Source of the DNA: Teichococcus aestuarii
Lineage (GTDB): Bacteria; Pseudomonadota; Alphaproteobacteria; Acetobacterales; Acetobacteraceae
DNA length: 64,000 nucleotides
NCBI RefSeq assembly: GCF_003116135.1
Contig: NZ_PDOA01000020.1
Location: 1-64,000 of the forward strand
Direction: 5' to 3'
The notes under the pieces: model-generated
What the model was told of the DNA's origin: nothing
Database searches by the model: none
Seen by the model: the letters and a program-made list of their open reading frames with translations, nothing else
Program-made: the position numbers and the translations under genes
In this document: positions 1-64,000 of the stretch, piece by piece
Layout of the letters: each line of letters starts with the position of its first letter
Numbering within the stretch: position 1 is the stretch's first letter

Positions 1-473
1 TCGCCGATGAGTTCGACGACCTGGAGGCCATGGTGCAGGCCCCCGGCGATGCCTTCCGCCTGAGCGCCGGCGCGCTGCGCGAGGCGATGGACGAGGACCG
101 CGACCTGCGGCATCTGCTGCTGCGCTATGCCCTGGTCCATCACGGGCAGGTGGCGCGGAGCGGAGCCTGCAACGGGCGCCACCATACCGAGGATCGCCTC
201 GCCCGCTGGCTGCTGATGGCGCATGACCGGGCTGAGGGGGACGAGTTCCCCATGACGCATGAGTTCCTGTCGATGATGCTGGGGGTGCGGCGGGCCGGCG
301 TGACCGTGGCGGCCCGCGTGCTGCAGAAGGCGCAGTTCATCCGCTACGAGCGCGGCTGCATGGAGGTGACGGACCGGCCGGGCCTCGAGAGCGCAAGCTG
401 CGAATGCTACGGCATCCAGCGCCGTGCGCTTGACCGCCTGTTTGGCGGCAGCAAGATGCCCTATCGACGCTGA
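1..473 (+). CDS. Crp/Fnr-family transcriptional regulator, C-terminal part (copy A)
   Basis: The gene enters from the left edge; the reading frame is open from base 3 and ends at a TAA-less TGA at 471-473. What is visible is the end of the cyclic-nucleotide-type fold, the dimer helix (about HLLLRYALVHHG) and the winged helix-turn-helix (EFLSMMLGVRRAGVTVAARV) that would contact DNA. Acidic-to-hydrophobic spacing is typical of the small Crp/Fnr regulators common in alphaproteobacteria that lack an obvious cAMP pocket. It is a close paralogue (roughly 85-90% identical by eye) of the broken copy just downstream, so the two arose by tandem duplication. Effector and targets are unknown. Confidence 0.85.
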   Translation, partial: ADEFDDLEAMVQAPGDAFRLSAGALREAMDEDRDLRHLLLRYALVHHGQVARSGACNGRHHTEDRLARWLLMAHDRAEGDEFPMTHEFLSMMLGVRRAGVTVAARVLQKAQFIRYERGCMEVTDRPGLESASCECYGIQRRALDRLFGGSKMPYRR

Positions 474-566
474 GCCAGCCGACCGGGCTATGGCTTTGAT
501 GCCCTGGACAGCGTTCTACCCGGCAGCAGAGGGCGGTACTGCCATACTCGCCTTCTGGTGATTGCC

Positions 567-580
567 GTACGCTTGCGTAC
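567..580. promoter_or_regulatory. Inverted repeat between the two Crp/Fnr copies
   Basis: GTACGC-TT-GCGTAC is a perfect 6-bp inverted repeat with a 2-bp centre, about 110 bp upstream of copy B. The rest of 474-690 holds no gene that I can see. It could be an operator for one of the flanking Crp/Fnr paralogues, but the half-site does not match the Crp or Fnr consensus, so the role is a guess. Confidence 0.3.
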
Positions 581-690
581 AGACAATGCGGCCTCTGCTC
601 ACATAGCTAAGCCATCGTCTGCAGTGGCCCCGGCGCAGACGGCTGAGAGAGGCCCGTGCTCTTGCCGACACCGCGTCGCAGGAGCCTGTC

Positions 691-1438
691 ATAGGACCCT
701 CAGCCCCCCCCGCGCCCCGCAACCGCCTGCTCGCCGCCCTGCCGCCGGACAGCCTCGCCCGCCTCTGGCCGAAGCTGGAGCGGGTGGAGATGCAGCTCCG
801 CCAGGTGCTGCACAAGCCGGAAGTGGCCATCGAGAATGTCTATTTCCCGGAAAGCGGGTGGTGCTCCATGCTCGCCTATATGGAGCATGGAGAGGCGATG
901 GAGGTCGGGCATATCGGGTTCGAAGGGGTGATCGGACTGCCGGTCGTGCTGGCCGACGAGTCCGATGACCTGGAGGCCATGGTGCAGGCCCCCGGCGATG
1001 CCTTCCGCCTGAGCGCCTGAGCGCCTGAGCGCCGGCGCGCTGCGCGAGGCGATGGACGAGGACCGCGACCTGCGGCATCTGCTGCTGCGCTACGCCCTGG
1101 TCCTTCACGGGCAGGTGGCGCGGACCGGAGCCTGCAACGGCCGGCACGGGATCAACGAGCGCCTCGCCCGCTGGCTGCTGATGGCACATGACCGGGCTGA
1201 GGGGGACGAGTTCCCCATGACGCATGAGTTCCTGTCGCTGATGCTGGGGGTGCGGCGGGCCGGCGTGACCGTGGCGGCCCGCATGCTGCAGAAGGCGCAG
1301 TTCATCCGCTACGAGCGCGGCCGCATGGAGGTGACGGACCGGCCGGGCCTCGAAGGCGCGGGTTGCGAATGCTACGGCATTCAGCGCCGTGCGCTTGAGC
1401 GGCTGTTTGGCAGGAGCAAGCTTCCTGGCCAGCACTGA
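691..1438 (+). pseudogene. Crp/Fnr-family regulator, frameshifted copy B
   Basis: This is a second copy of the regulator at the left edge. The first half (ending in DAFRLSA) runs to a TGA at 1018-1020 and the second half (from the dimer helix through the winged helix) continues in another frame from about 1034. The break is exactly an 8-bp tandem repeat, TGAGCGCC, present three times here but once in copy A, a net gain of 16 bp that both shifts the frame and brings in stops. At the 5' end an AGGAG motif (680-684) sits six bases ahead of ATA at 691 where ATG would be expected, and no other good start lies in frame, so the start codon may also be lost. The coding frame is otherwise well preserved, so inactivation looks recent. 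Confidence 0.8.
1010..1033 (+). repeat. Octanucleotide tandem repeat, 3 x TGAGCGCC
   Basis: Three uninterrupted copies of TGAGCGCC lie inside the broken Crp/Fnr copy; the paralogue has one copy at the same place. Any number above one puts TGA in frame directly, so only the single-copy state encodes a full regulator. Confidence 0.9.
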
Positions 1439-1839
1439 GCCGTCCATAGAGCCAGGCCGGTACGCTGGGCGCAGTGGGCTCGTCAGGCTGCTGGCCAAGG
1501 CTTGCCGCGGCTGGCGGCCATGCGCCCGTTTCGGCCGCTGAGACGGCTCAGCGAGGTTCCGGAAAGCGGACAGGCCGGGAGCCCGCCTGCCTCAGGCTCG
1601 CTATCCGAGGTTACGCGACTCGTGAACAGCCGCCAGGCGGACTCTCACGCGCGGCATCCGGCCGATGCCGTCTCCTGCACCGGCGGCAATCCGAAGAAGC
1701 AACGCCACTCGCGCGTGGATTGCGGGACGCTCTCGCATCCGGCCAGGAAGGGCGCATGGCCGGGCGATGCGCCATCAGCCGGCACCAGGCGCCGCATCGG
1801 GGCCGCAGTGCGACAGCCCAGGCCTCCGCCACCATGTCC
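1439..1839. other. Gene-free stretch ahead of the GMC remnant
   Basis: No convincing coding region, RNA or repeat is visible. Short overlapping open frames on both strands are arginine/proline-rich, as expected from chance frames in GC-rich DNA. The missing FAD-binding front of the GMC oxidoreductase would belong here but cannot be recognised in any frame. Confidence 0.5.
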
Positions 1840-2813
1840 TCTTCGCCGAGGCTGACCCCGCACGCCGCCATCCGCTGTACCGCGCCTATCTCCGGCCCTG
1901 GCTCGACCGCCCGAACCTGACCGTGCTGACGGGCGCCCTCGTGCATCGCGTCGTGTTCGACGGGCGCCGGGCGACCGGCGTGGAAGTCCTTCACGCCGGG
2001 CAGGTCGTGACGGTGGGCGCCAGCTCGGAGGTGGTGCTGTCGCTCGGGGCGATCCAGACGCCGAAGGTGCTGATGCATTCCGGCATCGGCGACCGCGCAG
2101 AACTGGGGCGGCACGGCATTCCGGTGCTGCAGCACCTGGCCGGCGTCGGCCGGAACTTCCAGGACCATGTCGCCTTCGGCTGCACCTGGGAATACGCCGA
2201 GCCGATCGCGCCCCGGAGCAGCGGCAGCGAGGCCACCCTGTACTGGAAGAGCCGGCCCGCCCTCGATGCGCCGGACCTGCTGTTCTGCCAGGTCGGGTTT
2301 CCCGTCCCGAGCGACCGGACCGCGGCGCGCGGCGTGCCGGCGCATGGATGGACGATGTTCGCGGGCCTCGCGCAGCCAGCCAGCCGCGGCCGCCTCCGCC
2401 TGCGGAGCGTGGATCCCCTGGCGCCTCTCGCCGTCGAGGCGGGCTTCCTGTCCGATCCGGCGGACATGACGACCGCGAGGGCCTGCGTCGAGCTCTGCCG
2501 CGCTCTGGGCAACGCGCCGGCCTTCCGGCCTTTCGTGCGAGGCGAGGCCATGCCCGGCCCTCTGAAGGGCGACGCGCTCGACCTCTACATCCGCGACGCC
2601 GCCGTCACCTACTGGCACCAGAGCTGCACAGCCAGGATGGGACGGGACAAGATGTCGGTCGTGGACGCCACGCTCAAGGCCTATGGCGTGGACGGGCTCC
2701 GGGTGGCGGACGCCTCGATCATGCCGCGCGTCACGACCGGGAACACCCAGGCGCCCTGCGCCATCATCGGCGAGCGGGCTGCCGGGATGATCCGGCAGGA
2801 GCACGGCGCGTAG
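1840..2813 (+). pseudogene. GMC oxidoreductase (choline/alcohol dehydrogenase-like), 5'-truncated
   Basis: From about YLRPWLDRPNLTVLTGALV onward the frame follows the GMC family: the segment LGAIQTPKVLMHSGIGD (second GMC signature), GVGRNFQDH, and the C-terminal domain with YWHQSCTARMG containing the catalytic His and DASIMPRVTTGNTQAP. GMC enzymes are FAD flavoproteins of about 530-560 residues that oxidise alcohols, choline or sugars. Only about 310 residues are present and the N-terminal Rossmann motif GxGxxG that holds FAD is absent, so the protein cannot be a working enzyme. The upstream part of the open frame (1665-1840) does not resemble the family. This is a remnant left by a deletion. 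Confidence 0.8.
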
Positions 2814-3091
2814 CTGTTCCTGGCACGCCGGGGCCCCGGGCATCGCGGCGGTTCCAATGGAAGCATCCGGGGCATCCACCCCGGGGCCGCTGGCCCTGTC
2901 CATCGAGACAACTCCCGGGCGGTTCGACAGCGTCGTCAGGCCGCGTGTTCGTCATCGAGGGCCGCGGTTGGCCATGCCCGGCGACCGGCCCGGGTCTCGC
3001 GCTCTTCGGGAGGGCGCGCGTCCAGGGCCCCACGGCCGGTTGCGCCCTGCTGGGCCAGGCCCGGGGCGCCGCCCCCGTGCGGCGGGCGGGG

Positions 3092-3880
3092 CTACACCGT
3101 CGGGATGGTTCCGCCGTCGATGACGTAGTCCGCACCGTGAATGGCCGAGGCCCGGTCGGAGGCGAGGAAGGCGATCAGCTCCGCCACCTCCTCGGGCCTT
3201 GCGGGGCGGCCGAGAGGGATGCCGCCAAGCGCCTCCAGGATGCCCTGACGCGCGGCGTCCGGCGTTCCTCCGCTGCTGGCCGCGAGCCGCTGCACCAGCG
3301 CATCCGCCGCTTCCGTATAGATCCAGCCGGGCGAGACGACGTTGACCCGCACCCCCTTCGGCCCGACCTCTTTCGAGAGAGCCTTGCTGTAGGTCGTCAG
3401 GGCGGCCTTCGCGGCGGCATAGGCGGTCGTGGAATCGTGCAATGGCAGCCGGCGCTGGATGGAGGCGACGTGGATCACCGCGCCCGAGCCGCGCGCGGCC
3501 ATCTGCGGCAGGAGCAGCCGGTCGAGCCGCACCGCCGGCATCAGGTTCAGGTCGAGCTCGGCGCGCCAATGCTCCTCGGTCAGGGCCGCGAAGCCCCCGC
3601 CTGGTGCCCGGGAGCCGCCGAGAACGTGCACCAGCACGTCGACGCCGCCGAGGCGCTCCATGGCTGCTTCCGCGAGCACATGCGCTCCGTCCGGGCTTGT
3701 GAGATCGGCTTCGACGAAGTCGGCGCCCGTGAGATCCTCGGGCCGGCGTCTCGCCGCCGTCATCACGCGGGCCCCCGCATCCAGGAAGCGCTGGACGGTC
3801 GCCCGGCCGGTGCCCTTGCTGCCCGCGGTGATGAGAACGCGGCGTCCCTCGAACTCGGCAGGATGGCTGTAGGGCGGCAT
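3092..3880 (-). CDS. SDR-family NAD(P)-dependent oxidoreductase
   Basis: A 262-residue classical short-chain dehydrogenase. The nucleotide-binding glycine motif is TAGSKGTG (residues 18-25), and the catalytic residues are Ser140, Tyr154 and Lys158 (YAAAK). After the active site the PGWIYTEA segment and the C-terminal [11 protein letters not shown] fit the fold. The ATG at 3880 was chosen because it overlaps the stop of the upstream NTF2-like gene as TGATG, implying translational coupling; a longer in-frame opening to 4009 would run back through that gene. The substrate is not evident. The pair is divergent from an HxlR regulator, which probably controls it. The 2814-3091 interval downstream holds nothing recognisable. 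Confidence 0.9.
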
Positions 3881-4206
3881 CAGGCGATCTCCAGCCCGGC
3901 AATCGCATCGTGCCGGAGCAGGAAGCTGAGGGTGAAGCGGATCGGGCTGCCAGGGAAATCCCCTGCGGTCAGGCCCTCCACGAGGATGCGGCCATCGCGT
4001 TCGCGCCATGTCTCCGGCGTGAAGACGGCGCGGCTGGCGATCGTCGCCGACTGGATCCAGGTCCTGATCTCGTCTCGGCCCGTATGGTGCCCGCCATCGT
4101 CGCGCACCACCGCGTCCCGGGCGAATGGCGCCGCCATGCCGTCTGCGTCGAGCCGGGCGTTGGCCGCGACATAGGCTGCAATGGGTGCCGGCAGTTCGTT
4201 GGTCAT
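3880..4206 (-). CDS. NTF2-like / SnoaL-like small protein
   Basis: A 108-residue protein with the nuclear-transport-factor-2 cone pattern: an N-terminal helix ([26 protein letters not shown] in pieces), a GRDEIRTWI segment and alternating strands such as [17 protein letters not shown]2-like domains are found in polyketide cyclases, isomerases and many stress or antibiotic-related proteins and bind small hydrophobic ligands. It is the first gene of a two-gene operon with the SDR (TGATG overlap). A joint role in modifying a small ketone or aldehyde is plausible inference only. Confidence 0.75.
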
Positions 4207-4261
4207 GGCATGACTCCGGAGATGTGTTGCCCTGGCCTGAAGCTGTTTCTAAGCTGCCCGA

Positions 4262-4669
4262 ATGGCAAGAACGGACGAAAAAGTAAGGGACTTACCCCGA
4301 AGTAAGCGTGTGGAATACACGGCCGAAACGGCTGCGCAGGGCGTGCAGAACGTGATCAGGGTACTCGAGGGGCGCTGGAAGCTCGTGATCCTGTTTCAGC
4401 TCTTCGGCGGACAGGTGCGACGCTTCTCCGATCTCGAGCGGGCCATTCCCGGCGTGTCGCAGAAAATGCTGATCCAGCAGCTGCGTCAGTTGGAGGGCGA
4501 CGGTGTTGTCGCACGCATCGTCCATCATCAGGTGCCCCCGAAGGTGGAGTACCACCTGACCGCGTGGGGACAGGCGCTATGCCCGGCGCTTGATGCACTG
4601 CTGATGTGGGCGGAAAGCACACCCTCCGGGCTTCGCTCGCGGCCTGTCGAGACAGTGCAGTCCGATTAG
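4262..4669 (+). CDS. HxlR-family winged-helix regulator
   Basis: 135 residues with the HxlR signature: [21 protein letters not shown] (about residues 35-55), [29 protein letters not shown] forming the helix-turn-helix, and the wing [17 protein letters not shown]. HxlR proteins are dimeric repressors or activators responding to aldehydes, quinones or redox stress. The start lies 55 bp from the divergently transcribed NTF2-like gene, so it most likely regulates that operon and itself. Confidence 0.88.
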
Positions 4670-4775
4670 CGGGGTGCTCAAAAACACCGTCACTCCACAT
4701 TGGCTTGTAAAGCGCCGCCTGGGCTTGCTTCGGAAAGGTGGAGGGGAGGGTTCCTGATGAGGCAAGAGGAACCCC

Positions 4776-4860
4776 ATGACGCAGCAGAGACGGTTCACGA
4801 AGAAATCTGAGACGAGGCAATCCGCCTGGTCCAGACGAGCGGGCGGAGTCGGAACTCGTC
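4776..4860 (+). mobile_element. IS3-family transposase orfA scrap
   Basis: Downstream of a good AGAGGA ribosome site, ATG at 4776 opens MTQQRRFTKK; then, after a frameshift near 4807, another frame reads DEAIRLVQTSGR. Together these match the first helix-turn-helix of IS3-group OrfA proteins (RRFTxEFKxEAVRLV). Only the front of the gene remains. Confidence 0.6.
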
Positions 4861-5213
4861 TGGCGCACCATGTCTGAAACACGTCAGGATGCCGGCAGGC
4901 CGTCGGCCGCCACATCGATGGCCTCTACAGCCTGTCAGGCGCCATGCCGCGCTCGACTTCGCAGGCTTGGCTCAGTTCGAGAAGATGGACGCCAGGTTGA
5001 TCCAACGCTCCTCCATCAGACGGGAGCAAGTCCAACTCCATCCTGGCAGGATCTGCACGGTTCGCCGGAATGGCGGCCGCTTCGAACGGGGAGCCAGACT
5101 GCGGCGCCGAAACCCATCCTTCGCTGCCCCGTTGTCCTACCGCCGCCTCCGAAAGAGGCAGGTCAGGCCATGGCCGCTTCACCGGGCCCGGCCGGATAAG
5201 AGGAGGCTCCGCC
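4861..5213. other. Gene-free stretch
   Basis: About 350 bp between the IS3 scrap and the DUF2231 gene. Several short open frames exist on both strands, but none resembles a known family. It may be further insertion-sequence debris. The ribosome site of the next gene, AGGAGG at 5201-5206, is at its right end. Confidence 0.4.
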
Positions 5214-5645
5214 GTGGTTGCCATAACCAGCCCAAGATCCCCGAGGCCGCTTCACCCGCTGCATGCGATCCTGCTTGCCTTTCCGCTTCCCCTGTTTCTC
5301 GGCGCGCTGCTCAGCGACTTCGCCTATCGGGCAAGCTTCCAGATCCAGTGGGCCAATTTCTCCTCCTGGCTCATCGCGGGAGGCCTTCTCGTCGGCGGCT
5401 TTGCTCTGCTCTGGGCGCTGGTGGACCTGATACGGAGCGGCGCCGGACGCAGGAGGCGGGCGGCCATCTATTTCATCGTGCTGCTGGCGATGTGGGTGCT
5501 GGGCTTCATCAACGCGCTCGTTCACGCGAAGGACGCCTTCGCGATCATGCCGGAGGCGCTCTACCTTTCCGCCATCGCGACGATCCTCGCGCTTGTTGCG
5601 GCCTGGATGGGCTATTCCGGCTACCAGTCCCGGGAGGCAGTGTGA
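5214..5645 (+). CDS. DUF2231-like membrane protein
   Basis: 143 residues starting at GTG 5214, chosen because AGGAGG lies seven bases upstream; the frame is open further left but without a start context. It opens with HPLHAILLAFPLPLFLGALL, the histidine-rich first helix typical of DUF2231, and has four hydrophobic segments (about residues 15-35, 45-70, 85-105 and 115-135). Family members are inner-membrane proteins frequently encoded next to periplasmic sugar or sorbosone dehydrogenases and cytochromes; the histidines suggest heme or metal binding, not proven. The stop overlaps the next ATG as TGATG, so the two proteins are probably made together. Confidence 0.75.
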   Translation: MVAITSPRSPRPLHPLHAILLAFPLPLFLGALLSDFAYRASFQIQWANFSSWLIAGGLLVGGFALLWALVDLIRSGAGRRRRAAIYFIVLLAMWVLGFINALVHAKDAFAIMPEALYLSAIATILALVAAWMGYSGYQSREAV

Positions 5646-6937
5646 TGCGCGCGATCTTGCTGATGGGTGTTGCGGCACTGGCCCTCTCCGCCTGCGATGG
5701 CGAGGGCAACTCTGGTCCGCAGCAGCGCGGCCCCAATCCGGAACTTCCGGAACCGAATCGCGGCCTGCTGCCCGACATGACGATCCCCCGGCCGACCTCC
5801 TGGGGCGATGACCGCCCGGCCGTGCCACAGGGCTACACGATCCAGGCCATCGCCACGGATCTCAGGATCCCGCGCCAGACCCTCATCCTGCCCAATGGCG
5901 ATATCCTGGTCACGGAGGGAACCGGTGGCCAGGGCGCGCCTCGGCTCAACCCTAAGGCCTTCATCGCAAACATTATCAAGGGCTGGGGCAAGACGTCGGT
6001 GCCAGGCGGCAACCGGCTGACGCTGCTACGCGACGCCGATGGCGACGGCACCTACGAGAGCCGGGGCATCTTCGCGGAAAATCTGAACGGGCCTTATGGC
6101 CTCGCCCTGGTCAATGGCTCCCTCTACGTCGCCAACCAGGATGCGCTGGTGCGCTTCAGCTACCGCGACGGCCAGACCGAGGCGAGCGGGCCACCGGTGC
6201 ATGTCGCGGATCTGCCCTCGGCAATCAACCACCACTGGACGAAGGCGATGACCGCCAGCGCCGATGGCCGCTTCCTCTATGTCGGCATCGGCTCCAACAG
6301 CAACATCACCGAGCGCGGCATGGAAGCCGAGGTCGGGCGGGCGATGGTGTGGCAGATCGATGCGCAGACGGGCGCGCACAGACCTTACGCCACCGGCCTC
6401 CGCAACCCCACGGCGCTCACGATTCAGCCGGGCACGGGCCAGCTCTGGGCGGTGGTGAACGAACGCGACGAGATCGGCCCCGACCTCGTGCCGGACTACC
6501 TGACCTCGGTCCGCGAGGGCGGCTTCTATGGCTGGCCCTACAGCTACTGGGGGCAGAACGTCGATATGCGGGTGCAGCCGCAGGACCCGGAAAAGGTCGC
6601 CGCGGCGATCCGCCCCGATTACAGCCTGGGCGCACATGTGGCCGCGCTGGGCGTCGCCTTCTCGAACCCCGCCATGGGCGAGGCCTTCGCGGACGGAGTC
6701 TTCGTCGGCGAGCATGGCAGCTGGAACCGCAATGTGCCCACCGGCTACAGGGTTGTTTTCGTACCCTTCCGTGATGGACAGCCGGCAGGTGCCCCGGTCG
6801 ACTTCGTGTCCGGCTTCCTGAACGGCGAGGGCCAGGCGCGTGGCCGCCCGGTGGGTGTCTCGGTGGACCCGCGCGGCGCCCTGATCGTTGCCGACGATCT
6901 CTCGAACACGGTGTGGAGGATCACGCCAAGCCGCTGA
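5645..6937 (+). CDS. Sorbosone dehydrogenase-family PQQ-type beta-propeller lipoprotein
   Basis: 430 residues. The signal sequence MRAILLMGVAALALSAC ends in a lipobox (LSAC), so the mature protein should be a lipoprotein facing the periplasm. The body is a soluble-glucose-dehydrogenase/sorbosone-dehydrogenase propeller: repeated blades such as GPYGLALVNGSLYVA, FLYVGIGSNSN, GLRNPTALTIQPGTGQLW, VNERDEIGPDL and GVFVGEHGSWNR. Enzymes of this family use PQQ to oxidise sugars or aldose-derived aldehydes and pass electrons to cytochromes. The start overlaps the DUF2231 gene (TGATG), which may be its membrane electron acceptor or anchor. Substrate is unknown. Confidence 0.85.
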   Translation: MRAILLMGVAALALSACDGEGNSGPQQRGPNPELPEPNRGLLPDMTIPRPTSWGDDRPAVPQGYTIQAIATDLRIPRQTLILPNGDILVTEGTGGQGAPRLNPKAFIANIIKGWGKTSVPGGNRLTLLRDADGDGTYESRGIFAENLNGPYGLALVNGSLYVANQDALVRFSYRDGQTEASGPPVHVADLPSAINHHWTKAMTASADGRFLYVGIGSNSNITERGMEAEVGRAMVWQIDAQTGAHRPYATGLRNPTALTIQPGTGQLWAVVNERDEIGPDLVPDYLTSVREGGFYGWPYSYWGQNVDMRVQPQDPEKVAAAIRPDYSLGAHVAALGVAFSNPAMGEAFADGVFVGEHGSWNRNVPTGYRVVFVPFRDGQPAGAPVDFVSGFLNGEGQARGRPVGVSVDPRGALIVADDLSNTVWRITPSR

Positions 6938-6943
6938 GCCTGT

Positions 6944-6967
6944 CGCCCGGGGGATCGCCTCCGGGCG
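6944..6967. terminator. GC hairpin between convergent genes
   Basis: CGCCCGG and CCGGGCG can pair around a 10-base loop, just after the dehydrogenase stop and ahead of the convergent hydrolase end. There is no T-run, so it would be a weak or bidirectional terminator. Confidence 0.45.
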
Positions 6968-7044
6968 CTGAGCCAGCCCCGCTCCGGCACGCCTGGGCTT
7001 GCGCCATCTGCCATGCCGCGTGATGGCCGAAGCTGAGCCAACAC

Positions 7045-8151
7045 TCACACATCCGCCGCGATGGCCGCCAGGTCTGCCAGCAGCTTCGCCACGGCATCCG
7101 GCTGCTCCTGCTGCACCCAATGACCCGCGCTAGGAATCAGGTGCAGGTCACGAAAATCAGCGCACGCGTCCTCTTGCATACGGGGCAGGGCAAGGGGAGT
7201 CTGGTGGATGCCCCAGTCGCTGGCGCCAGCGATGAAGATGGTTGGCACCTCGATCCGCCGGCCGCTGAACAGGGTAAGATCGGCGGCGTTCGCACCGCTC
7301 GTGCCGCAGCGATAGGATTGCAGCCCACCGGCGAAGCCCGTGCGGGAATACTCGGCGACATAAACGGCCAGCTCGGCATCTGTGAGCCAGGGCGCCCCGG
7401 TGGCCGGCATGTGCGGAGCCACTGCCTCAGGCATTGTCGCATGCAAGGGCATGACGTAGTAGTCCGGCAGCTTCGCCAACTCCTCCGCCGTCCAGCCGGC
7501 CAGCGGGAAGGGTCTGTTGCCGGGCCAGTCCGCACTCTTGTGGTGATAGTAGGCGCGCAGGAAAGCCTGTAGCCCCTGCCGCGGGTGATCCATATCTCCC
7601 GCTGCGCGACGCTCAGAATAATACCACTGGTAGTGCTTGCGCGGCACTTCCAGCCGGGCCAGGTCAGCGCTGATGTCTTGCCCTGAGGGTGCCCCGAAGC
7701 GTGGGGGACCGGCGAAGGGCGCGCTCATGAGTGCCAGGCGCCGGAAGACGTCCGGACGAATCAGCGCGGACCAGGCTGCGACCGGGGAACCATAGTCGTG
7801 GCCGACCAGCGCATGGACCTCCTTCAGCCCCAGCGCCTGGACCAAAGCCAGTTGGTCGCGCACCATGTTCAGCATCAGGAAAGGCGTCAGCGGCTCATCG
7901 TAGCCTGCGCTCCAGCCCGTGGTGCGGCCATATCCCCGGAGGTCTGGAGCGATGACGTGAAAGCCGGCATCAGCCAGGGCCGGCATCACCTTGCGCCATG
8001 AGAAGGCGAGCTCGGGAAAGCCATGCAGCAGCAGCATTGCGGGCTGTCCAGCCTTTCCGGCTTCCAGCACGTGTACGGAGAGCCCATTGACCCCGGGCAG
8101 GATGCGGCTGCGGATGCCGGCGGGCAGCAAGGCAGGATCGAAGGGTGTCAC
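7045..8151 (-). CDS. Alpha/beta hydrolase, epoxide-hydrolase-like
   Basis: About 368 residues. HGFP at residues 43-46 forms the oxyanion side, and the nucleophile elbow is VGHDYG with Asp119, as in epoxide hydrolases and haloalkane dehalogenases instead of Ser esterases. The end has the base motif SAGHWVQQEQP. A cap domain lies between (about residues 150-260, Tyr- and Trp-rich). These features suggest hydrolysis of an epoxide or halide ester, substrate unknown. The start is taken at GTG 8151, which has GGAGA nine bases upstream; ATG 8184 in the same frame is the alternative. The open frame continues to 8451 but those residues look unrelated to the family. Confidence 0.8.
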   Translation of the reverse strand: MTPFDPALLPAGIRSRILPGVNGLSVHVLEAGKAGQPAMLLLHGFPELAFSWRKVMPALADAGFHVIAPDLRGYGRTTGWSAGYDEPLTPFLMLNMVRDQLALVQALGLKEVHALVGHDYGSPVAAWSALIRPDVFRRLALMSAPFAGPPRFGAPSGQDISADLARLEVPRKHYQWYYSERRAAGDMDHPRQGLQAFLRAYYHHKSADWPGNRPFPLAGWTAEELAKLPDYYVMPLHATMPEAVAPHMPATGAPWLTDAELAVYVAEYSRTGFAGGLQSYRCGTSGANAADLTLFSGRRIEVPTIFIAGASDWGIHQTPLALPRMQEDACADFRDLHLIPSAGHWVQQEQPDAVAKLLADLAAIAADV

Positions 8152-8588
8152 GCGGCATGGTCTCCATTGCTGGGGCTGGAGCATGATCCGACCTGACTGA
8201 TCCGGACAGGGGTTTTCCGGGCGGCTGGAAACCTGATCCACCGCTCTTGGCGGTGCGTGCCGCAGAAGCGGTCCCACAGCGCAGGCCGCGTCGTGATGGC
8301 CTGATCCATCACAGGATCTCCGGCTATCCCTCGGCATCGTCCATTCCGCCACCAGGGCGGGCGCCACCCAGGCCGCAAAGCGCTGCGGGGCGCGCCAGAG
8401 GTGCAGCGGCACCCGCAGGATGTGTGGATAGGTCATGGAGCGGGCCGTCATCCAGCACCGGAGCCTGTGTATCGTACCGGGATATCCGCGCAGTATCGCC
8501 CCCGGGCGCCGGTCCGGCAGGGCGGCCCCGGCAACGGGCCTCTCGGCTACGGCGTTGTGCTCCGCAGAGCATGCAAGGAGCGACCATC
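8152..8588. other. Intergenic stretch with YidB ribosome site
   Basis: About 440 bp between divergent genes. No gene could be supported: the open frames on both strands are Arg/Pro-rich and lack family resemblance. Promoters for the hydrolase and the YidB-like gene must lie here. AAGGAG at 8576-8581 is the ribosome site of the latter. Confidence 0.5.
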
Positions 8589-9269
8589 ATGAGCGGTTTA
8601 TTCCCCGGGCAATCCGGCGGCGGTTCCATCGGTGGCCTCGGCGGCGGGGTCAAGGCCGCCGCGATGGCGCTGCTCATCCAGCAGTTGCTCAGGCACGCCC
8701 AGGGCGGGGGAGCACAGGCCGGCGGCCTGCACGGCGGCAGCCACGCCGCTCCGATGGGCGGCGGGCTGGGCGGTCTGCTCGGCGGGTTGCTCGGGAGCGG
8801 AGGCGCCCCGATGGCTGGCGGCGGTGGCCTTGGCGGAATCCTGGGCGGGCTTCTCGGCGGAGGGGCGCCGGCGACAGGTGGCACCGGCGGCGGGCTGGGC
8901 GGGATGGCCGGCCATGGCGCGGGCGGCGGGCTCGGCGGCCTGCTGGGCGGGCTGGGTGGCCTGCTCGGGAGCCTGCGGAGCCAGGGCCTCGACCGGCAGG
9001 TGGACTCCTGGGTGTCGCGCGACACGAACCAGCCGGTCTCGCCGCGGGACCTCGAGGGCAGCTTCGACCCCCGGGAGCTGGACGAGGCGGCGCAGCACGC
9101 CGGTACCGATCGCGCCGCCATCCTCGCCGAACTGAGCAACATCCTGCCGCACATGGTCGATCGGGCCACTCCCCAGGGCAACCTTCCCCAGCGCGAGGAG
9201 GAGCTGGGCCAGGGAGGCCTGGGCGGGCTGCTCGGAAACCTGATGGGCGGCGGGGGAAGCCACCGGTAG
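8589..9269 (+). CDS. YidB/DUF937-like glycine-rich protein
   Basis: 226 residues, start ATG 8589 seven bases after AAGGAG. The first ~140 residues are a low-complexity Gly/Leu run with many GGLGGLLGGLLG repeats. The C-terminal ~85 residues form the YidB-type domain (LDRQVDSWVSRDTNQPVSPRDL split around QPVS, then DEAAQHAGTDRAAILAELSNILPHMVDRATP in pieces). YidB/DUF937 proteins are widespread and of unknown function; some have been linked to envelope or stress phenotypes. The Gly-rich front is longer than in enterobacterial YidB (about 130 residues in total), suggesting repeat expansion. It is monocistronic; a weak hairpin of GC-rich sequence follows the stop (about 9280-9300). Confidence 0.75.
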   Translation: MSGLFPGQSGGGSIGGLGGGVKAAAMALLIQQLLRHAQGGGAQAGGLHGGSHAAPMGGGLGGLLGGLLGSGGAPMAGGGGLGGILGGLLGGGAPATGGTGGGLGGMAGHGAGGGLGGLLGGLGGLLGSLRSQGLDRQVDSWVSRDTNQPVSPRDLEGSFDPRELDEAAQHAGTDRAAILAELSNILPHMVDRATPQGNLPQREEELGQGGLGGLLGNLMGGGGSHR

Positions 9270-9496
9270 GGCGTTCCACTCTCGGGCCGGAAGCCGGGAG
9301 CACGATTGCCGCAGCCGGTGCTGTCCGCTGGTGCGGCAATTCCCCCGGCCCGGCCAGGGGGGATGGGGGAGGCTGGAGCGTCATGCGCGGGAAGGCGAGG
9401 CTCCCTCCACAGCAGCCCTTCCCGCCGGAGGCTCGGGAGGCGCCGGAACAGGCCCAAACCAGAGGATCGAAGTGACGTCTCCGGAGGCATGAGGGC

Positions 9497-10348
9497 TCAG
9501 CGGATGCCGGCCCGCATGAAGGACTGCACGAACTGCCGCTGGAACAGGAGGAAGGCGAGCAGCAGTGGCGCCGAGGTCAACAGCGTCGCCGCGCTGATGA
9601 TGGCCCAGTCGATGCCCTGGTCGGTGGAGGCGAAGACGGCGAGGCCCACGGTCAGCGGCCGCGTCTCCACCGTGTTGGTGATGACCAGCGGCCAGAGGAA
9701 GTTGTTCCAGTGATAGGAGACGGAGGTAAGGCCGTAGGCCAGGTAGGTCGGGCGCGCCAGCGGCACATAGACCTTCCAGAGGATGCCGAAGGTGCCGCAG
9801 CCCTCGATGCGCGCCGCGTCCTCCAGCTCCTTCGGCACCTGCTTGAAGGTCTGTCGCAGCAGGAAGATGCCGAAGGCGGAGGCGACATAGGGCAGGCCGA
9901 TGCCCACCACCGTGTCCACCAGGCCCAGCGCCCGCATGGTGCGGTAATTCTCGACGATCAGCATGTCCGGCATGATCATGAGCTGCACCAGCACGATGGC
10001 GAACAGCACGCCGGCCCAGCGCGAGCTGCTGCGGGCGAAGACGAACGCCGCCAGCGTGCCCAGCACGAACTGGCAGCCCGTGACGAAGGTGACCAGCAGA
10101 ACGCTGTTCAGCATGTAGCGCGGAAAGGGCGCGGCGTTCCAGGCGGCCGTGAAATTGTCCAGCGTCAGCGGCGCGAACAGCTCGAAGCGCGTGGCGTAGC
10201 CGGTAGGGTGGATGGCGGCCCAGAGTGCGTAGAGCAGCGGCGCCGCCCAGGCCAGCGCCAGCGTCCAGGCCGCCAGCGTTTCCAGCCACAGCCCGAGGCG
10301 CAGGCGCGGCTGCGCCGCTGCGGTGGGCGTCAATGTCGTGGCGCTCAT
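9497..10348 (-). CDS. ugpE: Carbohydrate/glycerol-3-phosphate ABC transporter permease, UgpE type
   Basis: 283 residues, six predicted membrane helices, with the EAA loop LEDAARIEGCGTFGILWKVYVP (split: LEDAARIEGCG then FGILWKVYVPLARP) that docks on the ATPase. The family (MalG/UgpE, binding-protein-dependent permease) forms a heterodimer with UgpA. The ATG overlaps the UgpA stop by ATGA, so the two subunits are translationally coupled. Last gene of the C-B-A-E operon. Ugp identity rests on the DeoR regulator, the adjacent GDPD gene and overall similarity; a different polyol or sugar phosphate cannot be excluded. Confidence 0.82.
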   Translation of the reverse strand: MSATTLTPTAAAQPRLRLGLWLETLAAWTLALAWAAPLLYALWAAIHPTGYATRFELFAPLTLDNFTAAWNAAPFPRYMLNSVLLVTFVTGCQFVLGTLAAFVFARSSSRWAGVLFAIVLVQLMIMPDMLIVENYRTMRALGLVDTVVGIGLPYVASAFGIFLLRQTFKQVPKELEDAARIEGCGTFGILWKVYVPLARPTYLAYGLTSVSYHWNNFLWPLVITNTVETRPLTVGLAVFASTDQGIDWAIISAATLLTSAPLLLAFLLFQRQFVQSFMRAGIR

Positions 10349-11220
10349 CGGTAATGCGTCCGCCGGCCAAGAAGGGTGAACTGCGCCAGGGCCACCAGCG
10401 CCAGGATCAGCAGCAGCACCATGGTCAGCGCCGATGCCTGCGCGGTGTCCCAGAAGCGGAAGCCCACCTCGTAGATGTAGGTCAGCAGCAGGGCGGTGGC
10501 ATTGTCCGGCCCGCCATGCGTCATGACGATGATGTGGTCCACCAGCCGGAAGCCGTTGATGAGCGCGTTCACCGCGATGAACAGCGTGGTGGGGCCGAGC
10601 AGCGGCAGCGTCACGCGGCGGAACACCGTGAAGCGGGACGCGCCTTCCACCGATGCCGCCTCGTACAGCACGGGCGGGATGGCCTGCAGCGCGGCCAGGT
10701 AGAAGATCATGAAGAACCCGGCTTCCTTCCAGACTGCGATGGCCATCATCGCGCCCAGCGCCGTCTCCTGGCTGCCGATCCAGTTGGTGGGGCCCCAGCC
10801 GAACAGGAAGCCGGTGATGCGGTCCACCAGCCCGTAATCCGGCGTGTAGAAGAACAGCCACAGATTGGCGACCGCGATCATCGGCAGCACGGTCGGCGTG
10901 AAGTAGGCCACGCGGAGGGCGGCGCGGCCGGCGATGCGGCCGTTCACCCACAGCGCCATGGCCAGCGCCAGCCCGATGGAGAGCGGCACCGTGCCCAGCG
11001 CGTAGAGCAGGTTGTTGGACAGCGCCTGCCAGAACACCGGGTCGTCGGCCAGCGCCGCGTAGTTCTCCACGCCCACGAAGCGCGCGGGGCGCGCGCCGCG
11101 CGGGGTGGAGAACAGCGAGTGCCAGAGGGTCGCCACCACGGGATAGTGCGTGAAGGCGACCAGCAGCAGCATGGCCGGGCCCAGCATCAGCCAGGCGTGA
11201 AGAGTCGCGCGTCCGCGCAT
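10345..11220 (-). CDS. ugpA: Carbohydrate/glycerol-3-phosphate ABC transporter permease, UgpA type
   Basis: 291 residues, the MalF/UgpA partner permease, with about six membrane helices and the EAA-type loop LYEAASVEGASRFTVFRRVTLP (key residues EAA-G at EAASVEG). It lies 14 bp downstream of the binding-protein gene and overlaps ugpE. It would form the transmembrane channel with UgpE in the inner membrane. Confidence 0.84.
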   Translation of the reverse strand: MRGRATLHAWLMLGPAMLLLVAFTHYPVVATLWHSLFSTPRGARPARFVGVENYAALADDPVFWQALSNNLLYALGTVPLSIGLALAMALWVNGRIAGRAALRVAYFTPTVLPMIAVANLWLFFYTPDYGLVDRITGFLFGWGPTNWIGSQETALGAMMAIAVWKEAGFFMIFYLAALQAIPPVLYEAASVEGASRFTVFRRVTLPLLGPTTLFIAVNALINGFRLVDHIIVMTHGGPDNATALLLTYIYEVGFRFWDTAQASALTMVLLLILALVALAQFTLLGRRTHYR

Positions 11221-11234
11221 GGGCCCGGGCCGCC

Positions 11235-12521
11235 TCAGCCGCGATAGGCGCGCAGGATGCGATCGGCCTCCGCCTGCGCCTGCGCCATGGCGGGCACGGG
11301 CTGGGCGCGGCCGGTCAGCACGGCCTGCAGGCCGTCGTTCAGGGCCTTGGTCACGCGCTGGTTCTCATGCGTGGACAGCTCGGCCACCGCGTGCGGCAGC
11401 TGGTCGCGCGCCACGGCGGCGGCGGGGAAGCCGGCCACGTATTCCTTCATCTTCGGGGTCTCCCACGCGGCGGGGCTGGTGGCGACATAGCCCGTGTCGA
11501 TGCCCCACTGCGCCGCGCGCTCCGGTTCGGTCAGGAAGCGGGCGAACTTCACCGCCGCCTCGCGCTGCGCCGGGCTGGCGGATTTGAAGACGTAGAGGTT
11601 GCCGCCGCCCGTCGGGCTGCCGCGGCGCCGGCCGGCCGGCAGCATGGCGACGCCGAAGGGGAAGGGCGCGTTGGCCTTGACGTTGGTCAGGTTGCCCGTG
11701 GTGGTCCACATCATCGCCACCTTGCGCTCGAAGAAGTCGCGCGGGGTGGTGCCCCATTCCACGATGCCGGAAGGCTGCACCTTGTGCCGGGCGGACAGGT
11801 CCGTCCAGTACTGCAGCGCCTCGGCCACCTTCGGGTCCGCGAAGAAGGTCCGGTTCCCCGCCTCGTTCATCAGGCGCACGTCGTTCTGCGTGGTCAGCGC
11901 CTGGAACAGCCAGTAGGGAAAGCCGGAAGAGGGGATCTGGATGCCCCACTGCGTCACGGAATCGCCCTGCCGCCTGGTCAGCTTCTGCGCAAAGGCCACC
12001 TGCTCCGCCCAGTCCTTCGGCGGGGTCTCCGGGTCCAGGCCGGCCGCCTTGAAGGCATCCTTGTTGTAGTACATGACGATGGTGGAGCGCTGGAACGGAA
12101 TACCCCAGGTCTTGCCACCCGTGCGGCTGTTCTCCATGAAGCCGGGGTAGAAGCTGTCCATCCAGCCCTTCTCGGCGCCGGGCAGTTCGTCCCACGACAC
12201 GACCACATCCTCATCGACCAGCGTGAACATGTCGGTGGACAGCAGGCAGGCCATCTGCGGCGCATCGCCGCCGCGCGCCGCCGTCAGCGCCTTGGTGATC
12301 GAGTCCTGGTAGGTGCCGGTATAGACCGGGCGGATGCGGATGCCCGGGTTGGCGCGCTCGAAATCCGCGCAATAGCCATCGATCACCTTGGTGATCGGGC
12401 CGCCCACGGCCACCGGGTAGTTGAAGGTGATCTGCACGGGCGCCTGGGCCCGCACCGCAGGGGCCGCGAGCATGGGCGAGGCGGCGAGCGCGCCGAGCGC
12501 GGCGCGACGGGTGATCAGCAT
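11235..12521 (-). CDS. ugpB: Extracellular solute-binding protein, UgpB type
   Basis: 428 residues. A signal peptide with an arginine pair (MLITRRAALGALAASPML) and cleavage near VRAQA directs it to the periplasm, possibly via Tat. The mature part is a family-1 solute-binding fold: ITFNYPVAVGGP, GTYQDSITKALTAARGG, WGIPFQRSTIVMYYNKDAF, FFERKVAMMWTTTG and GGNLYVFKSASPAQR match UgpB-like proteins that bind sn-glycerol-3-phosphate or glycerophosphodiesters. It is second in the operon, 20 bp after the ATPase gene. Confidence 0.85.
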   Translation of the reverse strand: MLITRRAALGALAASPMLAAPAVRAQAPVQITFNYPVAVGGPITKVIDGYCADFERANPGIRIRPVYTGTYQDSITKALTAARGGDAPQMACLLSTDMFTLVDEDVVVSWDELPGAEKGWMDSFYPGFMENSRTGGKTWGIPFQRSTIVMYYNKDAFKAAGLDPETPPKDWAEQVAFAQKLTRRQGDSVTQWGIQIPSSGFPYWLFQALTTQNDVRLMNEAGNRTFFADPKVAEALQYWTDLSARHKVQPSGIVEWGTTPRDFFERKVAMMWTTTGNLTNVKANAPFPFGVAMLPAGRRRGSPTGGGNLYVFKSASPAQREAAVKFARFLTEPERAAQWGIDTGYVATSPAAWETPKMKEYVAGFPAAAVARDQLPHAVAELSTHENQRVTKALNDGLQAVLTGRAQPVPAMAQAQAEADRILRAYRG

Positions 12522-12541
12522 GGTCTGGCTCCCTCAGGGGT

Positions 12542-13639
<1,098 letters not shown>

Positions 13640-13850
13640 GGGAACGGCTGATAACCGCCCGGTGCTTCGGATGAATGTCGCTTTGATGGCGGTTTCGTGA
13701 CTCCGCGCCTGCGGCGAAGCCAGCGCCAGGGCGGCGGATTAATCGCGTGAAATCATCAGCTTGTGGCATGGGCGAGGCAAGCCCGGCGCAACATCGAACC
13801 TTCTCTGCCCTGTCACGCGGTTGCAGCACTGGCCGTCTAGGAGCGTACAC

Positions 13851-14678
13851 ATGAACAGGCAGAATTTTCACCTGAACATCGCCGCCACGCCGTCCCGGAG
13901 CCGGCAGGCGATGATCGCCGAGATGCTGAAGACGCGCGACTTCCTGCGCGTGGACGAGCTCGCCCAGCATTTCGAGGTGACGACCCAGACCATCCGGCGC
14001 GACATCAACGGCCTCTGCGAGCAGGGCGTGGCCCGGCGCCGCCATGGCGGCATCACCTGCCCCGGCCATTGCGGCAACATGAGCTTCCGCGACCGTGAGG
14101 TGCTGAACCGCGCGGCCAAGCGGCAGATCGGCGCCGCCGTGGCACGGGAGGTGCCGGACGGCGCCTGCATCTCCCTCGGCATCGGCACCACGCCGCAGAT
14201 CGTGGCGGAATGCCTGGGCAGGCATCGCGGGCTGAAGATCGTCACCAACAACCTGCCGCTCGCCCTGGCCGCGGCGCAGAACCCGGAATTCGAGGTGGCG
14301 ATCGCGGGCGGCACCGTCCGCACCGGGGATCTCGATGTCTGCGGCCCGGCGGGGGAGGAGCTGTTCAGCGCCTATCTCGTCGACATCGCCATCTTCGGTG
14401 TCGGCGGTGTCGATGCGGACGGCTCGCTGCTCGACTACTCGCGCGAGGAAGTGCGCATCCGCGAGGTGATGATGCGCCATTCCCGACGGTCCTTCCTGGT
14501 GCTCGACGCCTCCAAGTTCAGCCGCGCGGCGCATGTGCGCGGCGGGCGGATCGAGGATGTCTCCGCCGTCTTCTGCGACGCCGCGCTGCCGCCCGCGATC
14601 CGCGAGCGGCTGGCGCAGTCCGGTACGGCGGTCGTGCCATGCCCCCCCATTCAGGCCGAAGGTCGGGACCACACCTGA
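13851..14678 (+). CDS. DeoR/GlpR-family transcriptional regulator
   Basis: 275 residues from ATG 13851, with AGGAG seven bases upstream. N-terminal DeoR helix-turn-helix: RQAMIAEMLKTRDFLRVDEL, FEVTTQTIRRDINGLCEQG, RRRHGG. The C-terminal sugar-phosphate sensor domain has GACISLGIGTTPQIVAECL, TNNLPLALAAA, and GVGGVDADGSLLDY, the isomerase-like fold of GlpR/AgaR proteins, which bind sugar phosphates such as glycerol-3-phosphate. Divergent from the Ugp operon and followed by a GDPD gene, so it most likely represses uptake and hydrolysis of glycerophosphodiesters. Confidence 0.88.
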   Translation: MNRQNFHLNIAATPSRSRQAMIAEMLKTRDFLRVDELAQHFEVTTQTIRRDINGLCEQGVARRRHGGITCPGHCGNMSFRDREVLNRAAKRQIGAAVAREVPDGACISLGIGTTPQIVAECLGRHRGLKIVTNNLPLALAAAQNPEFEVAIAGGTVRTGDLDVCGPAGEELFSAYLVDIAIFGVGGVDADGSLLDYSREEVRIREVMMRHSRRSFLVLDASKFSRAAHVRGGRIEDVSAVFCDAALPPAIRERLAQSGTAVVPCPPIQAEGRDHT

Positions 14679-14755
14679 ACCCGCGCCCTGTCCCCTTCCA
14701 TCGGCCCGTTCGGCCGCCGCGGGCGGCGCCTGGGCATTGAACCGTCAGACGATCC

Positions 14756-15256
14756 ATGACCTCCTTCGAGATCTTCGGCCACCGCGGCACCAATCCCTAT
14801 CCCGACCATTATTGGGGCGCCGACTGGGCCGAGCTGGACATCCAGATGACGGCCGACGGCGTGCTGGTGGTGGCCCACGACACCGGCACCGTTCCCCGCA
14901 CCACCTACGCCAGCCTGCACGCCGCCAACCCCGCCGCCATGACGCTGGACGAGGCGCTGGACCTGATCGCCGCCAAGGCGGCCGAGACCGGCCGCGACGT
15001 CAAGATCAGCATCGAGATGAAGGGCGTGTCCACCCACGCCGCGCGCGGCCTGGACATGCCGCAGGCGCTGGTCGACCTGCTGGTGGAGCGGAGCCATCCG
15101 CATCCCGGGATGATCTCCATGGCGGCCATGCAAAGCCCTGGCGCCCCTGGAAAAGCGGGTGGCGCAAATCTTCGGCCGGAAGCGGCAGCCGGCATCCCCG
15201 CGCCCTTCGCGTCACTGGAAATCGCGGCTCTTCACCGGCAGCACCGGCCGGCGTGA
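14756..15256 (+). pseudogene. Glycerophosphodiester phosphodiesterase, C-terminally truncated
   Basis: The first ~125 residues match GDPD enzymes: FGHRGTN (catalytic His-Arg), AELDIQMTADGVLVVAHD (metal-binding Glu and Asp and second catalytic His) and VKISIEMKG (third metal-ligand Glu). Family enzymes hydrolyse glycerophosphodiesters to glycerol-3-phosphate and are about 240-260 residues. Here homology stops near MQS (about 15137), the remaining residues are Pro/Arg-rich, and the end runs 45 bp into the convergent dnaE2 tail. The second half of the TIM barrel is missing, probably through a deletion. It follows the DeoR gene by 77 bp and would have fed substrate to the Ugp transporter. Confidence 0.75.
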
Positions 15257-18200
15257 TCCTGGCTCGGGCCGGCGCACCTCATCCGCCCGCCCCAGCGCCG
15301 CGGCACCCCAGTCCTGCTCCTCCGCCGCGTTCAGGCCGCGCAGCAGGTCCGTCCGGTCGGTCAGCGCCTCGGCGATGATATGCGTCACCGGCACCTCCGC
15401 CTGCCTCGTCTCGCGCTCGATCCGGCCCTGGACCATCAGCAGCCGCGCGTTGATCAGCGCCGCGCGGTCCCGCGCCACCAGATCGGCGAAGACGACCAGG
15501 TTGGCGGTGCCGTGCTCATCCTCCACGGTGACGAACACCACGCCCTTCGAGGTGCCCGGGCGCTGGCGCATCAGCACCAGCCCGGCGAGCAGGATCCTTC
15601 TGCCGGAGGGCAGGGCGCCGATCTCCCGGATATCCTGGCAGCCCAGGGCTCTGAGCCGGTGCCTGAGCAGCGCCAGCGGGTGCCGCCCCAGCGTCAGGCC
15701 GGTGGCCAGGTAGTCCAGCACCACGCCCTGGCCCTCCTGCTCCCCGGGTAGGCTGGGGCTTGCTTCCGGCAGCAGCGGCGGCTCGCCGGCGGCCGCTTTC
15801 TGCGCCGCCAGCAGCAGGAGCGGCGGCACCGCCTTCTCGACGCCCCTTGCCGCCCAGATCGCCTGCCGGCGGGGGACGCCCATGCCCGCAAAGCCATCCG
15901 CCGCCGCCAGCGCCTCGGTGGCCTTGCGGCCAAGCCCGGCGCGGCGCACCACCTCCTCCACGCTGGCGAAGGGCGCGCCGTTGCCGGCCCGCCGCGCTTT
16001 GACGATCTGCTCGCCCTCCGCGCGGGCGAGGCCCGCCGCCATGCGCAGCCCCAGCCGCAGCGCCAGCCCCTCGGCGCTTCCGGGCTCCGGCTCCAGCGTG
16101 CAGTCCCAGCCGCTCCGGTTGACGTCGAGCGGGCGGACCTGGACGCCATGCTCCCTGGCATCGCGGACGATCTGCGCCGGGGCATAGAAGCCCATGGGCT
16201 GGCTGTTCAGCAGGGCGGCGGCGAACACCGCCGGGTGGTGGCACTTCAGCCAGGCCGAGGCATAGGCCAGATGCGCGAAGGAGGCCGCGTGGCTCTCCGG
16301 AAAGCCGTAGGAGCCGAACCCCTCCAGTTGCTGGAACACCCGCTCGGCGAGGCCGGGGTCGTAGCCGCGCCGCACCATGCCGCCCACCAGCCGCTCCCGG
16401 TACTCCGTCACGCCCTTTGTATGCTTGAAGGTCGCCATGGCGCGGCGGAGCTGGTCCGCCTCCTCTGGCGTGAAGCGCGCGGCGACCATGGCCACCCGCA
16501 TCGCCTGCTCCTGGAACAGCGGCACCCCCAATGTCCGCTTGAGCACGTCCTTGAGCTCGTCGGGATGTCCATGCGCGGGGGAGGGGCTGGGATAGACCGG
16601 CCGCTCCAGTCCCCAGCGGCGGCGCAGATAGGGGTGCACCATGTCGCCCTGGATGGGGCCGGGGCGGATGATCGCCACCTGGATGACGAGGTCGTAGAAC
16701 TTTTCCGGCCGCAGCCGGGGCAGCATGTTCATCTGCGCCCGGCTCTCCACCTGGAACACGCCAATGGAATCCGCCCGCCGCAGCATGGCGTAGGTGTCCG
16801 GGCAATCGCGCGGCAGGTCCGCCAGGCCAAGCTGCCTGCGGTGGTGCCGGCGCAGCAGCGCGAAGCCGCGGCGCAGCAGGGAGAGCATGCCGAGCGCCAG
16901 GATATCGACCTTGAGCAGGCCGAGCGCGTCGATGTCGTCCTTGTCCCATTCCAGCACCGTCCGCCCCGGCATGGCGGCGTTGCCGATCACCGCCAGCTCG
17001 GTCAGCGGCCCGCGGCTGATGACGAAGCCGCCCACATGGGTCGCCAGATGGCGGGGGAAGTCCTGGATCTCCTCGGCCAGCTGCAGCGTCCAGCGGAGCG
17101 CCGGGTCGGCGGGGTCGAGGCCGAGGCCGGCGGCCAGCTCGGGCAGGGTCTGCTCGCGCCCCGGCCCCCAGCTGGCCTTGGCCAGCTTCGCGGTGACATC
17201 CTCCGACAGGCCCATCGCCTTGCCGACCTCGCGCAGCGCGCTGCGCACCCGGTAGCGGATCACCGTGCCGGCGATCGCCGCCCGCTCGCGGCCATAGCGC
17301 TCGTAGATGTGCTGGATCACCTCCTCGCGCCGCTCATGCTCGAAATCGACGTCGATGTCGGGCGGCTCGCGGCGGTTGGCCGAGACGAAGCGCTCGAACA
17401 GCAGGTCGTGCCGGGCCGGGTCCACCGCGGTGATGCCAAGCACGTAGCAGCAGGTGGAGTTGGCGGCCGAGCCGCGCCCCTGGCAGAGGATCCCTTTCTG
17501 CCGCGCGAAGCGCACCACCTCGTGCACGGTGAGGAAGTAGGGCGCGTAGCCCAGGCTCTCGATCAGCCGCAGCTCATGGTCGATGCGGGCCTGGATGTCG
17601 GCCGGCACGCCCTCGGGCCAGCGCCCGGCGGCGGCGGCCTGCACGCGCGCCGCCAGGGTCTGCTGCGGCGTGCGGCCGGGCTCTAGGATCTCGTCCGGGT
17701 ATTCGTGCCGCAGCTGGTCGAGCGAGAAGCCGCCCGTCGCCTCCAGCACCCGCAGCGTGCCGGTCAGCGCCTCCGGATGGCCGGCGAACAGCCGCGCCAT
17801 GTCGCAGGGCCGCTTGAGCCGGCGCTCGGCATTCGGCTCGGCGTGCCGGCCCAGCGCCGCCACGGGGCAGCCGAGGCGGATGGCGGTGAGCAGGTCGGCC
17901 ACGGGGCGGCGCCGGCGGTGGTGGTAGCGCACATCGTTCCAGGCCAGCAGCGCGGCACCGTGGCCGGCCTCCGTGGCCAGCTGGGCCAGCCAGGCCAGCC
18001 GCGCCCGGTCCTGGCCATCCATCCGGCAGGCGGCGGCGCAGAACAGCGGCAGCGCCAGAAGCGGCCAGAGCCGCTCGGCCAGCCCGGCGAAGCGGCGGGC
18101 AAACGCCGCATCCGGCTGGTGCGGCGGAATGGCCGCCAGGCACCAGCCCGCCGCATGCGCCAGCATCTCCTCCAGCCCGATCTGGCATTCGCCTTTCGGC

Positions 18201-18499
18201 GCGCGCAGCCGGCCGCGTGACAGCAGGGTGGTCAGCCGGCCATAGCCGCCGCGGTCCGTCGGCCAGGCGAGGAACTCCGACCCATCCTCGAGCGCGAGCC
18301 GCGCGCCGACGCGGAAGGGCAGCCCGGCCTCCCTGGCCGCCACATGGCCGCGCACCACGCCGGCCAGGCTGTTGCGGTCGCAGATCCCGAGCCCGGCATG
18401 GCCGAGCGCCCGGGCGGCCAGCACCAGCTCCGCCGGGTGCGAGGCACCGTCCAGCAGGGAGAAGTTGGAGCGGGCGCCAAGCTCCGCATAGCCTTCCAC
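15212..18499 (-). CDS. dnaE2: Error-prone DNA polymerase DnaE2 (ImuC)
   Basis: 1095 residues, full length for the family. N-terminal PHP domain (YAELGARSNFSLLDGASHP), palm with PDIDVDFEHERREEV (catalytic aspartates near residues 376-382) and the GRGSAANS motif, fingers (SIGVFQVESRAQMNMLPRLRP split at VESR), tandem helix-hairpin-helix, and a C-terminal OB domain (GRRILLAGLVLMRQRPGTSKG). DnaE2 is the C-family polymerase that performs SOS mutagenesis with ImuA and ImuB. It is the last gene of the SOS operon, 3 bp after imuB. Its 3' end overlaps the truncated GDPD gene on the other strand by 45 bp. Confidence 0.93.
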   Translation of the reverse strand: MEGYAELGARSNFSLLDGASHPAELVLAARALGHAGLGICDRNSLAGVVRGHVAAREAGLPFRVGARLALEDGSEFLAWPTDRGGYGRLTTLLSRGRLRAPKGECQIGLEEMLAHAAGWCLAAIPPHQPDAAFARRFAGLAERLWPLLALPLFCAAACRMDGQDRARLAWLAQLATEAGHGAALLAWNDVRYHHRRRRPVADLLTAIRLGCPVAALGRHAEPNAERRLKRPCDMARLFAGHPEALTGTLRVLEATGGFSLDQLRHEYPDEILEPGRTPQQTLAARVQAAAAGRWPEGVPADIQARIDHELRLIESLGYAPYFLTVHEVVRFARQKGILCQGRGSAANSTCCYVLGITAVDPARHDLLFERFVSANRREPPDIDVDFEHERREEVIQHIYERYGRERAAIAGTVIRYRVRSALREVGKAMGLSEDVTAKLAKASWGPGREQTLPELAAGLGLDPADPALRWTLQLAEEIQDFPRHLATHVGGFVISRGPLTELAVIGNAAMPGRTVLEWDKDDIDALGLLKVDILALGMLSLLRRGFALLRRHHRRQLGLADLPRDCPDTYAMLRRADSIGVFQVESRAQMNMLPRLRPEKFYDLVIQVAIIRPGPIQGDMVHPYLRRRWGLERPVYPSPSPAHGHPDELKDVLKRTLGVPLFQEQAMRVAMVAARFTPEEADQLRRAMATFKHTKGVTEYRERLVGGMVRRGYDPGLAERVFQQLEGFGSYGFPESHAASFAHLAYASAWLKCHHPAVFAAALLNSQPMGFYAPAQIVRDAREHGVQVRPLDVNRSGWDCTLEPEPGSAEGLALRLGLRMAAGLARAEGEQIVKARRAGNGAPFASVEEVVRRAGLGRKATEALAAADGFAGMGVPRRQAIWAARGVEKAVPPLLLLAAQKAAAGEPPLLPEASPSLPGEQEGQGVVLDYLATGLTLGRHPLALLRHRLRALGCQDIREIGALPSGRRILLAGLVLMRQRPGTSKGVVFVTVEDEHGTANLVVFADLVARDRAALINARLLMVQGRIERETRQAEVPVTHIIAEALTDRTDLLRGLNAAEEQDWGAAALGRADEVRRPEPGSRRPVLPVKSRDFQ

Positions 18500-18502
18500 G
18501 GT

Positions 18503-19990
18503 TCAGGCCAGTTCCCCGTGCAGGAACCAGCGCGGCGCCGCGGCGCCCTCGCGCAGGCGGCAGACCCAGAGCCGCGGCCCCTCGGCGGTCTGCAGGCGGT
18601 AGTAGTCGCGCGCCGGGCGGTGCTGGTCCTCGCCCCACCATTCCGGCTCCAGCCGCTCGGGCCCGAGGGCGGCCAGCACCCGGTGCTGGCGCGTGCCCTG
18701 GAGGAGTTGCACCGGCACGCCCTCGGGCTCCTCCATCGTCACCGTGACCGGCAGCGGTTCCGCCAGCAGCCGCACCGGGCGGATCGGCCCGCCCCAGCCG
18801 GTTGGCACCACCGGCACCGCCTGCGGTGCGGCGGGGGCGGCGGCGTATTCCGGCCAGTGGCTGTCGAGCGGCAGCGGCCGGCTCAGCGCCACGCGCGGCG
18901 CGGCGCGGTCGAGCAACTCGGCCAGGGCGGTCAGATCCGCGCCCGCCTCCTCCGGGCCGGTGTGGAGCGGCGCCTGCCGGTGGGCCAGCGGCTCCGTGCC
19001 CGTGGCCTCCAGCACCATCCGCTCGAAGCCGAGCTCCGGCATCAGCCGGTCGAGTTTGAGAGCGAAGAGGCGCGCCAGATGCGCCGGGCTGTGCGAGGCG
19101 GTGCCGGTGCCGATCGCCAGCTCCTGCACCGCCCGGTCCACCCGGAAGGCGCGCAACACCCACCGCCGGGCGCCCTGGCCGGCGGCGGCCAGCGCCGCGC
19201 AGAGCTCGTCGAGCAGCACGGCCAGCACCCGGTCGATGGCCGGGCGGGTGGTGATGGGCTCCAGCAGGTCGCGCAGCGCCATGAAGTCGGGCAATGGGCG
19301 GAGGGGGCGGATCGGCCGCGGGCGGGCGCCGGTGGCATCGTCCAGCGCATCCAGCAGGGGGCGGCCGAAGCGGCGGGCCAGCGGCGCGCGCGGCTGGCGC
19401 AGCGCATCGCCCAGGCTGTGCAGGCCGAGCCGGGCCAGGCCCTGCAGCGTCGCCGGGGGCAGGCGCAGCGCGGCCAGCGGCAGGGCGGCCAGGATCTCGG
19501 GGCCGGCCTCGCCGGGCAGCAGGCACGGCGCCCCTGCGGTGCGGGCCAGGGCGGCGGCGGTGCCCGGCGCGCCGGCGATGGCGCCCCGCACCCGATAGCC
19601 ACCCGCCGCGAAACTCTGCACCACCGCCGCCAGCAGCGCGGCCTCGCCACCGAACAGCCCGGCGACGCCGGTGACATCGAGCATCAGCCCATCCGTACCG
19701 TCCACGGCGGCCAGCGGCGTGAAGCGCATCGCCCACAGCGCCAGGCGGGTGAGCAGCGCGGCATCGGCCGCCGGGCTGGCCTCGAACAGAAGCAGCGCCG
19801 GATGGATGGCCTGGGCGTCCGCCACGGCCTGGCCGGGCTGCAGCCCTGTGGCGGCGACGGCGGTGAGCCAGCGGCGCGGGCCGCGGCTGGCCCAGGCCGC
19901 GAAGGGCTGCCCGACTAGGGCGGGGTGCTGCCGGCGCAGGCGGTCGAGGGTGAGGTCCGGCAGCGCCAGGGCAAGGTAGCGGCGGCTCAC
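18503..19990 (-). CDS. imuB: ImuB, Y-family polymerase-like protein
   Basis: 495 residues from GTG 19990, chosen because it overlaps the imuA stop as GTGA and gives the usual opening VSRRYLALALPDLTLDRL. The body resembles DinB-like Y-family polymerases (palm and little finger), with DGTDGLMLDVTGVAGLFGG and ARTAGAPCLLPGEAGPEILAALPLAAL (in pieces). ImuB proteins are known to lack polymerase catalytic acids and to serve as the beta-clamp-binding adaptor linking ImuA to DnaE2. It is coupled to both neighbours. Confidence 0.92.
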   Translation of the reverse strand: MSRRYLALALPDLTLDRLRRQHPALVGQPFAAWASRGPRRWLTAVAATGLQPGQAVADAQAIHPALLLFEASPAADAALLTRLALWAMRFTPLAAVDGTDGLMLDVTGVAGLFGGEAALLAAVVQSFAAGGYRVRGAIAGAPGTAAALARTAGAPCLLPGEAGPEILAALPLAALRLPPATLQGLARLGLHSLGDALRQPRAPLARRFGRPLLDALDDATGARPRPIRPLRPLPDFMALRDLLEPITTRPAIDRVLAVLLDELCAALAAAGQGARRWVLRAFRVDRAVQELAIGTGTASHSPAHLARLFALKLDRLMPELGFERMVLEATGTEPLAHRQAPLHTGPEEAGADLTALAELLDRAAPRVALSRPLPLDSHWPEYAAAPAAPQAVPVVPTGWGGPIRPVRLLAEPLPVTVTMEEPEGVPVQLLQGTRQHRVLAALGPERLEPEWWGEDQHRPARDYYRLQTAEGPRLWVCRLREGAAAPRWFLHGELA

Positions 19991-20637
19991 GGCAGAGCCT
20001 CCACCTGCAGCGTGCCGCCCTCGTGGCACACCAGCCAGGCGGCGGGCTGGCCGCCGCGGCAGCGCAGCAGCGCCAGCTGCCAGCAGGGGCGCAGGGCAGG
20101 GTCAGGGTGGGAGGCCACGCGCCAGCGGCTGGTGGCGCTCGACGGCCCGTGCTCGGCCGCCGCGCGCAGCAGCAGGCCGATGCGGGGGGAGCCCTCCACC
20201 GCCAGCTGCAGGCGGCGCGAGGCGGTGAGGTCCAGCACATCGAGCCGCAGCACGGCGCCGCCCAGCCCGGGCGTGCGCAGCGCCTCCTCCAGCAGCCACA
20301 GCCCATCGGCGGGTTGCCGGTAGCCGGCCAGCAGCAGCCGTTCGGGCGGCAGGCCGAGGCAATGCAGCCCGGGCGCCCAGGGGGTGTCGGCGGCGGGGGC
20401 GATCCACAGCACCGGCCCCGTGGAGCGGCCGAGGATCAGCGCGGCGAAGGCGAAGCCGGCATTGCGGTCGGCCATCTGGATCTCGTGCAGCGCGCCGCGC
20501 GCCAGGCCGCCCCCGGGCAGGTGCCGGTCGATGGCAGGGGCCAGGGGCAGGGGCGGGAAGGCCGCGCCGCCGCCGCCGCGCTCCATCCGGGCCAGCTGGT
20601 CCCGCAGCGCCTCGAGCCGGGCCTCGGAGGGAGCCAC
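19987..20637 (-). CDS. imuA: ImuA, RecA-like mutasome subunit
   Basis: 216 residues. RecA/SulA-like fold with LPGGGLARGALHEI near residues 40-53 (the degenerate nucleotide-binding region), FAALILGRSTGPVLWI, and LERLLLAGYRQPADGLWLLEEALRTPGL in pieces. ImuA is the SOS-induced partner required with ImuB and DnaE2 for damage-induced mutagenesis. It begins 7 bp after the small leader gene and overlaps imuB. Confidence 0.9.
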   Translation of the reverse strand: MAPSEARLEALRDQLARMERGGGGAAFPPLPLAPAIDRHLPGGGLARGALHEIQMADRNAGFAFAALILGRSTGPVLWIAPAADTPWAPGLHCLGLPPERLLLAGYRQPADGLWLLEEALRTPGLGGAVLRLDVLDLTASRRLQLAVEGSPRIGLLLRAAAEHGPSSATSRWRVASHPDPALRPCWQLALLRCRGGQPAAWLVCHEGGTLQVEALP

Positions 20638-20644
20638 GGCACCC

Positions 20645-20890
20645 TCAGCCGGCGCTGTGCAGCCGGTCGGGCGGCCGTTTGAGGATCAGGAAGCCGGCAC
20701 GCTCGAGGTGCTGCACCAGGTGCTCGGCGGCGAGGCTGGCGACCAGGGGCCCGCCCGAAGGCCTTGGCCGGCCGCGCTCGTCGTAGCGCAGCGCATAGGC
20801 CAAAGCCTCCGCCACCTCATCGGCAAGGGCAGGGGAGAAGCCCGAGGGCAGGGGCAGCGGACGCGCAGCGTCAGGATCAAGGTCAGCCAT
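20645..20890 (-). CDS. Small protein, first gene of the SOS mutasome operon
   Basis: 81 residues starting at ATG 20890: acidic N-terminus, then a helical core (ALADEVAEALAYALRYDERG) and a C-terminal part (LAAEHLVQHLERAGFLILKRPP). No signal peptide or membrane segment. I recognise no named family; a short helical protein of this type is often annotated as hypothetical ahead of imuA in alphaproteobacteria. Its ATG is 26 bp from the LexA box and its stop is 7 bp from imuA, so it is co-induced by DNA damage and may be a mutasome accessory. Function unknown. Confidence 0.75.
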   Translation of the reverse strand: MADLDPDAARPLPLPSGFSPALADEVAEALAYALRYDERGRPRPSGGPLVASLAAEHLVQHLERAGFLILKRPPDRLHSAG

Positions 20891-20915
20891 GAGGCGACGC
20901 TAAAGGCGAATCGCA

Positions 20916-20930
20916 GAACGAATCAAGAAC
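20916..20930 (-). promoter_or_regulatory. LexA (SOS) box
   Basis: GAACGAATCAAGAAC, that is GAAC-N7-GAAC (GTTC-N7-GTTC on the coding strand), is an exact match to the alphaproteobacterial LexA operator. It lies 26 bp upstream of the first gene of the mutasome operon. The operator therefore places all four genes under SOS control. Confidence 0.9.
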
Positions 20931-21058
20931 AAAGACTTGATTGACAGCGGAAGCAGGGCTTTGGTGGGAGATAGCCCCTTGCTCCTGCTCCACAGTTCCG
21001 CCTCTGCACGGCCACGGGCCAGTGCTGGAAGACAGGGCGCACCGCCCCCTTCTGGGGC

Positions 21059-22414
21059 TCAGGCCGATCCCGGCGGACGGCTGACCAGCGGCACGATCGC
21101 CTCCAGCAGCGCCGGCATCTCGGTGGCCGGCAGCGGCAGGCGCTCCGCCTCCAGCGTGATCTCGTCCAGCAGCCGGCCCGAGCGGGTATAGAGCGTGAGA
21201 TGCAACTGCCCTTCCTCGGCACGCGGCAGACAGACCACCTCCTCCTCCAGCGCTTCCTGCCGAGCGACCGCGACGAAGTCCTGGATTTCCCGCAATACGC
21301 TGCTCTGCTCTCCCGCCTCCTCCAGGAAGTCGGCGATCTCGGCCCCCGTCTCGGAGAGCGGCACCAGCGCCAGCGGCACGCAGCCGCCGAAGGCCTGGAA
21401 GGCCATGCCGCGCCAGCGGTCGAACGCCTCCGCCAGGGCCGCCTCCTCTGGCGTGGGCGGGGCGTCCTCGTCGGCGGGCTCGGGCAGCCCGGCCCCGGCG
21501 ATCTCCTCCCAGAGCGGCACGTCCCAGTCGAGTTGCAGGCCCAGCAGCACGCCGAACCCACCCTGCGCCAGCGCCTCGGGAGCGGCCGGCGGCAGCGCGG
21601 CCGGCGCCTCGCCCGCCACCAGGGCCAGCAGCGTCTGGCGGGCCTCGACGGGGGTCAGCGCGGCAATGGCCTCCGGCACGTACCAGTGCGGCAGCAGGTG
21701 CAGGGAGGCCGCCTCCGGCAGCGCGCCGCAGGCCAGGAAGCTCTCCGCCAGCGCCGCCGGGTCGGGCAGCGCGTCGGGCGGGAGGGCCACGGGCAGCGAC
21801 ACCAGCCCGGCCCAGCCGGACGGGCCCACCGGCGCCGCCTCGGCCAGCGCCAGAAGCTCCAGCGAGAGATCCTCGGCCGCCTCCTCGCCATGGCGCTGCG
21901 CCACCTTGCGCACCGCCTGCTCCAGCACGCCGTCGCGCCCCTGGGCGATCAGGGCTTCGGCGCAGGCCTCGAAGGCGGCGCCATCCTCGCTGGCGAAGAG
22001 CCGCACCAGCCGGTCGGCCGGGGTGCCGGCACCCTTCTCCGGGCGCAATGGAGCCGGAGCCTCCACGCCGATCCGCCGCAGGGCCTCGGCGCCGTGCAGC
22101 AGGCGGCTGCGGTCGCGCCAGGCGGCAGGGCCACCGGCGCCGTCCTGCCACGCATCCCGCCAGCGCCGGGCGGCGGCCCGGTCGGCATGCTGCACCAGCA
22201 CCACCACGCCCTGCCGCAGCATCTCGGCGGCCACGGCGCGGTTGGCCTCCTGCAGCACCGCCAGCGGCACCTCGCCGCCGGGCCGCATCAGGTCCAGCGT
22301 CTCGGCATCCGGGTAGTGGGTCAGCACCACGGACCGCAGCTCCGGCGCCAGGTCGCGGGCCCTGGAGCGGGCCGTCGTCACGACCTCACGCCAGGAATCA
22401 TCGGCTGGTGCCAT
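21059..22414 (-). CDS. Uncharacterised acidic protein
   Basis: 451 residues from ATG 22414, with GGAG eight bases upstream; the same frame is open to 22642 but has no better start. Rich in Ala, Leu and Glu, with no signal peptide and no membrane helix. Sections such as RSVVLTHYPDAETLDLMRPGG, VLVQHADRAAARRWRDAW and WRGMAFQAFGGCVPLALVPLSETGAEI look like a compact all-alpha or mixed fold, but I recognise no family. Codon use matches its neighbours. It lies downstream and on the same strand as the exonuclease remnant, so it is probably a stand-alone gene. Function unknown. Confidence 0.7.
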   Translation of the reverse strand: MAPADDSWREVVTTARSRARDLAPELRSVVLTHYPDAETLDLMRPGGEVPLAVLQEANRAVAAEMLRQGVVVLVQHADRAAARRWRDAWQDGAGGPAAWRDRSRLLHGAEALRRIGVEAPAPLRPEKGAGTPADRLVRLFASEDGAAFEACAEALIAQGRDGVLEQAVRKVAQRHGEEAAEDLSLELLALAEAAPVGPSGWAGLVSLPVALPPDALPDPAALAESFLACGALPEAASLHLLPHWYVPEAIAALTPVEARQTLLALVAGEAPAALPPAAPEALAQGGFGVLLGLQLDWDVPLWEEIAGAGLPEPADEDAPPTPEEAALAEAFDRWRGMAFQAFGGCVPLALVPLSETGAEIADFLEEAGEQSSVLREIQDFVAVARQEALEEEVVCLPRAEEGQLHLTLYTRSGRLLDEITLEAERLPLPATEMPALLEAIVPLVSRPPGSA

Positions 22415-22649
22415 ATTGCGGTCTCCGGAAATCTTCTTGTGGGTTGGCAGCCTTAACGCCGACAGCCCAGGCACACCATGGCTGCTGCGAATCATGGAGC
22501 CTGGAGAATCAGGGGGCCTGGGGTGGATCGTCATCCGGGCACCAAGGAATGCAGGCCGCGGCGCGGACCATCGCCTGCGAGACCTCCAGCCGTACAAAAC
22601 TGCCTCAATGCCAGGCTCGCTCCCAGGCAGACGATCCTCCATCCCCGCT

Positions 22650-23095
22650 CTGGGAAGCGCTCCTGGTCAGTGAGACGCTGGCGGGGCAGTTCCATCTCCC
22701 GGCCATAGGTCTCTCGCCAAAGGAAGCCCAGTTCCGCCCGCTGCAGGGTTTCCGGTACGCCGGTGGACCGGGCGCGTGGCTGCCCTGCCGTGGCGTCCCC
22801 GTTCCAGCGGCAGCCGCGCGCCTTGAGGCGGTCCTTGGCCTCTCAAAAGGTGCCTCCACCGCCCAGATGCGCCAGGAGGCCTGGCGGGCGGCCCTCAGCA
22901 GGCGCGCAGCTCCGTCACGCCGGAAGTGGGGCAGCGGCCTTCAGGATCGCCAGCGTCGCGCGCAGTCATGCAGCGCCCTGTGCCCGCCGAAGAACAGCCC
23001 GCAGCGCATGGCGAGATAGCCGAGCCGCGTGCCCTCGAGCCTCCTGGCCGCCCAGTCCTCGGCGGCAGAGACGCTCGTATGAGATGCCGCCCCTG
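22650..23095 (-). pseudogene. DNA polymerase III epsilon-like 3'-5' exonuclease, decayed
   Basis: On the minus strand several frames in sequence carry the C-terminal signature of the alphaproteobacterial DnaQ-like exonuclease family: RLGYLAMRCGLFFGGHRALHDC (GHRALxDC is the ExoIII motif with the catalytic His and Asp), then after a frameshift ATLAILKAA, then SWRIWAVEAPFE, then KDRLKARGCRWNGD, and finally AELGFLWRETYGREMELPRQ. At least three frameshifts or stops break the line and the N-terminal DxE motif is absent. It is a long-dead gene fragment. The 22415-22650 interval beside it has no recognisable content. Confidence 0.7.
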
Positions 23096-23162
23096 CTGCG
23101 GCTCCGGGGCGCGGTGCCGCCGTTGCTGCGCCATTCCCAGGGCGGCACCGGCGCGCTGGCGG

Positions 23163-24335
23163 TCAGGACCGACTGCCGCGCGACTTCAGCATGCGCCGTG
23201 CGATCGCCATGCGATGCACCTCCGTCGGGCCTTCATAGATCCGCATCAGCCGGACCTGCTGGTAGAAAAGCTGCAACGGCAGCTCCCGCGTCATTCCCAT
23301 CGCGCCGTGGCACTGCATGGCCTGGTCCAGCACCTCCTGCGCCGTCTCCGTGGCGAAGACCTTGATCATGGAAGCTTCGTGGCGCACATCCCCGCCGGCA
23401 TCCAGTGTCCTCGCAGCGGCCTGCACCATCAGCCGCAGGGCGTGCATGCGGATTCCCGCATCGGCGATCCACCACTGGATGGCCTGGCGGTCCGCCAGCT
23501 TCACGCCGAAGGTCGCGCGGTTGTTGGCCTGGTCGATCATCATCTCCAGCGCGCGGCCGATGATGCCCACGCAGCGCGCGCCCACCTGCAGGCGGCGGAT
23601 GTTCAGCCGCAGCTGCATCGGCGCGTAGCCGCGCCCGAGCTCGCCCAGCACCTGGCTCTCCGGCACGCGGCAATCCTCGAAGACCAGCTCATAGGTCTTC
23701 TTGCCGCCGATCATCGCGATCTCGCGCTCGATGATGAAGCCCGGCGTGTCCTTCTCCACGATGAAGGCGGTGACGCCCTCCTCGCGCTTCCCCTCGCCGG
23801 TGCGCGCCATCAGGATGATGAAGTCGCAATAGGGCACGCGGCTGACCCAGATCTTGCGGCCGTTGATCACCCAGTCCGAGCCGTCCTTCACCGCGCGGGT
23901 GATCATGCCCGCCGGGTCGCCGCCCGCCCCGGGCTCGGAGATGGCGATGCAGGACTTCATGCGCCCCTCGGCATAGGGGACCATGTACTTCTCGCGCTGC
24001 TCCGGCGTCGCCACGGCCTTGAGCATGTGCAGGTTCGGGCTGTCCGGCGGGAACTCGAAGGGCGTGATGGTGCGGGAGACCTCCTCCTCCACCATCAGCC
24101 GGTCCAGCGCGGAGAGGTTCACGCCGCCCATCTCCTCCGGCACGTCGAGGCCCCAGAGGCCGAGCTCCCGGCATTTCTCCAGCAGCGGCGCCTCCTCCTC
24201 CGGCAGCAGCCGGTAGCTGCCGGTCTCCGCCTCGCGCTTCAGCACGGCGGCTTCCAGCGGCATCAGCTCGCGCTCGACGAAGCGCTGGACGAGATCCTGC
24301 AGCATGCGGCTCTCGTCGTTCATCATCATGTCCAT
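23163..24335 (-). CDS. Acyl-CoA dehydrogenase
   Basis: 390 residues from ATG 24335, preceded by an AGGAA site. Standard three-domain ACAD: N-terminal helices, middle beta domain with CIAISEPGAGGDPAGM and DWVINGRKIWVS (FAD and substrate contacts), C-terminal helices with NRATFGVKLADRQAIQWW, QCHGAMGMTRELPL and the end YEGPTEVHRMAIARRML. The enzyme introduces a double bond into an acyl-CoA using FAD and the ETF system. It is the last gene of a three-gene operon with a CoA ligase and an enoyl-CoA hydratase, forming one round of a beta-oxidation-like route. Substrate unknown. Confidence 0.9.
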   Translation of the reverse strand: MDMMMNDESRMLQDLVQRFVERELMPLEAAVLKREAETGSYRLLPEEEAPLLEKCRELGLWGLDVPEEMGGVNLSALDRLMVEEEVSRTITPFEFPPDSPNLHMLKAVATPEQREKYMVPYAEGRMKSCIAISEPGAGGDPAGMITRAVKDGSDWVINGRKIWVSRVPYCDFIILMARTGEGKREEGVTAFIVEKDTPGFIIEREIAMIGGKKTYELVFEDCRVPESQVLGELGRGYAPMQLRLNIRRLQVGARCVGIIGRALEMMIDQANNRATFGVKLADRQAIQWWIADAGIRMHALRLMVQAAARTLDAGGDVRHEASMIKVFATETAQEVLDQAMQCHGAMGMTRELPLQLFYQQVRLMRIYEGPTEVHRMAIARRMLKSRGSRS

Positions 24336-24363
24336 GGGCGTTCCTCGTTTCCCTGCGGCGCGC

Positions 24364-26475
24364 TCAGCCCGGCACGACCAGGCCATCGACGGCGACGGCG
24401 CCCTGACCTTCGGGGCGCACGATGAGCGGGTTGATCTCCGCCTCGGCCACCATCTCCCGCGGCAGCGCGGCCAGCAGCGAGAGGGCGCGGATCGCCGCCG
24501 CCAGGGCCGGCACGTCGCCGCGCGGCAGGTTGCGGTAGCCCTCGATGGCGCGCAGCTCGGGGATGGCCGCGATCATCTCCTGTGCCGTCTCCGGCGAGAC
24601 GGGCGCCAGCCGCACGGCGGTGCGGCGCGACAGCTCGGCGGTGACGCCGCCGAGGCCCAGCACCACCACGGGCCCCACCTCCGGGTCGTGCCGGTAGCCC
24701 AGGATCACCTCGGCGAGGCCCTGCTGCATCGGCGCCACCAGCACCCCCTCCAGCTTGGCAGCGGGAAAGGCCGCGCGGGCGCGTGCCAGGATCTCCGTCA
24801 CGGCCGCCGCGATCTCCGGCCCGCGCAGGCCGAGCCGCACCAGCCCCGCATCGGTCTTGTGGGCGATGTCGGGCGAGACGATCTTCACCGCGGCCGGCCC
24901 CTCGATGCCGCGGGCCTCCGCCGCATCCGCCACGATCCGGCTGCCGGGGCCCTCTATGCCCAGCGCCACGAAGACGGCGCAAGCCTCCGCCTCGTTCAGC
25001 CGGCGCGGGCCATAGTCCTGCAGCAGCGCCCGCGCGCCAGCCGCCGCCGGGTCCGGCGCCTCCAGGCCGCGCGGCGCGCGCCAGGAGAGGTAGGCGTTCA
25101 GCGCGTCGGCGCAGGTCTCCGGCGTGCGGAAGCCGGCGACCCCGGCCGCGTCGCAGATCGCCAGCGCCGCATCGGCCTGCGGCGCGCAGAAGACGGCAAG
25201 CGGCTTGCTGCCGTCATAGACGGAGAGGATGTTCTCCTCCACCTGGGTGGGGCGCAGCCGCGCGGTGGAGCCGAGCACCGCCACCACGGCGTCGCAATGC
25301 TCGCCCGCCACGATCTCCTTCAGCACGGTGGTGTACTGCCCCTTGCCGCCGCCCATCGGCAGGTCAATCAGCGGCGAGTCCGACACCTCGATCCCCTGCC
25401 CCGCCAGCCGCGCCCGCATTGCCTCCGGCGGCGGCGCCACCTCAATGCCGAGAGAGCCCAGCCGGTCCACCACCATCGCGGCGCCGCCGCCCGTGCCGGT
25501 GAGCACGGCCACCCGGCGGCCCTTCGGCGGGCGCCGGCCCATCACCAGGCGCGGCAGCTCCACCAGCCCCTCCAGCGTGTCGACGCGCAGGATGCCGTTC
25601 TCGCGGAAGAAGGTGTCGGCCAGCTCGTCGCCGCCCACCATGGCGCCGGTGTGCGAGACGGCGATGCGCCGCCCGACCTCCGAGCGGCCGAGCTTGTAGG
25701 CGATCACCGGCTTGCCCAGCGCATGGGCGCGCCGCGCGGCGCGGGCCAGCGCCTCGGCGTCCCGCAGCGTCTCGAGGAACAGCAGCACCGCCTCGGTCGC
25801 CGCGTCCTCCACCATCAGCGATGCGATCTCGCCCACGCCAAGGTCGCATTCATTGCCGACGGAGACGAGCTTGGAGAAGGACAGGCCGCGCGTGCGGCAG
25901 CGTGACAGCAGGGCGCCCATCATGCTGCCGCTCTGCGAGATCAGGCCGAGCGGCCCCGGCTCCAGCGGCTCCGCCTCGACGGCGGCGTTGTTGGTGATGG
26001 GCACGCCATCGGTGACATTGACAAGGCCGAGGCAGTTGGGCCCGACCAGCCGCACGCCGCCCTCGCGGGCCAGCGCCACCAGCCGCTCCTGACGTTGCCG
26101 CCCGGCCTCCCCCATCTCGGCGAAGCCGGCGCTGTAGATGGTGGCCACCCGCACGCCCCGCTCCGCGCAGCCGGCGATGGCCTGCTCCACCGCCGGCGGC
26201 GGCACCATGAGGAAGGCATGGTCCACCGGCCCCGGCACGTCCCGGATGTCCGGATAGGCCGTCTCGCCGAAGATCTCGCGCCGGCCGGGGTTCACCGGCA
26301 GGATGCGGCCGCGGTAGCCGGCCTTCTGCAGCACGCGCTGGGCGCGCGAGGTGTTCTTCGCCGGGTCCGCCGAGGCGCCGATCAGCGCGATGCTGCGCGG
26401 GCGGAACAGGGCATCGGCCAGCGTCTGGCCGGGGGCGTGCGGTGGGGCATCCGCCGCGAGAGTCTGGTCCATCAT
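24364..26475 (-). CDS. Acyl-CoA synthetase, acetate-CoA ligase (ADP-forming) family
   Basis: 703 residues with fused domains: CoA-binding Rossmann domain (FRPRSIALIGASADPAKNTS, GPNCLGLVN), succinyl-CoA-synthetase flavodoxin-like domain (SQSGSMMGALLSRCRTRGL, AVSHTGAMVGGDELAD) and a C-terminal ATP-grasp domain (RIVADAAEARGIEGPAAVKI and VILGYRHDPEVGPVVVLGLGG). Such fused alpha-beta enzymes activate carboxylic acids to CoA thioesters with ATP. It lies 28 bp upstream of the acyl-CoA dehydrogenase and 10 bp after the hydratase, so it likely makes the CoA ester the other two act on. Confidence 0.88.
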   Translation of the reverse strand: MMDQTLAADAPPHAPGQTLADALFRPRSIALIGASADPAKNTSRAQRVLQKAGYRGRILPVNPGRREIFGETAYPDIRDVPGPVDHAFLMVPPPAVEQAIAGCAERGVRVATIYSAGFAEMGEAGRQRQERLVALAREGGVRLVGPNCLGLVNVTDGVPITNNAAVEAEPLEPGPLGLISQSGSMMGALLSRCRTRGLSFSKLVSVGNECDLGVGEIASLMVEDAATEAVLLFLETLRDAEALARAARRAHALGKPVIAYKLGRSEVGRRIAVSHTGAMVGGDELADTFFRENGILRVDTLEGLVELPRLVMGRRPPKGRRVAVLTGTGGGAAMVVDRLGSLGIEVAPPPEAMRARLAGQGIEVSDSPLIDLPMGGGKGQYTTVLKEIVAGEHCDAVVAVLGSTARLRPTQVEENILSVYDGSKPLAVFCAPQADAALAICDAAGVAGFRTPETCADALNAYLSWRAPRGLEAPDPAAAGARALLQDYGPRRLNEAEACAVFVALGIEGPGSRIVADAAEARGIEGPAAVKIVSPDIAHKTDAGLVRLGLRGPEIAAAVTEILARARAAFPAAKLEGVLVAPMQQGLAEVILGYRHDPEVGPVVVLGLGGVTAELSRRTAVRLAPVSPETAQEMIAAIPELRAIEGYRNLPRGDVPALAAAIRALSLLAALPREMVAEAEINPLIVRPEGQGAVAVDGLVVPG

Positions 26476-26485
26476 CGGGTCTCCC

Positions 26486-27292
26486 TCAGCGTCCCTGGAA
26501 ATCCGGCAGGCGGCGCTCGGCCATGGCGCGGCGGCCCTCGGCGAAATCCTCCATCCGGCGCTGCCACACCTGCTGCTCGAATTCGCGCTCGATGGCCTGG
26601 TCGAACAGGTCGGGCAGGCCGCGGCGCAGCGTGGCGCGCACGCTCTGCACCGCCTGCGGCTGCGAGTGGCCGATCTCCTCGGCCAGCGCCTGCGCCGCGC
26701 CCAGCACCTCGGCCTGCGGCACCAGCTCGTCCAGCAGCCCGATCCGCAGCGCCTCGGCGCCGTCGATGCGGCGGCCGGTGTAGAACAGCAGCGCCGCCTT
26801 CTGCGCGCCGATCAGCCGCGGCAGGGTGGCCGAGAGGCCAAAGCCCGGGTGGAAGCCGAGCCGGGTGAAATTGGCGGCGAAGCGCGCCTCGGCGCAGCCG
26901 ATGCGGAAATCCGCCACCACCGCGAGGCCAAGCCCGGCGCCGATGGCCGCGCCCTGGATGGCGGCGACGACCGGCTTGCGGCCGCGCAGCAGCCGCGCCG
27001 CCTGACGGTAGAGCGTCTCGCCCGGCGCGTCGGGCGGCGTGTCGAGGCCGCCGGAATCGCCGCCCGAGAAATCGGCGCCGGCGCAGAAATGCCGGCCGGC
27101 GCCGGCCAGCACCACGGCCCGCACGCTGTCATCGGCATCGAGGGCCGCCATCGCCTCGGCCAGGAGCACGACCAGCGCGCGGTCGATGTGGTTGTTGGGC
27201 GGGCGGCTGAAGGTGAGCGTCGCCACACGGCCCTGACGTTCGATGGCCAGCGGCGGGGCGTCGCCCGCCCTCCGCGGCATATCCCGCTCCAT
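26486..27292 (-). CDS. Enoyl-CoA hydratase/isomerase
   Basis: 268 residues from ATG 27292, with a GGGAGAG site. Crotonase fold: ATLTFSRPPNNHIDRALV, AVVLAGAGRHFCAGADF (oxyanion hole), KPVVAAIQGAAIGAGLGLAVVADFRI (second oxyanion and catalytic region) and ARFAANFTRLGFHPGFGLSATLPRLIG in pieces. The C-terminal helices complete the trimer. First gene of the operon with the CoA ligase and acyl-CoA dehydrogenase; it is divergent from the MmgE/PrpD gene across a gap containing a palindromic operator. An open frame further upstream to 27382 would overlap that operator and is unlikely to be used. Confidence 0.9.
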   Translation of the reverse strand: MERDMPRRAGDAPPLAIERQGRVATLTFSRPPNNHIDRALVVLLAEAMAALDADDSVRAVVLAGAGRHFCAGADFSGGDSGGLDTPPDAPGETLYRQAARLLRGRKPVVAAIQGAAIGAGLGLAVVADFRIGCAEARFAANFTRLGFHPGFGLSATLPRLIGAQKAALLFYTGRRIDGAEALRIGLLDELVPQAEVLGAAQALAEEIGHSQPQAVQSVRATLRRGLPDLFDQAIEREFEQQVWQRRMEDFAEGRRAMAERRLPDFQGR

Positions 27293-27361
27293 GCTTCTCT
27301 CCCTCGCCGGCCGCCGGGGCGCCCGGCGGGGCGCTTGCGGCGGGCTTCGGGTTCTTATAGT

Positions 27362-27375
27362 GTTGTACGTACAAC
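27362..27375. promoter_or_regulatory. Palindromic operator of the GntR regulator (site 1)
   Basis: GTTGTACGTACAAC is a perfect 14-bp palindrome in the 122-bp divergent gap between the enoyl-CoA hydratase and MmgE/PrpD genes. Its core TTGT-N-CGTACAA is repeated beside the GntR gene at 29783-29794, and is similar to known HutC-type sites. A possible -10 (TATAGT, 27356-27361) abuts it, consistent with repression. Confidence 0.75.
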
Positions 27376-27414
27376 ATGACAATGGCCCATCGGGGCCGGA
27401 TGGGAGACGCCCGC

Positions 27415-28872
27415 ATGGACCTCGACACCCCCCTCGCCCCCGCCACAGCCAGCCGGCCCGGCACCGCCGGCCCCACAGCGCGCCTGGCCGGCTTCGCCGC
27501 CGGGCTGCGCTACGCCGCGATCGACGAGGCCGCGCGCCAGGCCGCGCGGCGCCACCTCATCGACACGCTCGGCGCCATGATCGCCGGCGCCGGGCAGGAG
27601 GCCACCACATCCGGACGCAACGCCATGCGGGCAGCGGGCGTGGGTGCCGGCATGGTGCCGGTGCCGGGCCTCGGCGAGTGCTACGACGCCCTCAGCGCCG
27701 CCTGGCTGGGCGGCACCAGCGCGCATGGGCTGGAGCTGGATGACGGCCACCGGCCGGGCTCGGTGCATCCCGGCGCGGTGGTGGTGCCGGCCTCGGTCAG
27801 CCTCGCCTTCCTGCGCCACTCGACCGGTGAAGAACTGCTGACCGCCATTGTCGCGGGCTACGAGGCCTGCTGCCGCATCGCCGCCGCCAGCCATCCGCGC
27901 GCCCGCTGGCGCGGCTTCCACAACACCGGCACCGCCGGCGTCTTCGGCGCGGCGGTCGCCGGCGCCTCCCTCATGCGGATGGACGCCGCGGCGGTGGAGA
28001 ACGCCATCGGCACCGCCGCCTCCTATGCCGCCGGCCTGTTCACCTTCCTCGGCGGCGGCGACGTCAAGCGCACCCATCCCGGCCATGCGGCGCGCGAGGG
28101 GCTGATGGCGGCGCTGCTCACCGAGGCCGGGCTGCCCGCCCCGCGCGGCGCGCTGGAGATGAAGGAAGGCTTCTTCCACGCCTATGCGGGCGGTGACACC
28201 GGCGCCTTCGACGGCGCGGCGATCGACCTGATGAGTGCTGGCGGCCATCACCCGGACAGCCTCCTCGCGGTCGCCAACTGCTACATCAAGCCCTATGCCT
28301 GCTGCCGCCACATCCATCCCGGCATCGATGCCGTGCTGGCCATCCTGCGGGAGGAGGGGATGACGGCGGAGGCGGTGGAGCGGGTCGAGATCGGCACCTA
28401 CGCCATCGCCGCCACGCATGGCGCGGTGGGGTGGTCGGAGATGACCACGGCGCAGATGAGCTTCCCCTTCGTCATCGCCACGGCGCTGCGCGCGGGCCGC
28501 GTCAGCCTCGCCGATTTCAGCGCCGCGCACCGGGCCGACCCGGAGACGCTGGCCCTCGCCGGGCGCGTCTCGGTGGTCGTCGACCCGGGCTGCGAGGCCG
28601 ACTATCCGTCTAAGCGCAGCGCCCATGTGACCGTGACCACCCGGGACGGCCGCCGGCTGCACCGCTACGTGCCCGAGCCCTTCGGCGGCGCCCGCAACCG
28701 CCTCTCCGATGATGGGATCAGCGCGAAGTTCCTGGACCTCGCCGCCCCCGTGCTCGGCGCCGCGGCGGCGGAGGCCGTGCTCGGCCGGCTCTGGCGGATC
28801 GACCAGGTCGATGATGTCGCGCCCATCCTCGAGGCCGCCGCGCTGGCCGGGGGCGGCGGCCGCAGCGTCTAG
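27415..28872 (+). CDS. MmgE/PrpD-family protein
   Basis: 485 residues from ATG 27415, chosen because GGGAGA lies seven bases upstream; the frame opens at 27376 within the operator. MmgE/PrpD fold: RHLIDTLGAMIAGAGQEATT, LELDDGHRPGSVHPGAVVVPA (conserved catalytic-site region), FHNTGTAGVFGAAVAGA, and YIKPYACCRHIHPGIDAV. The family includes 2-methylcitrate dehydratase and cis-aconitate decarboxylase, acting on tricarboxylic or dicarboxylic acids. Divergent from the CoA-ligase operon and sharing a GntR operator with it, it probably belongs to the same acid catabolic pathway. Confidence 0.88.
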   Translation: MDLDTPLAPATASRPGTAGPTARLAGFAAGLRYAAIDEAARQAARRHLIDTLGAMIAGAGQEATTSGRNAMRAAGVGAGMVPVPGLGECYDALSAAWLGGTSAHGLELDDGHRPGSVHPGAVVVPASVSLAFLRHSTGEELLTAIVAGYEACCRIAAASHPRARWRGFHNTGTAGVFGAAVAGASLMRMDAAAVENAIGTAASYAAGLFTFLGGGDVKRTHPGHAAREGLMAALLTEAGLPAPRGALEMKEGFFHAYAGGDTGAFDGAAIDLMSAGGHHPDSLLAVANCYIKPYACCRHIHPGIDAVLAILREEGMTAEAVERVEIGTYAIAATHGAVGWSEMTTAQMSFPFVIATALRAGRVSLADFSAAHRADPETLALAGRVSVVVDPGCEADYPSKRSAHVTVTTRDGRRLHRYVPEPFGGARNRLSDDGISAKFLDLAAPVLGAAAAEAVLGRLWRIDQVDDVAPILEAAALAGGGGRSV

Positions 28873-28916
28873 CGCCCCGTTCGCGCGAAGGCGACGGCCG
28901 GGCGGAGGAGGCCGCC

Positions 28917-29747
28917 CTAGCCTTCGCCCTCCGGCGCGCCGAGGCGGAGCGCGTAGGCGAAGCGGTCCGCGGCGGCGTGGTGGTTCTCGGTGGCCTCCAG
29001 CAGCCGGCCATCCGCCGCCAGGAAGCGCCGCCGGATATGCAGGCCGGGCGAGCCGGCCGGCACCGCCAGCAGCTCCGCCACAGGGGCCGGCAGGCTGATG
29101 GCGGTGATCTCCTGCAGCACCTCGGCCACCGCCACGCCCATCCGCTGCCCGATCAGCCGGTAGGCGGGCGTCGTCACCAGCTCGGGCAGCGTCGTCACGG
29201 CGGCGAACTCGGCCGCCACGTGCAGGTCCACCACGGAGATCGGCGGGCGGCTCCGGTCCTCCGGCCAGCGCAGGCCGCGCAGGTGCACCCAGCGGCTGCC
29301 AGCCTCGGCGCCGATCCGTGCGGCGTGGGCGGCATCCGCCGTCACCGTCTCGCGCGAGAGCAGTTCCAGCCGGGTGGGCGTCGCATAGCCCATCACGTCC
29401 GTGACGGAGCGCACCGCCAGCACGTAGTCGCTGCGCGGCTGGTCGGCGATGACGCGCGTGCCGACCCCCTGGGCACCGGCGACGAGGCCCAGCTCGCGCA
29501 GCCGCCGCAGCGCCTGCCGGATGGTGGACCGGCTGACGGCGAAGTGCTCGGCGAGTTCCTGCTCGGTGGGCAGCAGCGAGCCGACGGGCCGCCCCTTGTC
29601 CAGGATCTCGCCCGCCAGGGTGGCGGCCACGCTCGCATAGCGCGGCTGGGCGCTGGACAGCAGCTGGCTGACCGCGGGTGAGAGCGGGGCGGAGCGCGCT
29701 TCCCGGGCGGGAAGCGAGGGACGGATCGGGAGCTTGCTTCTCGACAT
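28917..29747 (-). CDS. GntR/HutC-family regulator with UTRA ligand domain
   Basis: 276 residues from ATG 29747. The winged helix is LLPTEQELAEHFAVSRSTIRQALRRLRELGL (in pieces) followed by QGVGTRV; the C-terminal ~150 residues form the UTRA effector fold (ISVVDLHVAAEFAAV, LHIRRRFLAADGRLLEATENHH). HutC-group proteins are repressors released by an organic acid or amino-acid metabolite. It is convergent with MmgE/PrpD (45 bp between stops) and divergent from the Bug-type binding-protein gene. The same palindrome beside it and in front of MmgE/PrpD indicates it controls both, and probably itself. Confidence 0.88.
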   Translation of the reverse strand: MSRSKLPIRPSLPAREARSAPLSPAVSQLLSSAQPRYASVAATLAGEILDKGRPVGSLLPTEQELAEHFAVSRSTIRQALRRLRELGLVAGAQGVGTRVIADQPRSDYVLAVRSVTDVMGYATPTRLELLSRETVTADAAHAARIGAEAGSRWVHLRGLRWPEDRSRPPISVVDLHVAAEFAAVTTLPELVTTPAYRLIGQRMGVAVAEVLQEITAISLPAPVAELLAVPAGSPGLHIRRRFLAADGRLLEATENHHAAADRFAYALRLGAPEGEG

Positions 29748-29782
29748 GCTTGGTTGACTTGTCTCTCTAAGCCTAGATACGG

Positions 29783-29794
29783 TTGTTCGTACAA
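29783..29794. promoter_or_regulatory. Palindromic operator of the GntR regulator (site 2)
   Basis: TTGTTCGTACAA differs from the core of site 1 (TTGTACGTACAA) by one base. It lies 36 bp before the GntR start and 53 bp before the Bug-protein start, so it could control both promoters. A TTGACT hexamer (29754-29759) is nearby. Confidence 0.75.
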
Positions 29795-29846
29795 GAGCAC
29801 AACAGGCCGGCACTGCCTGTCGAAGTGCCTTCAGCGGAGGATCTCC

Positions 29847-30824
29847 ATGACAGTCTCCATCAGCCGCCGTGGCCTAATCGGCGGCCTCTCCGGCCTCGCC
29901 CTTCCTGCCCTGTGGGCCCGGCCCGCCCAGGCGAAATGGCCGGACCGGCCGATCCGCCTGGTGGTTCCCTACACGCCGGGCGGCAGCAATGACGCGCTGG
30001 CCCGGCCGCTGGCCGAGGCGCTGCAGGGCACGCTGGGCAAGCCGGTCATCGTCGAGAACCGCCCGGGCGCCGGCAGCACGCTCGGCGCCGGCTTCGTCGC
30101 AAATTCGCCGCCCGACGGCTACACGTTTCTCCTCGCCTCGACCTCTTTCGCGACCAGCTCCACCTATCTCAAGACCCCCTACGACGCGCTGGAGAGCTTC
30201 GATCCCGTGGCGCGCATCTGCCTGGCCCCCATGCTGATCGTGACCAAGCCGAACGGCTTCCCGGACATGCGCACCCTGGTGGGGGCGGCGCGGGAGGGTG
30301 CCGGGCGGGTGCAATACGCCATGGCCGGCATGGGGGCGGTGGGCCACTTCACCATGGAGGCGTTCAACGCCGCCGCCGGGCTGAGCATGGAGCCGGTGCC
30401 CTATTCCGGGATCTCGCCCGCGCAGGCGGACCTGCTGGCGGGGCGGGTGGACATCATGGTGACGACGCTGGCCTCCATCAGCAACCTCGTCACCAGCAAC
30501 CAGGTCCCCGTGCTCGCCTATACCAGCAGCGAGAGGATGAGCTACGCGCCGCAGATCCCGACGGTGAAGGAGGCGACCGGCATCGACTTCGCCGTGGATG
30601 TCTGGTGGGGCGTGCTGGCGCCGAAGGGGACCCCGGCTCCCATCCGGGAGGAGTTGCACGGTGCCATCAACCAGATCATCGGGACTGAGCGCTACACGAA
30701 GTTCCTGGCGCTCGAAGGAGCGAAGCCCATGCCGCAGAGCATGGCGGAGTTCGGCTCCTTCGTCGCGGCTGATATCGCCCGCTGGCGGAAGCTGGCGCAG
30801 GATGCGCGCATAAAGGCCAGTTGA
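29847..30824 (+). CDS. Bug-family tripartite tricarboxylate transporter substrate-binding protein
   Basis: 325 residues, ATG 29847 after a GGAGG site. Signal peptide with twin arginines at ISRRGLIGGLSGLALPALW, cleaved after AQA. The mature protein shows the Bug signatures: WPDRPIRLVVPYTPGGSNDALAR, VIVENRPGAGSTLGAGFVANSPPDGYTFL (in pieces), and the domain-closing segments. Bug proteins bind carboxylates in the periplasm and deliver them to the TctA/TctB membrane subunits. No TctA or TctB gene is present within the window, so it must borrow membrane components or act as a sensor. Divergent from the GntR gene. Confidence 0.87.
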   Translation: MTVSISRRGLIGGLSGLALPALWARPAQAKWPDRPIRLVVPYTPGGSNDALARPLAEALQGTLGKPVIVENRPGAGSTLGAGFVANSPPDGYTFLLASTSFATSSTYLKTPYDALESFDPVARICLAPMLIVTKPNGFPDMRTLVGAAREGAGRVQYAMAGMGAVGHFTMEAFNAAAGLSMEPVPYSGISPAQADLLAGRVDIMVTTLASISNLVTSNQVPVLAYTSSERMSYAPQIPTVKEATGIDFAVDVWWGVLAPKGTPAPIREELHGAINQIIGTERYTKFLALEGAKPMPQSMAEFGSFVAADIARWRKLAQDARIKAS

Positions 30825-30889
30825 CGCAACTCAACATTTACGGTGCCTTTCAAAACCTGGGCAGATGGCAGGGCCGCACAGATCTGAGT

Positions 30890-31425
30890 GGCAGGGCGAA
30901 GCCCCTGATCTCAGATGAACTCTGGCCGGTGATCGAGCCGCTGCTACCGCCGGAGGAATCCAAGCCACGAAAGGCGGGCGACCGGCGGTACCTCCCCGAG
31001 CCGCCTTGAGCGGCATCCCCTTTGTTCTCCGCTCGGCATATCGCGGGAGAGGGGCTGCGGATCTGGCATCACCTGCTGGCGGGGCTGGCAGGAGACTGGT
31101 GTGTGGGACCGGCTGCACCATGAGTTGCTGCTGCGGCGCTTGCGCCATGCGGACCGCATCGGCTGGAGCCGCGCAGCGCGTCCATTGCAGCCAAGAGGGA
31201 GCGCCGGAACAGGCCGCGAACCCGGTGGATCGCGGCCAGGCGGGCATCGAGCGCCACCTCGTCATCGGCCGGCGCCTGCCTGCTGCAGGAAACCCGGGCG
31301 ACCCCGTCGCAGACCAGACAAGCTATACGCTACGAGCGCAGGATTGACATCCACCATGCCTTCGCCGCGCTCGCCTGCTTCCTTATCTGCCCCAAGGTAC
31401 TGCAGGGCAGGTTTCGAAAAGCGAT
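30890..31425 (+). mobile_element. IS5-family transposase remnant
   Basis: Pieces of an IS5-family transposase appear in order, in different frames: LISDELWPVIEPLLPP (30902-30950), then GVWDRLHHELLLRRLRHADRIGWSRA (about 31101-31180; key motif DRLHHELL), then NPVDRGQAG and GRPRRRPDKLYA (about 31210-31330), and the end IRYERRIDIHHAFAALACFLICP (31323-31395, in a further frame). The catalytic core is lost by deletion and frameshifts. It is a dead, old copy lying downstream of the Bug-protein gene. Confidence 0.75.
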
Positions 31426-31470
31426 GTATGCCGCTGCGCAAGACAGTCAGTTTAAAATATGGCTGTCAGG

Positions 31471-33756
31471 CTAGAAATCGAAGGAAGCGGATACAATGAA
31501 AGTACGCGGGGACCCTACGGTGACGAAGTTACCGGTAGTGAGCCAGTAATTTTCTCCGAAGGCATTCTCCAGGTTGGCACGCAGCGTAACCGGCTTGTTG
31601 GAGATTTCCGTCGTATAGCGGGCGCCGAAATCCACGCGTGTCCAGCTGTCGAAGCGCAGCGTATTGGCGGTGTTCAGGTAGGCGCCCGAGGTGTAGATCA
31701 GGCGGCTGTTCAGGGCGAGGCCGGTCACCCCCGGCACGTCCCAGTCCAGGGCACCCGAGAAGGTCTTGTCCGGCACGCCTGCGGCGTCGTTGCCACGCTC
31801 GGCAGGGTTGGTGGGGTTGGTCAGCTCGGGCTTGAGGAAGGTCGCACTGGCCAGGGCGCGCAACCCCGGCACGACCTCGCCATAGGCGGAGAGTTCCACG
31901 CCCCTGTTCCGCTGCTCGCCGTCATAGGCGAGATTGTTCTCGGGCGTGCGGATCGAGTTTGGCCGGGCGATCTGGAACACCGAGGCGACGGTGGTGATAC
32001 GGCCCCAATCCACCTTCACGCCGGCCTCGTACTGCTCGGACTTGTAGGGGGCGAGGACCTCGCCGGTGTTATCGTAGCCAGCCCCGACGATGGTTCCGCG
32101 CGTCAGGCCCTGCGCGTAGTTCGCGTAGAGGGAGACGTTCTGCCAGGGCTTCACCACCAGCCCGAAGAGCGGTGTCGTCGCATCCGCGTCGTACCGGCTT
32201 GTCCGCGCCTGGGTTGCGGTGTTGTAGCTGTTGACCTCCACGTTCTGGAAGCGGACGCCGCCGGTCAGCAGCACCCGGTCGTTCAGGAAGGACAGGGTGT
32301 CGGCCACCGCCAGGCTCGAGAATTCCGTCAGTGACGCCCGCCGCGGATCGGTGCGCGGGGCGGTGATGGGCGGCAGCGGCGCCGGGTTGTAGATGTTGGA
32401 GGGATAGCCGGTGGAGGAGGGGATGTAGGCGTTGCCCGCCTCCTGCCGTAGGCCCGAATAGCCGATGTTGAGGGTGTGGCCGATGCCCAGCGTGTTGAAG
32501 CGGACATTGGCGCCCACGGTGCCGCTCACGGTCTCGCTGTAGGAATCGTAGTAGGAATTGGTGAGCGGGAAGTTGCCGAGCGCATTGGCGCCGCCGGGGC
32601 GGGAGTCGGGGAAGGTCTGCTCATTCCACCCGTCGCGGTAGCCGATGGCGGCATAGGCGGTCACCGAGTCCGTCACATCGTACTCGACCCGGGTGGCTAT
32701 GGTGCTGTCCTGCTGGCGCAGGCTGGTGCCGGGATACCAATTGCTGCGCGCGTCCGGCGGAGACGGGATGTAGGCGATGGTGGGCAGCAGGGTGAGCTGC
32801 GGGCGGAAGTTCTTCGTGTCGTCACGCTGGAAGATGCCGTCGACAGACCAGCGCAGCCGGTCGCCGCGGTAGTCCAGCCCCAACGCGGCGAGGCCGCTGC
32901 GCAGGTTGCCATCGTCGATCGAAGCCTCGCCATCGCGATACAGGCCGTTGAAGCGCACGCCCCACTCGTTGTTCGCCCCGTAGCGGCGGGCCACATCGGC
33001 CTGGATGCCGAAATTGCCGTCGCTCATGAAGGTCGGCGTCAGGCGGGTCAGGGGCTGATCGCCGGCACGCTTGGTGATGATGTTGATGCCGCCGCCGATG
33101 CTGCCGCCCGGCGAGATGCCGTTGATGAACGCGCCAGGCCCTCTGAGGAGCTCGATCCGCTCGATATACGCCGCCTGGGCGCGGTTGGAGGAGATCAGGC
33201 CGTACAGGCCGTTCAGGCCGACATCCTGGCTGCCGACCTGGAAGCCGCGGATCGAGAAGGTATCGTCGAAGCCGTTGCTGCCGGTCGTGAGGCGGACGGA
33301 GGAATCATTGATCAGCGTATCGGCCGCGGTCCGGCCTTGCTGGTTCTCGATCAGTTCGGATGTGTAGCTGGTGGTGCTGAAGGGCGAGTCCAGCACGCTC
33401 CTGGCACCCAGCAGGCCCAGCGATCCACCTTGCGCGACCTGGCCACCCGCATATAGCGGCGGCAACGCCGCCGGTGCAGCGTCAGTCGTGACATTCAAGG
33501 TTGGCAGCGTGATCACGCCAGGTGTAGAGCCGGTCTCCGCTGCCGGTGACGCTACATCAGGATTTGCTGCCTGTTGCGCATAGGCAGCCGGGACAACGGA
33601 AAGGCCAAGGAGCACCACGGCTCCGGCTGCCTGCCTGATGAGCGCATCAGGGCGGGTTCCAAACGATACTCCAGCCAGATCGTTAGCCACATCGCTTTGG
33701 CGGCTGCCATGACGGACAACCAGCCATGTGCTGGTCTGGTGGTTGGTTGGACTCAT
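31471..33756 (-). CDS. TonB-dependent siderophore receptor
   Basis: 761 residues from ATG 33756, chosen because GAGG precedes it; ATG 33780 nearer the Fur box has no ribosome site. A long signal region ends near AAYAQQ. The plug domain has TLNVTTDAAPAALPP (TonB-box region), DTFSIRGFQVGSQDVGLNGLYG, ERIELLRGPGAFINGISPGGSIGGGINIITKRA (in pieces). The rest is the 22-strand barrel, ending in FIVSASFDF with a terminal aromatic residue as required for outer-membrane insertion. Such receptors import ferric siderophores with TonB-ExbBD energy. No siderophore synthesis or inner-membrane transport genes are adjacent. A strong Fur box precedes it. Confidence 0.92.
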   Translation of the reverse strand: MSPTNHQTSTWLVVRHGSRQSDVANDLAGVSFGTRPDALIRQAAGAVVLLGLSVVPAAYAQQAANPDVASPAAETGSTPGVITLPTLNVTTDAAPAALPPLYAGGQVAQGGSLGLLGARSVLDSPFSTTSYTSELIENQQGRTAADTLINDSSVRLTTGSNGFDDTFSIRGFQVGSQDVGLNGLYGLISSNRAQAAYIERIELLRGPGAFINGISPGGSIGGGINIITKRAGDQPLTRLTPTFMSDGNFGIQADVARRYGANNEWGVRFNGLYRDGEASIDDGNLRSGLAALGLDYRGDRLRWSVDGIFQRDDTKNFRPQLTLLPTIAYIPSPPDARSNWYPGTSLRQQDSTIATRVEYDVTDSVTAYAAIGYRDGWNEQTFPDSRPGGANALGNFPLTNSYYDSYSETVSGTVGANVRFNTLGIGHTLNIGYSGLRQEAGNAYIPSSTGYPSNIYNPAPLPPITAPRTDPRRASLTEFSSLAVADTLSFLNDRVLLTGGVRFQNVEVNSYNTATQARTSRYDADATTPLFGLVVKPWQNVSLYANYAQGLTRGTIVGAGYDNTGEVLAPYKSEQYEAGVKVDWGRITTVASVFQIARPNSIRTPENNLAYDGEQRNRGVELSAYGEVVPGLRALASATFLKPELTNPTNPAERGNDAAGVPDKTFSGALDWDVPGVTGLALNSRLIYTSGAYLNTANTLRFDSWTRVDFGARYTTEISNKPVTLRANLENAFGENYWLTTGNFVTVGSPRTFIVSASFDF

Positions 33757-33789
33757 CGAGGCAGCCTCATGGCAATGCATTCAAATGTT

Positions 33790-33807
33790 GATAATGATTA
33801 TCATTAG
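33790..33807 (-). promoter_or_regulatory. Fur box
   Basis: GATAATGATTATCATTAG contains the palindrome TAATGATTATCATTA and is close to the 19-bp Fur consensus. It lies 33 bp upstream of the TonB-receptor start, indicating iron repression. Confidence 0.9.
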
Positions 33808-33831
33808 CATGGTTGGGTTACATTGGACAAG

Positions 33832-34050
33832 CTTCTCAGGCGCAGTCCTTGCTGTTGGATTTCGACATTCGATGCGCTTTCCAAACCGACCTCGAAATGC
33901 GTTGAGGCAGATGAAGGAGCGGGCGCAGGCGGTGGAGGCATGATGGATGTCGAGCCTGCGCTCGCAGCGGATGACGAGGCGGCGGAGGCGGTTCGTCCAG
34001 GCAAAAGCCGCGCTCGTCTCCTGAACCAGGCGCCGTACAGCCGGGATCGG
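33832..34050 (-). mobile_element. IS5-family transposase C-terminal fragment, second element
   Basis: On the minus strand the line reads FAWTNRLRRLVIRCERRLDIHH then RSFICLNAFRGRFGKR, the C-terminal end of an IS5-family transposase (compare IRYERRLDIHxAF and CLIxLN). It is cut off on its 5' side at the TA where the better preserved IS5 element starts (34055-34056), so that element may have inserted into an older one. Confidence 0.65.
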
Positions 34051-34056
34051 CGGCTA

Positions 34057-34077
34057 GAGGCTGTTATGGACCTGCGG
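34057..34077 (+). repeat. Left terminal inverted repeat of the IS5 element
   Basis: 21 bp starting GAGGCTGTTATGG, pairing with 34827-34847 with one mismatch. Confidence 0.85.
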
Positions 34078-34102
34078 GTGGGTCACGATCAGGCTGCGGG
34101 GC

Positions 34103-34840
34103 ATGAGTGCCCGCAAGCCCTACCCCTCTGACGTTTCCGACGACGGATGGGCGTTGGTGGCGCCCTACCTGACATTGCTGTCCGAGGATGCCCAACAGCG
34201 TGAGCACAGCTTGCGCGAGGTGTTCAACGGCCTGCGCTACGTGGTGAAGACCGGTGCACCCCGGCGCTGGATGCCGAACGACCTGCCGCCCTGGGCTGCG
34301 GTGTACCAGCAGGCCCAGCGCTGATTGGCGGCAGGCTGCTTCAAGGCTCTGGCCGAGGATCTGCGGACGGTGCTGCGCCTGGCGGCCGGGCGAAAGGCGC
34401 AGGCCAGCGCTGTCATTCTGGACAGTCGGACGCTGCGCTCCTCTCCTGAGAGCGGCGAGCGGGCGGGGTATGACGGCGCCAAGCGCAAGAATGGTTCCAA
34501 GCTTCACCTGGCAGTCGGCACGCTGGGCCATCTGTTGGCTCTCCATGTCACGCCCGCCAGCACGGATGACCGTGCTGAGGTCGGGCGGCTGGCCCGGGCG
34601 GTGCAGGCCTCCACCGGGCAGAGCGTCGAACTGGAGGTCGTGAAGTTGCCGGAGGCCAGGCGCGGCTTCGTGCTTCTGCCGCGGCGCTGGGTGGTCGAGC
34701 GGTCGTTTGCCTGGGCCAGCCGCTTTCGGCGGCTGGTGAAGGACTACGAGCGCTATGCCACCACTCTTGCCGATCTCCACCTCGTCGCCTTCGCCTGCAT
34801 CATCCTCAAGCAAGCCGCTCGACTGGCCGCAGGTCCATGA
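34103..34840 (+). pseudogene. IS5-family DDE transposase, inactive
   Basis: The frame opens SARKPYPSDVSDDGWALVAPY and proceeds through the IS5 core. A TGA (34322-34324) replaces the expected Trp codon in the segment QQAQR-stop-LAAGCF. Further on, [10 protein letters not shown] joins directly to [14 protein letters not shown]: compared with the family, about 24 residues containing YVDQGYTGE with the second catalytic Asp are missing. The C-terminal [18 protein letters not shown] and the last Glu region are intact. The protein cannot transpose; the element could only move in trans. Confidence 0.85.
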
Positions 34841-34847
34841 CAGCCTC
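34827..34847 (-). repeat. Right terminal inverted repeat of the IS5 element
   Basis: Reverse complement begins GAGGCTGTCATGG; one mismatch (T to C) against the left repeat. Confidence 0.85.
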
Positions 34848-34855
34848 TATGTCGG

Positions 34856-35533
34856 TCAAGATAGGCAGGCAGAGTATGCTGAAGCTTCAGCGAGTAGTGT
34901 TGCTCCCGCGGCCGAACCGGACCGCACAACTTCAGCCAGGGCCGCGAAGCGGCCGGCATCCATGCTGAGCGTGGTAGCGATCCATACCACCCGGCCATCA
35001 GCCTGCTCCACGGTCTCGGTGCGCCAGCCGTCGTTGCCACTCACGGGAGCGCCGCCACGAGGTCCGAGCCAGAGGCCGAGGCGGCAGCCGCGGGGGCCAA
35101 CATAGCCCGCATAGGTTCCGCCGCCAGTTGGCTCGATCCAGCTCAGCCGCAGTCCAGCGGCGGATAAATCGGGCAGGCCGGGAGCAGCACTGGCTGTATC
35201 CGCGGTTGCGGCTAAGAAGCGGCGATGGGCAGCCAGGGAGGGTGTTTCCCGCCCCGGGAGCAGGACGAGACCAGCCGCAGCCAGCGAGAGGGCGATCAAG
35301 GTTCCGCCCACCAGCGCCGGCCTTCGCCAGAGCGGCTGCGCCGGTTCAACCGGCATGCCGGGCATCGGCAGGTTGGCGTCGATCGCCGTGGTCAATGCCC
35401 TCAGTCGCGCCAGATCCGCTAATCGGGCGGTCAGTGATGGGTCATCGCGCAGGGCACGGGCCGTGTCCGAAGCCTCCGCCGGCGACAACTCGCCGTCCAG
35501 CAGGCCGTTCAGGCGCTCGTCCATGCCACTCAA
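34856..35533 (-). CDS. Anti-sigma factor, membrane-anchored
   Basis: 225 residues from TTG 35533 (overlapping the sigma stop as TTGA, with GGAGGAAG six bases upstream); ATG 35524 is an alternative. The N-terminal domain DERLNGLLDGELSPAEA is the helical anti-sigma part; one membrane helix follows (PALVGGTLIALSLAAAGLVLL in pieces, about residues 75-95), and the C-terminal ~125 residues would lie in the periplasm. It presumably holds the ECF sigma factor inactive until an envelope signal. The zinc-binding HxxxCxxC of ZAS proteins is absent. The IS5 element inserted 9 bp past its stop but left the frame intact. Confidence 0.8.
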   Translation of the reverse strand: MSGMDERLNGLLDGELSPAEASDTARALRDDPSLTARLADLARLRALTTAIDANLPMPGMPVEPAQPLWRRPALVGGTLIALSLAAAGLVLLPGRETPSLAAHRRFLAATADTASAAPGLPDLSAAGLRLSWIEPTGGGTYAGYVGPRGCRLGLWLGPRGGAPVSGNDGWRTETVEQADGRVVWIATTLSMDAGRFAALAEVVRSGSAAGATLLAEASAYSACLS

Positions 35534-36039
35534 CCCGACTTCCTCCGCAGTGGCGCCGCCCTGTTCTCGCTCAGCGCCTCCAGCATGGCAGCGCGGCCCC
35601 TGGCCAGCCGGCTCATGACCGTGCCCTTGGGCAATCCGAGCGTCGCCGCGACTTCCAGATAGGAGAAGCCCGCGAGATCCACCAGGGCTACCACCTCGCG
35701 TTGCGCTTCTGGCAACCGGGCCAGCATCTGGGCAACCGCAACTTGCGCGAAGGCAGCGTCACCGCCGGTCCAGCCCTGGCCAGCCAGCGCCTCTTCCTCC
35801 ACCCGGTGATCCTGTGCCACCCGGTTGCGCCGGACAACGTCCAGGAAGGCATTGCGCAGGATGCGGAACAGCCACACCCGCGCTTCCGCCTCCGTGCCGC
35901 GTGGTGGGCGGGCCGCGAGGGCGCGCGCCGCGGCCTCCTGCCACAGATCGCGGGCAAGGTCGGGGTCACCCGCCAGCGCCCGGGCGTAGCGGTGCAGCGC
36001 CGTGCCATGGCGTGCGAGCAGGTCGCGCTGCTTGGACAC
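35530..36039 (-). CDS. ECF RNA polymerase sigma factor
   Basis: 169 residues from GTG 36039; the open frame continues further but runs into an unrelated region. Region 2 is HGTALHRYARALAGDPDLARDLWQEAAARAL in pieces, with EARVWLFRILRNAFLDVVRR (recognition of -10). Region 4 is MLARLPEAQREVVALVDLAGFSYLEVAATLGLPKGTVMSRLARGRA (in pieces), the helix-turn-helix for -35. Encoded together with its anti-sigma (coupled TTGA overlap) and divergent from a sulfite dehydrogenase gene 101 bp away, which is a likely target. Confidence 0.88.
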   Translation of the reverse strand: MSKQRDLLARHGTALHRYARALAGDPDLARDLWQEAAARALAARPPRGTEAEARVWLFRILRNAFLDVVRRNRVAQDHRVEEEALAGQGWTGGDAAFAQVAVAQMLARLPEAQREVVALVDLAGFSYLEVAATLGLPKGTVMSRLARGRAAMLEALSENRAAPLRRKSG

Positions 36040-36140
36040 GGCCGCAGGGTATCTGCAGCAGGCAGGGATTAAAACACCCTCCTCGCGCGTCCCTCTCTCA
36101 AGAGGCCGCCGCTTCGCGGCCCGGGGGAGGACAAGCGACC

Positions 36141-37442
36141 ATGAAGACCGAGCGCAGCCTTGTGGAACTTTTTGCCAGCGATCCAGAACGTGCCGAGGCG
36201 CTGGCCTGGGGCCGGCGGGGCGCCCTGAAGGGCGTGTCCCTTGCCGCAGTGGGCATGGCCCTAGGCGCGGCAATGCCCTTCGGGACCCGGATGCCGGGCG
36301 GGCTGTTGCCCGCCGCCCTGGCACAGTCGGCCGGCGATACGCCGATCCTGCGGATGGACGGCAAGGTGGCGCTGATCCTGCTCGGCGAGCGGCCGCTGGT
36401 GGCCGAAACGCCCGAGATCATGCTCGACGACGATGTGACGCCGGCGGACAAGATGTTCATCCGCAACAACGGCCAGATTCCGGACCGCTTCGCCGCCGAC
36501 CCGAAGACGTGGCGCTTCAGGCTCGATGGCGAGGTGAACAACCCCCTCGACCTCAGCCTCGGCGACCTTGAGTCCCGCTTCGAGGCGGTGACGATGCGGC
36601 TGCAGATGGAATGCGGTGGCAATGGCCGCGCAGCCTTCGTGCCGGAGACCCGCGGCAACCAGTGGAACAACGGCGCCATCAGCAATTGCGAGTGGACCGG
36701 TGTGCGGCTGCGCGACGTGATCCGCGCCGCAGGCCCCAAGGAGAGCGCCCGCTTCACCGGCCACTTCGGCGCCGACCCGCACCTGTCCGGTGCCACCGAT
36801 CGTGCGGCCATCTCGCGCGGCATGCCGGTTGCCAAGGCGATGGAGGAGCACACGATCATCGCTACCCGCATGAACGGGCAGCCGATCCCGCAGATCCATG
36901 GCTATCCGCTGCGGCTGGTCGTGCCGGGCTGGCCGGGCTCTCTGTCCCAGAAGTGGCTGACACGGATTACCCTGCTGGCCGAGCCGCACCGGGGGCAGGG
37001 CATGGGCGGCACCTCCTACCGCCTGCCGGTGCGGCCGATCGTGCCGGGGTCGCAGAACGACGGCGCCACCTTCGCCGACATGACCTCGATGCCGGTACGC
37101 TCGGTGCTGACGAACCTGGCGCATGGAACGCGGCTTCCGGCCAACACCCGGCGTGTCGACCTGCGCGGCCATGCCTGGGCCGGCGATGACGAGGCGCGGG
37201 CGGTGCATGTGTCCGTCGATTTCGGCGCCACCTGGCACGAGATGGCGCTGTCGCCGCCGCCGAACCGCTACAGCTGGCAGCGCTGGGCCGGCGCGGTGGA
37301 GTTGCCCTCCGACGGCTATTTCGAGGTGTGGCACCGCGCCACGGATACCAAAGGCCGGATGCAGCCTCATGTGGCACCCAACTGGAACCCGCAGGGCTAC
37401 GGCGCCAATGCCATCGGCCGTGCCGCCATCCTGGTGGGCTGA
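36141..37442 (+). CDS. Molybdopterin-dependent sulfite dehydrogenase, SorA/SoxC type
   Basis: 433 residues from ATG 36141. Tat-like leader with RRGALKGVSLAAVGMAL; the exported protein would be periplasmic. The molybdenum domain carries the Mo-ligand Cys158 in LQMECGGNGR and matching neighbours such as NNGAISNCEWTGVRLRDVI and GYPLRLVVPGWPGSLSQKWL. The C-terminal Ig-like dimer domain has VHVSVDFGATWHEM. Such enzymes oxidise sulfite to sulfate and pass electrons to cytochrome c, encoded next. The broader family also contains SoxC and reductases, so sulfite is likely but not certain. Confidence 0.85.
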   Translation: MKTERSLVELFASDPERAEALAWGRRGALKGVSLAAVGMALGAAMPFGTRMPGGLLPAALAQSAGDTPILRMDGKVALILLGERPLVAETPEIMLDDDVTPADKMFIRNNGQIPDRFAADPKTWRFRLDGEVNNPLDLSLGDLESRFEAVTMRLQMECGGNGRAAFVPETRGNQWNNGAISNCEWTGVRLRDVIRAAGPKESARFTGHFGADPHLSGATDRAAISRGMPVAKAMEEHTIIATRMNGQPIPQIHGYPLRLVVPGWPGSLSQKWLTRITLLAEPHRGQGMGGTSYRLPVRPIVPGSQNDGATFADMTSMPVRSVLTNLAHGTRLPANTRRVDLRGHAWAGDDEARAVHVSVDFGATWHEMALSPPPNRYSWQRWAGAVELPSDGYFEVWHRATDTKGRMQPHVAPNWNPQGYGANAIGRAAILVG

Positions 37443-37451
37443 GACGCCGCC

Positions 37452-37928
37452 GTGACGATGAGCCGAATGGTTGCGGGCCTGCTGGTGCTGGTGGTGCTCG
37501 TCCTGGGCGGGCAGAAGGCCGGCTGGTGGGCCCAGCCCGAGACCCGTGCCCCCTATCCACCGACGCCGGCCGCCCTGGCCTTTGCCGAAATGCAGCGGGC
37601 AGAACAGGCGCGCGCGGCGGCGGCGGAGGCCGAGAACGCCCGTCTGGCGGCCGTGCAGACGCCCGCTGAAACCGAGGAGGTGCTGCCGGCCGGCCACGGC
37701 CGTGCCGAAACCTTCGCCAACTGCACCGCCTGCCATTCCACCGCGATCATCCGCCGCTCGGGGCTGACGCGGGAGCGGTGGGATGCGCTGATGGACTGGA
37801 TGGTGGAGAAACAGAACATGACCCCGCTGGAGCCGGACATGCGGGTGCTGATTGTGGACTACCTCGCCAGCGCCTTTCCGGCCCGGCAATCCAATCCCCG
37901 GGCACGCAATCCGTTTCTGAGCAACTGA
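37452..37928 (+). CDS. Monoheme c-type cytochrome
   Basis: 158 residues, GTG 37452 (ATG 37458 in the same frame is possible). A single N-terminal hydrophobic helix (about residues 6-20) acts as signal or anchor, an Ala/Glu-rich linker follows, then the heme site CTACH at residues 91-95 and a downstream Met (QNMTPLEP) as candidate sixth ligand. It follows the sulfite dehydrogenase by 9 bp, so it is the likely electron acceptor (SorB-like). Confidence 0.85.
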   Translation: MTMSRMVAGLLVLVVLVLGGQKAGWWAQPETRAPYPPTPAALAFAEMQRAEQARAAAAEAENARLAAVQTPAETEEVLPAGHGRAETFANCTACHSTAIIRRSGLTRERWDALMDWMVEKQNMTPLEPDMRVLIVDYLASAFPARQSNPRARNPFLSN

Positions 37929-38045
37929 CGACGCCTGGCTGTTCTGGCAGGCCGGATACCTTGCAAAGCCTCTTGCTGGCCTTGAACCGTGAGCCGGCTG
38001 ACGAAAAGGGTAGGGGCATAAGGAGATCGCCCGGCAGCGGTCTCC

Positions 38046-38927
38046 TCACGGTCCTTCATCAAAGGCAACGCTTCGGAACGTCTCCAGCAGGGAGCCCACT
38101 GCTGGCAGTTCGACGTACTCGCGGCGGGCGACGAGCACGAGGTTCCGCCGGACCGGCGGATCGAGCGACAGCTCGTTGAGGCGATGATCTCGCCAACGTG
38201 CCATGGAGTGCTCGGGCAGGATCGCGATGCCGAGCCCGAGGTTGACCATGCCGAGGATGGCCTCGATGGAATCCAGCTCGAGGATGGCGTTTACCTTAAC
38301 GTTTCTGGAATGGAGCGCCTCGTTCACGATCCGTCCTACGCCCATTGCCCCGCTGAACCGGATGAAGGGACGCTTCGCCAGCATGTCATCGACATCCGGC
38401 AGGACCAAATCGTCATGCGCGAAGAGCTTCAGCTCCTCCTGCCGGATCAGCTCGGTGGCCAAGCCGATATCCAGGCGATCCGGGGCGGTCACGACGGCGG
38501 CGTCGAGGCGTCCCTGGCCGACCTTGAACATGAGCTCAGCTGAAAGGCCGCTCTCCGCATGAATTGTCAGCCCCGGATGAACGTCCCGCAGCCGGAGCAG
38601 AACCCGGGGGAGGAGGTTCGCCGCGGCCGAGGGAACGACGCCGATGCGCAATGATCCGATTAGCTCTGAGGGTGCCGCGTGAACGGACGCCCTGAGCGCG
38701 TCGTACTGGTCGATCAGTGCCCTCGCGCGGTGGACCAGTGTCCAGCCGTGCCGGTTCAGCACCGGCGGTCGGGTGGTCCGGTCAAAGAGCGTGATCCGCC
38801 ACTCCTCCTCCAAAGCCTTCATCTGCAGGCTCACTGCCGATTGCGTGATGAAGAGCCGCTCGGCCGCCGCGCTGAAGCCCCCGCTGTCGGCGATCATGGC
38901 AAGGGTTCTCAGATGCCGGATTCCCAT
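38046..38927 (-). CDS. LysR-family transcriptional regulator
   Basis: 293 residues. N-terminal HTH: IRHLRTLAMIADSGGFSAAAERLFITQSAVSLQMKALEE in pieces, then FDRTTRPPVLNRHG; C-terminal periplasmic-binding-like effector domain (LRIGVVPSAAANLLPRVLLRLRDVHPGLTIHAESG in pieces). LysR proteins usually activate a divergent gene in response to a small ligand. Here the divergent gene is an acyl-CoA dehydrogenase 106 bp away, and the AT-rich gap (with TTATCTTAAG and CTTATCGCTT) is likely to hold its binding sites. Confidence 0.9.
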   Translation of the reverse strand: MGIRHLRTLAMIADSGGFSAAAERLFITQSAVSLQMKALEEEWRITLFDRTTRPPVLNRHGWTLVHRARALIDQYDALRASVHAAPSELIGSLRIGVVPSAAANLLPRVLLRLRDVHPGLTIHAESGLSAELMFKVGQGRLDAAVVTAPDRLDIGLATELIRQEELKLFAHDDLVLPDVDDMLAKRPFIRFSGAMGVGRIVNEALHSRNVKVNAILELDSIEAILGMVNLGLGIAILPEHSMARWRDHRLNELSLDPPVRRNLVLVARREYVELPAVGSLLETFRSVAFDEGP

Positions 38928-39033
38928 AGCCTATCATGAGTTTAATTTATCTTAAGTGCAAAACCTTATCGCTTTACCTTGTGGTCGTGTGTGCCAATCT
39001 GGCCGAAATCCGCGATAACAAGGAAACGCTCCG

Positions 39034-40257
39034 ATGCTGCTCAACCTGACGCCTGAGCAGGCACGCCTTCAGGGATTGGCCAGGGAAATTGCCGAGACCG
39101 TCGTGCGTGGCCGCGCTGCTGAGACCGATCGCGCCGAAGCTTATCCCTGGGACAATGTCCGGGCTCTCAACGAGGCCGGGCTGATCGGCTACACCATCCC
39201 CAAGGAATATGGCGGAGCAGGAGGCAGCTTCCTGGACGCCGTCCTCATCGTCGAGGAAATGGCGCGGGTCTGCGGCGTCACGGGCCGTATCGCCGTCGAG
39301 GCCAACATGGGCGCCATCTCCGCCGTGATGCGCTATGGCACGGAGGAGCAGAAGAGGCTGGCCGCCCGGATCGTGCTGGCCGGGGACAAGCCCGCGATCT
39401 GCATCACCGAGCCGGATGCCGGCTCCGCCGCGACGGAGATGACGACCTCCGCTGTTCAGCGTGGCAATGTCTACGTGCTGAACGGCAAGAAGCACTGGAT
39501 CACCGGTGCGGGCGTCTCGAAGCTGCACCTCGTTTTCGCGCGCGTCTTCGACGAGGCCGGCCAGGAACAGGGTATCGGCGGCTTCCTGATCGTCCACGGC
39601 GACCCTGAGGTGCCGGACACCAGAGGCTTTCGGATCGGCAGGCGGGAGCCCACCATGGGCTTGCGCGGTATTCCCGAGAGCGAGGTGATCATGGAGGACG
39701 CCGAGGTCCCCGTGAGCATGGCATTGCAGCCACCCGGGGGCTGGCGCCGAGGCTTCGCCGAACTGATGAACGCCTATAACAGCCAGCGCGTCGGCGCCGG
39801 GACCGTGGCGCTCGGCCTCGCGCAAGGGGCCTTCGAACACGCCCTGGACTACGCCAAGTCGCGCCAGCAGTTCGGCCGCCCGATCGCCGAGTTCCAGGGC
39901 CTGCAATGGATGCTGGCGGACATGTCGGTGCAGCTCAATGCCGCCCGCCTGTCGCTCTACAACGCGGCCAACAGCGCCAACCCCTTTCCTGACCCCCTGC
40001 TGGCCGCGCAGGCCAAGGTGCTGGCCTCCGAGATGGCCATCAAGGTCACGAACGACGCGCTGCAGATCTTCGGCGCCCGGGGCTACTCGCGCAACCTGCC
40101 GCTGGAGCGCATGGTGCGGGACGCGCGTATGTTCACGATCGGCGGCGGCACGGCGCAGGTTCTGCGGACGCAGATCGCCGCCCGGCTCCTGGACCGCAAG
40201 CTGCCGCAGACACGGGATGGCTACCGGCGCGAAGCCCTGAAGGCTGCGGCCGAGTAG
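39034..40257 (+). CDS. Acyl-CoA dehydrogenase
   Basis: 407 residues from ATG 39034 after AAGGAAA. ACAD domains: IGYTIPKEYGGAGGSFLDAVL, AICITEPDAGSAATEMTTSA, NGKKHWITGAGVSKLHLVFA, AYNSQRVGAGTVALGLAQGAFEHALDYA (in pieces), QFGRPIAEFQG, and FTIGGGTAQVLRTQIAARLL. In the last segment the usual YEGTSEI is IGGGTAQV, as in a subgroup acting on branched or aromatic acyl-CoAs. Controlled presumably by the divergent LysR. The downstream TPR and CoA-transferase fragments may once have been in the same operon. Confidence 0.88.
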   Translation: MLLNLTPEQARLQGLAREIAETVVRGRAAETDRAEAYPWDNVRALNEAGLIGYTIPKEYGGAGGSFLDAVLIVEEMARVCGVTGRIAVEANMGAISAVMRYGTEEQKRLAARIVLAGDKPAICITEPDAGSAATEMTTSAVQRGNVYVLNGKKHWITGAGVSKLHLVFARVFDEAGQEQGIGGFLIVHGDPEVPDTRGFRIGRREPTMGLRGIPESEVIMEDAEVPVSMALQPPGGWRRGFAELMNAYNSQRVGAGTVALGLAQGAFEHALDYAKSRQQFGRPIAEFQGLQWMLADMSVQLNAARLSLYNAANSANPFPDPLLAAQAKVLASEMAIKVTNDALQIFGARGYSRNLPLERMVRDARMFTIGGGTAQVLRTQIAARLLDRKLPQTRDGYRREALKAAAE

Positions 40258-40373
40258 AGATCTACAACCTGGCCTTGGTTGAGGTTCAGGGTCTATCCGC
40301 AAGGCCCGGGTTTTGGTCTTGGCTCAGAGAATGAAGACGCCGCCGCGGCGTGATGAAAGGCAGGAGGGGCGAC

Positions 40374-41708
40374 GTGAAGGACGCTCAGGGTTACCCGCTC
40401 ACGACATCCAGCCAGGATGCTGCGCTACTCTACGGCGTTGCCCAGCAGAACCTGCTCGAGTATCGCCTGGCCACGATGCAGTCCATCAAGGACACGATCC
40501 AGGCGGACCCCCACTTCGCGATGGCTCACTGCCTGCGCGGCTACCAGTTCATGATGTACGGGTCCTTCTCCGTCCTGAACAACGCGAAGTCGGCGCTGCG
40601 TGCGGCGGCTGCCGAAGCGGCCGGAGCGACAGAGCGTGAGCGGATGCACATCGAGGCGTTGCGCGCCTGGACGGAGGGCCGGACCGGCAAGGCCATCACG
40701 GTCTGGGAACAGCTCCTCAGCGCCTATCCGCTCGACATCGTCGCGCTGCGGATGCACCACTTCAACTGCTTCTGGACGGGACGCCAGCACTCGCTCCGTG
40801 GTGGTGCGGCCTCCGTGCTTGACCGCTGGCCGCAGGAGATGCCCGGCTACGGCAATGTGCTGGGAATGCTGGCCTTCGGCTATGAGGAGTGCGGCCAGTA
40901 CCGCGAGGCCGAGAGGTTCGGCCGGCTGGCCGTGCAGCACAACCCGAACGACCTATGGGCCCTGCACGCCGTCGCGCATGTGCTGGAGATGGAGGACCGG
41001 CAGCAGGAAGGCATCGACTGGCTGACGCGGCCGGAGAACCACTGGTCCGACCGCAACCCCTTCAAGGGCCATCTCTGGTGGCACCTCGCCCTGTTCCACC
41101 TGGAGAGCGGGCATTATGAGCAGGTGCTCGATCTCTATGACCGTTCCGTGCGGAACGACGGCTCGACCTTCTACCTCGACATCCAGAACGCTGCCTCGCT
41201 GCTGGCACGGCTGGAACTGCTCGGGATCGATGTTGGGAGCCGATGGGCGCAGCTGGCAGATTTCGCCGAGCAGAGCATCGGTGACCATGGTCTGATCTTT
41301 ACCGATCTGCATTACATGATGGCCCTCGCGAAGGAGCACCGCTTCGAGGCGGCCGAACGTCTCCTTGCCTCGATGGAAGACTTCGCCGCACAGGACTCGG
41401 GCGACAGCGCCGCAGTGGTGCGGGCGATCGGCCTGCCACTCTGCCGTGGTATCCTCCGCTTCGAGCAGGGCGACTACCCCGGTGCCGTCGACGAGTTCGC
41501 GCCCTTGCACAACAATGACGCGCCGATCGGCGCCAGCCATGCTCAGCGCGACATCATTGACCAGTACCTCATCGAGGCAACCCGGCGCGCGAGCAATCTG
41601 CCACGGACACGGATGCTGCTGGCGGAGCGGGTCGCGCTGCGGCCGCGGAATAAAGCGGCCGTTGAGCGGCACATGGATGTCACGCGTCAGATCTATAGGA
41701 CGGCCTGA
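40374..41708 (+). CDS. TTC38-like tetratricopeptide repeat protein
   Basis: 444 residues from GTG 40374, chosen because AGGAGG lies six bases upstream; ATG 40350 in the same frame has no such site. Tandem helical pairs (AFGYEECGQYREAERFGRLAVQHNPNDLWALHAVAHVLEM in pieces; LWWHLALFHLESGHYEQVLDLYDRSV in pieces) match the TTC38 family, whose bacterial members lie near acyl-CoA metabolism and amidohydrolase genes. Function unknown; likely a protein-interaction scaffold. It lies about 115 bp after the acyl-CoA dehydrogenase and before a broken CoA-transferase. Confidence 0.8.
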   Translation: MKDAQGYPLTTSSQDAALLYGVAQQNLLEYRLATMQSIKDTIQADPHFAMAHCLRGYQFMMYGSFSVLNNAKSALRAAAAEAAGATERERMHIEALRAWTEGRTGKAITVWEQLLSAYPLDIVALRMHHFNCFWTGRQHSLRGGAASVLDRWPQEMPGYGNVLGMLAFGYEECGQYREAERFGRLAVQHNPNDLWALHAVAHVLEMEDRQQEGIDWLTRPENHWSDRNPFKGHLWWHLALFHLESGHYEQVLDLYDRSVRNDGSTFYLDIQNAASLLARLELLGIDVGSRWAQLADFAEQSIGDHGLIFTDLHYMMALAKEHRFEAAERLLASMEDFAAQDSGDSAAVVRAIGLPLCRGILRFEQGDYPGAVDEFAPLHNNDAPIGASHAQRDIIDQYLIEATRRASNLPRTRMLLAERVALRPRNKAAVERHMDVTRQIYRTA

Positions 41709-41774
41709 CATGCGGGAGGCGCGAGGCAGGGCCCATGTCTTGGCCGGCTCAGACAAGCGGGAGGAGATCGCCCT

Positions 41775-42150
41775 GTGATCGAACTTGACGCCATGGCCGC
41801 GAGTGTACCGGACGGTGCGCTGATCGCGATGCCGCCGGACAACTCCTTGCCCTCCGTCGCACTGGCCAAGGCACTGGTCCGACGCGGCGCGCGCGGGCTG
41901 CGCTGCTTGGCGTGCCGGTTTCTGGCTTCGCGACCGACCTGCTTATCGGCGCGGGATGTGTAACGGAGGTGGAGACCAGCGCGGTATCACTCGGTGAGGC
42001 CGGCCTTGCGCCGCGCTTCACAGCGGCACTGAAGGCCGGCACCATCACCGTCCGGGACGCAACCTGCCCAGCGATCCACACCATGCTGCAGGCCTCCGGG
42101 AAGGGTGTACCCTTCATGCCCCTGCGTGGGGTGATCGGCGGCGATATCCT
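41775..42150 (+). pseudogene. CoA-transferase alpha subunit fragment, frameshifted
   Basis: GTG 41775 follows a GGAGGAG site. The first part, VPDGALIAMPPDNSLPSVALAKALVRRGARGLR, shifts frame near 41900, after which [39 protein letters not shown] (in pieces) and [34 protein letters not shown] follow the alpha subunit of a family I CoA-transferase. The gene breaks off at GGDIL, where the reading frame continues into a GroEL-like sequence. About half of the subunit is present. It lies downstream of the acyl-CoA dehydrogenase and TPR genes, so the intact gene was probably in that operon. Confidence 0.8.
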
Positions 42151-42483
42151 CGAACGGGCCTGCGAGGGCGACGAGCGGACTGGCGTGCAGATCCTGAGGC
42201 GCGCGCTGGAAGCACCGGCCCGGCAGATCGCCAAGAACTCGGCCGCGGATGGCGGCGTGGTGGTGGCGCGCATGCGGGCGGGCGAGGGGGCATCGGCTTC
42301 GACGCCGCGAGGAACGCGTATGCCGACTTGGTCGCCGCCGGCATCCTCGGCCCGACCAAGGTTGTGCGCGTGGCCCTGGAGAATGCCGTCTCCGTGGCCG
42401 GCCTGCTGCTGCTGACCGAGGCTACCATGACCGAGCTTCCGGAGAAGAAGCCCGCCGCCGAGGACGCCGCCCTGGCGCTGTGA
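42151..42483 (+). pseudogene. GroEL C-terminal fragment fused to the CoA-transferase remnant
   Basis: Directly after the CoA-transferase part the frame reads [34 protein letters not shown] and, after a one-base shift at a G-run near 42285, [39 protein letters not shown] and [12 protein letters not shown], ending in TGA 42481-42483. This is the last ~110 residues of a chaperonin (apical-to-equatorial return). The Glu/Lys-rich tail instead of the usual GGM repeats resembles a divergent GroEL paralogue. The full gene is not in the window. Confidence 0.8.
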
Positions 42484-42525
42484 GGACAAGGCCGGGCGAC
42501 GATGCCGCCCGGCCCCGCAGTGGCC

Positions 42526-43230
42526 TCAGATCTGGGGATACAGCGAGTAGTCGTGCAGGGGGCTGATCTCCATCCTGTCCTCGACCCCCCGCACGCCTTC
42601 GACGCGCTCGGCGGCGACGCAGATTGCCCGCCGCGCCGCCTCCGACCGGCAATATCCCTCCAGGCGGACGATGCCGTTCTCGACGATCACGCTGGTCAGA
42701 TGCTCGGTGGCCCAGCTGTGACGACGCATCTCCTCCACCACCGCCTGCTGGATGCGCTGGTCAGGCCCGGCGGTGCCGACCCGGTCGCCCTCCGCGATGA
42801 TCACGCGCAGCAGGTCCGCCCGGGACACGACCCCGACAAGGCGGCCGTCCCGCAGCACCGCGACCCGACGCACGTTCCGCTTCTGGATCACTTCCACGGC
42901 TTCGCCGACGGCGGCGTTCTCGTCCACCGCGGCGACATCGGGCGACATGATGTCCCGGACATGCCGGCCATGTGTCCTGACGTACTGCGTGGCAGCGCGG
43001 TCGCGGTTGATCATCTGCCGGGCCAGCCAGCCGAGCCCCGCCTCCTCGCCCGCCGGCGCCAGGCGGCGGATCAGGTCGCCCTCGCTCACGACGCCGATGG
43101 GCGTCCCGGAGCCATCCACCACGAAGGCCGCGGAGATGTGGCGTTGCGCCAGCAGCTGCGCAACGGCTTCGATGGCCATGTCGGGCGGCACGACCACAGG
43201 GTCGCGGGTCATGATCGATTGCACTTGCAT
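42526..43230 (-). CDS. CBS-pair protein with C-terminal BON domain
   Basis: 234 residues from ATG 43230; AAGGAGG is seven bases upstream. Two CBS modules: VQSIMTRDPVVVPPDMAIEA to VVSEGDLIRR, and DIMSPDVAAVDENAAVGEAV to VVSRADLLRV. The last ~70 residues are a BON (OsmY-like) domain: QQAVVEEMRRHSWATEHLTSV, IVRLEGYCRSEAARR. CBS pairs bind adenine nucleotides and BON domains bind lipid or protein surfaces; the role is likely stress or energy sensing. Divergent from the phoU gene across a gap containing a FixK-like half-box. Confidence 0.87.
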   Translation of the reverse strand: MQVQSIMTRDPVVVPPDMAIEAVAQLLAQRHISAAFVVDGSGTPIGVVSEGDLIRRLAPAGEEAGLGWLARQMINRDRAATQYVRTHGRHVRDIMSPDVAAVDENAAVGEAVEVIQKRNVRRVAVLRDGRLVGVVSRADLLRVIIAEGDRVGTAGPDQRIQQAVVEEMRRHSWATEHLTSVIVENGIVRLEGYCRSEAARRAICVAAERVEGVRGVEDRMEISPLHDYSLYPQI

Positions 43231-43297
43231 GAGACAGCCTCCTTCTCCTGCACGGTTTCCTCGGTGCAGCAGTATCAGGCCCGTGCTCCGGGGGACC

Positions 43298-43311
43298 TTG
43301 ATCTGGAGCAG
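43298..43311. promoter_or_regulatory. FixK/Fnr-like box, imperfect
   Basis: TTGATCTGGAGCAG has an exact left half-site (TTGAT) and a poor right half. It lies between the divergent CBS-BON and phoU genes, 68 and 119 bp from their starts. Confidence 0.4.
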
Positions 43312-43429
43312 CTTCCGCGGGCCTTCGGTCGCGCCGGCCGGCTGATGTCCGTCAGGGCAGGGGCCGTGCCTCCGGTGCCAGTCTTCCACACCGGCAGCGC
43401 ATCCCGGCAGGGTCAGGTGGAGCGAGGTC

Positions 43430-44116
43430 ATGCAGGGTCATTATATGGAAAGGGGCCAGGGACGCCTCGCCCAGGATCTCCAGCAGCTCCGGCTGATGAT
43501 CGAGGAGATGGGAAGCCGGGCGATCCGCCAGGTCAGCGATGCGAGCACCGCCCTTCTGCAGCATGACAACGGCCTCGCCGAGGAGGTGCTCCGGCGTGAC
43601 GTGCAGCTCGACGCCCTGGAGCGCGACGTGGATGCCGCATGCATCCGCCTGCTGGCGCTGCAGCAGCCTCTCGCCGCGGATCTCCGCCTCATCGTCGCGG
43701 TCCTCAAGACGAGCCATGATCTCGAGCGGATCGGCGACTATGCGGCGAACATCGCAAAGCGCAGCCGGGCCCTGCGCCGGATACCCGATTGGCTGCACCG
43801 GGCGACGCTGGGCGAGATGGCCTGGCTGCTGCAGCGGAACATCAAGGAGGCTGTCCGCTCCCTGGTCGAAGCCGACGCAGCGGGAGCCTGGGCGGTGTGC
43901 CAGTCCGATGACGATGTGGACGCGCTCTACGACCTGGCCTCCCAGGCCGTTCTCGAGCAGATGTCGGCGGGGCGGTGCGAGCCCGACACCGGCACGCACC
44001 TGATGTATGTCATCAAGGGCCTCGAGCGCATCGGCGATCATGCCGTGAACGTTGCCGAGATGGCCTACTATGCCGTTCGCGGCGCCAGCGCTCCGGTGCA
44101 GCGTCCCAGGAGGTGA
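43430..44116 (+). CDS. phoU: PhoU-domain protein
   Basis: 228 residues from ATG 43430. Two PhoU helical bundles: QLRLMIEEMGSRAIRQVSDA with RRDVQLDALERDVDAACIRLL, and the second with DDDVDALYDLASQAVLEQMS, LMYVIKGLERIGDHAVNVAE (the E-DHA metal-binding signature in ERIGDHAVN). PhoU normally restrains PstSCAB and PhoR, but no pst or pho genes are near; here it stands in an oxygen-limitation gene cluster, as in other alphaproteobacterial hypoxia regulons, and may help with phosphate or persister physiology. Confidence 0.85.
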   Translation: MQGHYMERGQGRLAQDLQQLRLMIEEMGSRAIRQVSDASTALLQHDNGLAEEVLRRDVQLDALERDVDAACIRLLALQQPLAADLRLIVAVLKTSHDLERIGDYAANIAKRSRALRRIPDWLHRATLGEMAWLLQRNIKEAVRSLVEADAAGAWAVCQSDDDVDALYDLASQAVLEQMSAGRCEPDTGTHLMYVIKGLERIGDHAVNVAEMAYYAVRGASAPVQRPRR

Positions 44117-44484
44117 GGTCCGGCGCCGGTGGCAGGGCCGCCGGTGCGCATGGCGCGGGCGAGTTCCGCGCGCAGGACCTCATGCAGCACCCCGCCGGCC
44201 GGCCCGCATGCGGCGAGCTCCCGGATGCCGGCGGCATCGCCCCCGACAGGCCGGTGGACTCCGCCAGGCAGGCCGCCATCAGGTGCGGCACCGGGACGTT
44301 GCTGCACAGCCCTGCGGGCTTGGCCGCGGCGGCAGCCGCGGTTGCCGGGTGGAGCGCCGCGCATTGCGCGCAATGCTCGTCAGCCTGACGCAGATCATCG
44401 CTCCGGAGCACGGAGACTGTAACCAGGGGCCGTGGCGGGCAGCGAGATTTGCTGCCGCTGCCATGGGACACAGGAGGAATCATC
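44117..44484. other. Gene-free stretch with FixK box upstream of hsp20
   Basis: About 370 bp. A minus-strand frame with several Cys pairs is open here (about 44110-44410) but overlaps phoU antisense and has no clear start, so it is not called. A FixK-like box is at 44385-44398 and the hsp20 ribosome site AGGAGGA at 44472-44478. Confidence 0.4.
44385..44398 (+). promoter_or_regulatory. FixK/Fnr-like box upstream of hsp20
   Basis: CTGACGCAGATCAT is CTGAC-N4-ATCAT, the reverse of ATGAT-N4-GTCAG. It ends 86 bp before the hsp20 start. Confidence 0.65.
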
Positions 44485-45030
44485 ATGTCCGACAACACGG
44501 TAAGCACCCCGAAGGCCGTGCAGCCGGTGCAGCCGCCTGCACCGGCGATGCCGGAATGCTTCTGGCAGCCGCTGGCGGGCCTGCGGGACGAGATGGACCG
44601 CGTCTTCGACAATCTCTGGCGCGGCTTCGGCGGCAGTCCGCTCCGCCGCGGCGAAATGATGCCACCCTGGCGCAACGACATGCCGTTCACCGCCGCCCTG
44701 CCCGCGGTGGACGTCACCGAGAGCGACAAGGATTTCCGCATCACCGCCGAGCTGCCGGGGCTGGGGCGGGATGACGTGGAGATCAGCCTGTCCGGCAACA
44801 TGCTCACCATCAAGGGCGAGAAGAAGGAACAGCGGGACGAGAAGACGGCGAACCACTACCTGTCCGAGCGCCGCTTCGGCAGCTTCCGCCGCTCCTTCGA
44901 GCTGCCCCAGAGCGTGCGGCGCGACGGCATCGAGGCCAGCTTCGACAAGGGCGTGCTGTCGGTCATCCTGCCCAAGACGGCGGAAGCGGCGCAGCAGACG
45001 CGCAGGATCGAGGTCAAATCGGCCTCCTGA
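44485..45030 (+). CDS. hsp20: Hsp20/alpha-crystallin small heat shock protein
   Basis: 181 residues from ATG 44485 (AGGAGGA seven bases upstream). The alpha-crystallin domain runs from PAVDVTESDKDFRITAELPG through LTIKGEKKEQRDEKTANHYL and RRFGSFRRSFELPQSV to GVLSVILPKTAEA, followed by a short C-terminal tail with IEVK, the I-x-I/V type motif that mediates oligomer contacts. It keeps unfolding proteins soluble without ATP. The FixK-like box upstream suggests induction at low oxygen. Confidence 0.9.
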   Translation: MSDNTVSTPKAVQPVQPPAPAMPECFWQPLAGLRDEMDRVFDNLWRGFGGSPLRRGEMMPPWRNDMPFTAALPAVDVTESDKDFRITAELPGLGRDDVEISLSGNMLTIKGEKKEQRDEKTANHYLSERRFGSFRRSFELPQSVRRDGIEASFDKGVLSVILPKTAEAAQQTRRIEVKSAS

Positions 45031-45047
45031 GGCTGTCGCCGGGGGGC

Positions 45048-45561
45048 ATGAGCGACACGCGTGATCCCGCCCCGGAATCGCCTGCCGCCATCGGCCTGCC
45101 GCTGGTACCGGCCCCGCCGCCATCGCGGGTCCGCCCGGGCCGCGATGGCGGCGGTGGCTGGGCCGTCATCACGCTGGCCGCCGGCCTCTCCCTGTGGCTG
45201 GTGCTGCGCGGGCTGCTCGGCATGCCAATCGCCGGGTCCGTCGCGCTGTTCCTCACCGGGGTGGCACTCTACCTGTTCTACGCCACGGCGGTCGGCCTGC
45301 TGTTCATCCTGATCGTGCAGCCCATGATCCTGCTCTCCGGCGGCAATACCCGTTTAGAGAGCATGCCGCGCGCCCTGCAGGCGGTGATGATCGTCTTTCC
45401 CTCCACCCACTTCGTGTCCTTCGCCCAGGCCATCCTGTATCGCGGGGCGGGGCTGGACACGGTCAAGGTCCGCCTTCGCGGCGGCGGCCGTGATCGGGCT
45501 GGCGGTGCTGGCGGCGGCCCTGCTGCGCTTCCGCGCCACCCTGGCCGCCGCCCTGTCATGA
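45048..45561 (+). pseudogene. ABC-2 type transporter permease (YhhJ-like), C-terminal remnant
   Basis: In the plus strand: LSLWLVLRGLLGMPIAGSVALFLTG, YLFYATAVGLLFILIVQPMILLSGGNTRLESMPRALQAVMI (in pieces), THFVSFAQAILYRGAGLDT; then after a frameshift near 45470 FAAAAVIGLAVLAAALLRFRAT to the stop at 45561. These are the final membrane helices of ABC-2 permeases of the YhhJ/YbhR type, normally about 370 residues. The front half is absent and replaced by a Pro/Arg-rich opening, and about 12 residues are missing between YATA and GLLFIL. No ATPase partner is adjacent. Confidence 0.75.
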
Positions 45562-45572
45562 GCCGCGCGCCA

Positions 45573-46415
45573 TCAGTGCGAGAGCAGCACCGGAATGGTC
45601 GAGCCATGCAGCAGGCTGCGGGTCACGCCGCCCAGCACCATCTCTCGCATGCGGCCATGGCCGTAGCCGCCCACCACCAGCAGCTCCGCGCCGAGATCGG
45701 CCGCAGCACTCAGCAGCACGTCCTCGACCTGCAGGTCGCCGCCGGCCATGGTGGTGGCAGCGGAGACGGTGGCCCCGTGCCGGGCCAGGTGGCGCGCGAT
45801 GTCCTCGGTCTGCACCTGGCAGCTTGCCTGCTCCTCCGCCCGGGCGAACACCGAGAGGACCTGCACCGCCTCCGCCGCCTGGATCAGCGGCAGGGCATCC
45901 CCGACCGCGCGCGCAGCCTCACGCCGCCCGTTCCAGCCCACCAGCACGCGCCGGGCCGTGAAATCGCGCGGCGGGCTCGGCGGCAGCAGCAGCACCGGCC
46001 GGCCCGCATCGAACATGACCTCCTCGGCCAGATCGGCCTCGATGCCGTTCCGGTCGGAGCGGCCGAGGATCGTGACATCGGCGTAGCGGGCGTGCTGCAC
46101 CAGAACCGAATCCACCATCCCCTCCACGAGGCGCCATTCCGCCGGGATGTCCTCGCGCCGGGTGGCTTTCTCGAACTGGGTGTGGATCTGCTCCGCCCGC
46201 TCCTTGGCGGCCTGCTCGGCTTCCTCCAGGACGAGCCGCCATGTGGCCGGGCTGACATAGCCATCAGCGGCAGCCATCATGGGCCAGTCGAGGCTGTAGA
46301 CGTGCAAGGCGGCCAGGTGGGCGCCGTGGTGCTTCGCCAGCGAAATGGCGGGGTCCAGGATGCGGGGGGCCACCTCCGGGCTCGGCAGATACACGAGAAT
46401 GTCTTTCAGCGACAT
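45573..46415 (-). CDS. Universal stress protein, tandem UspA domains
   Basis: 280 residues with two Usp folds. The first begins KDILVYLPSPEVAPRILDPA and has a loop lacking a complete nucleotide motif; the second, from RRVLVGWNGRREAARAVGDA, ends with VGGYGHGRMREMVLGGVTRSLLH, the ATP-binding G-x2-G-x9-G(S/T) pattern. Tandem Usp proteins are cytosolic stress effectors, frequently induced by oxygen limitation. Convergent with the ABC permease remnant. No FixK box was found immediately upstream (46416-46584 holds nothing recognisable). Confidence 0.9.
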   Translation of the reverse strand: MSLKDILVYLPSPEVAPRILDPAISLAKHHGAHLAALHVYSLDWPMMAAADGYVSPATWRLVLEEAEQAAKERAEQIHTQFEKATRREDIPAEWRLVEGMVDSVLVQHARYADVTILGRSDRNGIEADLAEEVMFDAGRPVLLLPPSPPRDFTARRVLVGWNGRREAARAVGDALPLIQAAEAVQVLSVFARAEEQASCQVQTEDIARHLARHGATVSAATTMAGGDLQVEDVLLSAAADLGAELLVVGGYGHGRMREMVLGGVTRSLLHGSTIPVLLSH

Positions 46416-46584
46416 CGCTCCGCTCCAGGTTCAGGCAGCCGGCATGCCGCGGGCGGCCTGTGTTGCGACGAGGGTGGTGCCGGCCGGAGGAGCCGCCAGC
46501 GGCCGGGAATCTGGAGGATCGTGGAAGGCCGGGGCTGGCTGGCCCGCTGGCGGAAAGCCGGGAGGGGCTCGCCGCGCATCCTTC

Positions 46585-47268
46585 TCAGGCCGGGACGCCG
46601 CTCAGGTCGGCGACCTCGGTCAGCCTCTCGCGCTCGAGGATGTGCAGGGTGTGGTTGTCCTCGATGGCGATCATGCCGGACTTGCGCAGCGCCGTGAGGA
46701 CGCGGCTGACCGTCTCCGCCGTGAGGCCGAGATAGTCGGCGATGTCGTAGCGCGACATCGGCAGGTCCACCGACGGGCGGCCGGGGCAGCTGCGGGCCGC
46801 CAGGTCGAGCAGGAAGTGCGCCACGCGCTCCGTGGCGCTCCGGCAGCCCAGCAGGATCGAGCGGTCCTGCGCCGCCGCCAGCTTCTCCAGCGTGAAGGCC
46901 TGCCAGGACTGCGCCGCCAGCGGTTCCTCGTCCATGTAGGCGTCGATGTCCTTGCGTGCGAAGGCGATCAGCACGACCTCGGTTATCGCCTCGGCCGAGA
47001 AGCGGTGCTCCTCCACGCCGTCGAGGCCGAAGACCTCGCCCGGCAGGGCGAACTGCGCGATGAAGCGCCGCGCATCCGGCAGCACGCGGCACACGCGCAC
47101 GGCGCCCGAGACCACCTTGTAGAACTGCCGGATCTTGGAGCCCTCGGCGTAGATCTCGGCGCCGCGCAGCAGCCGGCCTGGCCGGCCGGGGATGGCCCGG
47201 CCGCTGCGCTCCGGAGCGACCGTGAAAGGGAAAGGCAAGCGCATGCCGGTCAGCGCAACGCTCTGCAT
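46585..47268 (-). CDS. fixK: FixK-type Crp/Fnr regulator
   Basis: 227 residues from ATG 47268, with GGAAGGA upstream. N-terminal cNMP-fold sensor (GAEIYAEGSKIRQFYKVVSGAVRVCRVL in pieces), dimer helix, and C-terminal winged HTH with MSRYDIADYLGLTAETVSRVLTALRKSG, in which E-T-VSR contacts TTGAT half-sites. The four N-terminal Fe-S cysteines of Fnr are absent, so it should be a FixK protein under FixJ control and not itself an oxygen sensor. Location beside fixLJ and the FixK-like boxes around the island support this. Confidence 0.88.
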   Translation of the reverse strand: MQSVALTGMRLPFPFTVAPERSGRAIPGRPGRLLRGAEIYAEGSKIRQFYKVVSGAVRVCRVLPDARRFIAQFALPGEVFGLDGVEEHRFSAEAITEVVLIAFARKDIDAYMDEEPLAAQSWQAFTLEKLAAAQDRSILLGCRSATERVAHFLLDLAARSCPGRPSVDLPMSRYDIADYLGLTAETVSRVLTALRKSGMIAIEDNHTLHILERERLTEVADLSGVPA

Positions 47269-47411
47269 GGGTCGACTTCCTTCCGAAACGAGCGAGCGCA
47301 GTATCAGCGCCTTATCGTTTCGGTAACATTCCGGAAAATCACGTTCCGTAGAAGCACGTAGCGAAGTTCCGGCAAGTATTCACCTGCCGGCATTAAACTT
47401 TCTGGTTCATC

Positions 47412-47425
47412 CTGATCCGTGTCAG
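47412..47425 (+). promoter_or_regulatory. FixK/Fnr box upstream of the FixT-like gene
   Basis: CTGATCCGTGTCAG: CTGAT-N4-GTCAG. It lies 96 bp before the receiver-like gene at 47522, and 143 bp from the fixK start on the other side. Confidence 0.7.
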
Positions 47426-47521
47426 GGCAGGGCTGCCGCCGCAGGCTCAGGTTGCGGCTGGCTGGGCAGGACGCGGCAGGCACGGCGGCGCCCCCGGCTG
47501 CACCGACGATGACGGGACAGC

Positions 47522-47983
47522 ATGCAGATGAGCCGGGAACCACCCCGCGAGCAGCCATGCCAGAGCGCAAGCGGGCAGGGCGACCCTCTGGCCGCCAAGC
47601 CCGGCCGCGTCCTCGTGCTCAGCGCCGATCCCGCGGCCCGGCGCGCCCTGATGCTGATGCTGGAATCGCACGGCTTCCTGGCCTACCCCTTCGCCAGCCT
47701 CGGCGCGCTGCTGCGGGTGGCCGACAGCCTGGGCGCGGAGAGTGCCGGATGGTGCTGCCTGCTGATGGCCGAGCGCCCACAGGCGGACCGCATCGGCCTG
47801 CAGGTGCTGCTGCCGCTGCGGCGCGCCGGAAGGGTCATCCCGGCTGTCATCCTGACATGGCCCGTGGCGGCGCAGGTGGAGCCGCCGGCTGGCCATTCCC
47901 TGGTCTGGTATGCCGACCCCCTGGTGCCAGAGGATGTGCTGCGCTCCGTGCGTGCCGCCCTCGGGGACGCCGAGCCGGGCTGA
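47522..47983 (+). CDS. Degenerate receiver-domain protein, FixT-like
   Basis: 153 residues. From GRVLVLSADPAARRALMLML through LVWYADPLVPEDVLRSVRAAL the chain has receiver-domain secondary structure, but the phosphoacceptor is missing: the third strand ends CLLMAERPQ where Asp is expected, the Thr/Ser strand reads LTWP, and the conserved Lys is replaced by Asp132 (ADPL). It carries Cys13, Cys78 and Cys79. In Sinorhizobium and Caulobacter, FixT is a FixK-induced receiver-like protein that inhibits FixL, and Caulobacter FixT binds an Fe-S cluster through cysteines. Position between fixK and fixJ, and the FixK box upstream, suggest an equivalent here. That identity is inference. Confidence 0.72.
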   Translation: MQMSREPPREQPCQSASGQGDPLAAKPGRVLVLSADPAARRALMLMLESHGFLAYPFASLGALLRVADSLGAESAGWCCLLMAERPQADRIGLQVLLPLRRAGRVIPAVILTWPVAAQVEPPAGHSLVWYADPLVPEDVLRSVRAALGDAEPG

Positions 47984-48001
47984 GGCGCTGCGGCGCCGGC
48001 G

Positions 48002-48682
48002 TCACCGCCCATACTGCGCCAGCACGGCCAGGCGCACCGCCTCGGCAAAGCTGCCGACGCCGAGCCGGGCCATCAGCTTTATCCGGTAGACCTCGACGGT
48101 TCTCGGGCTGATCCCCAGCTCGAAGCCGATGACTTTGCTGGGCTTGCCTTCCATGGCCAGCTCCAGCACCTCGCGCTCGCGCGGCGACAGCGTGGCCACC
48201 CGCTCGGCGGCCCGGGCTATGTCTGTCCTCTGGCTGGCGTTCCTGGGCGGGTCGTCCAGGGCGCCGGGTTCGCCGGGCGGCCCGGCCATGGCGGTGCGGA
48301 GGGTGGAGAGCAGAACCTCGTCATCGAAGGGCTTCTCGATGAAATCGGATGCGCCTGCCTTCATCGCCCGCACCGCCGTCGCGATGTCGCCATGGGCGGT
48401 CATGACGACCACCGGATGGCGGAAGCCCTGCCTCCTCAGGTCGTGCAGCAGGTCGAGCCCGTCCTTCCCGGGCATGCGGATGTCGGTCAGCACGCATCCC
48501 CCTGCCGACCATTCGAGGGATGGCAGGCACTCGAGGAACTCCCCGGCCGAGGCGTAGGTGCGGGCGGGTGTTCCGGCCGCTTCCAGCAGGGTTGCCACGG
48601 CCCAGGAGACATCCTCATCGTCGTCGATCACATGCACCATGGGCTGACCTGGGCGAGGGCCGGGTGCTGCCGCCGCTGTCAT
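48002..48682 (-). CDS. fixJ: FixJ, two-component response regulator
   Basis: 226 residues from ATG 48682, which overlaps the fixL stop as ATGA. Receiver domain: VHVIDDDEDVSWAVATLLE with the acidic pocket D20-D22, phosphoacceptor Asp67 (VLTDIRMPG), VVVMTAHGD and IEKPF. C-terminal LuxR-type HTH: LSPREREVLELAMEGKPSKVI, ELGISPRTVEVYRIKLMARL. FixJ is phosphorylated by FixL at low oxygen and activates fixK and other genes. Confidence 0.92.
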   Translation of the reverse strand: MTAAAAPGPRPGQPMVHVIDDDEDVSWAVATLLEAAGTPARTYASAGEFLECLPSLEWSAGGCVLTDIRMPGKDGLDLLHDLRRQGFRHPVVVMTAHGDIATAVRAMKAGASDFIEKPFDDEVLLSTLRTAMAGPPGEPGALDDPPRNASQRTDIARAAERVATLSPREREVLELAMEGKPSKVIGFELGISPRTVEVYRIKLMARLGVGSFAEAVRLAVLAQYGR

Positions 48683-51474
48683 GGCTTCTCCTCCTGCAGC
48701 AGCCTGGCGTCCGATGGCACCAGCAGCGGCAGGGTGAAGCGGAACACCGCGCCCCCGCCGGGGTTCGGCTCGCTCCACAGCCGGCCGTCATGCGCTTCCA
48801 CGATCGAGCGGCAGATGGACAGGCCAACCCCCATGCCGCCGCGCTTGGTGGTCACGAAAGGCTCGAACAGCCGGGCTTCCACGGCGGGGGAAAGGCCCGG
48901 CCCGGTGTCGCGCACCGCGACCTCCAGCATCCCGGCGCCGCGGCGCGTGGCGTTGATCGTCAGCCGGCACGGCTGGCCGCCTGCCTCGCTCATCGCTTCC
49001 ACCGCGTTGCGGATCAGGTTCAGCACCACCTGCTGGATCTGCACCCGGTCCACCAGAACCGGCGGAAGGTCCTGGTCGAGCTGGATGGAAATCTCCACGC
49101 CATGATGGGCGACGCCCAGCAGCGCCAGCTCCCTGGCCTCGCCGATGATATCGGGCAGCAGGACGGGTTCCCTCTCGACTTCGCCCTTCATCACGAAGTC
49201 GCGCAGCCTCTGCACGATCTGCCCGGCGCGGAGCGACTGGCTGGCGGCGCGCTGCAAGGCTTCCAGCACGCGCGGCGGCAGCACCGCATGGCCGGGCGAG
49301 GCTTCCAGCAGGCGCAGCGCGGCCCTGGTGGAACTGGCGATCGCGGTCAGCGGCTGGTTGAGCTCATGCGCCAGGGCGGAGGCCATCTCGCCCGCCACGC
49401 TGAGGCGGGAGACGTGCAGCAGCTCCGTCTGCAGGTCGTTCAGGCGCCGCTGCGATGCCTCGTCCTGGCTCAGGTCGCGGAGGAAGCCCGTGAACAGGTG
49501 GCCTTCCTTGGTCCTGACCTCGCCGACCGTCAATTCCATCGGGAACACCGAGCCATCGCGGCGCTGGCCATGCACCCGCCGGCCGATGCCGATGATGCGG
49601 CGCTCCCCCGTCCGCAGGTAATGCGACAAGTAGCCGGCGTGCCGCGACCGGTCGGGCTCCGGCATGAGAACCGACACCTCCTGGCCCAGGACCTCCACTG
49701 CCTGCCACCCGAACAGGTGCTCCGCCGTGGCGCTGAAGGACACGATGCGGCCGCTCTCGTCGATCACCACCATCGCATCCGGTACCGTGGCCAGGATGGA
49801 GCGGAGCTGGCCCTCGCTTTCCTCCAGCGCCCAGCGGATGCGGCTCAGCTCCGTGACGTTGGTCCAGGAGGCATAGACCAGGTTCTCGCCGTCGATCTCC
49901 ACCGGTTCGACGCGCACCAGCATGTCAAGCCTGTCGCCCGCGCGGTTGCGGAAGCGTGTCCTGATCTCGTCGCCCTTCGCCCCGAGCTGCGTGGCCGCGA
50001 TGGCCAGGCTGTGCCCGGCGGTGCCGGCCATCTCCAGATCCGCGATCCGCAACGTGGTGAATTCCGCCATGCTGTAGCCGAGTTCCAGGCAGGCACGCTG
50101 GTTGGCCCGCAGCACGCGCAATGAGCCGGGCTCCAGCAGGGCGATACTGACCGGCGCAGCCTCCAGCAGCGCGCGCGAACGCCGCTCCGCCTTGCGCAAC
50201 TCCTCATCCGCGCGCAGCCGCCGGCGCACAACCGCGACATGCTGCGCGATGGTGGCCAGGAACGCGACGTCCTCCTCCTGGAAGCGCTCCCGCGCGTGGC
50301 TGGCGAAGGCGAGCGCGCCCAGAACATCCTCCCCGGCCAGCAGCGGAAAGCAGACATAGGCCTGGATGCGCGGCGGAGCGGCGGCCTGTTCCTGCGGCGC
50401 CGCCGGATCCGGCTGCGCCGTCCAATGCACCGGCGCGCGGCTCCGCGCCACGGCATCGCAGATCGCCGGGCCGGAGGGCAGGAGGCTGAAGGCCGCGACC
50501 TGGCCGGGATCCGGGCCGATGCCCGCCGCCAGCCGCCACGCCTGGGCTTCCGGCAGGTAGCTGAACACCGCATCCACGCCCAGATCCGCCGAGAGCGTGG
50601 CGAAGAGCCCCCGCAGAACCTGCTCCGGATCGCCTGCGCCCAGCAGGTTCGCCGCGGCTTCGGACAACAGCGCCAGGCGGCGCGACCGCTCGCGCAGCGC
50701 GGTCTCGGCGCGCCGCTGCGGCGTGACGTCGACCACCGATTCCATCACCACGAGCGGCACCCCGTCGCTGCCGCGGCGCAGCGTCTTGCGCACGGCGATG
50801 CTGCGCGCTTCCCCGCTCCGCGTGTGCTGCACCAGCTCGCCCGACCACTCGCCCGATGCCAGCAGGGCCTGCTGGATCTGCGACACCGGAACGGGAAACA
50901 CCGTGCGCAGAAGCTCGTGCAGCGGGTAGCCGACCGCTTCCGACGCCCTCCAGCCGAAGATCCGCTCGCAGCCGGCCGACCAGTAGGTGACCACGCCCTC
51001 CGGCGTGCGCGACATGAAGGCGCCGAGATCCAGCGTCTCCAGTGTCAGGCGAAGGTTTCTTTCGCTCTCCCGCAGGCTCTGCCGCGCCTTTTCTTCCGCC
51101 GTGCAGTCCCGGACGATGAGGACCTGCATCCTCTGGCGCCGGTAGGCAACCGGCGAGCCCTGGAACTCGGCCGAGAAGGTCGACCCATCGGCCCGCAGCC
51201 CCCGGCCGCGGTGAGGCCTGCCATTGCCGCAGGAGGCGCTGCGCAGTGCATCCTCGCGGAATTCGGGCGCCACGAAGTCCAGGGTCTCGCGGCCGATCAC
51301 CTCCTGCAGCGCGGCATAGCCGAACATGCGCCAGAACGCCGCGTTCGCGTCCACGATGCGCCCGAGGTGGTGGATGGCAACGCCCTCGCGCGTCGCGTCG
51401 GAGAGGGTGCGGTAGCGCTCCTCGCTCTCCCCCAGGGCGATCTCCGCCTTACGCTGCAGCAGGTGATTCGGCAT
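48679..51474 (-). CDS. fixL: FixL, oxygen-sensing multi-PAS histidine kinase
   Basis: About 931 residues from ATG 51474; ATG 51549 in frame is possible but adds a Gly/Arg-rich lead. No membrane segments. Domains: PAS 15-130, PAS 135-255, GAF 265-425, PAS 430-550, then the heme PAS 560-680 (LFGWQAVEVLGQEVSVLMPEP, RSRHAGYL) with the axial His612 and the oxygen-gating Arg632 (IIGIGRRVHG), spaced 20 residues apart as in Bradyrhizobium FixL. The kinase follows: phosphoacceptor His703 (ALAHELNQPL), N-box near 823 (LIRNAVEAM), DTGPG at 866-870 and GMGVGL at 880-885. Oxygen binding to heme should turn the kinase off. The extra PAS and GAF domains are more than in classical FixL. Confidence 0.9.
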   Translation of the reverse strand: MPNHLLQRKAEIALGESEERYRTLSDATREGVAIHHLGRIVDANAAFWRMFGYAALQEVIGRETLDFVAPEFREDALRSASCGNGRPHRGRGLRADGSTFSAEFQGSPVAYRRQRMQVLIVRDCTAEEKARQSLRESERNLRLTLETLDLGAFMSRTPEGVVTYWSAGCERIFGWRASEAVGYPLHELLRTVFPVPVSQIQQALLASGEWSGELVQHTRSGEARSIAVRKTLRRGSDGVPLVVMESVVDVTPQRRAETALRERSRRLALLSEAAANLLGAGDPEQVLRGLFATLSADLGVDAVFSYLPEAQAWRLAAGIGPDPGQVAAFSLLPSGPAICDAVARSRAPVHWTAQPDPAAPQEQAAAPPRIQAYVCFPLLAGEDVLGALAFASHARERFQEEDVAFLATIAQHVAVVRRRLRADEELRKAERRSRALLEAAPVSIALLEPGSLRVLRANQRACLELGYSMAEFTTLRIADLEMAGTAGHSLAIAATQLGAKGDEIRTRFRNRAGDRLDMLVRVEPVEIDGENLVYASWTNVTELSRIRWALEESEGQLRSILATVPDAMVVIDESGRIVSFSATAEHLFGWQAVEVLGQEVSVLMPEPDRSRHAGYLSHYLRTGERRIIGIGRRVHGQRRDGSVFPMELTVGEVRTKEGHLFTGFLRDLSQDEASQRRLNDLQTELLHVSRLSVAGEMASALAHELNQPLTAIASSTRAALRLLEASPGHAVLPPRVLEALQRAASQSLRAGQIVQRLRDFVMKGEVEREPVLLPDIIGEARELALLGVAHHGVEISIQLDQDLPPVLVDRVQIQQVVLNLIRNAVEAMSEAGGQPCRLTINATRRGAGMLEVAVRDTGPGLSPAVEARLFEPFVTTKRGGMGVGLSICRSIVEAHDGRLWSEPNPGGGAVFRFTLPLLVPSDARLLQEEKP

Positions 51475-51812
51475 CCCGGCCTTGCCGGACCGGCCGCCGC
51501 CGGAAGGCCCGCCCCAGCAGCGTGCCCAAGGCGGCCAGGCCCGGAACACGCGGGGCCGTGCGCCCGGCAGTGCCGCGATCCTGCGTTGCGGGGCCAGGAG
51601 AGCGCGCCGGCGCAGGGGCCGCCGGACCAGCCCGGCGCCCGCCGCGCATCCATGTTCCCAGGCGGCCTGAAAATATCATGGTGCTGCGCCCGTTGCTGCG
51701 TCTCCGGTAAGCACGTGCCGATCATCTTCAGCACCTTGCAGGCATGCTGTCCACAAAGGCGTGCCCTCCGCGCCGGGCCGCAGAAACCAAGATCCGGGAC
51801 TCCGTCCCGGAG
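51475..51812. other. Gene-free stretch upstream of fixL
   Basis: About 340 bp between divergent genes with no recognisable coding sequence. It should hold the fixL promoter on the left; the FixK box for the phasin-like gene begins immediately right of it. Confidence 0.4.
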
Positions 51813-51826
51813 GTGATCCAGATCAG
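51813..51826 (+). promoter_or_regulatory. FixK/Fnr box upstream of the phasin-like gene
   Basis: GTGATCCAGATCAG: GTGAT-N4-ATCAG, 72 bp before ATG 51899. One of the best matches to TTGAT-N4-ATCAA in the window. Confidence 0.72.
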
Positions 51827-51898
51827 TGCCGTTGCAGCGCGCGGCGCGGCAGCCTGCGGTGCCACCGATGGGGTGGCACCATGTGACAGGAGCAGGTC

Positions 51899-52282
51899 AT
51901 GCCCCCCGATGATCAGGTTACCTCCGCGGGCCCCGATGCCAAGGCTCCTCCCTTCGGGTGGAGCGATGGTGCGGCCTGGCCGGATGCCATGCTGAACGTC
52001 CCATGGCAGACGTCCTACCGGACGATGCTGGAAGCGCAGAAGATCATGGGCGAAGCGTTCATTCGCGAGCTCGACGTGCTGGGCGCGGCGCAGACCGGCT
52101 ACGGCAAGGGGCTGGAGGATATGCTGTCCTGCCGGCGTCCCCAGGATCTGCCGGCGGCCTATGCCTCGTTGATGACGGTGCTGCTCGAAGCCATGGCGCG
52201 CCATGCCGAGGTCAGCGCCGCCTATGCCAGCCGCCTCCGGCAGTGCTGCGGCACTCTGGCCGAGACAAGGGCGCGCAACTAG
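51899..52282 (+). CDS. Phasin-like small helical protein
   Basis: 127 residues from ATG 51899 (AGGAG ten bases upstream). After a Pro/Gly-rich lead, the chain is helical: YRTMLEAQKIMGEAFIRELDV, YGKGLEDMLSCRR, SLMTVLLEAMARHAEVSAAYASRLRQC in pieces. Length and helical amphipathicity resemble phasins, which coat polyhydroxyalkanoate granules, but the sequence match is weak, and no PHA synthase is in the window. It is preceded by a strong FixK box, so it should be induced at low oxygen. Confidence 0.65.
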   Translation: MPPDDQVTSAGPDAKAPPFGWSDGAAWPDAMLNVPWQTSYRTMLEAQKIMGEAFIRELDVLGAAQTGYGKGLEDMLSCRRPQDLPAAYASLMTVLLEAMARHAEVSAAYASRLRQCCGTLAETRARN

Positions 52283-52828
52283 GCCCTGTCCTGGCCGCCC
52301 TCGGCGCCGCGTTCTTCGCGTGGAATTCTGGCATCTGCGCCGCCTTGCGAGCGGTCCGGTTGTGAGTTCTGGCTGAACCGCAACCAAGAATGCCTCGCTG
52401 CTGCCCTTGCCGCACCAGCCAGCCAACCGAACCGGGCATGAGGGATGGCGAACCGGCGCTGCCCCCCTGCGCGGCCGTCTCTCCGGCAGGCCGTGATGCG
52501 GGGGGCAGTGCCATGCCCGTGCTCCGCCAGGCCGACCCTCGCCTCCGTGGTGCCGGGCGCCTGTTCCGGTACCGATCCAGACTGAGGGGTCATCCTGATC
52601 TGTCGCAGTGTTCGAGCGGCGCGCACGGTGCAGCGTGCCGTCGCTGTTCCGGAAACGACGATGAGCGCTTCATCCAGGCCTGCCTCTCCGCCTTCCCCGG
52701 CCGGTGCGGCGTGGGCGACGGCGTGCGGCGCGACACGGACGGCCACGGCCGGATCATCGGCCGGGCGGGCCGGGAACACCTGTTTCCAGGAAAGCGGCTT
52801 TTCAGCCAGCACAACAGGAGATGATCTC
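52283..52828. other. Gene-free stretch with weak FixK-like half-box
   Basis: About 545 bp without a convincing gene: the overlapping open frames are not family-like. An imperfect FixK-like site lies at 52595-52608 and is the only notable signal. Regulatory sequences of the DUF485/actP operon are expected in the right half. Confidence 0.45.
52595..52608 (+). promoter_or_regulatory. FixK/Fnr-like box, imperfect, upstream of DUF485/actP
   Basis: CTGATCTGTCGCAG: an exact CTGAT half-site, with the right half only partly matched (CGCAG against GTCAG). It lies 220 bp before the DUF485 start, further than the other boxes. Confidence 0.35.
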
Positions 52829-53152
52829 ATGGACAAGAATGAGCGACCGGAGACCTCGCATGAGCGGATCCTTCGCAGCCCGAACTTCCAGGCGCTCGTG
52901 CGTCAACGCTCGGGCTTCGCCTGGATCCTCTCGGCGCTCATGCTCGGGCTCTACTTCGGCTTCATCGTTCTTGTCGCCTTCGCCAAAGAGCTAATGGCGG
53001 TGCGGATCGGCGGCAGCGTCGTGACCCTTGGCATCCTCCTCGGCCTGGGCGTCATCGTCGCGGCCTTCGTGCTGACGGGCATCTACGTCGTCCGTGCGAA
53101 CAGCCGGTTCGACGAGCTGACCCGCAGCCTGCAGGACGAGGTGCTGTCATGA
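52829..53152 (+). CDS. DUF485 membrane protein (YjcH type)
   Basis: 107 residues from ATG 52829 after AGGAG. Two membrane helices ([22 protein letters not shown] in pieces and [21 protein letters not shown]), with a short N-terminal part beginning [17 protein letters not shown]. YjcH-type proteins are small partners encoded ahead of acetate permeases. It overlaps actP by ATGA, as usual for this pair. Confidence 0.88.
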
Positions 53153-54840
53153 TGCCCCGCAGGATGCTTCCGCCCCTCCTGGCGGCCCTCCTCCTCTGTG
53201 CCGCCCCGGCAGCGGCATGGGCGCAGGGCGCGGCGGCTGCGGCCGGCCGTGGGTTGAACTGGCCCGCCATCGTCATGTTCTTCATCTTCGTGCTCTCGAC
53301 GCTCGGGATCACCTATCGGGCCGCCAGGCAGACCAGGTCGGCGGCGGATTTCTACGCGGCCGGCGGCGGCATCACCGGATTCCAGAACGGCCTCGCGATC
53401 GCGGGCGACTACATGTCCGCCGCGTCCTTCCTCGGCATCTCCGGCCTTGTCTTCGCGAGCGGCTTCGATGGGCTGATCTACTCGATCGGCTTCCTGGCCG
53501 GCTGGCCGATCATTATGTTCCTGATAGCCGAGCGGCTGCGCAACCTGGGCAGCTTCACCTTCTCCGACGTGGCGTCCTTCCGGCTCGAGCAGACGCCCAT
53601 CCGCATCCTCTCGGCGACCGGGACGATCGTCGTCGTCGCCTTCTACCTGATCGCCCAGATGGTGGGCGCCGGAAAGCTGATCGAGCTGCTCTTCGGCATG
53701 AAGTACCTCTACGCCGTCTTCATCGTCGGCATCCTGATGATCGTCTATGTCGCCTTCGGAGGGATGAAGGCCACGACCTGGGTTCAGATCATCAAGGCCT
53801 GCCTGCTGCTGGGCGGCGCGACCTTCATGGCCCTGGCCGTGCTGTGGCGCTACGGCTTCAGCCCGGCGGCGATGTTCGCCGATGCGGTCGCCATGCATCC
53901 CCGGCAGCAATCCATCATGGCGCCGGGCAACTTCGTGGCGGACCCGGTCTCGACCTTGTCGCTCGGCCTCGCGCTGATGTTCGGCACGGCAGGGCTGCCG
54001 CACATCCTCATGCGCTTCTTCACCGTGTCGGACGCCCAGGCTGCGCGCAAGTCGGTGTTCTACGCGACCGGGCTGATCGGCTACTTCTACATCCTGACAT
54101 TCATCATCGGCTTCGGCGCCATCACCTTCCTGATGGACGACGCGGCCTATTTCCGGACCGGGCCCGGCGGCGGCTACAACCGCATCACCGACCTCATCGG
54201 CGGCACCAACATGGCGGCCATCCATCTGGCCGATGCCGTTGGCGGCTCGCTCTTCATGGGCTTCATCTCCGCCGTCGCCTTCGCCACCATCCTCGCGGTG
54301 GTGGCGGGCCTGACGCTCGCCGGCGCATCGGCCGTGAGCCACGATCTCTACGCCTCCGTCATCGCCCGCGGCCGGGCCAATGAGCAGCGGGAGGTCCGGA
54401 TCTCGAAGGGGACAGCGATCGTGATCGGACTGGTCGCGATCTTCCTCGGTTACGTCTTCGAGAACCAGAACGTGGCGTTCATGGTGGGGCTGGCCTTCTC
54501 GGTTGCCACCAGCTGCAACTTCCCCGTCCTGCTCATGTCCATCTTCTGGCGCGGGACCACCACCCAGGGTGCCTTCATCGGCGGCTTCCTCGGGCTGATC
54601 AGCGCGGTCCTGATGGTCGTGTTCAGCCGCGCCGTGTGGGTGAACACCTTCGGCTACGCCGCGCCGCTTTTCCCCTACGACAACCCGGCGCTGTTCTCCA
54701 TGACCATCGCCTTCGCCGGGATCTGGCTGTTCTCCAAGATGGACAGCGGCGAGCGGGCCCGGCGGGAGCAGGCCGCGTTCAACATGCAGTATGTGCGGTC
54801 GGAGACCGGGCTGGGAGCGGCAGGCGCCAGCGTGCATTGA
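53149..54840 (+). CDS. actP: Cation/acetate symporter ActP, SSS family
   Basis: 563 residues. N-terminal hydrophobic signal region ([20 protein letters not shown]), then about 13 membrane helices of the sodium:solute symporter fold, with [33 protein letters not shown] (in pieces), the conserved [15 protein letters not shown], and [15 protein letters not shown]. ActP imports acetate and other short carboxylates with a cation. It is coupled to DUF485. In an oxygen-limitation island it fits recovery of fermentation acetate. Confidence 0.9.
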
Positions 54841-54923
54841 CGCCAACCCGGCGCCGCCGTCCGCCGGGACACAGCCCGGGCCACAGGCGGCCCGGGCCCT
54901 GGAAATGCAGCACCGGGGGAGCA

Positions 54924-56747
54924 ATGCAGGTGGCCGAGAGCTTCGATGCCGGCAATCCGCCCTTCGACCGCCTGACCCAGCAGGAGGTCGAGGACATCAG
55001 GGCGGGCGCCGATATCGGCTATTTCGCGCCGGGTGATGTCATCGTGGCCGCGGGCAAGCCATCCGGGCAGCTCCACGTCATCATCAAGGGCGTGGTGGAG
55101 GTTCGGCAGGACGGTGCCATGACAGCCCTCCTGCGCGCGGGCGACAGTTTCGACTCGCGCGCCCTGGTGCATGGCGCGGCCGGGGAGGACTTCATCGCCG
55201 CGGAAGAGACGCTGTGCCATCTGGTCCCCCGCCCTGCCGTCACGAGGCTGATCAGCCGCAATGCGGGCTTCGCCGCCTTCTTCTATGCTGAGGTCTCGCG
55301 CAAGCTCGATGCTCTGGCCGGGGCGCGCCGGCCGGATGGATTCGAATCTGTGCTGCGCGCGCGCGTGCGCGACGCCCAGCGCGGGGATTCGAACGTCATC
55401 GACGGCGGCGAGACGATCGAGGCAGCAGGCCACCGCATGAGGAGGGTCAATGCGAACGCCCTCTTCGTCCGCGATGGGGACCGCACCGGGGTCGTGACGG
55501 GCATGAACCTCTCGAAGGCGGTCGTCCTGCGGCGCCTGCCGCTCGAAACCCCCGTCCGCGATGTCACGCATTTCGATGTCGTCTCCATAGAGGCCGGGGA
55601 TTTCCTCTACGAGGCCATCCTGCTGATGACACGGCACGACAAGCGGCGCCTCGCGGTGCGGCGGGAAGGCCGCTATGTCGGCTTTCTCGAGGACATCGAT
55701 ATCCTGGGCCTGGTCGCCGGCAACTCGCAGCTGATCCCGGGCCGGATTGACCGCGCCCGCGGCGTGGAGGACCTCACGGTGGCCGCGCGCGACATCCAGG
55801 CGCAGGTCCTGCGGCTGCACGGGCAAGGCGTGCGGATCGAGGCGATCGCCGAGATCACCTCCGACCTCAACCGCCGGCTGCTCGCGCGCCTCTTCGAACT
55901 GGTCGCCCCGCCATCGGTGCAGAGCGGGGGATGCCTGCTGCTGATGGGTTCCGAAGGCCGTGGCGAGCAGACCCTCCGGACGGACCAGGATAACGGCCTT
56001 CTCCTGGCAACGCCGGTGCCGGAGCCGGATCTGGCCGCGTTCCGGGAGGCCTTCACCCGGGCGCTGGACGATTTCGGCTTCCCGCGCTGCCCGGGTGGGG
56101 TGATGGTCCGCAACCCCTTGTGGTCGCAGACCCTCGACGGCTTCCAGCGCCAGCTCAGGGGCTGGGTTGTGGACCGCAGCCCCGAGGCGGCGATGAACCT
56201 GGCCATCTTCTGGGACGCGGCCGCCGTTTCCGGCCGCGGCGAGCTGCTCGAGCAGGCGCGGATGACCCTGTTGACTGCCCTGCGCGGGGAGGGGGCCCTG
56301 CTCGCCCATTTCGCCCAGCTGGTGGATACCTTCGCGGAGCCGCAGGTCGGGCTGCTCGGCTCGCTTCTCGCCTCGGTCGGCATGAATTCCGACGAGGTCG
56401 ATATCAAGCGCGCCGGCATCTTCCCGCTGGTTCATGGCGTGCGCACCCTGGCCATCGGCCGCGGCATCACCGCCCAGCCCACGGCACTCCGGATCGCGGC
56501 GCTGGTCGAGGCAGGGGCGCTGGATGCGGCTTTGGGGCGTGAGCTGGTGGGGGCGCTCCGGGTTTTCATGGAGTTCCGGCTGCGCGCCCAGCTCGAGGCC
56601 GCGCGGCGCGGCACGCCGGGGCCCGATGCGGCCGTGCGGCTGGGCCTGCTGACCAGCGCCGACCGCGACATCCTGCGCGACGCCCTGCGGATCGTGCGGC
56701 AGTTCCGCGAGGTGATCCGCAGCCACTACAATCTGCGAGGCCATTGA
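54924..56747 (+). CDS. cNMP-binding/CBS/DUF294 nucleotidyltransferase-like protein
   Basis: 607 residues from ATG 54924 (GGGGA upstream). Domain order: cNMP-binding-like (FAPGDVIVAAGKPSGQLHVIIKG, about 30-110), CBS pair (about 155-275, ending GRYVGFLEDIDILGLV), DUF294 nucleotidyltransferase-like domain with GSEGRGEQTLRTDQDNGLL (G-S-x-G-R and D-x-D catalytic pattern, about 340-360), and the DUF294 C-terminal helical domain. Such proteins are predicted signal-regulated nucleotidyltransferases; substrate unknown. It sits 83 bp after actP and just before a DnaQ-like exonuclease, an arrangement common in proteobacteria. Confidence 0.88.
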   Translation: MQVAESFDAGNPPFDRLTQQEVEDIRAGADIGYFAPGDVIVAAGKPSGQLHVIIKGVVEVRQDGAMTALLRAGDSFDSRALVHGAAGEDFIAAEETLCHLVPRPAVTRLISRNAGFAAFFYAEVSRKLDALAGARRPDGFESVLRARVRDAQRGDSNVIDGGETIEAAGHRMRRVNANALFVRDGDRTGVVTGMNLSKAVVLRRLPLETPVRDVTHFDVVSIEAGDFLYEAILLMTRHDKRRLAVRREGRYVGFLEDIDILGLVAGNSQLIPGRIDRARGVEDLTVAARDIQAQVLRLHGQGVRIEAIAEITSDLNRRLLARLFELVAPPSVQSGGCLLLMGSEGRGEQTLRTDQDNGLLLATPVPEPDLAAFREAFTRALDDFGFPRCPGGVMVRNPLWSQTLDGFQRQLRGWVVDRSPEAAMNLAIFWDAAAVSGRGELLEQARMTLLTALRGEGALLAHFAQLVDTFAEPQVGLLGSLLASVGMNSDEVDIKRAGIFPLVHGVRTLAIGRGITAQPTALRIAALVEAGALDAALGRELVGALRVFMEFRLRAQLEAARRGTPGPDAAVRLGLLTSADRDILRDALRIVRQFREVIRSHYNLRGH

Positions 56748-56766
56748 GGATGCGGGGAGCCGGGCC

Positions 56767-57444
56767 GTGAGCATCCTGCAGGCCGTGCGGCGGCGCTGGT
56801 TGCGGGCACGGCTCGCCGACCCGGCCTATGGCTTCCTGTTCGATCCCTGGCCGGAGGAGGAGGTGGTCTCGCTCGACCTGGAGACGACCGGACTGGATAT
56901 CCGGCGCGACGAGATTGTCGCGCTGGCGGCGATACGGCTCCGCGGCAACCGCATCCTGCTGAGCGAACGGTTCGAGGCCGTGGTGCGGCCGGCGGTGATG
57001 CCGCCACCCGCCGCGATCAAGGTGCACAGGCTGCGCCACCAGGACATCAGCACGGGCCCGGGCATGCAGGACCTGCTGCCGGACCTGCTGCGCTTTATCG
57101 GCAGCCGGCCGCTCCTCGGCTACTACATCGATTTCGACGCCGGCATGCTCGACCGGTATGTGCGGGACCGGCTCCGCACCAGCCTGCCGAACCGCCGGAT
57201 CGAGGTCTCCCGTCTCTACCACGACCGCAAATACGGCGGCGCGCCGCCGGGCACGGTGCTGGACCTCCGCTTCGCCACGATCCTCCGGGACCTCGGCATT
57301 CCCAACCTCGGATTGCACGACGCGGGGACCGACGCGCTCATGGCCGCGATGATGTACCTCCAGCTGCGCGACCTCCAGCGCCGTGGCGTCCGCCTCCGGC
57401 GCGGCCCGCGAAGCGGCATGGGTGAGATCCCGACCGGTGCCTGA
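56767..57444 (+). CDS. DnaQ-like 3'-5' exonuclease
   Basis: 225 residues from GTG 56767. DEDDh exonuclease motifs: VVSLDLETTGLD (ExoI, Asp and Glu), YYIDFDAGML (ExoII, Asp) and LGLHDAGTDALMA (ExoIII, His and Asp). It is shorter than Pol III epsilon and lacks the polymerase-binding tail. In many genomes this gene pairs with a CBS/DUF294 protein near actP, suggesting a joint role in nucleotide or RNA turnover under acetate or energy stress. No FixK box immediately ahead; likely in an operon with the preceding gene. Confidence 0.87.
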   Translation: MSILQAVRRRWLRARLADPAYGFLFDPWPEEEVVSLDLETTGLDIRRDEIVALAAIRLRGNRILLSERFEAVVRPAVMPPPAAIKVHRLRHQDISTGPGMQDLLPDLLRFIGSRPLLGYYIDFDAGMLDRYVRDRLRTSLPNRRIEVSRLYHDRKYGGAPPGTVLDLRFATILRDLGIPNLGLHDAGTDALMAAMMYLQLRDLQRRGVRLRRGPRSGMGEIPTGA

Positions 57445-57489
57445 CCCTGGCGGAGCCGCCCGGCCGTCACGGCCCCGGCCCTGCCCCTC

Positions 57490-57503
57490 CTGATCGAGGT
57501 CAG
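57490..57503 (+). promoter_or_regulatory. FixK/Fnr box upstream of PEP synthase
   Basis: CTGATCGAGGTCAG: CTGAT-N4-GTCAG, ending 55 bp before ATG 57559. Confidence 0.75.
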
Positions 57504-57558
57504 GGCGGCGCCCTGCGGCCCGGTGCAGGACGGCGCCCATGATTTGGGAGGGCAGGCC

Positions 57559-59997
57559 ATGGCCGGAAGCGGGATGATCCTTTGGTTCGACCAGGTGGGG
57601 CTGGGTGATACCGCCAGGGTCGGCGGCAAGAACGCCTCGCTCGGTGAGCTGTACGGGCGGCTGACGCCGGCCGGGCTGCGCGTGCCGAACGGCTTTTGCG
57701 TCACCGCCGATGCCTACCGCGCCGCCCTGGATGCGGCCTCTGCCTGGCCCGCGCTGCACCGCGCGCTGGACGGGCTGGATGTCACGGATATCCCCGCCCT
57801 GGCCCGCCGCGCCGCCGAGGCGCGCCGCATCGTCTACGAGGCCACCGGCCACGCGCCGCTGCGGGCCGCGATCATCGGCGCCTATCGCCGCCTGCGGCAG
57901 GAATCCGGTGCCGAGCCGGCCCTGGCCGTGCGCAGCTCCGCCACGGCGGAGGATCTGCCGGATGCCAGCTTCGCCGGCCAGCACGAGAGCTTCCTGAACA
58001 TCCGCGGAGAGGAAGCGCTGGTGGAGGCCTGCCGCCGCTGCTGCGCCTCGCTCTTCACCGACCGCGCGGTGGTCTACCGCGCCAACAACGGCTTCGACCA
58101 TTTCAAGGTCGCGCTCTCCGTCGGCGTGATGCGGATGGTCCGCGCGGATCTCGCCGCCAGTGGCGTGATCTTCACGCTCGACACGGAATCCGGCTTCCGC
58201 GACGTGGTCTATGTCACCGGCTCCTACGGGCTTGGCGAGAATGTCGTGCAGGGCAAGGTGGACCCGGACGAGTTCCACGTGCACAAGCCGACCTTCCGCG
58301 CCGGCTACAGGTCCGTGCTGCGCCGCGCGCTCGGGCGCAAGCAGACCCGGCTGGTCTATGCCGGGCCCGGCGCGGCGGAGCCGACGATCGACCTGCCGAC
58401 GCCGGAGGCAGAACGGGACCGCTTCTGCATCAGCGACGAGGAGGTGCTCTCCCTCGCCGAGGCGGCCCTGATCATCGAGGCGCATTACTCGGCCGCCGCC
58501 GGCCATCCCGTGCCGATGGACATCGAATGGGCCAAGGACGGCCTGGACGGCCAGCTCTACATCCTGCAGGCGCGGCCGGAGACGGTGGCCTCGCGCCGCG
58601 GGGCGCAGGCCGTGGAGAGCTTCAGCCTCACCGGCACGGCCCCGGTCCTGGTGACCGGCAAGGCGGTGGGCGAGCGCATCGCCACGGGCCAGGTGCGCCG
58701 GGTGGGCGGCGCGGCGGATCTCGCCGCCTTCCGGCCGGGCGAGGTGCTGGTGGCCGAGGCGACCAGCCCGGACTGGGAGCCGGTGATGAAGACGGCGGCC
58801 GCCATCGTCACGGAGCGCGGCGGCCGCACCTGCCATGCGGCGATCGTGGCGCGCGAGCTGGGCGTGCCGGCCGTGGTCGGCGCGGCGGGAGCGCTCGGCG
58901 CCCTGGCCGATGGCGCCGAGGTGACGGTGTGCTGCGCCAGGGGCGAGGCCGGCGAGGTGTTGCAGGGTGCCGTGCCCTTCGTGGTGAGCCGCATCGCCGC
59001 CGATGTCGCCGTCCTGCCGCGCACGAAGATCATGCTGAACCTGGCCAACCCGGCGCTGGCCTTCCGCTCGGCCATGCTGCCCAGCGCCGGCGTCGGGCTC
59101 GCGCGCATGGAGTTCATCGTCAGCGAGCAGATCGGCGTGCACCCGATGGCCTGCGTGCAGCCGGACAGGGTCGCCTCCCTGGCCGAGCGGCAGGCCATCG
59201 CGCAGCTGGCGCGGCACCACGCCTCGGCCGAGGCGTTCTTCGTGCAGACCCTGGCCGAGGGCGTCGGCACCATCGCCGCCGCCTTCCACCCCCGGCCGGT
59301 GATCCTGCGGCTGTCTGACTTCAAGACCAACGAATACGGCCGGCTCCTCGGCGGCAGCGGCTTCGAGCCGGCGGAGGAGAACCCGATGATGGGCTTCCGC
59401 GGAGCCGCCCGCTACGCCCACCCGGCCTATGCGCCGGGCTTCGCCCTGGAGTGCCGCGCCATCCGCCAGGTGCGGGAGCGGATGGGGCTGGCCAATCTGC
59501 GGGTCATGGTGCCCTTCTGCCGCCGGCTGGAGGAGGCGGAGCGCGTGCTGGCCGAGATGGCGCGGCACGGGCTGAAGCGCGGCGAGGCGGGGCTGGAAGT
59601 GTACATGATGTGCGAGATCCCGAACAACGTGATCCTGATCGACCGCTTCGCGGCGTTGTTCGACGGCTTCTCGATCGGTTCCAACGACCTGACGCAGCTG
59701 ACGCTCGGCGTGGACCGCGATTCGGCCACCGTGGCCTTCGACTTCGACGAGCGCGACCCGGGGGTGCTGGAGATGCTGCGCCAGGCCGTGAGCGGTGCGC
59801 GGCGCAACCACCGCCATGTCGGCATCTGCGGCGAGGCCCCGGCCAACTACCCGGAGATCGCCGCCTATCTCGTCGCGCTGGGCATCGAGGCGATCAGCGT
59901 CACGCCCGCCAGCCTGCTGCGGACCATCGCCGTGGTGCGGGAGGCCGAGCAGCGCCAGGAGGCATCTGGCGCGCAGGAGCCCGTGCTGGCAGGCTGA
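57559..59997 (+). CDS. ppsA: Phosphoenolpyruvate synthase
   Basis: 812 residues from ATG 57559 (GGGAGGG upstream). ATP-grasp/PPDK N-terminal domain (GGKNASLGELYGRL, VRSSATAEDLPDASFAGQHE), central swivelling domain with the phospho-His426 in GGRTCHAAIVARELGVPAVVG (in pieces), and the C-terminal PEP/pyruvate TIM barrel with FSIGSNDLTQLTLGVDRD and active-site Cys757 (GICGEAPA). Converts pyruvate and ATP to PEP, AMP and phosphate, supporting gluconeogenesis from acetate or lactate. A clear FixK box upstream places it in the low-oxygen regulon; it could feed PEP during fermentative survival. Confidence 0.92.
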   Translation: MAGSGMILWFDQVGLGDTARVGGKNASLGELYGRLTPAGLRVPNGFCVTADAYRAALDAASAWPALHRALDGLDVTDIPALARRAAEARRIVYEATGHAPLRAAIIGAYRRLRQESGAEPALAVRSSATAEDLPDASFAGQHESFLNIRGEEALVEACRRCCASLFTDRAVVYRANNGFDHFKVALSVGVMRMVRADLAASGVIFTLDTESGFRDVVYVTGSYGLGENVVQGKVDPDEFHVHKPTFRAGYRSVLRRALGRKQTRLVYAGPGAAEPTIDLPTPEAERDRFCISDEEVLSLAEAALIIEAHYSAAAGHPVPMDIEWAKDGLDGQLYILQARPETVASRRGAQAVESFSLTGTAPVLVTGKAVGERIATGQVRRVGGAADLAAFRPGEVLVAEATSPDWEPVMKTAAAIVTERGGRTCHAAIVARELGVPAVVGAAGALGALADGAEVTVCCARGEAGEVLQGAVPFVVSRIAADVAVLPRTKIMLNLANPALAFRSAMLPSAGVGLARMEFIVSEQIGVHPMACVQPDRVASLAERQAIAQLARHHASAEAFFVQTLAEGVGTIAAAFHPRPVILRLSDFKTNEYGRLLGGSGFEPAEENPMMGFRGAARYAHPAYAPGFALECRAIRQVRERMGLANLRVMVPFCRRLEEAERVLAEMARHGLKRGEAGLEVYMMCEIPNNVILIDRFAALFDGFSIGSNDLTQLTLGVDRDSATVAFDFDERDPGVLEMLRQAVSGARRNHRHVGICGEAPANYPEIAAYLVALGIEAISVTPASLLRTIAVVREAEQRQEASGAQEPVLAG

Positions 59998-60020
59998 CTG
60001 ATCCGGCGGCGTGGCCTGCC

Positions 60021-60034
60021 CTGATCCGCGTCAG
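60021..60034 (+). promoter_or_regulatory. FixK/Fnr box upstream of the P1B-ATPase
   Basis: CTGATCCGCGTCAG: CTGAT-N4-GTCAG, ending 46 bp before ATG 60081. Confidence 0.75.
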
Positions 60035-60080
60035 GGCCGGGGGGGCGCCCGGTTTGCCATGCACGGCCAAGGACAGGGCG

Positions 60081-62420
60081 ATGGGACGGCAGGGACGGCA
60101 GCATCTCCGGCTGGGCTGGGCATTGCTGGGCCTGGCTGCCGGAACGGTGCTCTGGATGCGCGGCGCCGGTGTGGCCGCTGGCTGGGTCTGGAGCGCCGCG
60201 GCGCTGCCGGTGGCCCTGCATGTGGCGGCCGGCCTCTGGCGCAGCCTGCGCGGCGGCCGGCCGGGCGTGGACGTGATCGCCCTGGCCGCCGTGCTGGCCG
60301 CGGTGGCAACGGGGGAGGCGGCCACGGCGGCGGTGATCGCCGTGATGGTGGCGGGTGGCGAGGCGCTGGAGGCCTGGGCCGGCGCACGCGCGGGCTCGGC
60401 GCTGGCGGACCTGCTGGCCCGCACGCCACGCCGGGCGCAGCGGCTGGAAGGCGAGCGGCTGGAGGACATCCCCGTCGCCGCCATCCGGCCGGGCGACCTG
60501 CTGCTGGTGCGCCCCGGCGACACCGTGCCGGCCGACGGCCTGCTGGCGGATGGCGCCGCGACGCTGGACCTGCGCGCCCTGACCGGCGAATCCCTGCCCG
60601 TCGCGCTGGCGCGGGGCGCGGCGGTGCAGAGCGGGGCGGTCAATGCCGGCCCGGCCTTCCGCCTGCGCGCCAGCCACGACGCCGCCGGCAGCACCTATGC
60701 CGCCATCATCCGCCTGACCGAGGCCGCGACGGCCAGCCGGGCGCCGCTGACGCGGCTTGCGGACCGCTGGGCCGTGGCCTTCGTCCTGTTGACGGCGCTG
60801 GTGGCCGGCGGCGCCTGGCTGGCCACCGGCGACCCGCTGCGCGCCCTGGCGGTGCTGGTGGTGGCCACGCCCTGCCCGCTGATCCTGGCCGCGCCGGTGG
60901 CCCTGATGGCCGGCATCGGCCGCGCGGCGCGGCGCGGCATCATCGTCAAGGATGCCGGCGCGCTGGAGCAGCTGGCCGGGGTCCGCACGGTGGTGTTCGA
61001 CAAGACCGGCACGCTGACGCCGGGCCGCCCGGCCCTGGCGACCGTGGATGCCGAGCCGGCGCTGGGCCGCGCCGGCGCGCTGCGGCTGGCGGCCTCTCTG
61101 GCCCAGGGGTCGGCCCACCCGGTTTCCACCGCCCTGCGGGACGCGGCGCTGGAGCAGGGCATGGCGCTGGCGCCGCCGGAGGCGGTGCGGGAGACGCCGG
61201 GCGGCGGCCTGCGCGGGGTGGTGGAGGGCAGGACGGTGCTGCTCGGCGGCGAGGCCTATCTGCGCGATGCCGGCCTGGCGCCGGCGCCGGGCTTCGGGTC
61301 GGATGCCGCCCTGGCGGGGCTGGGCGGCCTGGTCGCCTGGCTCGGCGTGGATGGCCAGGTGGCGGCCGCCTTCGTGCTGAGCGACACGCCGCGGCCCGAG
61401 GCGGCGCGTGCCGTGCGGCAGCTCCGCGCCCTGGGGCTGCGCCGGCTGGTGCTGTTGTCCGGCGACCGGCAGGCGGCGGCGCTGGCGGTCGGGCGGGCGC
61501 TGCGGCTGGACGCGGTGCTGGCCGAGCAGTCGCCCGCCAACAAGATCGAGGCCTTGCGGGCGGAGGCCGCCGCGGCACCGACCGCCATGGTGGGCGACGG
61601 CGTGAACGATGCCCCCGCCCTCGCCGCGGCCCAGGTCGGCATCGCCATGGGTGCGGCCGGCACCGCCGCGGCGGCCGAGGCGGCGGGCATCGTGCTGCTG
61701 GTGGACCGCGTGGACCGTGTCGCGGAGGCCATCGCCATCGCGCGGCGGTCGCGCGGCATCGCGCTGCGGGCCATCGGCCTGGGCATGGGCGCCTCGGTCG
61801 CGGCGATGCTGCCGGCCGCTGCGGGGCTGCTGCCGCCGCTGCAGGGCGCGCTGCTGCAGGAAGGGGTCGACGTGCTGGCCATTCTCTTCGCCCTGACGGC
61901 GCTGCGGCCGGGGCGGGCGGAGCGCCGGCCGGCGGCGCTGCCCGCCCTGGCCGGGCTGGCGGAGCGCATGGCAGAACACGCCGCCTTGCGTTCCCTGGCC
62001 GAGATGATCCGCGCCACGGCGGAGCGGATGCGCGCGGAGCAGGCGGAGCCCGCCACCCTCGCCGCGCTGCTCCGCCAGTTGCAGGAGCAGTTGCTGCCGC
62101 ACCAGCAGACCGAGGAGCGCATGCTCTACCCGGCCGCGGCGCAGCGCCTGGGCAGCGAGGCGATGACGGCGCTGGTCCGGATGCATGCCGAGATCGAGAT
62201 CCTGACCGGCCGCATCGCCACGGCGCTGCGGCTGGCGGAGGAGGGGGTTCCCTGGCCGGCGCTGATCCCCTCCCTGCGCCGTACGCTCTTCGCGCTGGAG
62301 GCGCTGCTGCAGCTGCACCTGGTGGCCGAGGAGGATGTGCTTGCCGGGCTGGAGGATGACGGGGAGGCGTCGGCGCGCCCGGGCCCTGCCGCCCTGCCCG
62401 TGCCGGCCGTGGCGCGCTAG
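60081..62420 (+). CDS. P1B-type (P1B-5-like) metal ATPase with C-terminal hemerythrin domain
   Basis: 779 residues from ATG 60081 (AAGGA upstream). P-type motifs: TGE 168-170, the membrane metal motif TPCP 263-266, the phosphorylation site Asp307 in DKTGT, HP 346-347 and GDGVND 505-510. About seven hydrophobic membrane segments are visible. After residue ~625 comes a hemerythrin-like four-helix domain with His633 (EHAAL), His674/Glu678 (PHQQTEE), His702 (MHAEI) and His746/Glu750 (LHLVAEED), the usual HxxxE-type di-iron ligands. This architecture, without an N-terminal metal-binding domain, is that of P1B-5 ATPases such as Nia of Sinorhizobium, reported to move nickel and iron; the hemerythrin domain could sense oxygen or iron. 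Preceded by a FixK box. Confidence 0.9.
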   Translation: MGRQGRQHLRLGWALLGLAAGTVLWMRGAGVAAGWVWSAAALPVALHVAAGLWRSLRGGRPGVDVIALAAVLAAVATGEAATAAVIAVMVAGGEALEAWAGARAGSALADLLARTPRRAQRLEGERLEDIPVAAIRPGDLLLVRPGDTVPADGLLADGAATLDLRALTGESLPVALARGAAVQSGAVNAGPAFRLRASHDAAGSTYAAIIRLTEAATASRAPLTRLADRWAVAFVLLTALVAGGAWLATGDPLRALAVLVVATPCPLILAAPVALMAGIGRAARRGIIVKDAGALEQLAGVRTVVFDKTGTLTPGRPALATVDAEPALGRAGALRLAASLAQGSAHPVSTALRDAALEQGMALAPPEAVRETPGGGLRGVVEGRTVLLGGEAYLRDAGLAPAPGFGSDAALAGLGGLVAWLGVDGQVAAAFVLSDTPRPEAARAVRQLRALGLRRLVLLSGDRQAAALAVGRALRLDAVLAEQSPANKIEALRAEAAAAPTAMVGDGVNDAPALAAAQVGIAMGAAGTAAAAEAAGIVLLVDRVDRVAEAIAIARRSRGIALRAIGLGMGASVAAMLPAAAGLLPPLQGALLQEGVDVLAILFALTALRPGRAERRPAALPALAGLAERMAEHAALRSLAEMIRATAERMRAEQAEPATLAALLRQLQEQLLPHQQTEERMLYPAAAQRLGSEAMTALVRMHAEIEILTGRIATALRLAEEGVPWPALIPSLRRTLFALEALLQLHLVAEEDVLAGLEDDGEASARPGPAALPVPAVAR

Positions 62421-62514
62421 GGCAGACCGCGGCTGGCCTGGCGGGCCTGACAGGGTGGCGATGCCCTGGCCACGCAGCCCGGCGGCCAGGCCCCAGCGCA
62501 GGGGCAGAGGCGGG

Positions 62515-63498
62515 TCATGGCGTGAGCACCAGCGCGCCCTCGACCTCGCCCCGGCGCAGCCGCTCCAGCGCGGCTCCGGCCGCCTCGAGCGGCAGGGTCT
62601 CCACGGCCGTCCGGACCGGGATGCGGGGGGCGAGCGCCAGGAACGCCTCGCCGTCGCGCCGCGTCAGGTTGGCGACCGATCGCAGGCAGCGCTCCTGCCA
62701 CAGGATGCCGTAGGGGAAGGCCGGGATGTCGCTCATGTGGATGCCGGCGCAGACCACCGTGCCCCCGCGGTCCACCGCGCGCAGCGCCGCCGGAACCAGG
62801 GCGCCCACCGGCGCGAACAGGATCGCCGCATCCAGCGGCTGCGGCGCAGGCGCGTCGGACGGCCCGGCCCAGGCCGCGCCGAGTTGCCGGGCGAATTGCG
62901 CGCTGGCCGCGTCGCCGGGGCGCACGAAGGCGAAGACCTCCCGCCCCTCATGCCGCGCCACCTGCGCCACGATATGCGCCGCCGCACCGAAGCCGTAGAT
63001 GCCGAGGCGGGCGGCATTCCCCGCCATCCGCAGGGCGCGGTAGCCGATCAGCCCGGCGCAGAGCAGCGGCGCGGCCTCCGCGTCGCCATACCCCTCCGGC
63101 AGGGCAAGGCAGAAGGCCTCCTCCGCCAGGCAAAGCTCGGCATATCCGCCATCCCGCTGGTAGCCGGTGAAGCGCGCCTCCGGGCACAGATTCTCCCGCC
63201 CGTCGCGGCAGAAGCGGCAGGTGCCGCAGGCGAAGCCCAGCCAGGGAACGCCGACGCGCTGGCCCATGGCGAAGCGCGTGGCGCCCGCACCCCGCGCCAC
63301 GACGCGGCCGACGATCTCATGCCCCGGCACCACGCCGGGCCTGGGGTTGGCCAGCTCGCCATCCACCAGGTGCAAGTCGGTCCGGCAGACCGCGCAGGCG
63401 GCCACGCGCAGCACCACCTGCCCTGGGCCGGGCTGCGGGTCGGGGAGGGCGGCACAGCGCAGCGGCGCCCCTGGCCGTACGAACTGCATCGCGCGCAT
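62515..63498 (-). CDS. Zinc-dependent alcohol dehydrogenase
   Basis: 327 residues. MDR-superfamily: zinc site VCRTDLHLVDGEL (Cys and His around residues 38-44), GHEIVGRVVARG (catalytic GHE), the structural-zinc Cys loop CGTCRFCRDGRENLC, and the NAD fold GIYGFGAAAHIVAQVARHEG. The family contains AdhA-type enzymes of Zymomonas and relatives that reduce aldehydes in fermentation. Encoded 6 bp after a small gene behind a FixK box, suggesting ethanol or aldehyde disposal when oxygen is low. Confidence 0.9.
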   Translation of the reverse strand: MRAMQFVRPGAPLRCAALPDPQPGPGQVVLRVAACAVCRTDLHLVDGELANPRPGVVPGHEIVGRVVARGAGATRFAMGQRVGVPWLGFACGTCRFCRDGRENLCPEARFTGYQRDGGYAELCLAEEAFCLALPEGYGDAEAAPLLCAGLIGYRALRMAGNAARLGIYGFGAAAHIVAQVARHEGREVFAFVRPGDAASAQFARQLGAAWAGPSDAPAPQPLDAAILFAPVGALVPAALRAVDRGGTVVCAGIHMSDIPAFPYGILWQERCLRSVANLTRRDGEAFLALAPRIPVRTAVETLPLEAAGAALERLRRGEVEGALVLTP

Positions 63499-63504
63499 GG
63501 CCGG

Positions 63505-63735
63505 TCATTCCGTCCGGCGCCTGGCGGCACGCCAGCGGGACGTCTCCGGCGCGGCCGGGCGGCGGTCGCCCGGGTGATCCCCCCGGTGATCCCCCCGGTG
63601 ATCCCCTCGGTCGCTTCCTGGGCGGGGCACCGCGGGCAGGCGGCCGAGCAGCCGCTCCACGAGGCCGCGGCGCAACGCGTGCAGCCAGTCCTGCTCCCGT
63701 GTCGCCATCCGCCGCGCCCATGCTGCTCGCTGCAT
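63505..63735 (-). CDS. Small basic protein with GDHR repeats, co-transcribed with ADH
   Basis: 76 residues from ATG 63735, with GAGGGCAAGG upstream. It begins MQRAAWARRMATREQDWLHA; the centre has GDHRGDHRGDHPGD from a 12-bp repeat, and the tail is Arg/Ala-rich. I recognise no family. A FixK box lies 56 bp upstream, and the ADH gene follows after 6 bp, so if translated it is a low-oxygen-induced leader of the ADH operon. It may also be a non-coding leader with a chance frame. Confidence 0.5.
   Translation of the reverse strand: MQRAAWARRMATREQDWLHALRRGLVERLLGRLPAVPRPGSDRGDHRGDHRGDHPGDRRPAAPETSRWRAARRRTE
63573..63608 (-). repeat. 12-bp tandem repeat, three units
   Basis: GGTGATCCCCCC twice and GGTGATCCCCTC once, in frame inside the small gene ahead of ADH, giving the GDHR(P) repeats on the minus strand. 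Each change in copy number keeps the frame. Confidence 0.9.
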
Positions 63736-63791
63736 CGCCTTGCCCTCATCTGCTTGCCGGACCGGTCAAGCAGATCCCCGGGCGCGCCGGA

Positions 63792-63805
63792 ATGATCTGG
63801 ATCAG
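63792..63805 (-). promoter_or_regulatory. FixK/Fnr box upstream of the ADH operon
   Basis: ATGATCTGGATCAG: ATGAT-N4-ATCAG, 56 bp ahead of the small gene start (63735). A near match to TTGAT-N4-ATCAA. Confidence 0.75.
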
Positions 63806-63817
63806 GCCGCCGCCCAT

Positions 63818-64000
63818 TCAGCGCAGCACCTCGAAGAACCGGCTCTCCTCGTTGAGGCGGGCATGTTCCATGGCCCGGAAGTCGTAGCGCGACACGATGC
63901 CCATCACCCGCCCATCCTGGCAGATCGGCAGGTGGCGGAAGCCGCCGTCATCCAGCAGGCGCAGCGCGTCGATTGCCGTCTGCTCGGGCAGAAGCGTCAC
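63818..64000 (-). CDS. CBS-domain protein, C-terminal part
   Basis: The gene enters from the right edge. The last ~60 residues, LPEQTAIDALRLLDDGGFRHLPI, VMGIVSRYDFRAMEH and the tail FFEVL, are a CBS module like those of the CBS-BON protein. The true start lies beyond the window. It is probably one more nucleotide-sensing CBS-pair member of the island. Confidence 0.75.
   Translation of the reverse strand: MTLLPEQTAIDALRLLDDGGFRHLPICQDGRVMGIVSRYDFRAMEHARLNEESRFFEVLR

Follow-up and report, generated by a model that had tools for sequence, protein, structure and literature searches.

A fixLJ-fixK gene cluster of Teichococcus aestuarii as a predicted local low-oxygen regulon with an altered FixK box

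In Teichococcus aestuarii, the stress-survival genes surrounding fixL, fixJ and fixK probably form a local low-oxygen regulon of the FixL-FixJ-FixK cascade that uses an altered box, a reading to which we assign, from sequence, a probability of about three in four. The window is the whole stretch of 64,000 nucleotides that was analysed (contig NZ_PDOA01000020.1). The predicted boxes are mostly CTGAY-N4-RTCAG instead of TTGAY-N4-RTCAA, most likely because this FixK holds Ala184 where FixK2 has Leu. An earlier note had already proposed a FixLJ-FixK low-oxygen regulon, counting the approximate match to the consensus as a weakness; this departure is better explained by a changed box paired with a changed recognition residue. 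The core of that proposal is supported by the regulators and by the recurrence of the boxes, whereas three of its parts are weaker: the label "phasin-like" reflects a sub-threshold Pfam match, acetate uptake was read from one weak half-box, and ethanol formation from the family name adh_fam_2.

The identities of FixL, FixJ and FixK, which lie in the middle of the set as previously stated, are supported by the haem-PAS kinase and by best matches to the solved FixJ and the solved FixK2. The haem-PAS domain of FixL matches FixL haem domains with an E value of ~1e-43, the histidine of its RSRH motif (which we take to be the haem-binding residue) is aligned, and HisKA/HATPase domains are present. 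According to this make-up, a haem-PAS with the conserved histidine followed by a histidine kinase, FixL is predicted to be an oxygen sensor. Scores against the family models stay under their cut-offs: 498 bits against 850 for the NCBIfam FixL equivalog (a rhizobial model), 218 against 255 for NCBIfam FixJ, and 169 against 300 for the curated FixK (Caulobacter) model. FixK belongs to the CRP/FNR family, holds the ETVSR helix, lacks the N-terminal cysteine cluster and adjoins fixLJ; in the alignment with FixK2, Ala184 stands opposite the Leu of LTLETVSR. The product of P0004 has no Pfam match of its own. By profile, it resembles receiver-like proteins encoded beside fixJ in relatives, and two of these five match Response_reg.

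Observed here are the genes and the boxes, the clustering of the boxes and their reappearance in relatives, and from these we infer the following cascade. When oxygen is low, FixL, the haem-PAS kinase, would phosphorylate FixJ, and FixJ-P would switch on fixK through the conserved block 47329-47364, which is largely kept in G000, G158, G163 and G157. Dimers of FixK would then bind 14-bp boxes located about 50-100 bases ahead of the starts, activating the genes for Hsp20, PEP synthase, the metal ATPase, PhoU, the CBS proteins and ADH. P0004, encoded behind its own box, may exert a FixT-like feedback on FixL.

Table. Genes and predicted regulatory sites of the fixK cluster (positions in the window)
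Feature	Position	Strand	Remarks
CBS + BON domain protein	42526..43230	-	
Weak box	43298..43311	+	TTGATCTGGAGCAG; ahead of CBS/BON gene; soft-matrix score 13.4
Full FixK box, predicted	43342..43355	+	CTGATGTCCGTCAG; between CBS/BON gene (-) and phoU (+); soft-matrix score 14.6
PhoU-domain protein	43430..44116	+	
FixK box, predicted	44385..44398	-	ahead of hsp20
Hsp20 small heat-shock protein	44485..45030	+	
Universal stress protein	45573..46415	-	
fixK (P0001), CRP/FNR family	46585..47268	-	Ala184 in recognition helix LTAETVSR
Conserved block between box and fixK start	47329..47364	-	candidate FixJ site/promoter
FixK box, predicted	47412..47425	+	CTGATCCGTGTCAG; between fixK and P0004
P0004, FixT-like	47522..47983	+	probably a degenerate receiver
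fixJ response regulator	48002..48682	-	receiver + LuxR-type HTH
fixL	48679..51474	-	PAS-PAS-GAF-PAS-haemPAS-histidine kinase
FixK box, predicted	51813..51826	+	GTGATCCAGATCAG; ahead of phasin-like gene
Phasin-like small protein (weak)	51899..52282	+	Phasin_2 E 0.029, below cut-off
Weak half-box	52595..52608	+	ahead of DUF485-actP; soft-matrix score 10.7
DUF485 protein + ActP acetate symporter	52829..54840	+	
FixK box, predicted	57490..57503	+	CTGATCGAGGTCAG; ahead of PEP synthase
Phosphoenolpyruvate synthase	57559..59997	+	
FixK box, predicted	60021..60034	+	CTGATCCGCGTCAG; ahead of P1B-ATPase
P1B-type heavy-metal ATPase	60081..62420	+	C-terminal haemerythrin domain
Zinc alcohol dehydrogenase (adh_fam_2)	62515..63498	-	
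FixK box, predicted	63792..63805	+	ATGATCTGGATCAG; ahead of small ORF + ADH (-)

The six palindromic sites reported before (the 14-mers from 44385 to 63792 listed as FixK boxes, by their plus-strand starts) are borne out, with 53.5 to 103.5 bases between box centre and gene start. The supposed half-box at 43298 is a separate, weaker site, beside which the full box at 43342 had been missed; these two and the half-box at 52595 score below the weakest of the six training sites (17.8). Further full boxes are found at 64295 and 66156 of the same contig (C20), just beyond the end of the window. The operons, formerly described as unlinked, are separate transcription units, but together they constitute one 24-kb cluster. 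The nine full boxes comprise 18 half-sites, in which the outer base is C in 15, A in 2, G in 1 and T in none, so that the FixK/FNR consensus TTGAY-N4-RTCAA is not matched; C occupies both outer positions in six of the nine. All nine conform to the inner TGAY-N4-RTCA, the pattern that was itself used to find them. The box at 63792 adjoins the end of a CBS gene, and an ATG at 63735, instead of the provisional start on which the range above draws, places it at a distance of 63.5 bases; the small ORF downstream of it was not called by the gene caller.

The density of these sites exceeds chance expectation. In the window, TGATN5TCA matches 12 times, at 10 distinct places because a palindrome counts once per strand; shuffled sequences average 3.2 matches, and none of 100 shuffles reached 12. 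The pattern xTGATN4RTCAG has 97 entries across the genome (91 distinct places), 10 of them in the 23.7-kb cluster, where 0.37 would be expected (Poisson P ~1e-11). A matrix built from the six sites, with the score of the weakest as the cut, finds eight matches in the 69-kb contig, namely the six training sites and two unseen boxes, all intergenic, while 400 kb of evenly chosen DNA from the same genome yields two, both genic and none intergenic. At the softer cut of 12, the cluster shows 8 matches in its 2,124 bases of upstream sequence, 2 elsewhere between genes and 3 within genes; in the 400-kb sample, the corresponding counts are 0 (in 28,712 bases of upstream sequence), 1 and 45. Since the density of genic matches is about equal in both, the excess lies upstream of genes, and the regulon reading passes the comparison with random intragenic positions that the earlier note had proposed. 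Upstream matches in the sample rise to 2 at cut 10 and 7 at cut 8. In the own-genome stretches around pattern matches, NTGATN4RTCAN sites are genic in 88 cases and intergenic in 19; the latter comprise 3 in the cluster, 6 at TTGAT-type loci and 10 others, only 3 of which lie within 300 bp ahead of a called start. CTGACN4GTCAG is present at two places on other contigs, both directly ahead of transposase genes, indicating that C-type palindromes occur outside the cluster too. Reversed-pattern controls were given no weight, since a reversed core contains TAG and is probably scarce in coding sequence.

Boxes ahead of hsp20, fixK/P0004, PEP synthase, the CBS genes and ADH are kept in at least one of the loci of ten relatives, one of which has no box at all. 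The box ahead of hsp20 is also found in G157, G158 and SXEYE001, that at the fixK-P0004 position in G158, G163 and L038, and that ahead of PEP synthase in G157 (Roseomonas marmotae). A C-type box precedes fixK itself in Acidocella (L065), which has Pro, and in three Caulobacteraceae-type loci that carry Ser/Pro (L054, L056, L063).

Leu195 of FixK2 engages a thymine through a hydrophobic contact (excerpts of PMC9104804), which on our reading of that source is the outer one. The residue at the position of Ala184 was tallied against the outer base in 81 fixK loci, among which 15 Ala/Ser/Pro and 43 Val/Ile/Leu/Phe loci have sites. The outer base is C60 T8 A6 G4 in the 78 half-sites of the former and T172 C16 A12 G8 in the 208 of the latter, and C exceeds T in 13/15 loci versus 0/43. 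Four decoy patterns returned 0, 9, 3 and 10 sites, against 147 for the real one. The six Thr loci, four of which have sites (T4 A2 C2), were kept out of both classes. The tally omits L078 (no FixK match), the ~3.5-kb search loci (part of L110-L138; L214-L231; L255-L308) and named loci superseded by longer stretches from the same genome, and it includes unmerged near-copies, such as L044-L046, L073/L074 and L146/L148. In a kinship control with three independent pairs on well-supported branches, 2.6 on average point in the same direction and none in the opposite one (median sign-test p 0.25), three such contrasts being too few for a kinship correction to reach significance.

Some loci depart from the trend. 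Four Neoroseomonas-type Pro loci, with Cys for the usual Ser, have no C box (three are site-free and one shows G and T), T fills 3 of the 8 half-sites of Belnapia (Ala), and no site was found at the Ala locus L041. Searches for more Ser/Pro lineages gave none: a Caulobacteraceae Ser-type FixK query matched 15 of 385 class genomes (E 1e-32), none new, and 0 of 7 at family level (E 1e-42). A FixK family-model search matched 79 of 385 genomes, and 29 of 30 loci hold Ile, Val or Leu, the motif not being found in one; a wider family search matched 17 of 397 at E 1e-44, with one new A-clade genome, G768, that combines Thr with a T/C box. Ala184 presumably occupies the place of specificity position 180 of the CRP/FNR family. 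That position likewise correlates with the box base (Rodionov et al. 2005; excerpts of PMC1274295), but there Arg goes with G and other residues with T; outside FixK, small residues pair with T and not C (HcpR1 Ser/Pro, NssR Ala180).

Residue 184 is on balance the probable cause of the change from outer T to C. It might instead merely relax the outer position, C being a by-product of high GC with the preference unchanged; most Ala loci are GC-rich, T and C are mixed in Belnapia, and G and A are also found. Nevertheless, relaxation in a GC-rich genome predicts about as much G as C, contrary to the 60 C and 4 G of the tally, and the bias of the cluster half-sites is similar. Moreover, among loci with a GC value at hand that is at least 0.65, Ala/Ser/Pro loci have C in 51/68 half-sites and equally GC-rich Val/Ile/Leu/Phe loci keep T in 68/82, which makes this explanation unlikely. 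Ordinary scatter of FNR/FixK sites is more doubtful still. One-sided outer C or A does occur among R. sphaeroides FnrL and B. diazoefficiens FixK2 sites (excerpts of PMC2908626 and PMC9104804), and the outer T of H. seropedicae Fnr3 sites is not well conserved (excerpts of PMC5934665), but the cluster combines frequent C on both sides with a complete lack of outer T, and C is rare in the Val/Ile/Leu/Phe loci.

The boxes are very probably read by the neighbouring FixK. The genome does encode further CRP-family proteins, including an FnrL-like one (L212:1270-1947; helix V-E-x-x-N-R; FnrL model E 1e-16), but that protein holds Val, for which the tally predicts T. Outside the fixK cluster, hardly any C boxes of this genome precede genes; in other lineages, C-type boxes precede fixK itself; and the outer base tracks the residue of the local FixK, all of which renders another reader improbable. 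The genome has only 6 TTGAT-N4-RTCAA sites, 5 of them intergenic, with cco and nar among them. Promoters of cco in the genus retain TTGAY boxes, including those of the Ala-FixK relatives G153, G158 and G161 and of members without a close FixK; a second cco copy of G158 (64% identical) has none. The presence of TTGAY at cco alongside Ala-FixK implies that Ala-FixK can read T as well, or else that a different regulator reads these boxes. Given the FnrL-like protein and the cco boxes of members lacking a close FixK, Ala-FixK need not be the sole FNR-type protein, nor hence the reader of the cco TTGAT. Tentatively, a single change at the outer-base residue (to Ala, Ser or Pro) may more than once have rewritten TTGAY to CTGAY across the whole local regulon, creating a second low-oxygen code beside the ancestral TTGAT (cco, nar) in the same cell.

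The gene set resembles the known FixK2 and lxa low-oxygen programmes; the type of regulon is known and the recognition variant is apparently new, the C-type box not having been found in print in the open-licence literature searched. Bradyrhizobium diazoefficiens has the same cascade, FixLJ-FixK2, with overlapping genes (hspC2, Usp, ppsA, CBS genes); hspC2 and ppsA have been validated in vitro, and the boxes of the overlapping genes lie 47 to 143 bases ahead of starts (excerpts and table of PMC9104804). In contrast to the Ala and the mostly CTGAY-N4-RTCAG boxes found here, FixK2 carries Leu where the thymine is read, and its boxes have the form TTGA/C-N6-T/GCAA.

Burkholderia cenocepacia is a Betaproteobacterium. 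Its lxa locus, likewise one cluster, holds Usp, heat-shock and BON-domain genes and is linked to anoxic persistence; it comprises 50 genes, fixLJ and FixK homologues are numbered outside it, and FixK of B. dolosa is under FixLJ control (excerpts of PMC6127331). The comparison with this locus is one of genes. Fnr1 and Fnr3 of Herbaspirillum seropedicae are two FNR-type proteins distinguished partly by the outermost base, but they are Fe-S FNRs and, in the excerpts of PMC5934665, that base is merely not well conserved and no recognition-helix residue is mentioned.

The general view assigns a common box to FNR, FixK and DNR; they have been argued to recognise similar sequences (excerpts of PMC2908626), and the excerpts of PMC4999443 report no group-specific changes in contacting residues. 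If residue 184 sets the outer base, the boxes of many FixK proteins would be predictable from sequence, and the joint change of a regulator and all its sites becomes testable. A strict TTGAT-N4-RTCAA scan finds 0/9 boxes of this regulon and therefore misses it.

All six palindromic sites for which the earlier note had proposed a FixK-dependent regulon are present, and three more full boxes bring the total to nine within 24 kb (see table) of contig C20, of which the window constitutes the first 64,000 of 69,227 bases (genome of 5.2 Mb in 106 contigs). The pattern TGATN5TCA has 12 matches in the window, corresponding to 10 distinct places, while the shuffle mean is 3.2 and none of 100 shuffles is equally high. 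Genome-wide, xTGATN4RTCAG returns 97 rows (91 distinct places), and the 23.7 kb of the cluster hold 10 matches where 0.37 are expected (P ~1e-11).

The matrix that the note had suggested as a check, built from its six sites and applied at the lowest training score, recovers in the contig only those six, 64295 and 66156. Block-shuffled versions of the contig yield a mean of 0.04 matches (maximum 1), and the same cut applied to other contigs (20 segments of 20 kb each) yields two, both genic. The expectation that sites would not be equally dense inside genes was also borne out with softer pseudocounts and a cut of 12, which give eight matches in 2,124 upstream bases of the cluster, two in other intergenic DNA and three genic, versus none in 28,712 upstream bases, one other intergenic and 45 genic in the other-contig sample. 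Upstream matches in that sample rise to two at cut 10 and seven at cut 8.

Boxes and other features (positions on contig C20 unless another stretch is named)
Position	Feature	Remark
3-473; 784-1438	CRP-like gene, present twice	one truncated by the contig end, one called as two ORFs
43342	full box	inside the window, absent from the earlier note; missed by the six-site matrix
44000	core match, end base T	probably chance
44385	full box	
47329-47364	block conserved in alignment, between box and fixK	likely candidate FixJ site, from sequence
47412	full box	
51813	full box	
54094	one of the ten cluster matches to xTGATN4RTCAG, genic	probably chance
57490	full box	
60021	full box	
60081-62420	P1B-type ATPase	C-terminal haemerythrin domain (Pfam E 6e-12)
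63792	full box	
64295	full box	beyond window end
64389-66098 (L079:1390-3099)	single gene with HAD-phosphatase and AAA/HerA-like ATPase parts	next to a FixK box; Belnapia and P. rhizosphaerae have relatives
66156	full box	beyond window end
L331:1501; L332:343	CTGACN4GTCAG palindromes on other contigs	directly ahead of two DUF772 transposase genes; look unrelated to the cluster boxes

In the window, the genes following boxes encode CBS/BON, PhoU and Hsp20 proteins, the FixT-like P0004 with FixK, PEP synthase, a phasin-like protein (weak match), a P1B-ATPase with a haemerythrin tail, and a small ORF with ADH; past its end they encode CBS proteins and the HAD-phosphatase/HerA-like protein. The ATPase-haemerythrin fusion could link metal export with oxygen or iron. 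The gene set is already known: in Bradyrhizobium diazoefficiens, FixK2 activation in vitro has been shown for hspC2 and ppsA, and box-bearing Usp and CBS genes are FixK2-dependent (PMC9104804). The lxa locus forms a similar cluster (PMC6127331), and the regulon is thus of an ordinary kind. The new element appears to be the recognition variant, whose exact consensus strings had no match in one open-licence literature library.

FixL, FixJ and FixK all score below the NCBI strict equivalog cut-offs, although the best family matches of FixJ and FixK are the families of those names. FixL (931 aa) carries PAS domains and a GAF domain followed by a haem-PAS and a kinase; against FixL structures the haem-PAS gives E ~1e-43, with the RSRH histidine in place. 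No cysteine occurs in FixK ahead of residue 60, so oxygen is presumably sensed through FixL. P0004 looks like a degenerate receiver from its sequence, and relatives carry a receiver-like gene at this position beside fixJ.

The boxes retain the TGAY-N4-RTCA core of FNR/FixK, and the outer base of their 18 half-sites is C in 15, A in two, G in one and never T. The recognition helix LTAETVSR of FixK aligns with LTLETVSR of FixK2, whose L195 contacts a thymine (PMC9104804); we infer that L195 is the Leu of this motif and the thymine the first T of the box. Residues at the place of Ala184 were taken from a profile alignment of 81 fixK-bearing loci, and intergenic boxes at most 250 bp from a called start were counted with the outer base unconstrained. 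The box pattern gave 147 sites, and four decoy patterns together gave 22.

Outer bases of boxes by FixK residue at the place of Ala184
Residue	C	A	G	T	Loci	Loci with sites
Ala	38	4	3	5	10	9
Ser	18	2		2	4	3
Pro	4		1	1	6	3
Ile	7	6	3	84	27	18
Val	7	5	5	81	24	22
Phe	2	1		5	2	2
Leu				2	2	1
Thr	2	2		4	6	4

Among loci with sites, C outnumbers T in 13 of the 15 with a small residue (Ala, Ser, Pro) versus none of 43 with a bulky one (Val, Ile, Leu, Phe; Fisher 3e-11, kinship ignored). GC content does not account for this, because loci at GC 0.65 or more keep the contrast and C lies far above G. The small-residue label takes five changes on the tree of the 81 proteins, at least four of them forced by well-supported branches, and the C box occurs in three lineages, the Roseomonas-Belnapia clade, Caulobacteraceae-type MAGs and Acidocella (one site), the latter two having it ahead of fixK itself. 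A fourth lineage, of Neoroseomonas type, has Pro together with a Cys in the helix; it either gives no information or speaks against the link. With three independent pairs on well-supported branches and none opposite (p 0.25), a link between residue and outer base is consistent with the data, not proven. The effect, if real, would be restricted to the FixK background and not a general rule, since T is the associated base for HcpR1 (Ser/Pro) and for NssR (Ala) (PMC1274295).

Canonical TTGAT-N4-RTCAA occurs at six places in the genome, five of them intergenic (L080-L084). One of these boxes precedes a gene for cytochrome oxidase subunit I, read as ccoN, another lies between a narG-like gene and an FtrB-like regulator, and a third is 291 bases ahead of a Usp gene (Pfam matches for ccoN, narG-like and Usp); the others lie ahead of CBS and MocR-like (MocR/DUF1127) genes, named by sequence reading. 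All nine genus members with a cco match (9 of 17 genomes) have a TTGAY box at the cco promoter, and a half-changed box, ATGATCCAGATCAA, precedes ompW. The same genome encodes an FnrL-like protein with Val in the helix; on the boldest reading, this protein would read the TTGAT set and the Ala-bearing FixK the CTGAY set.

Gene maps of ten relatives' loci show intergenic boxes ahead of hsp20 (G157, Roseomonas marmotae; G158; SXEYE001), next to fixK or in the gap that separates it from P0004 (G158, G163, P. oryzae), ahead of PEP synthase (G157) and ADH (G161), and, in Belnapia, ahead of CBS2 and HAD/ATPase genes. Part of the matches in these loci are genic, and the mapped locus of Pararoseomonas baculiformis has no intergenic box. 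In alignment, the hsp20 and PEP-synthase boxes are kept while the surrounding DNA is much diverged.

FixK has relatives in Pseudoroseomonas wenyumeiae and P. rhizosphaerae (75% and 81% identity), and another lies on plasmid p1318-4 of R. marmotae (73%), which suggests a Roseomonas-like host within the Acetobacteraceae. FixK matches at E 1e-60 or better occur in 6 of 17 genus genomes, its own included, a patchy distribution in keeping with gain and loss or with horizontal transfer. In 24.7 kb of the R. marmotae plasmid stretch L310 (NZ_CP061095.1) no fixLJ is annotated. Of the cluster, this 320-kb plasmid bears the part with fixK, usp, hsp20 and ppsA, and transposase genes lie nearby.
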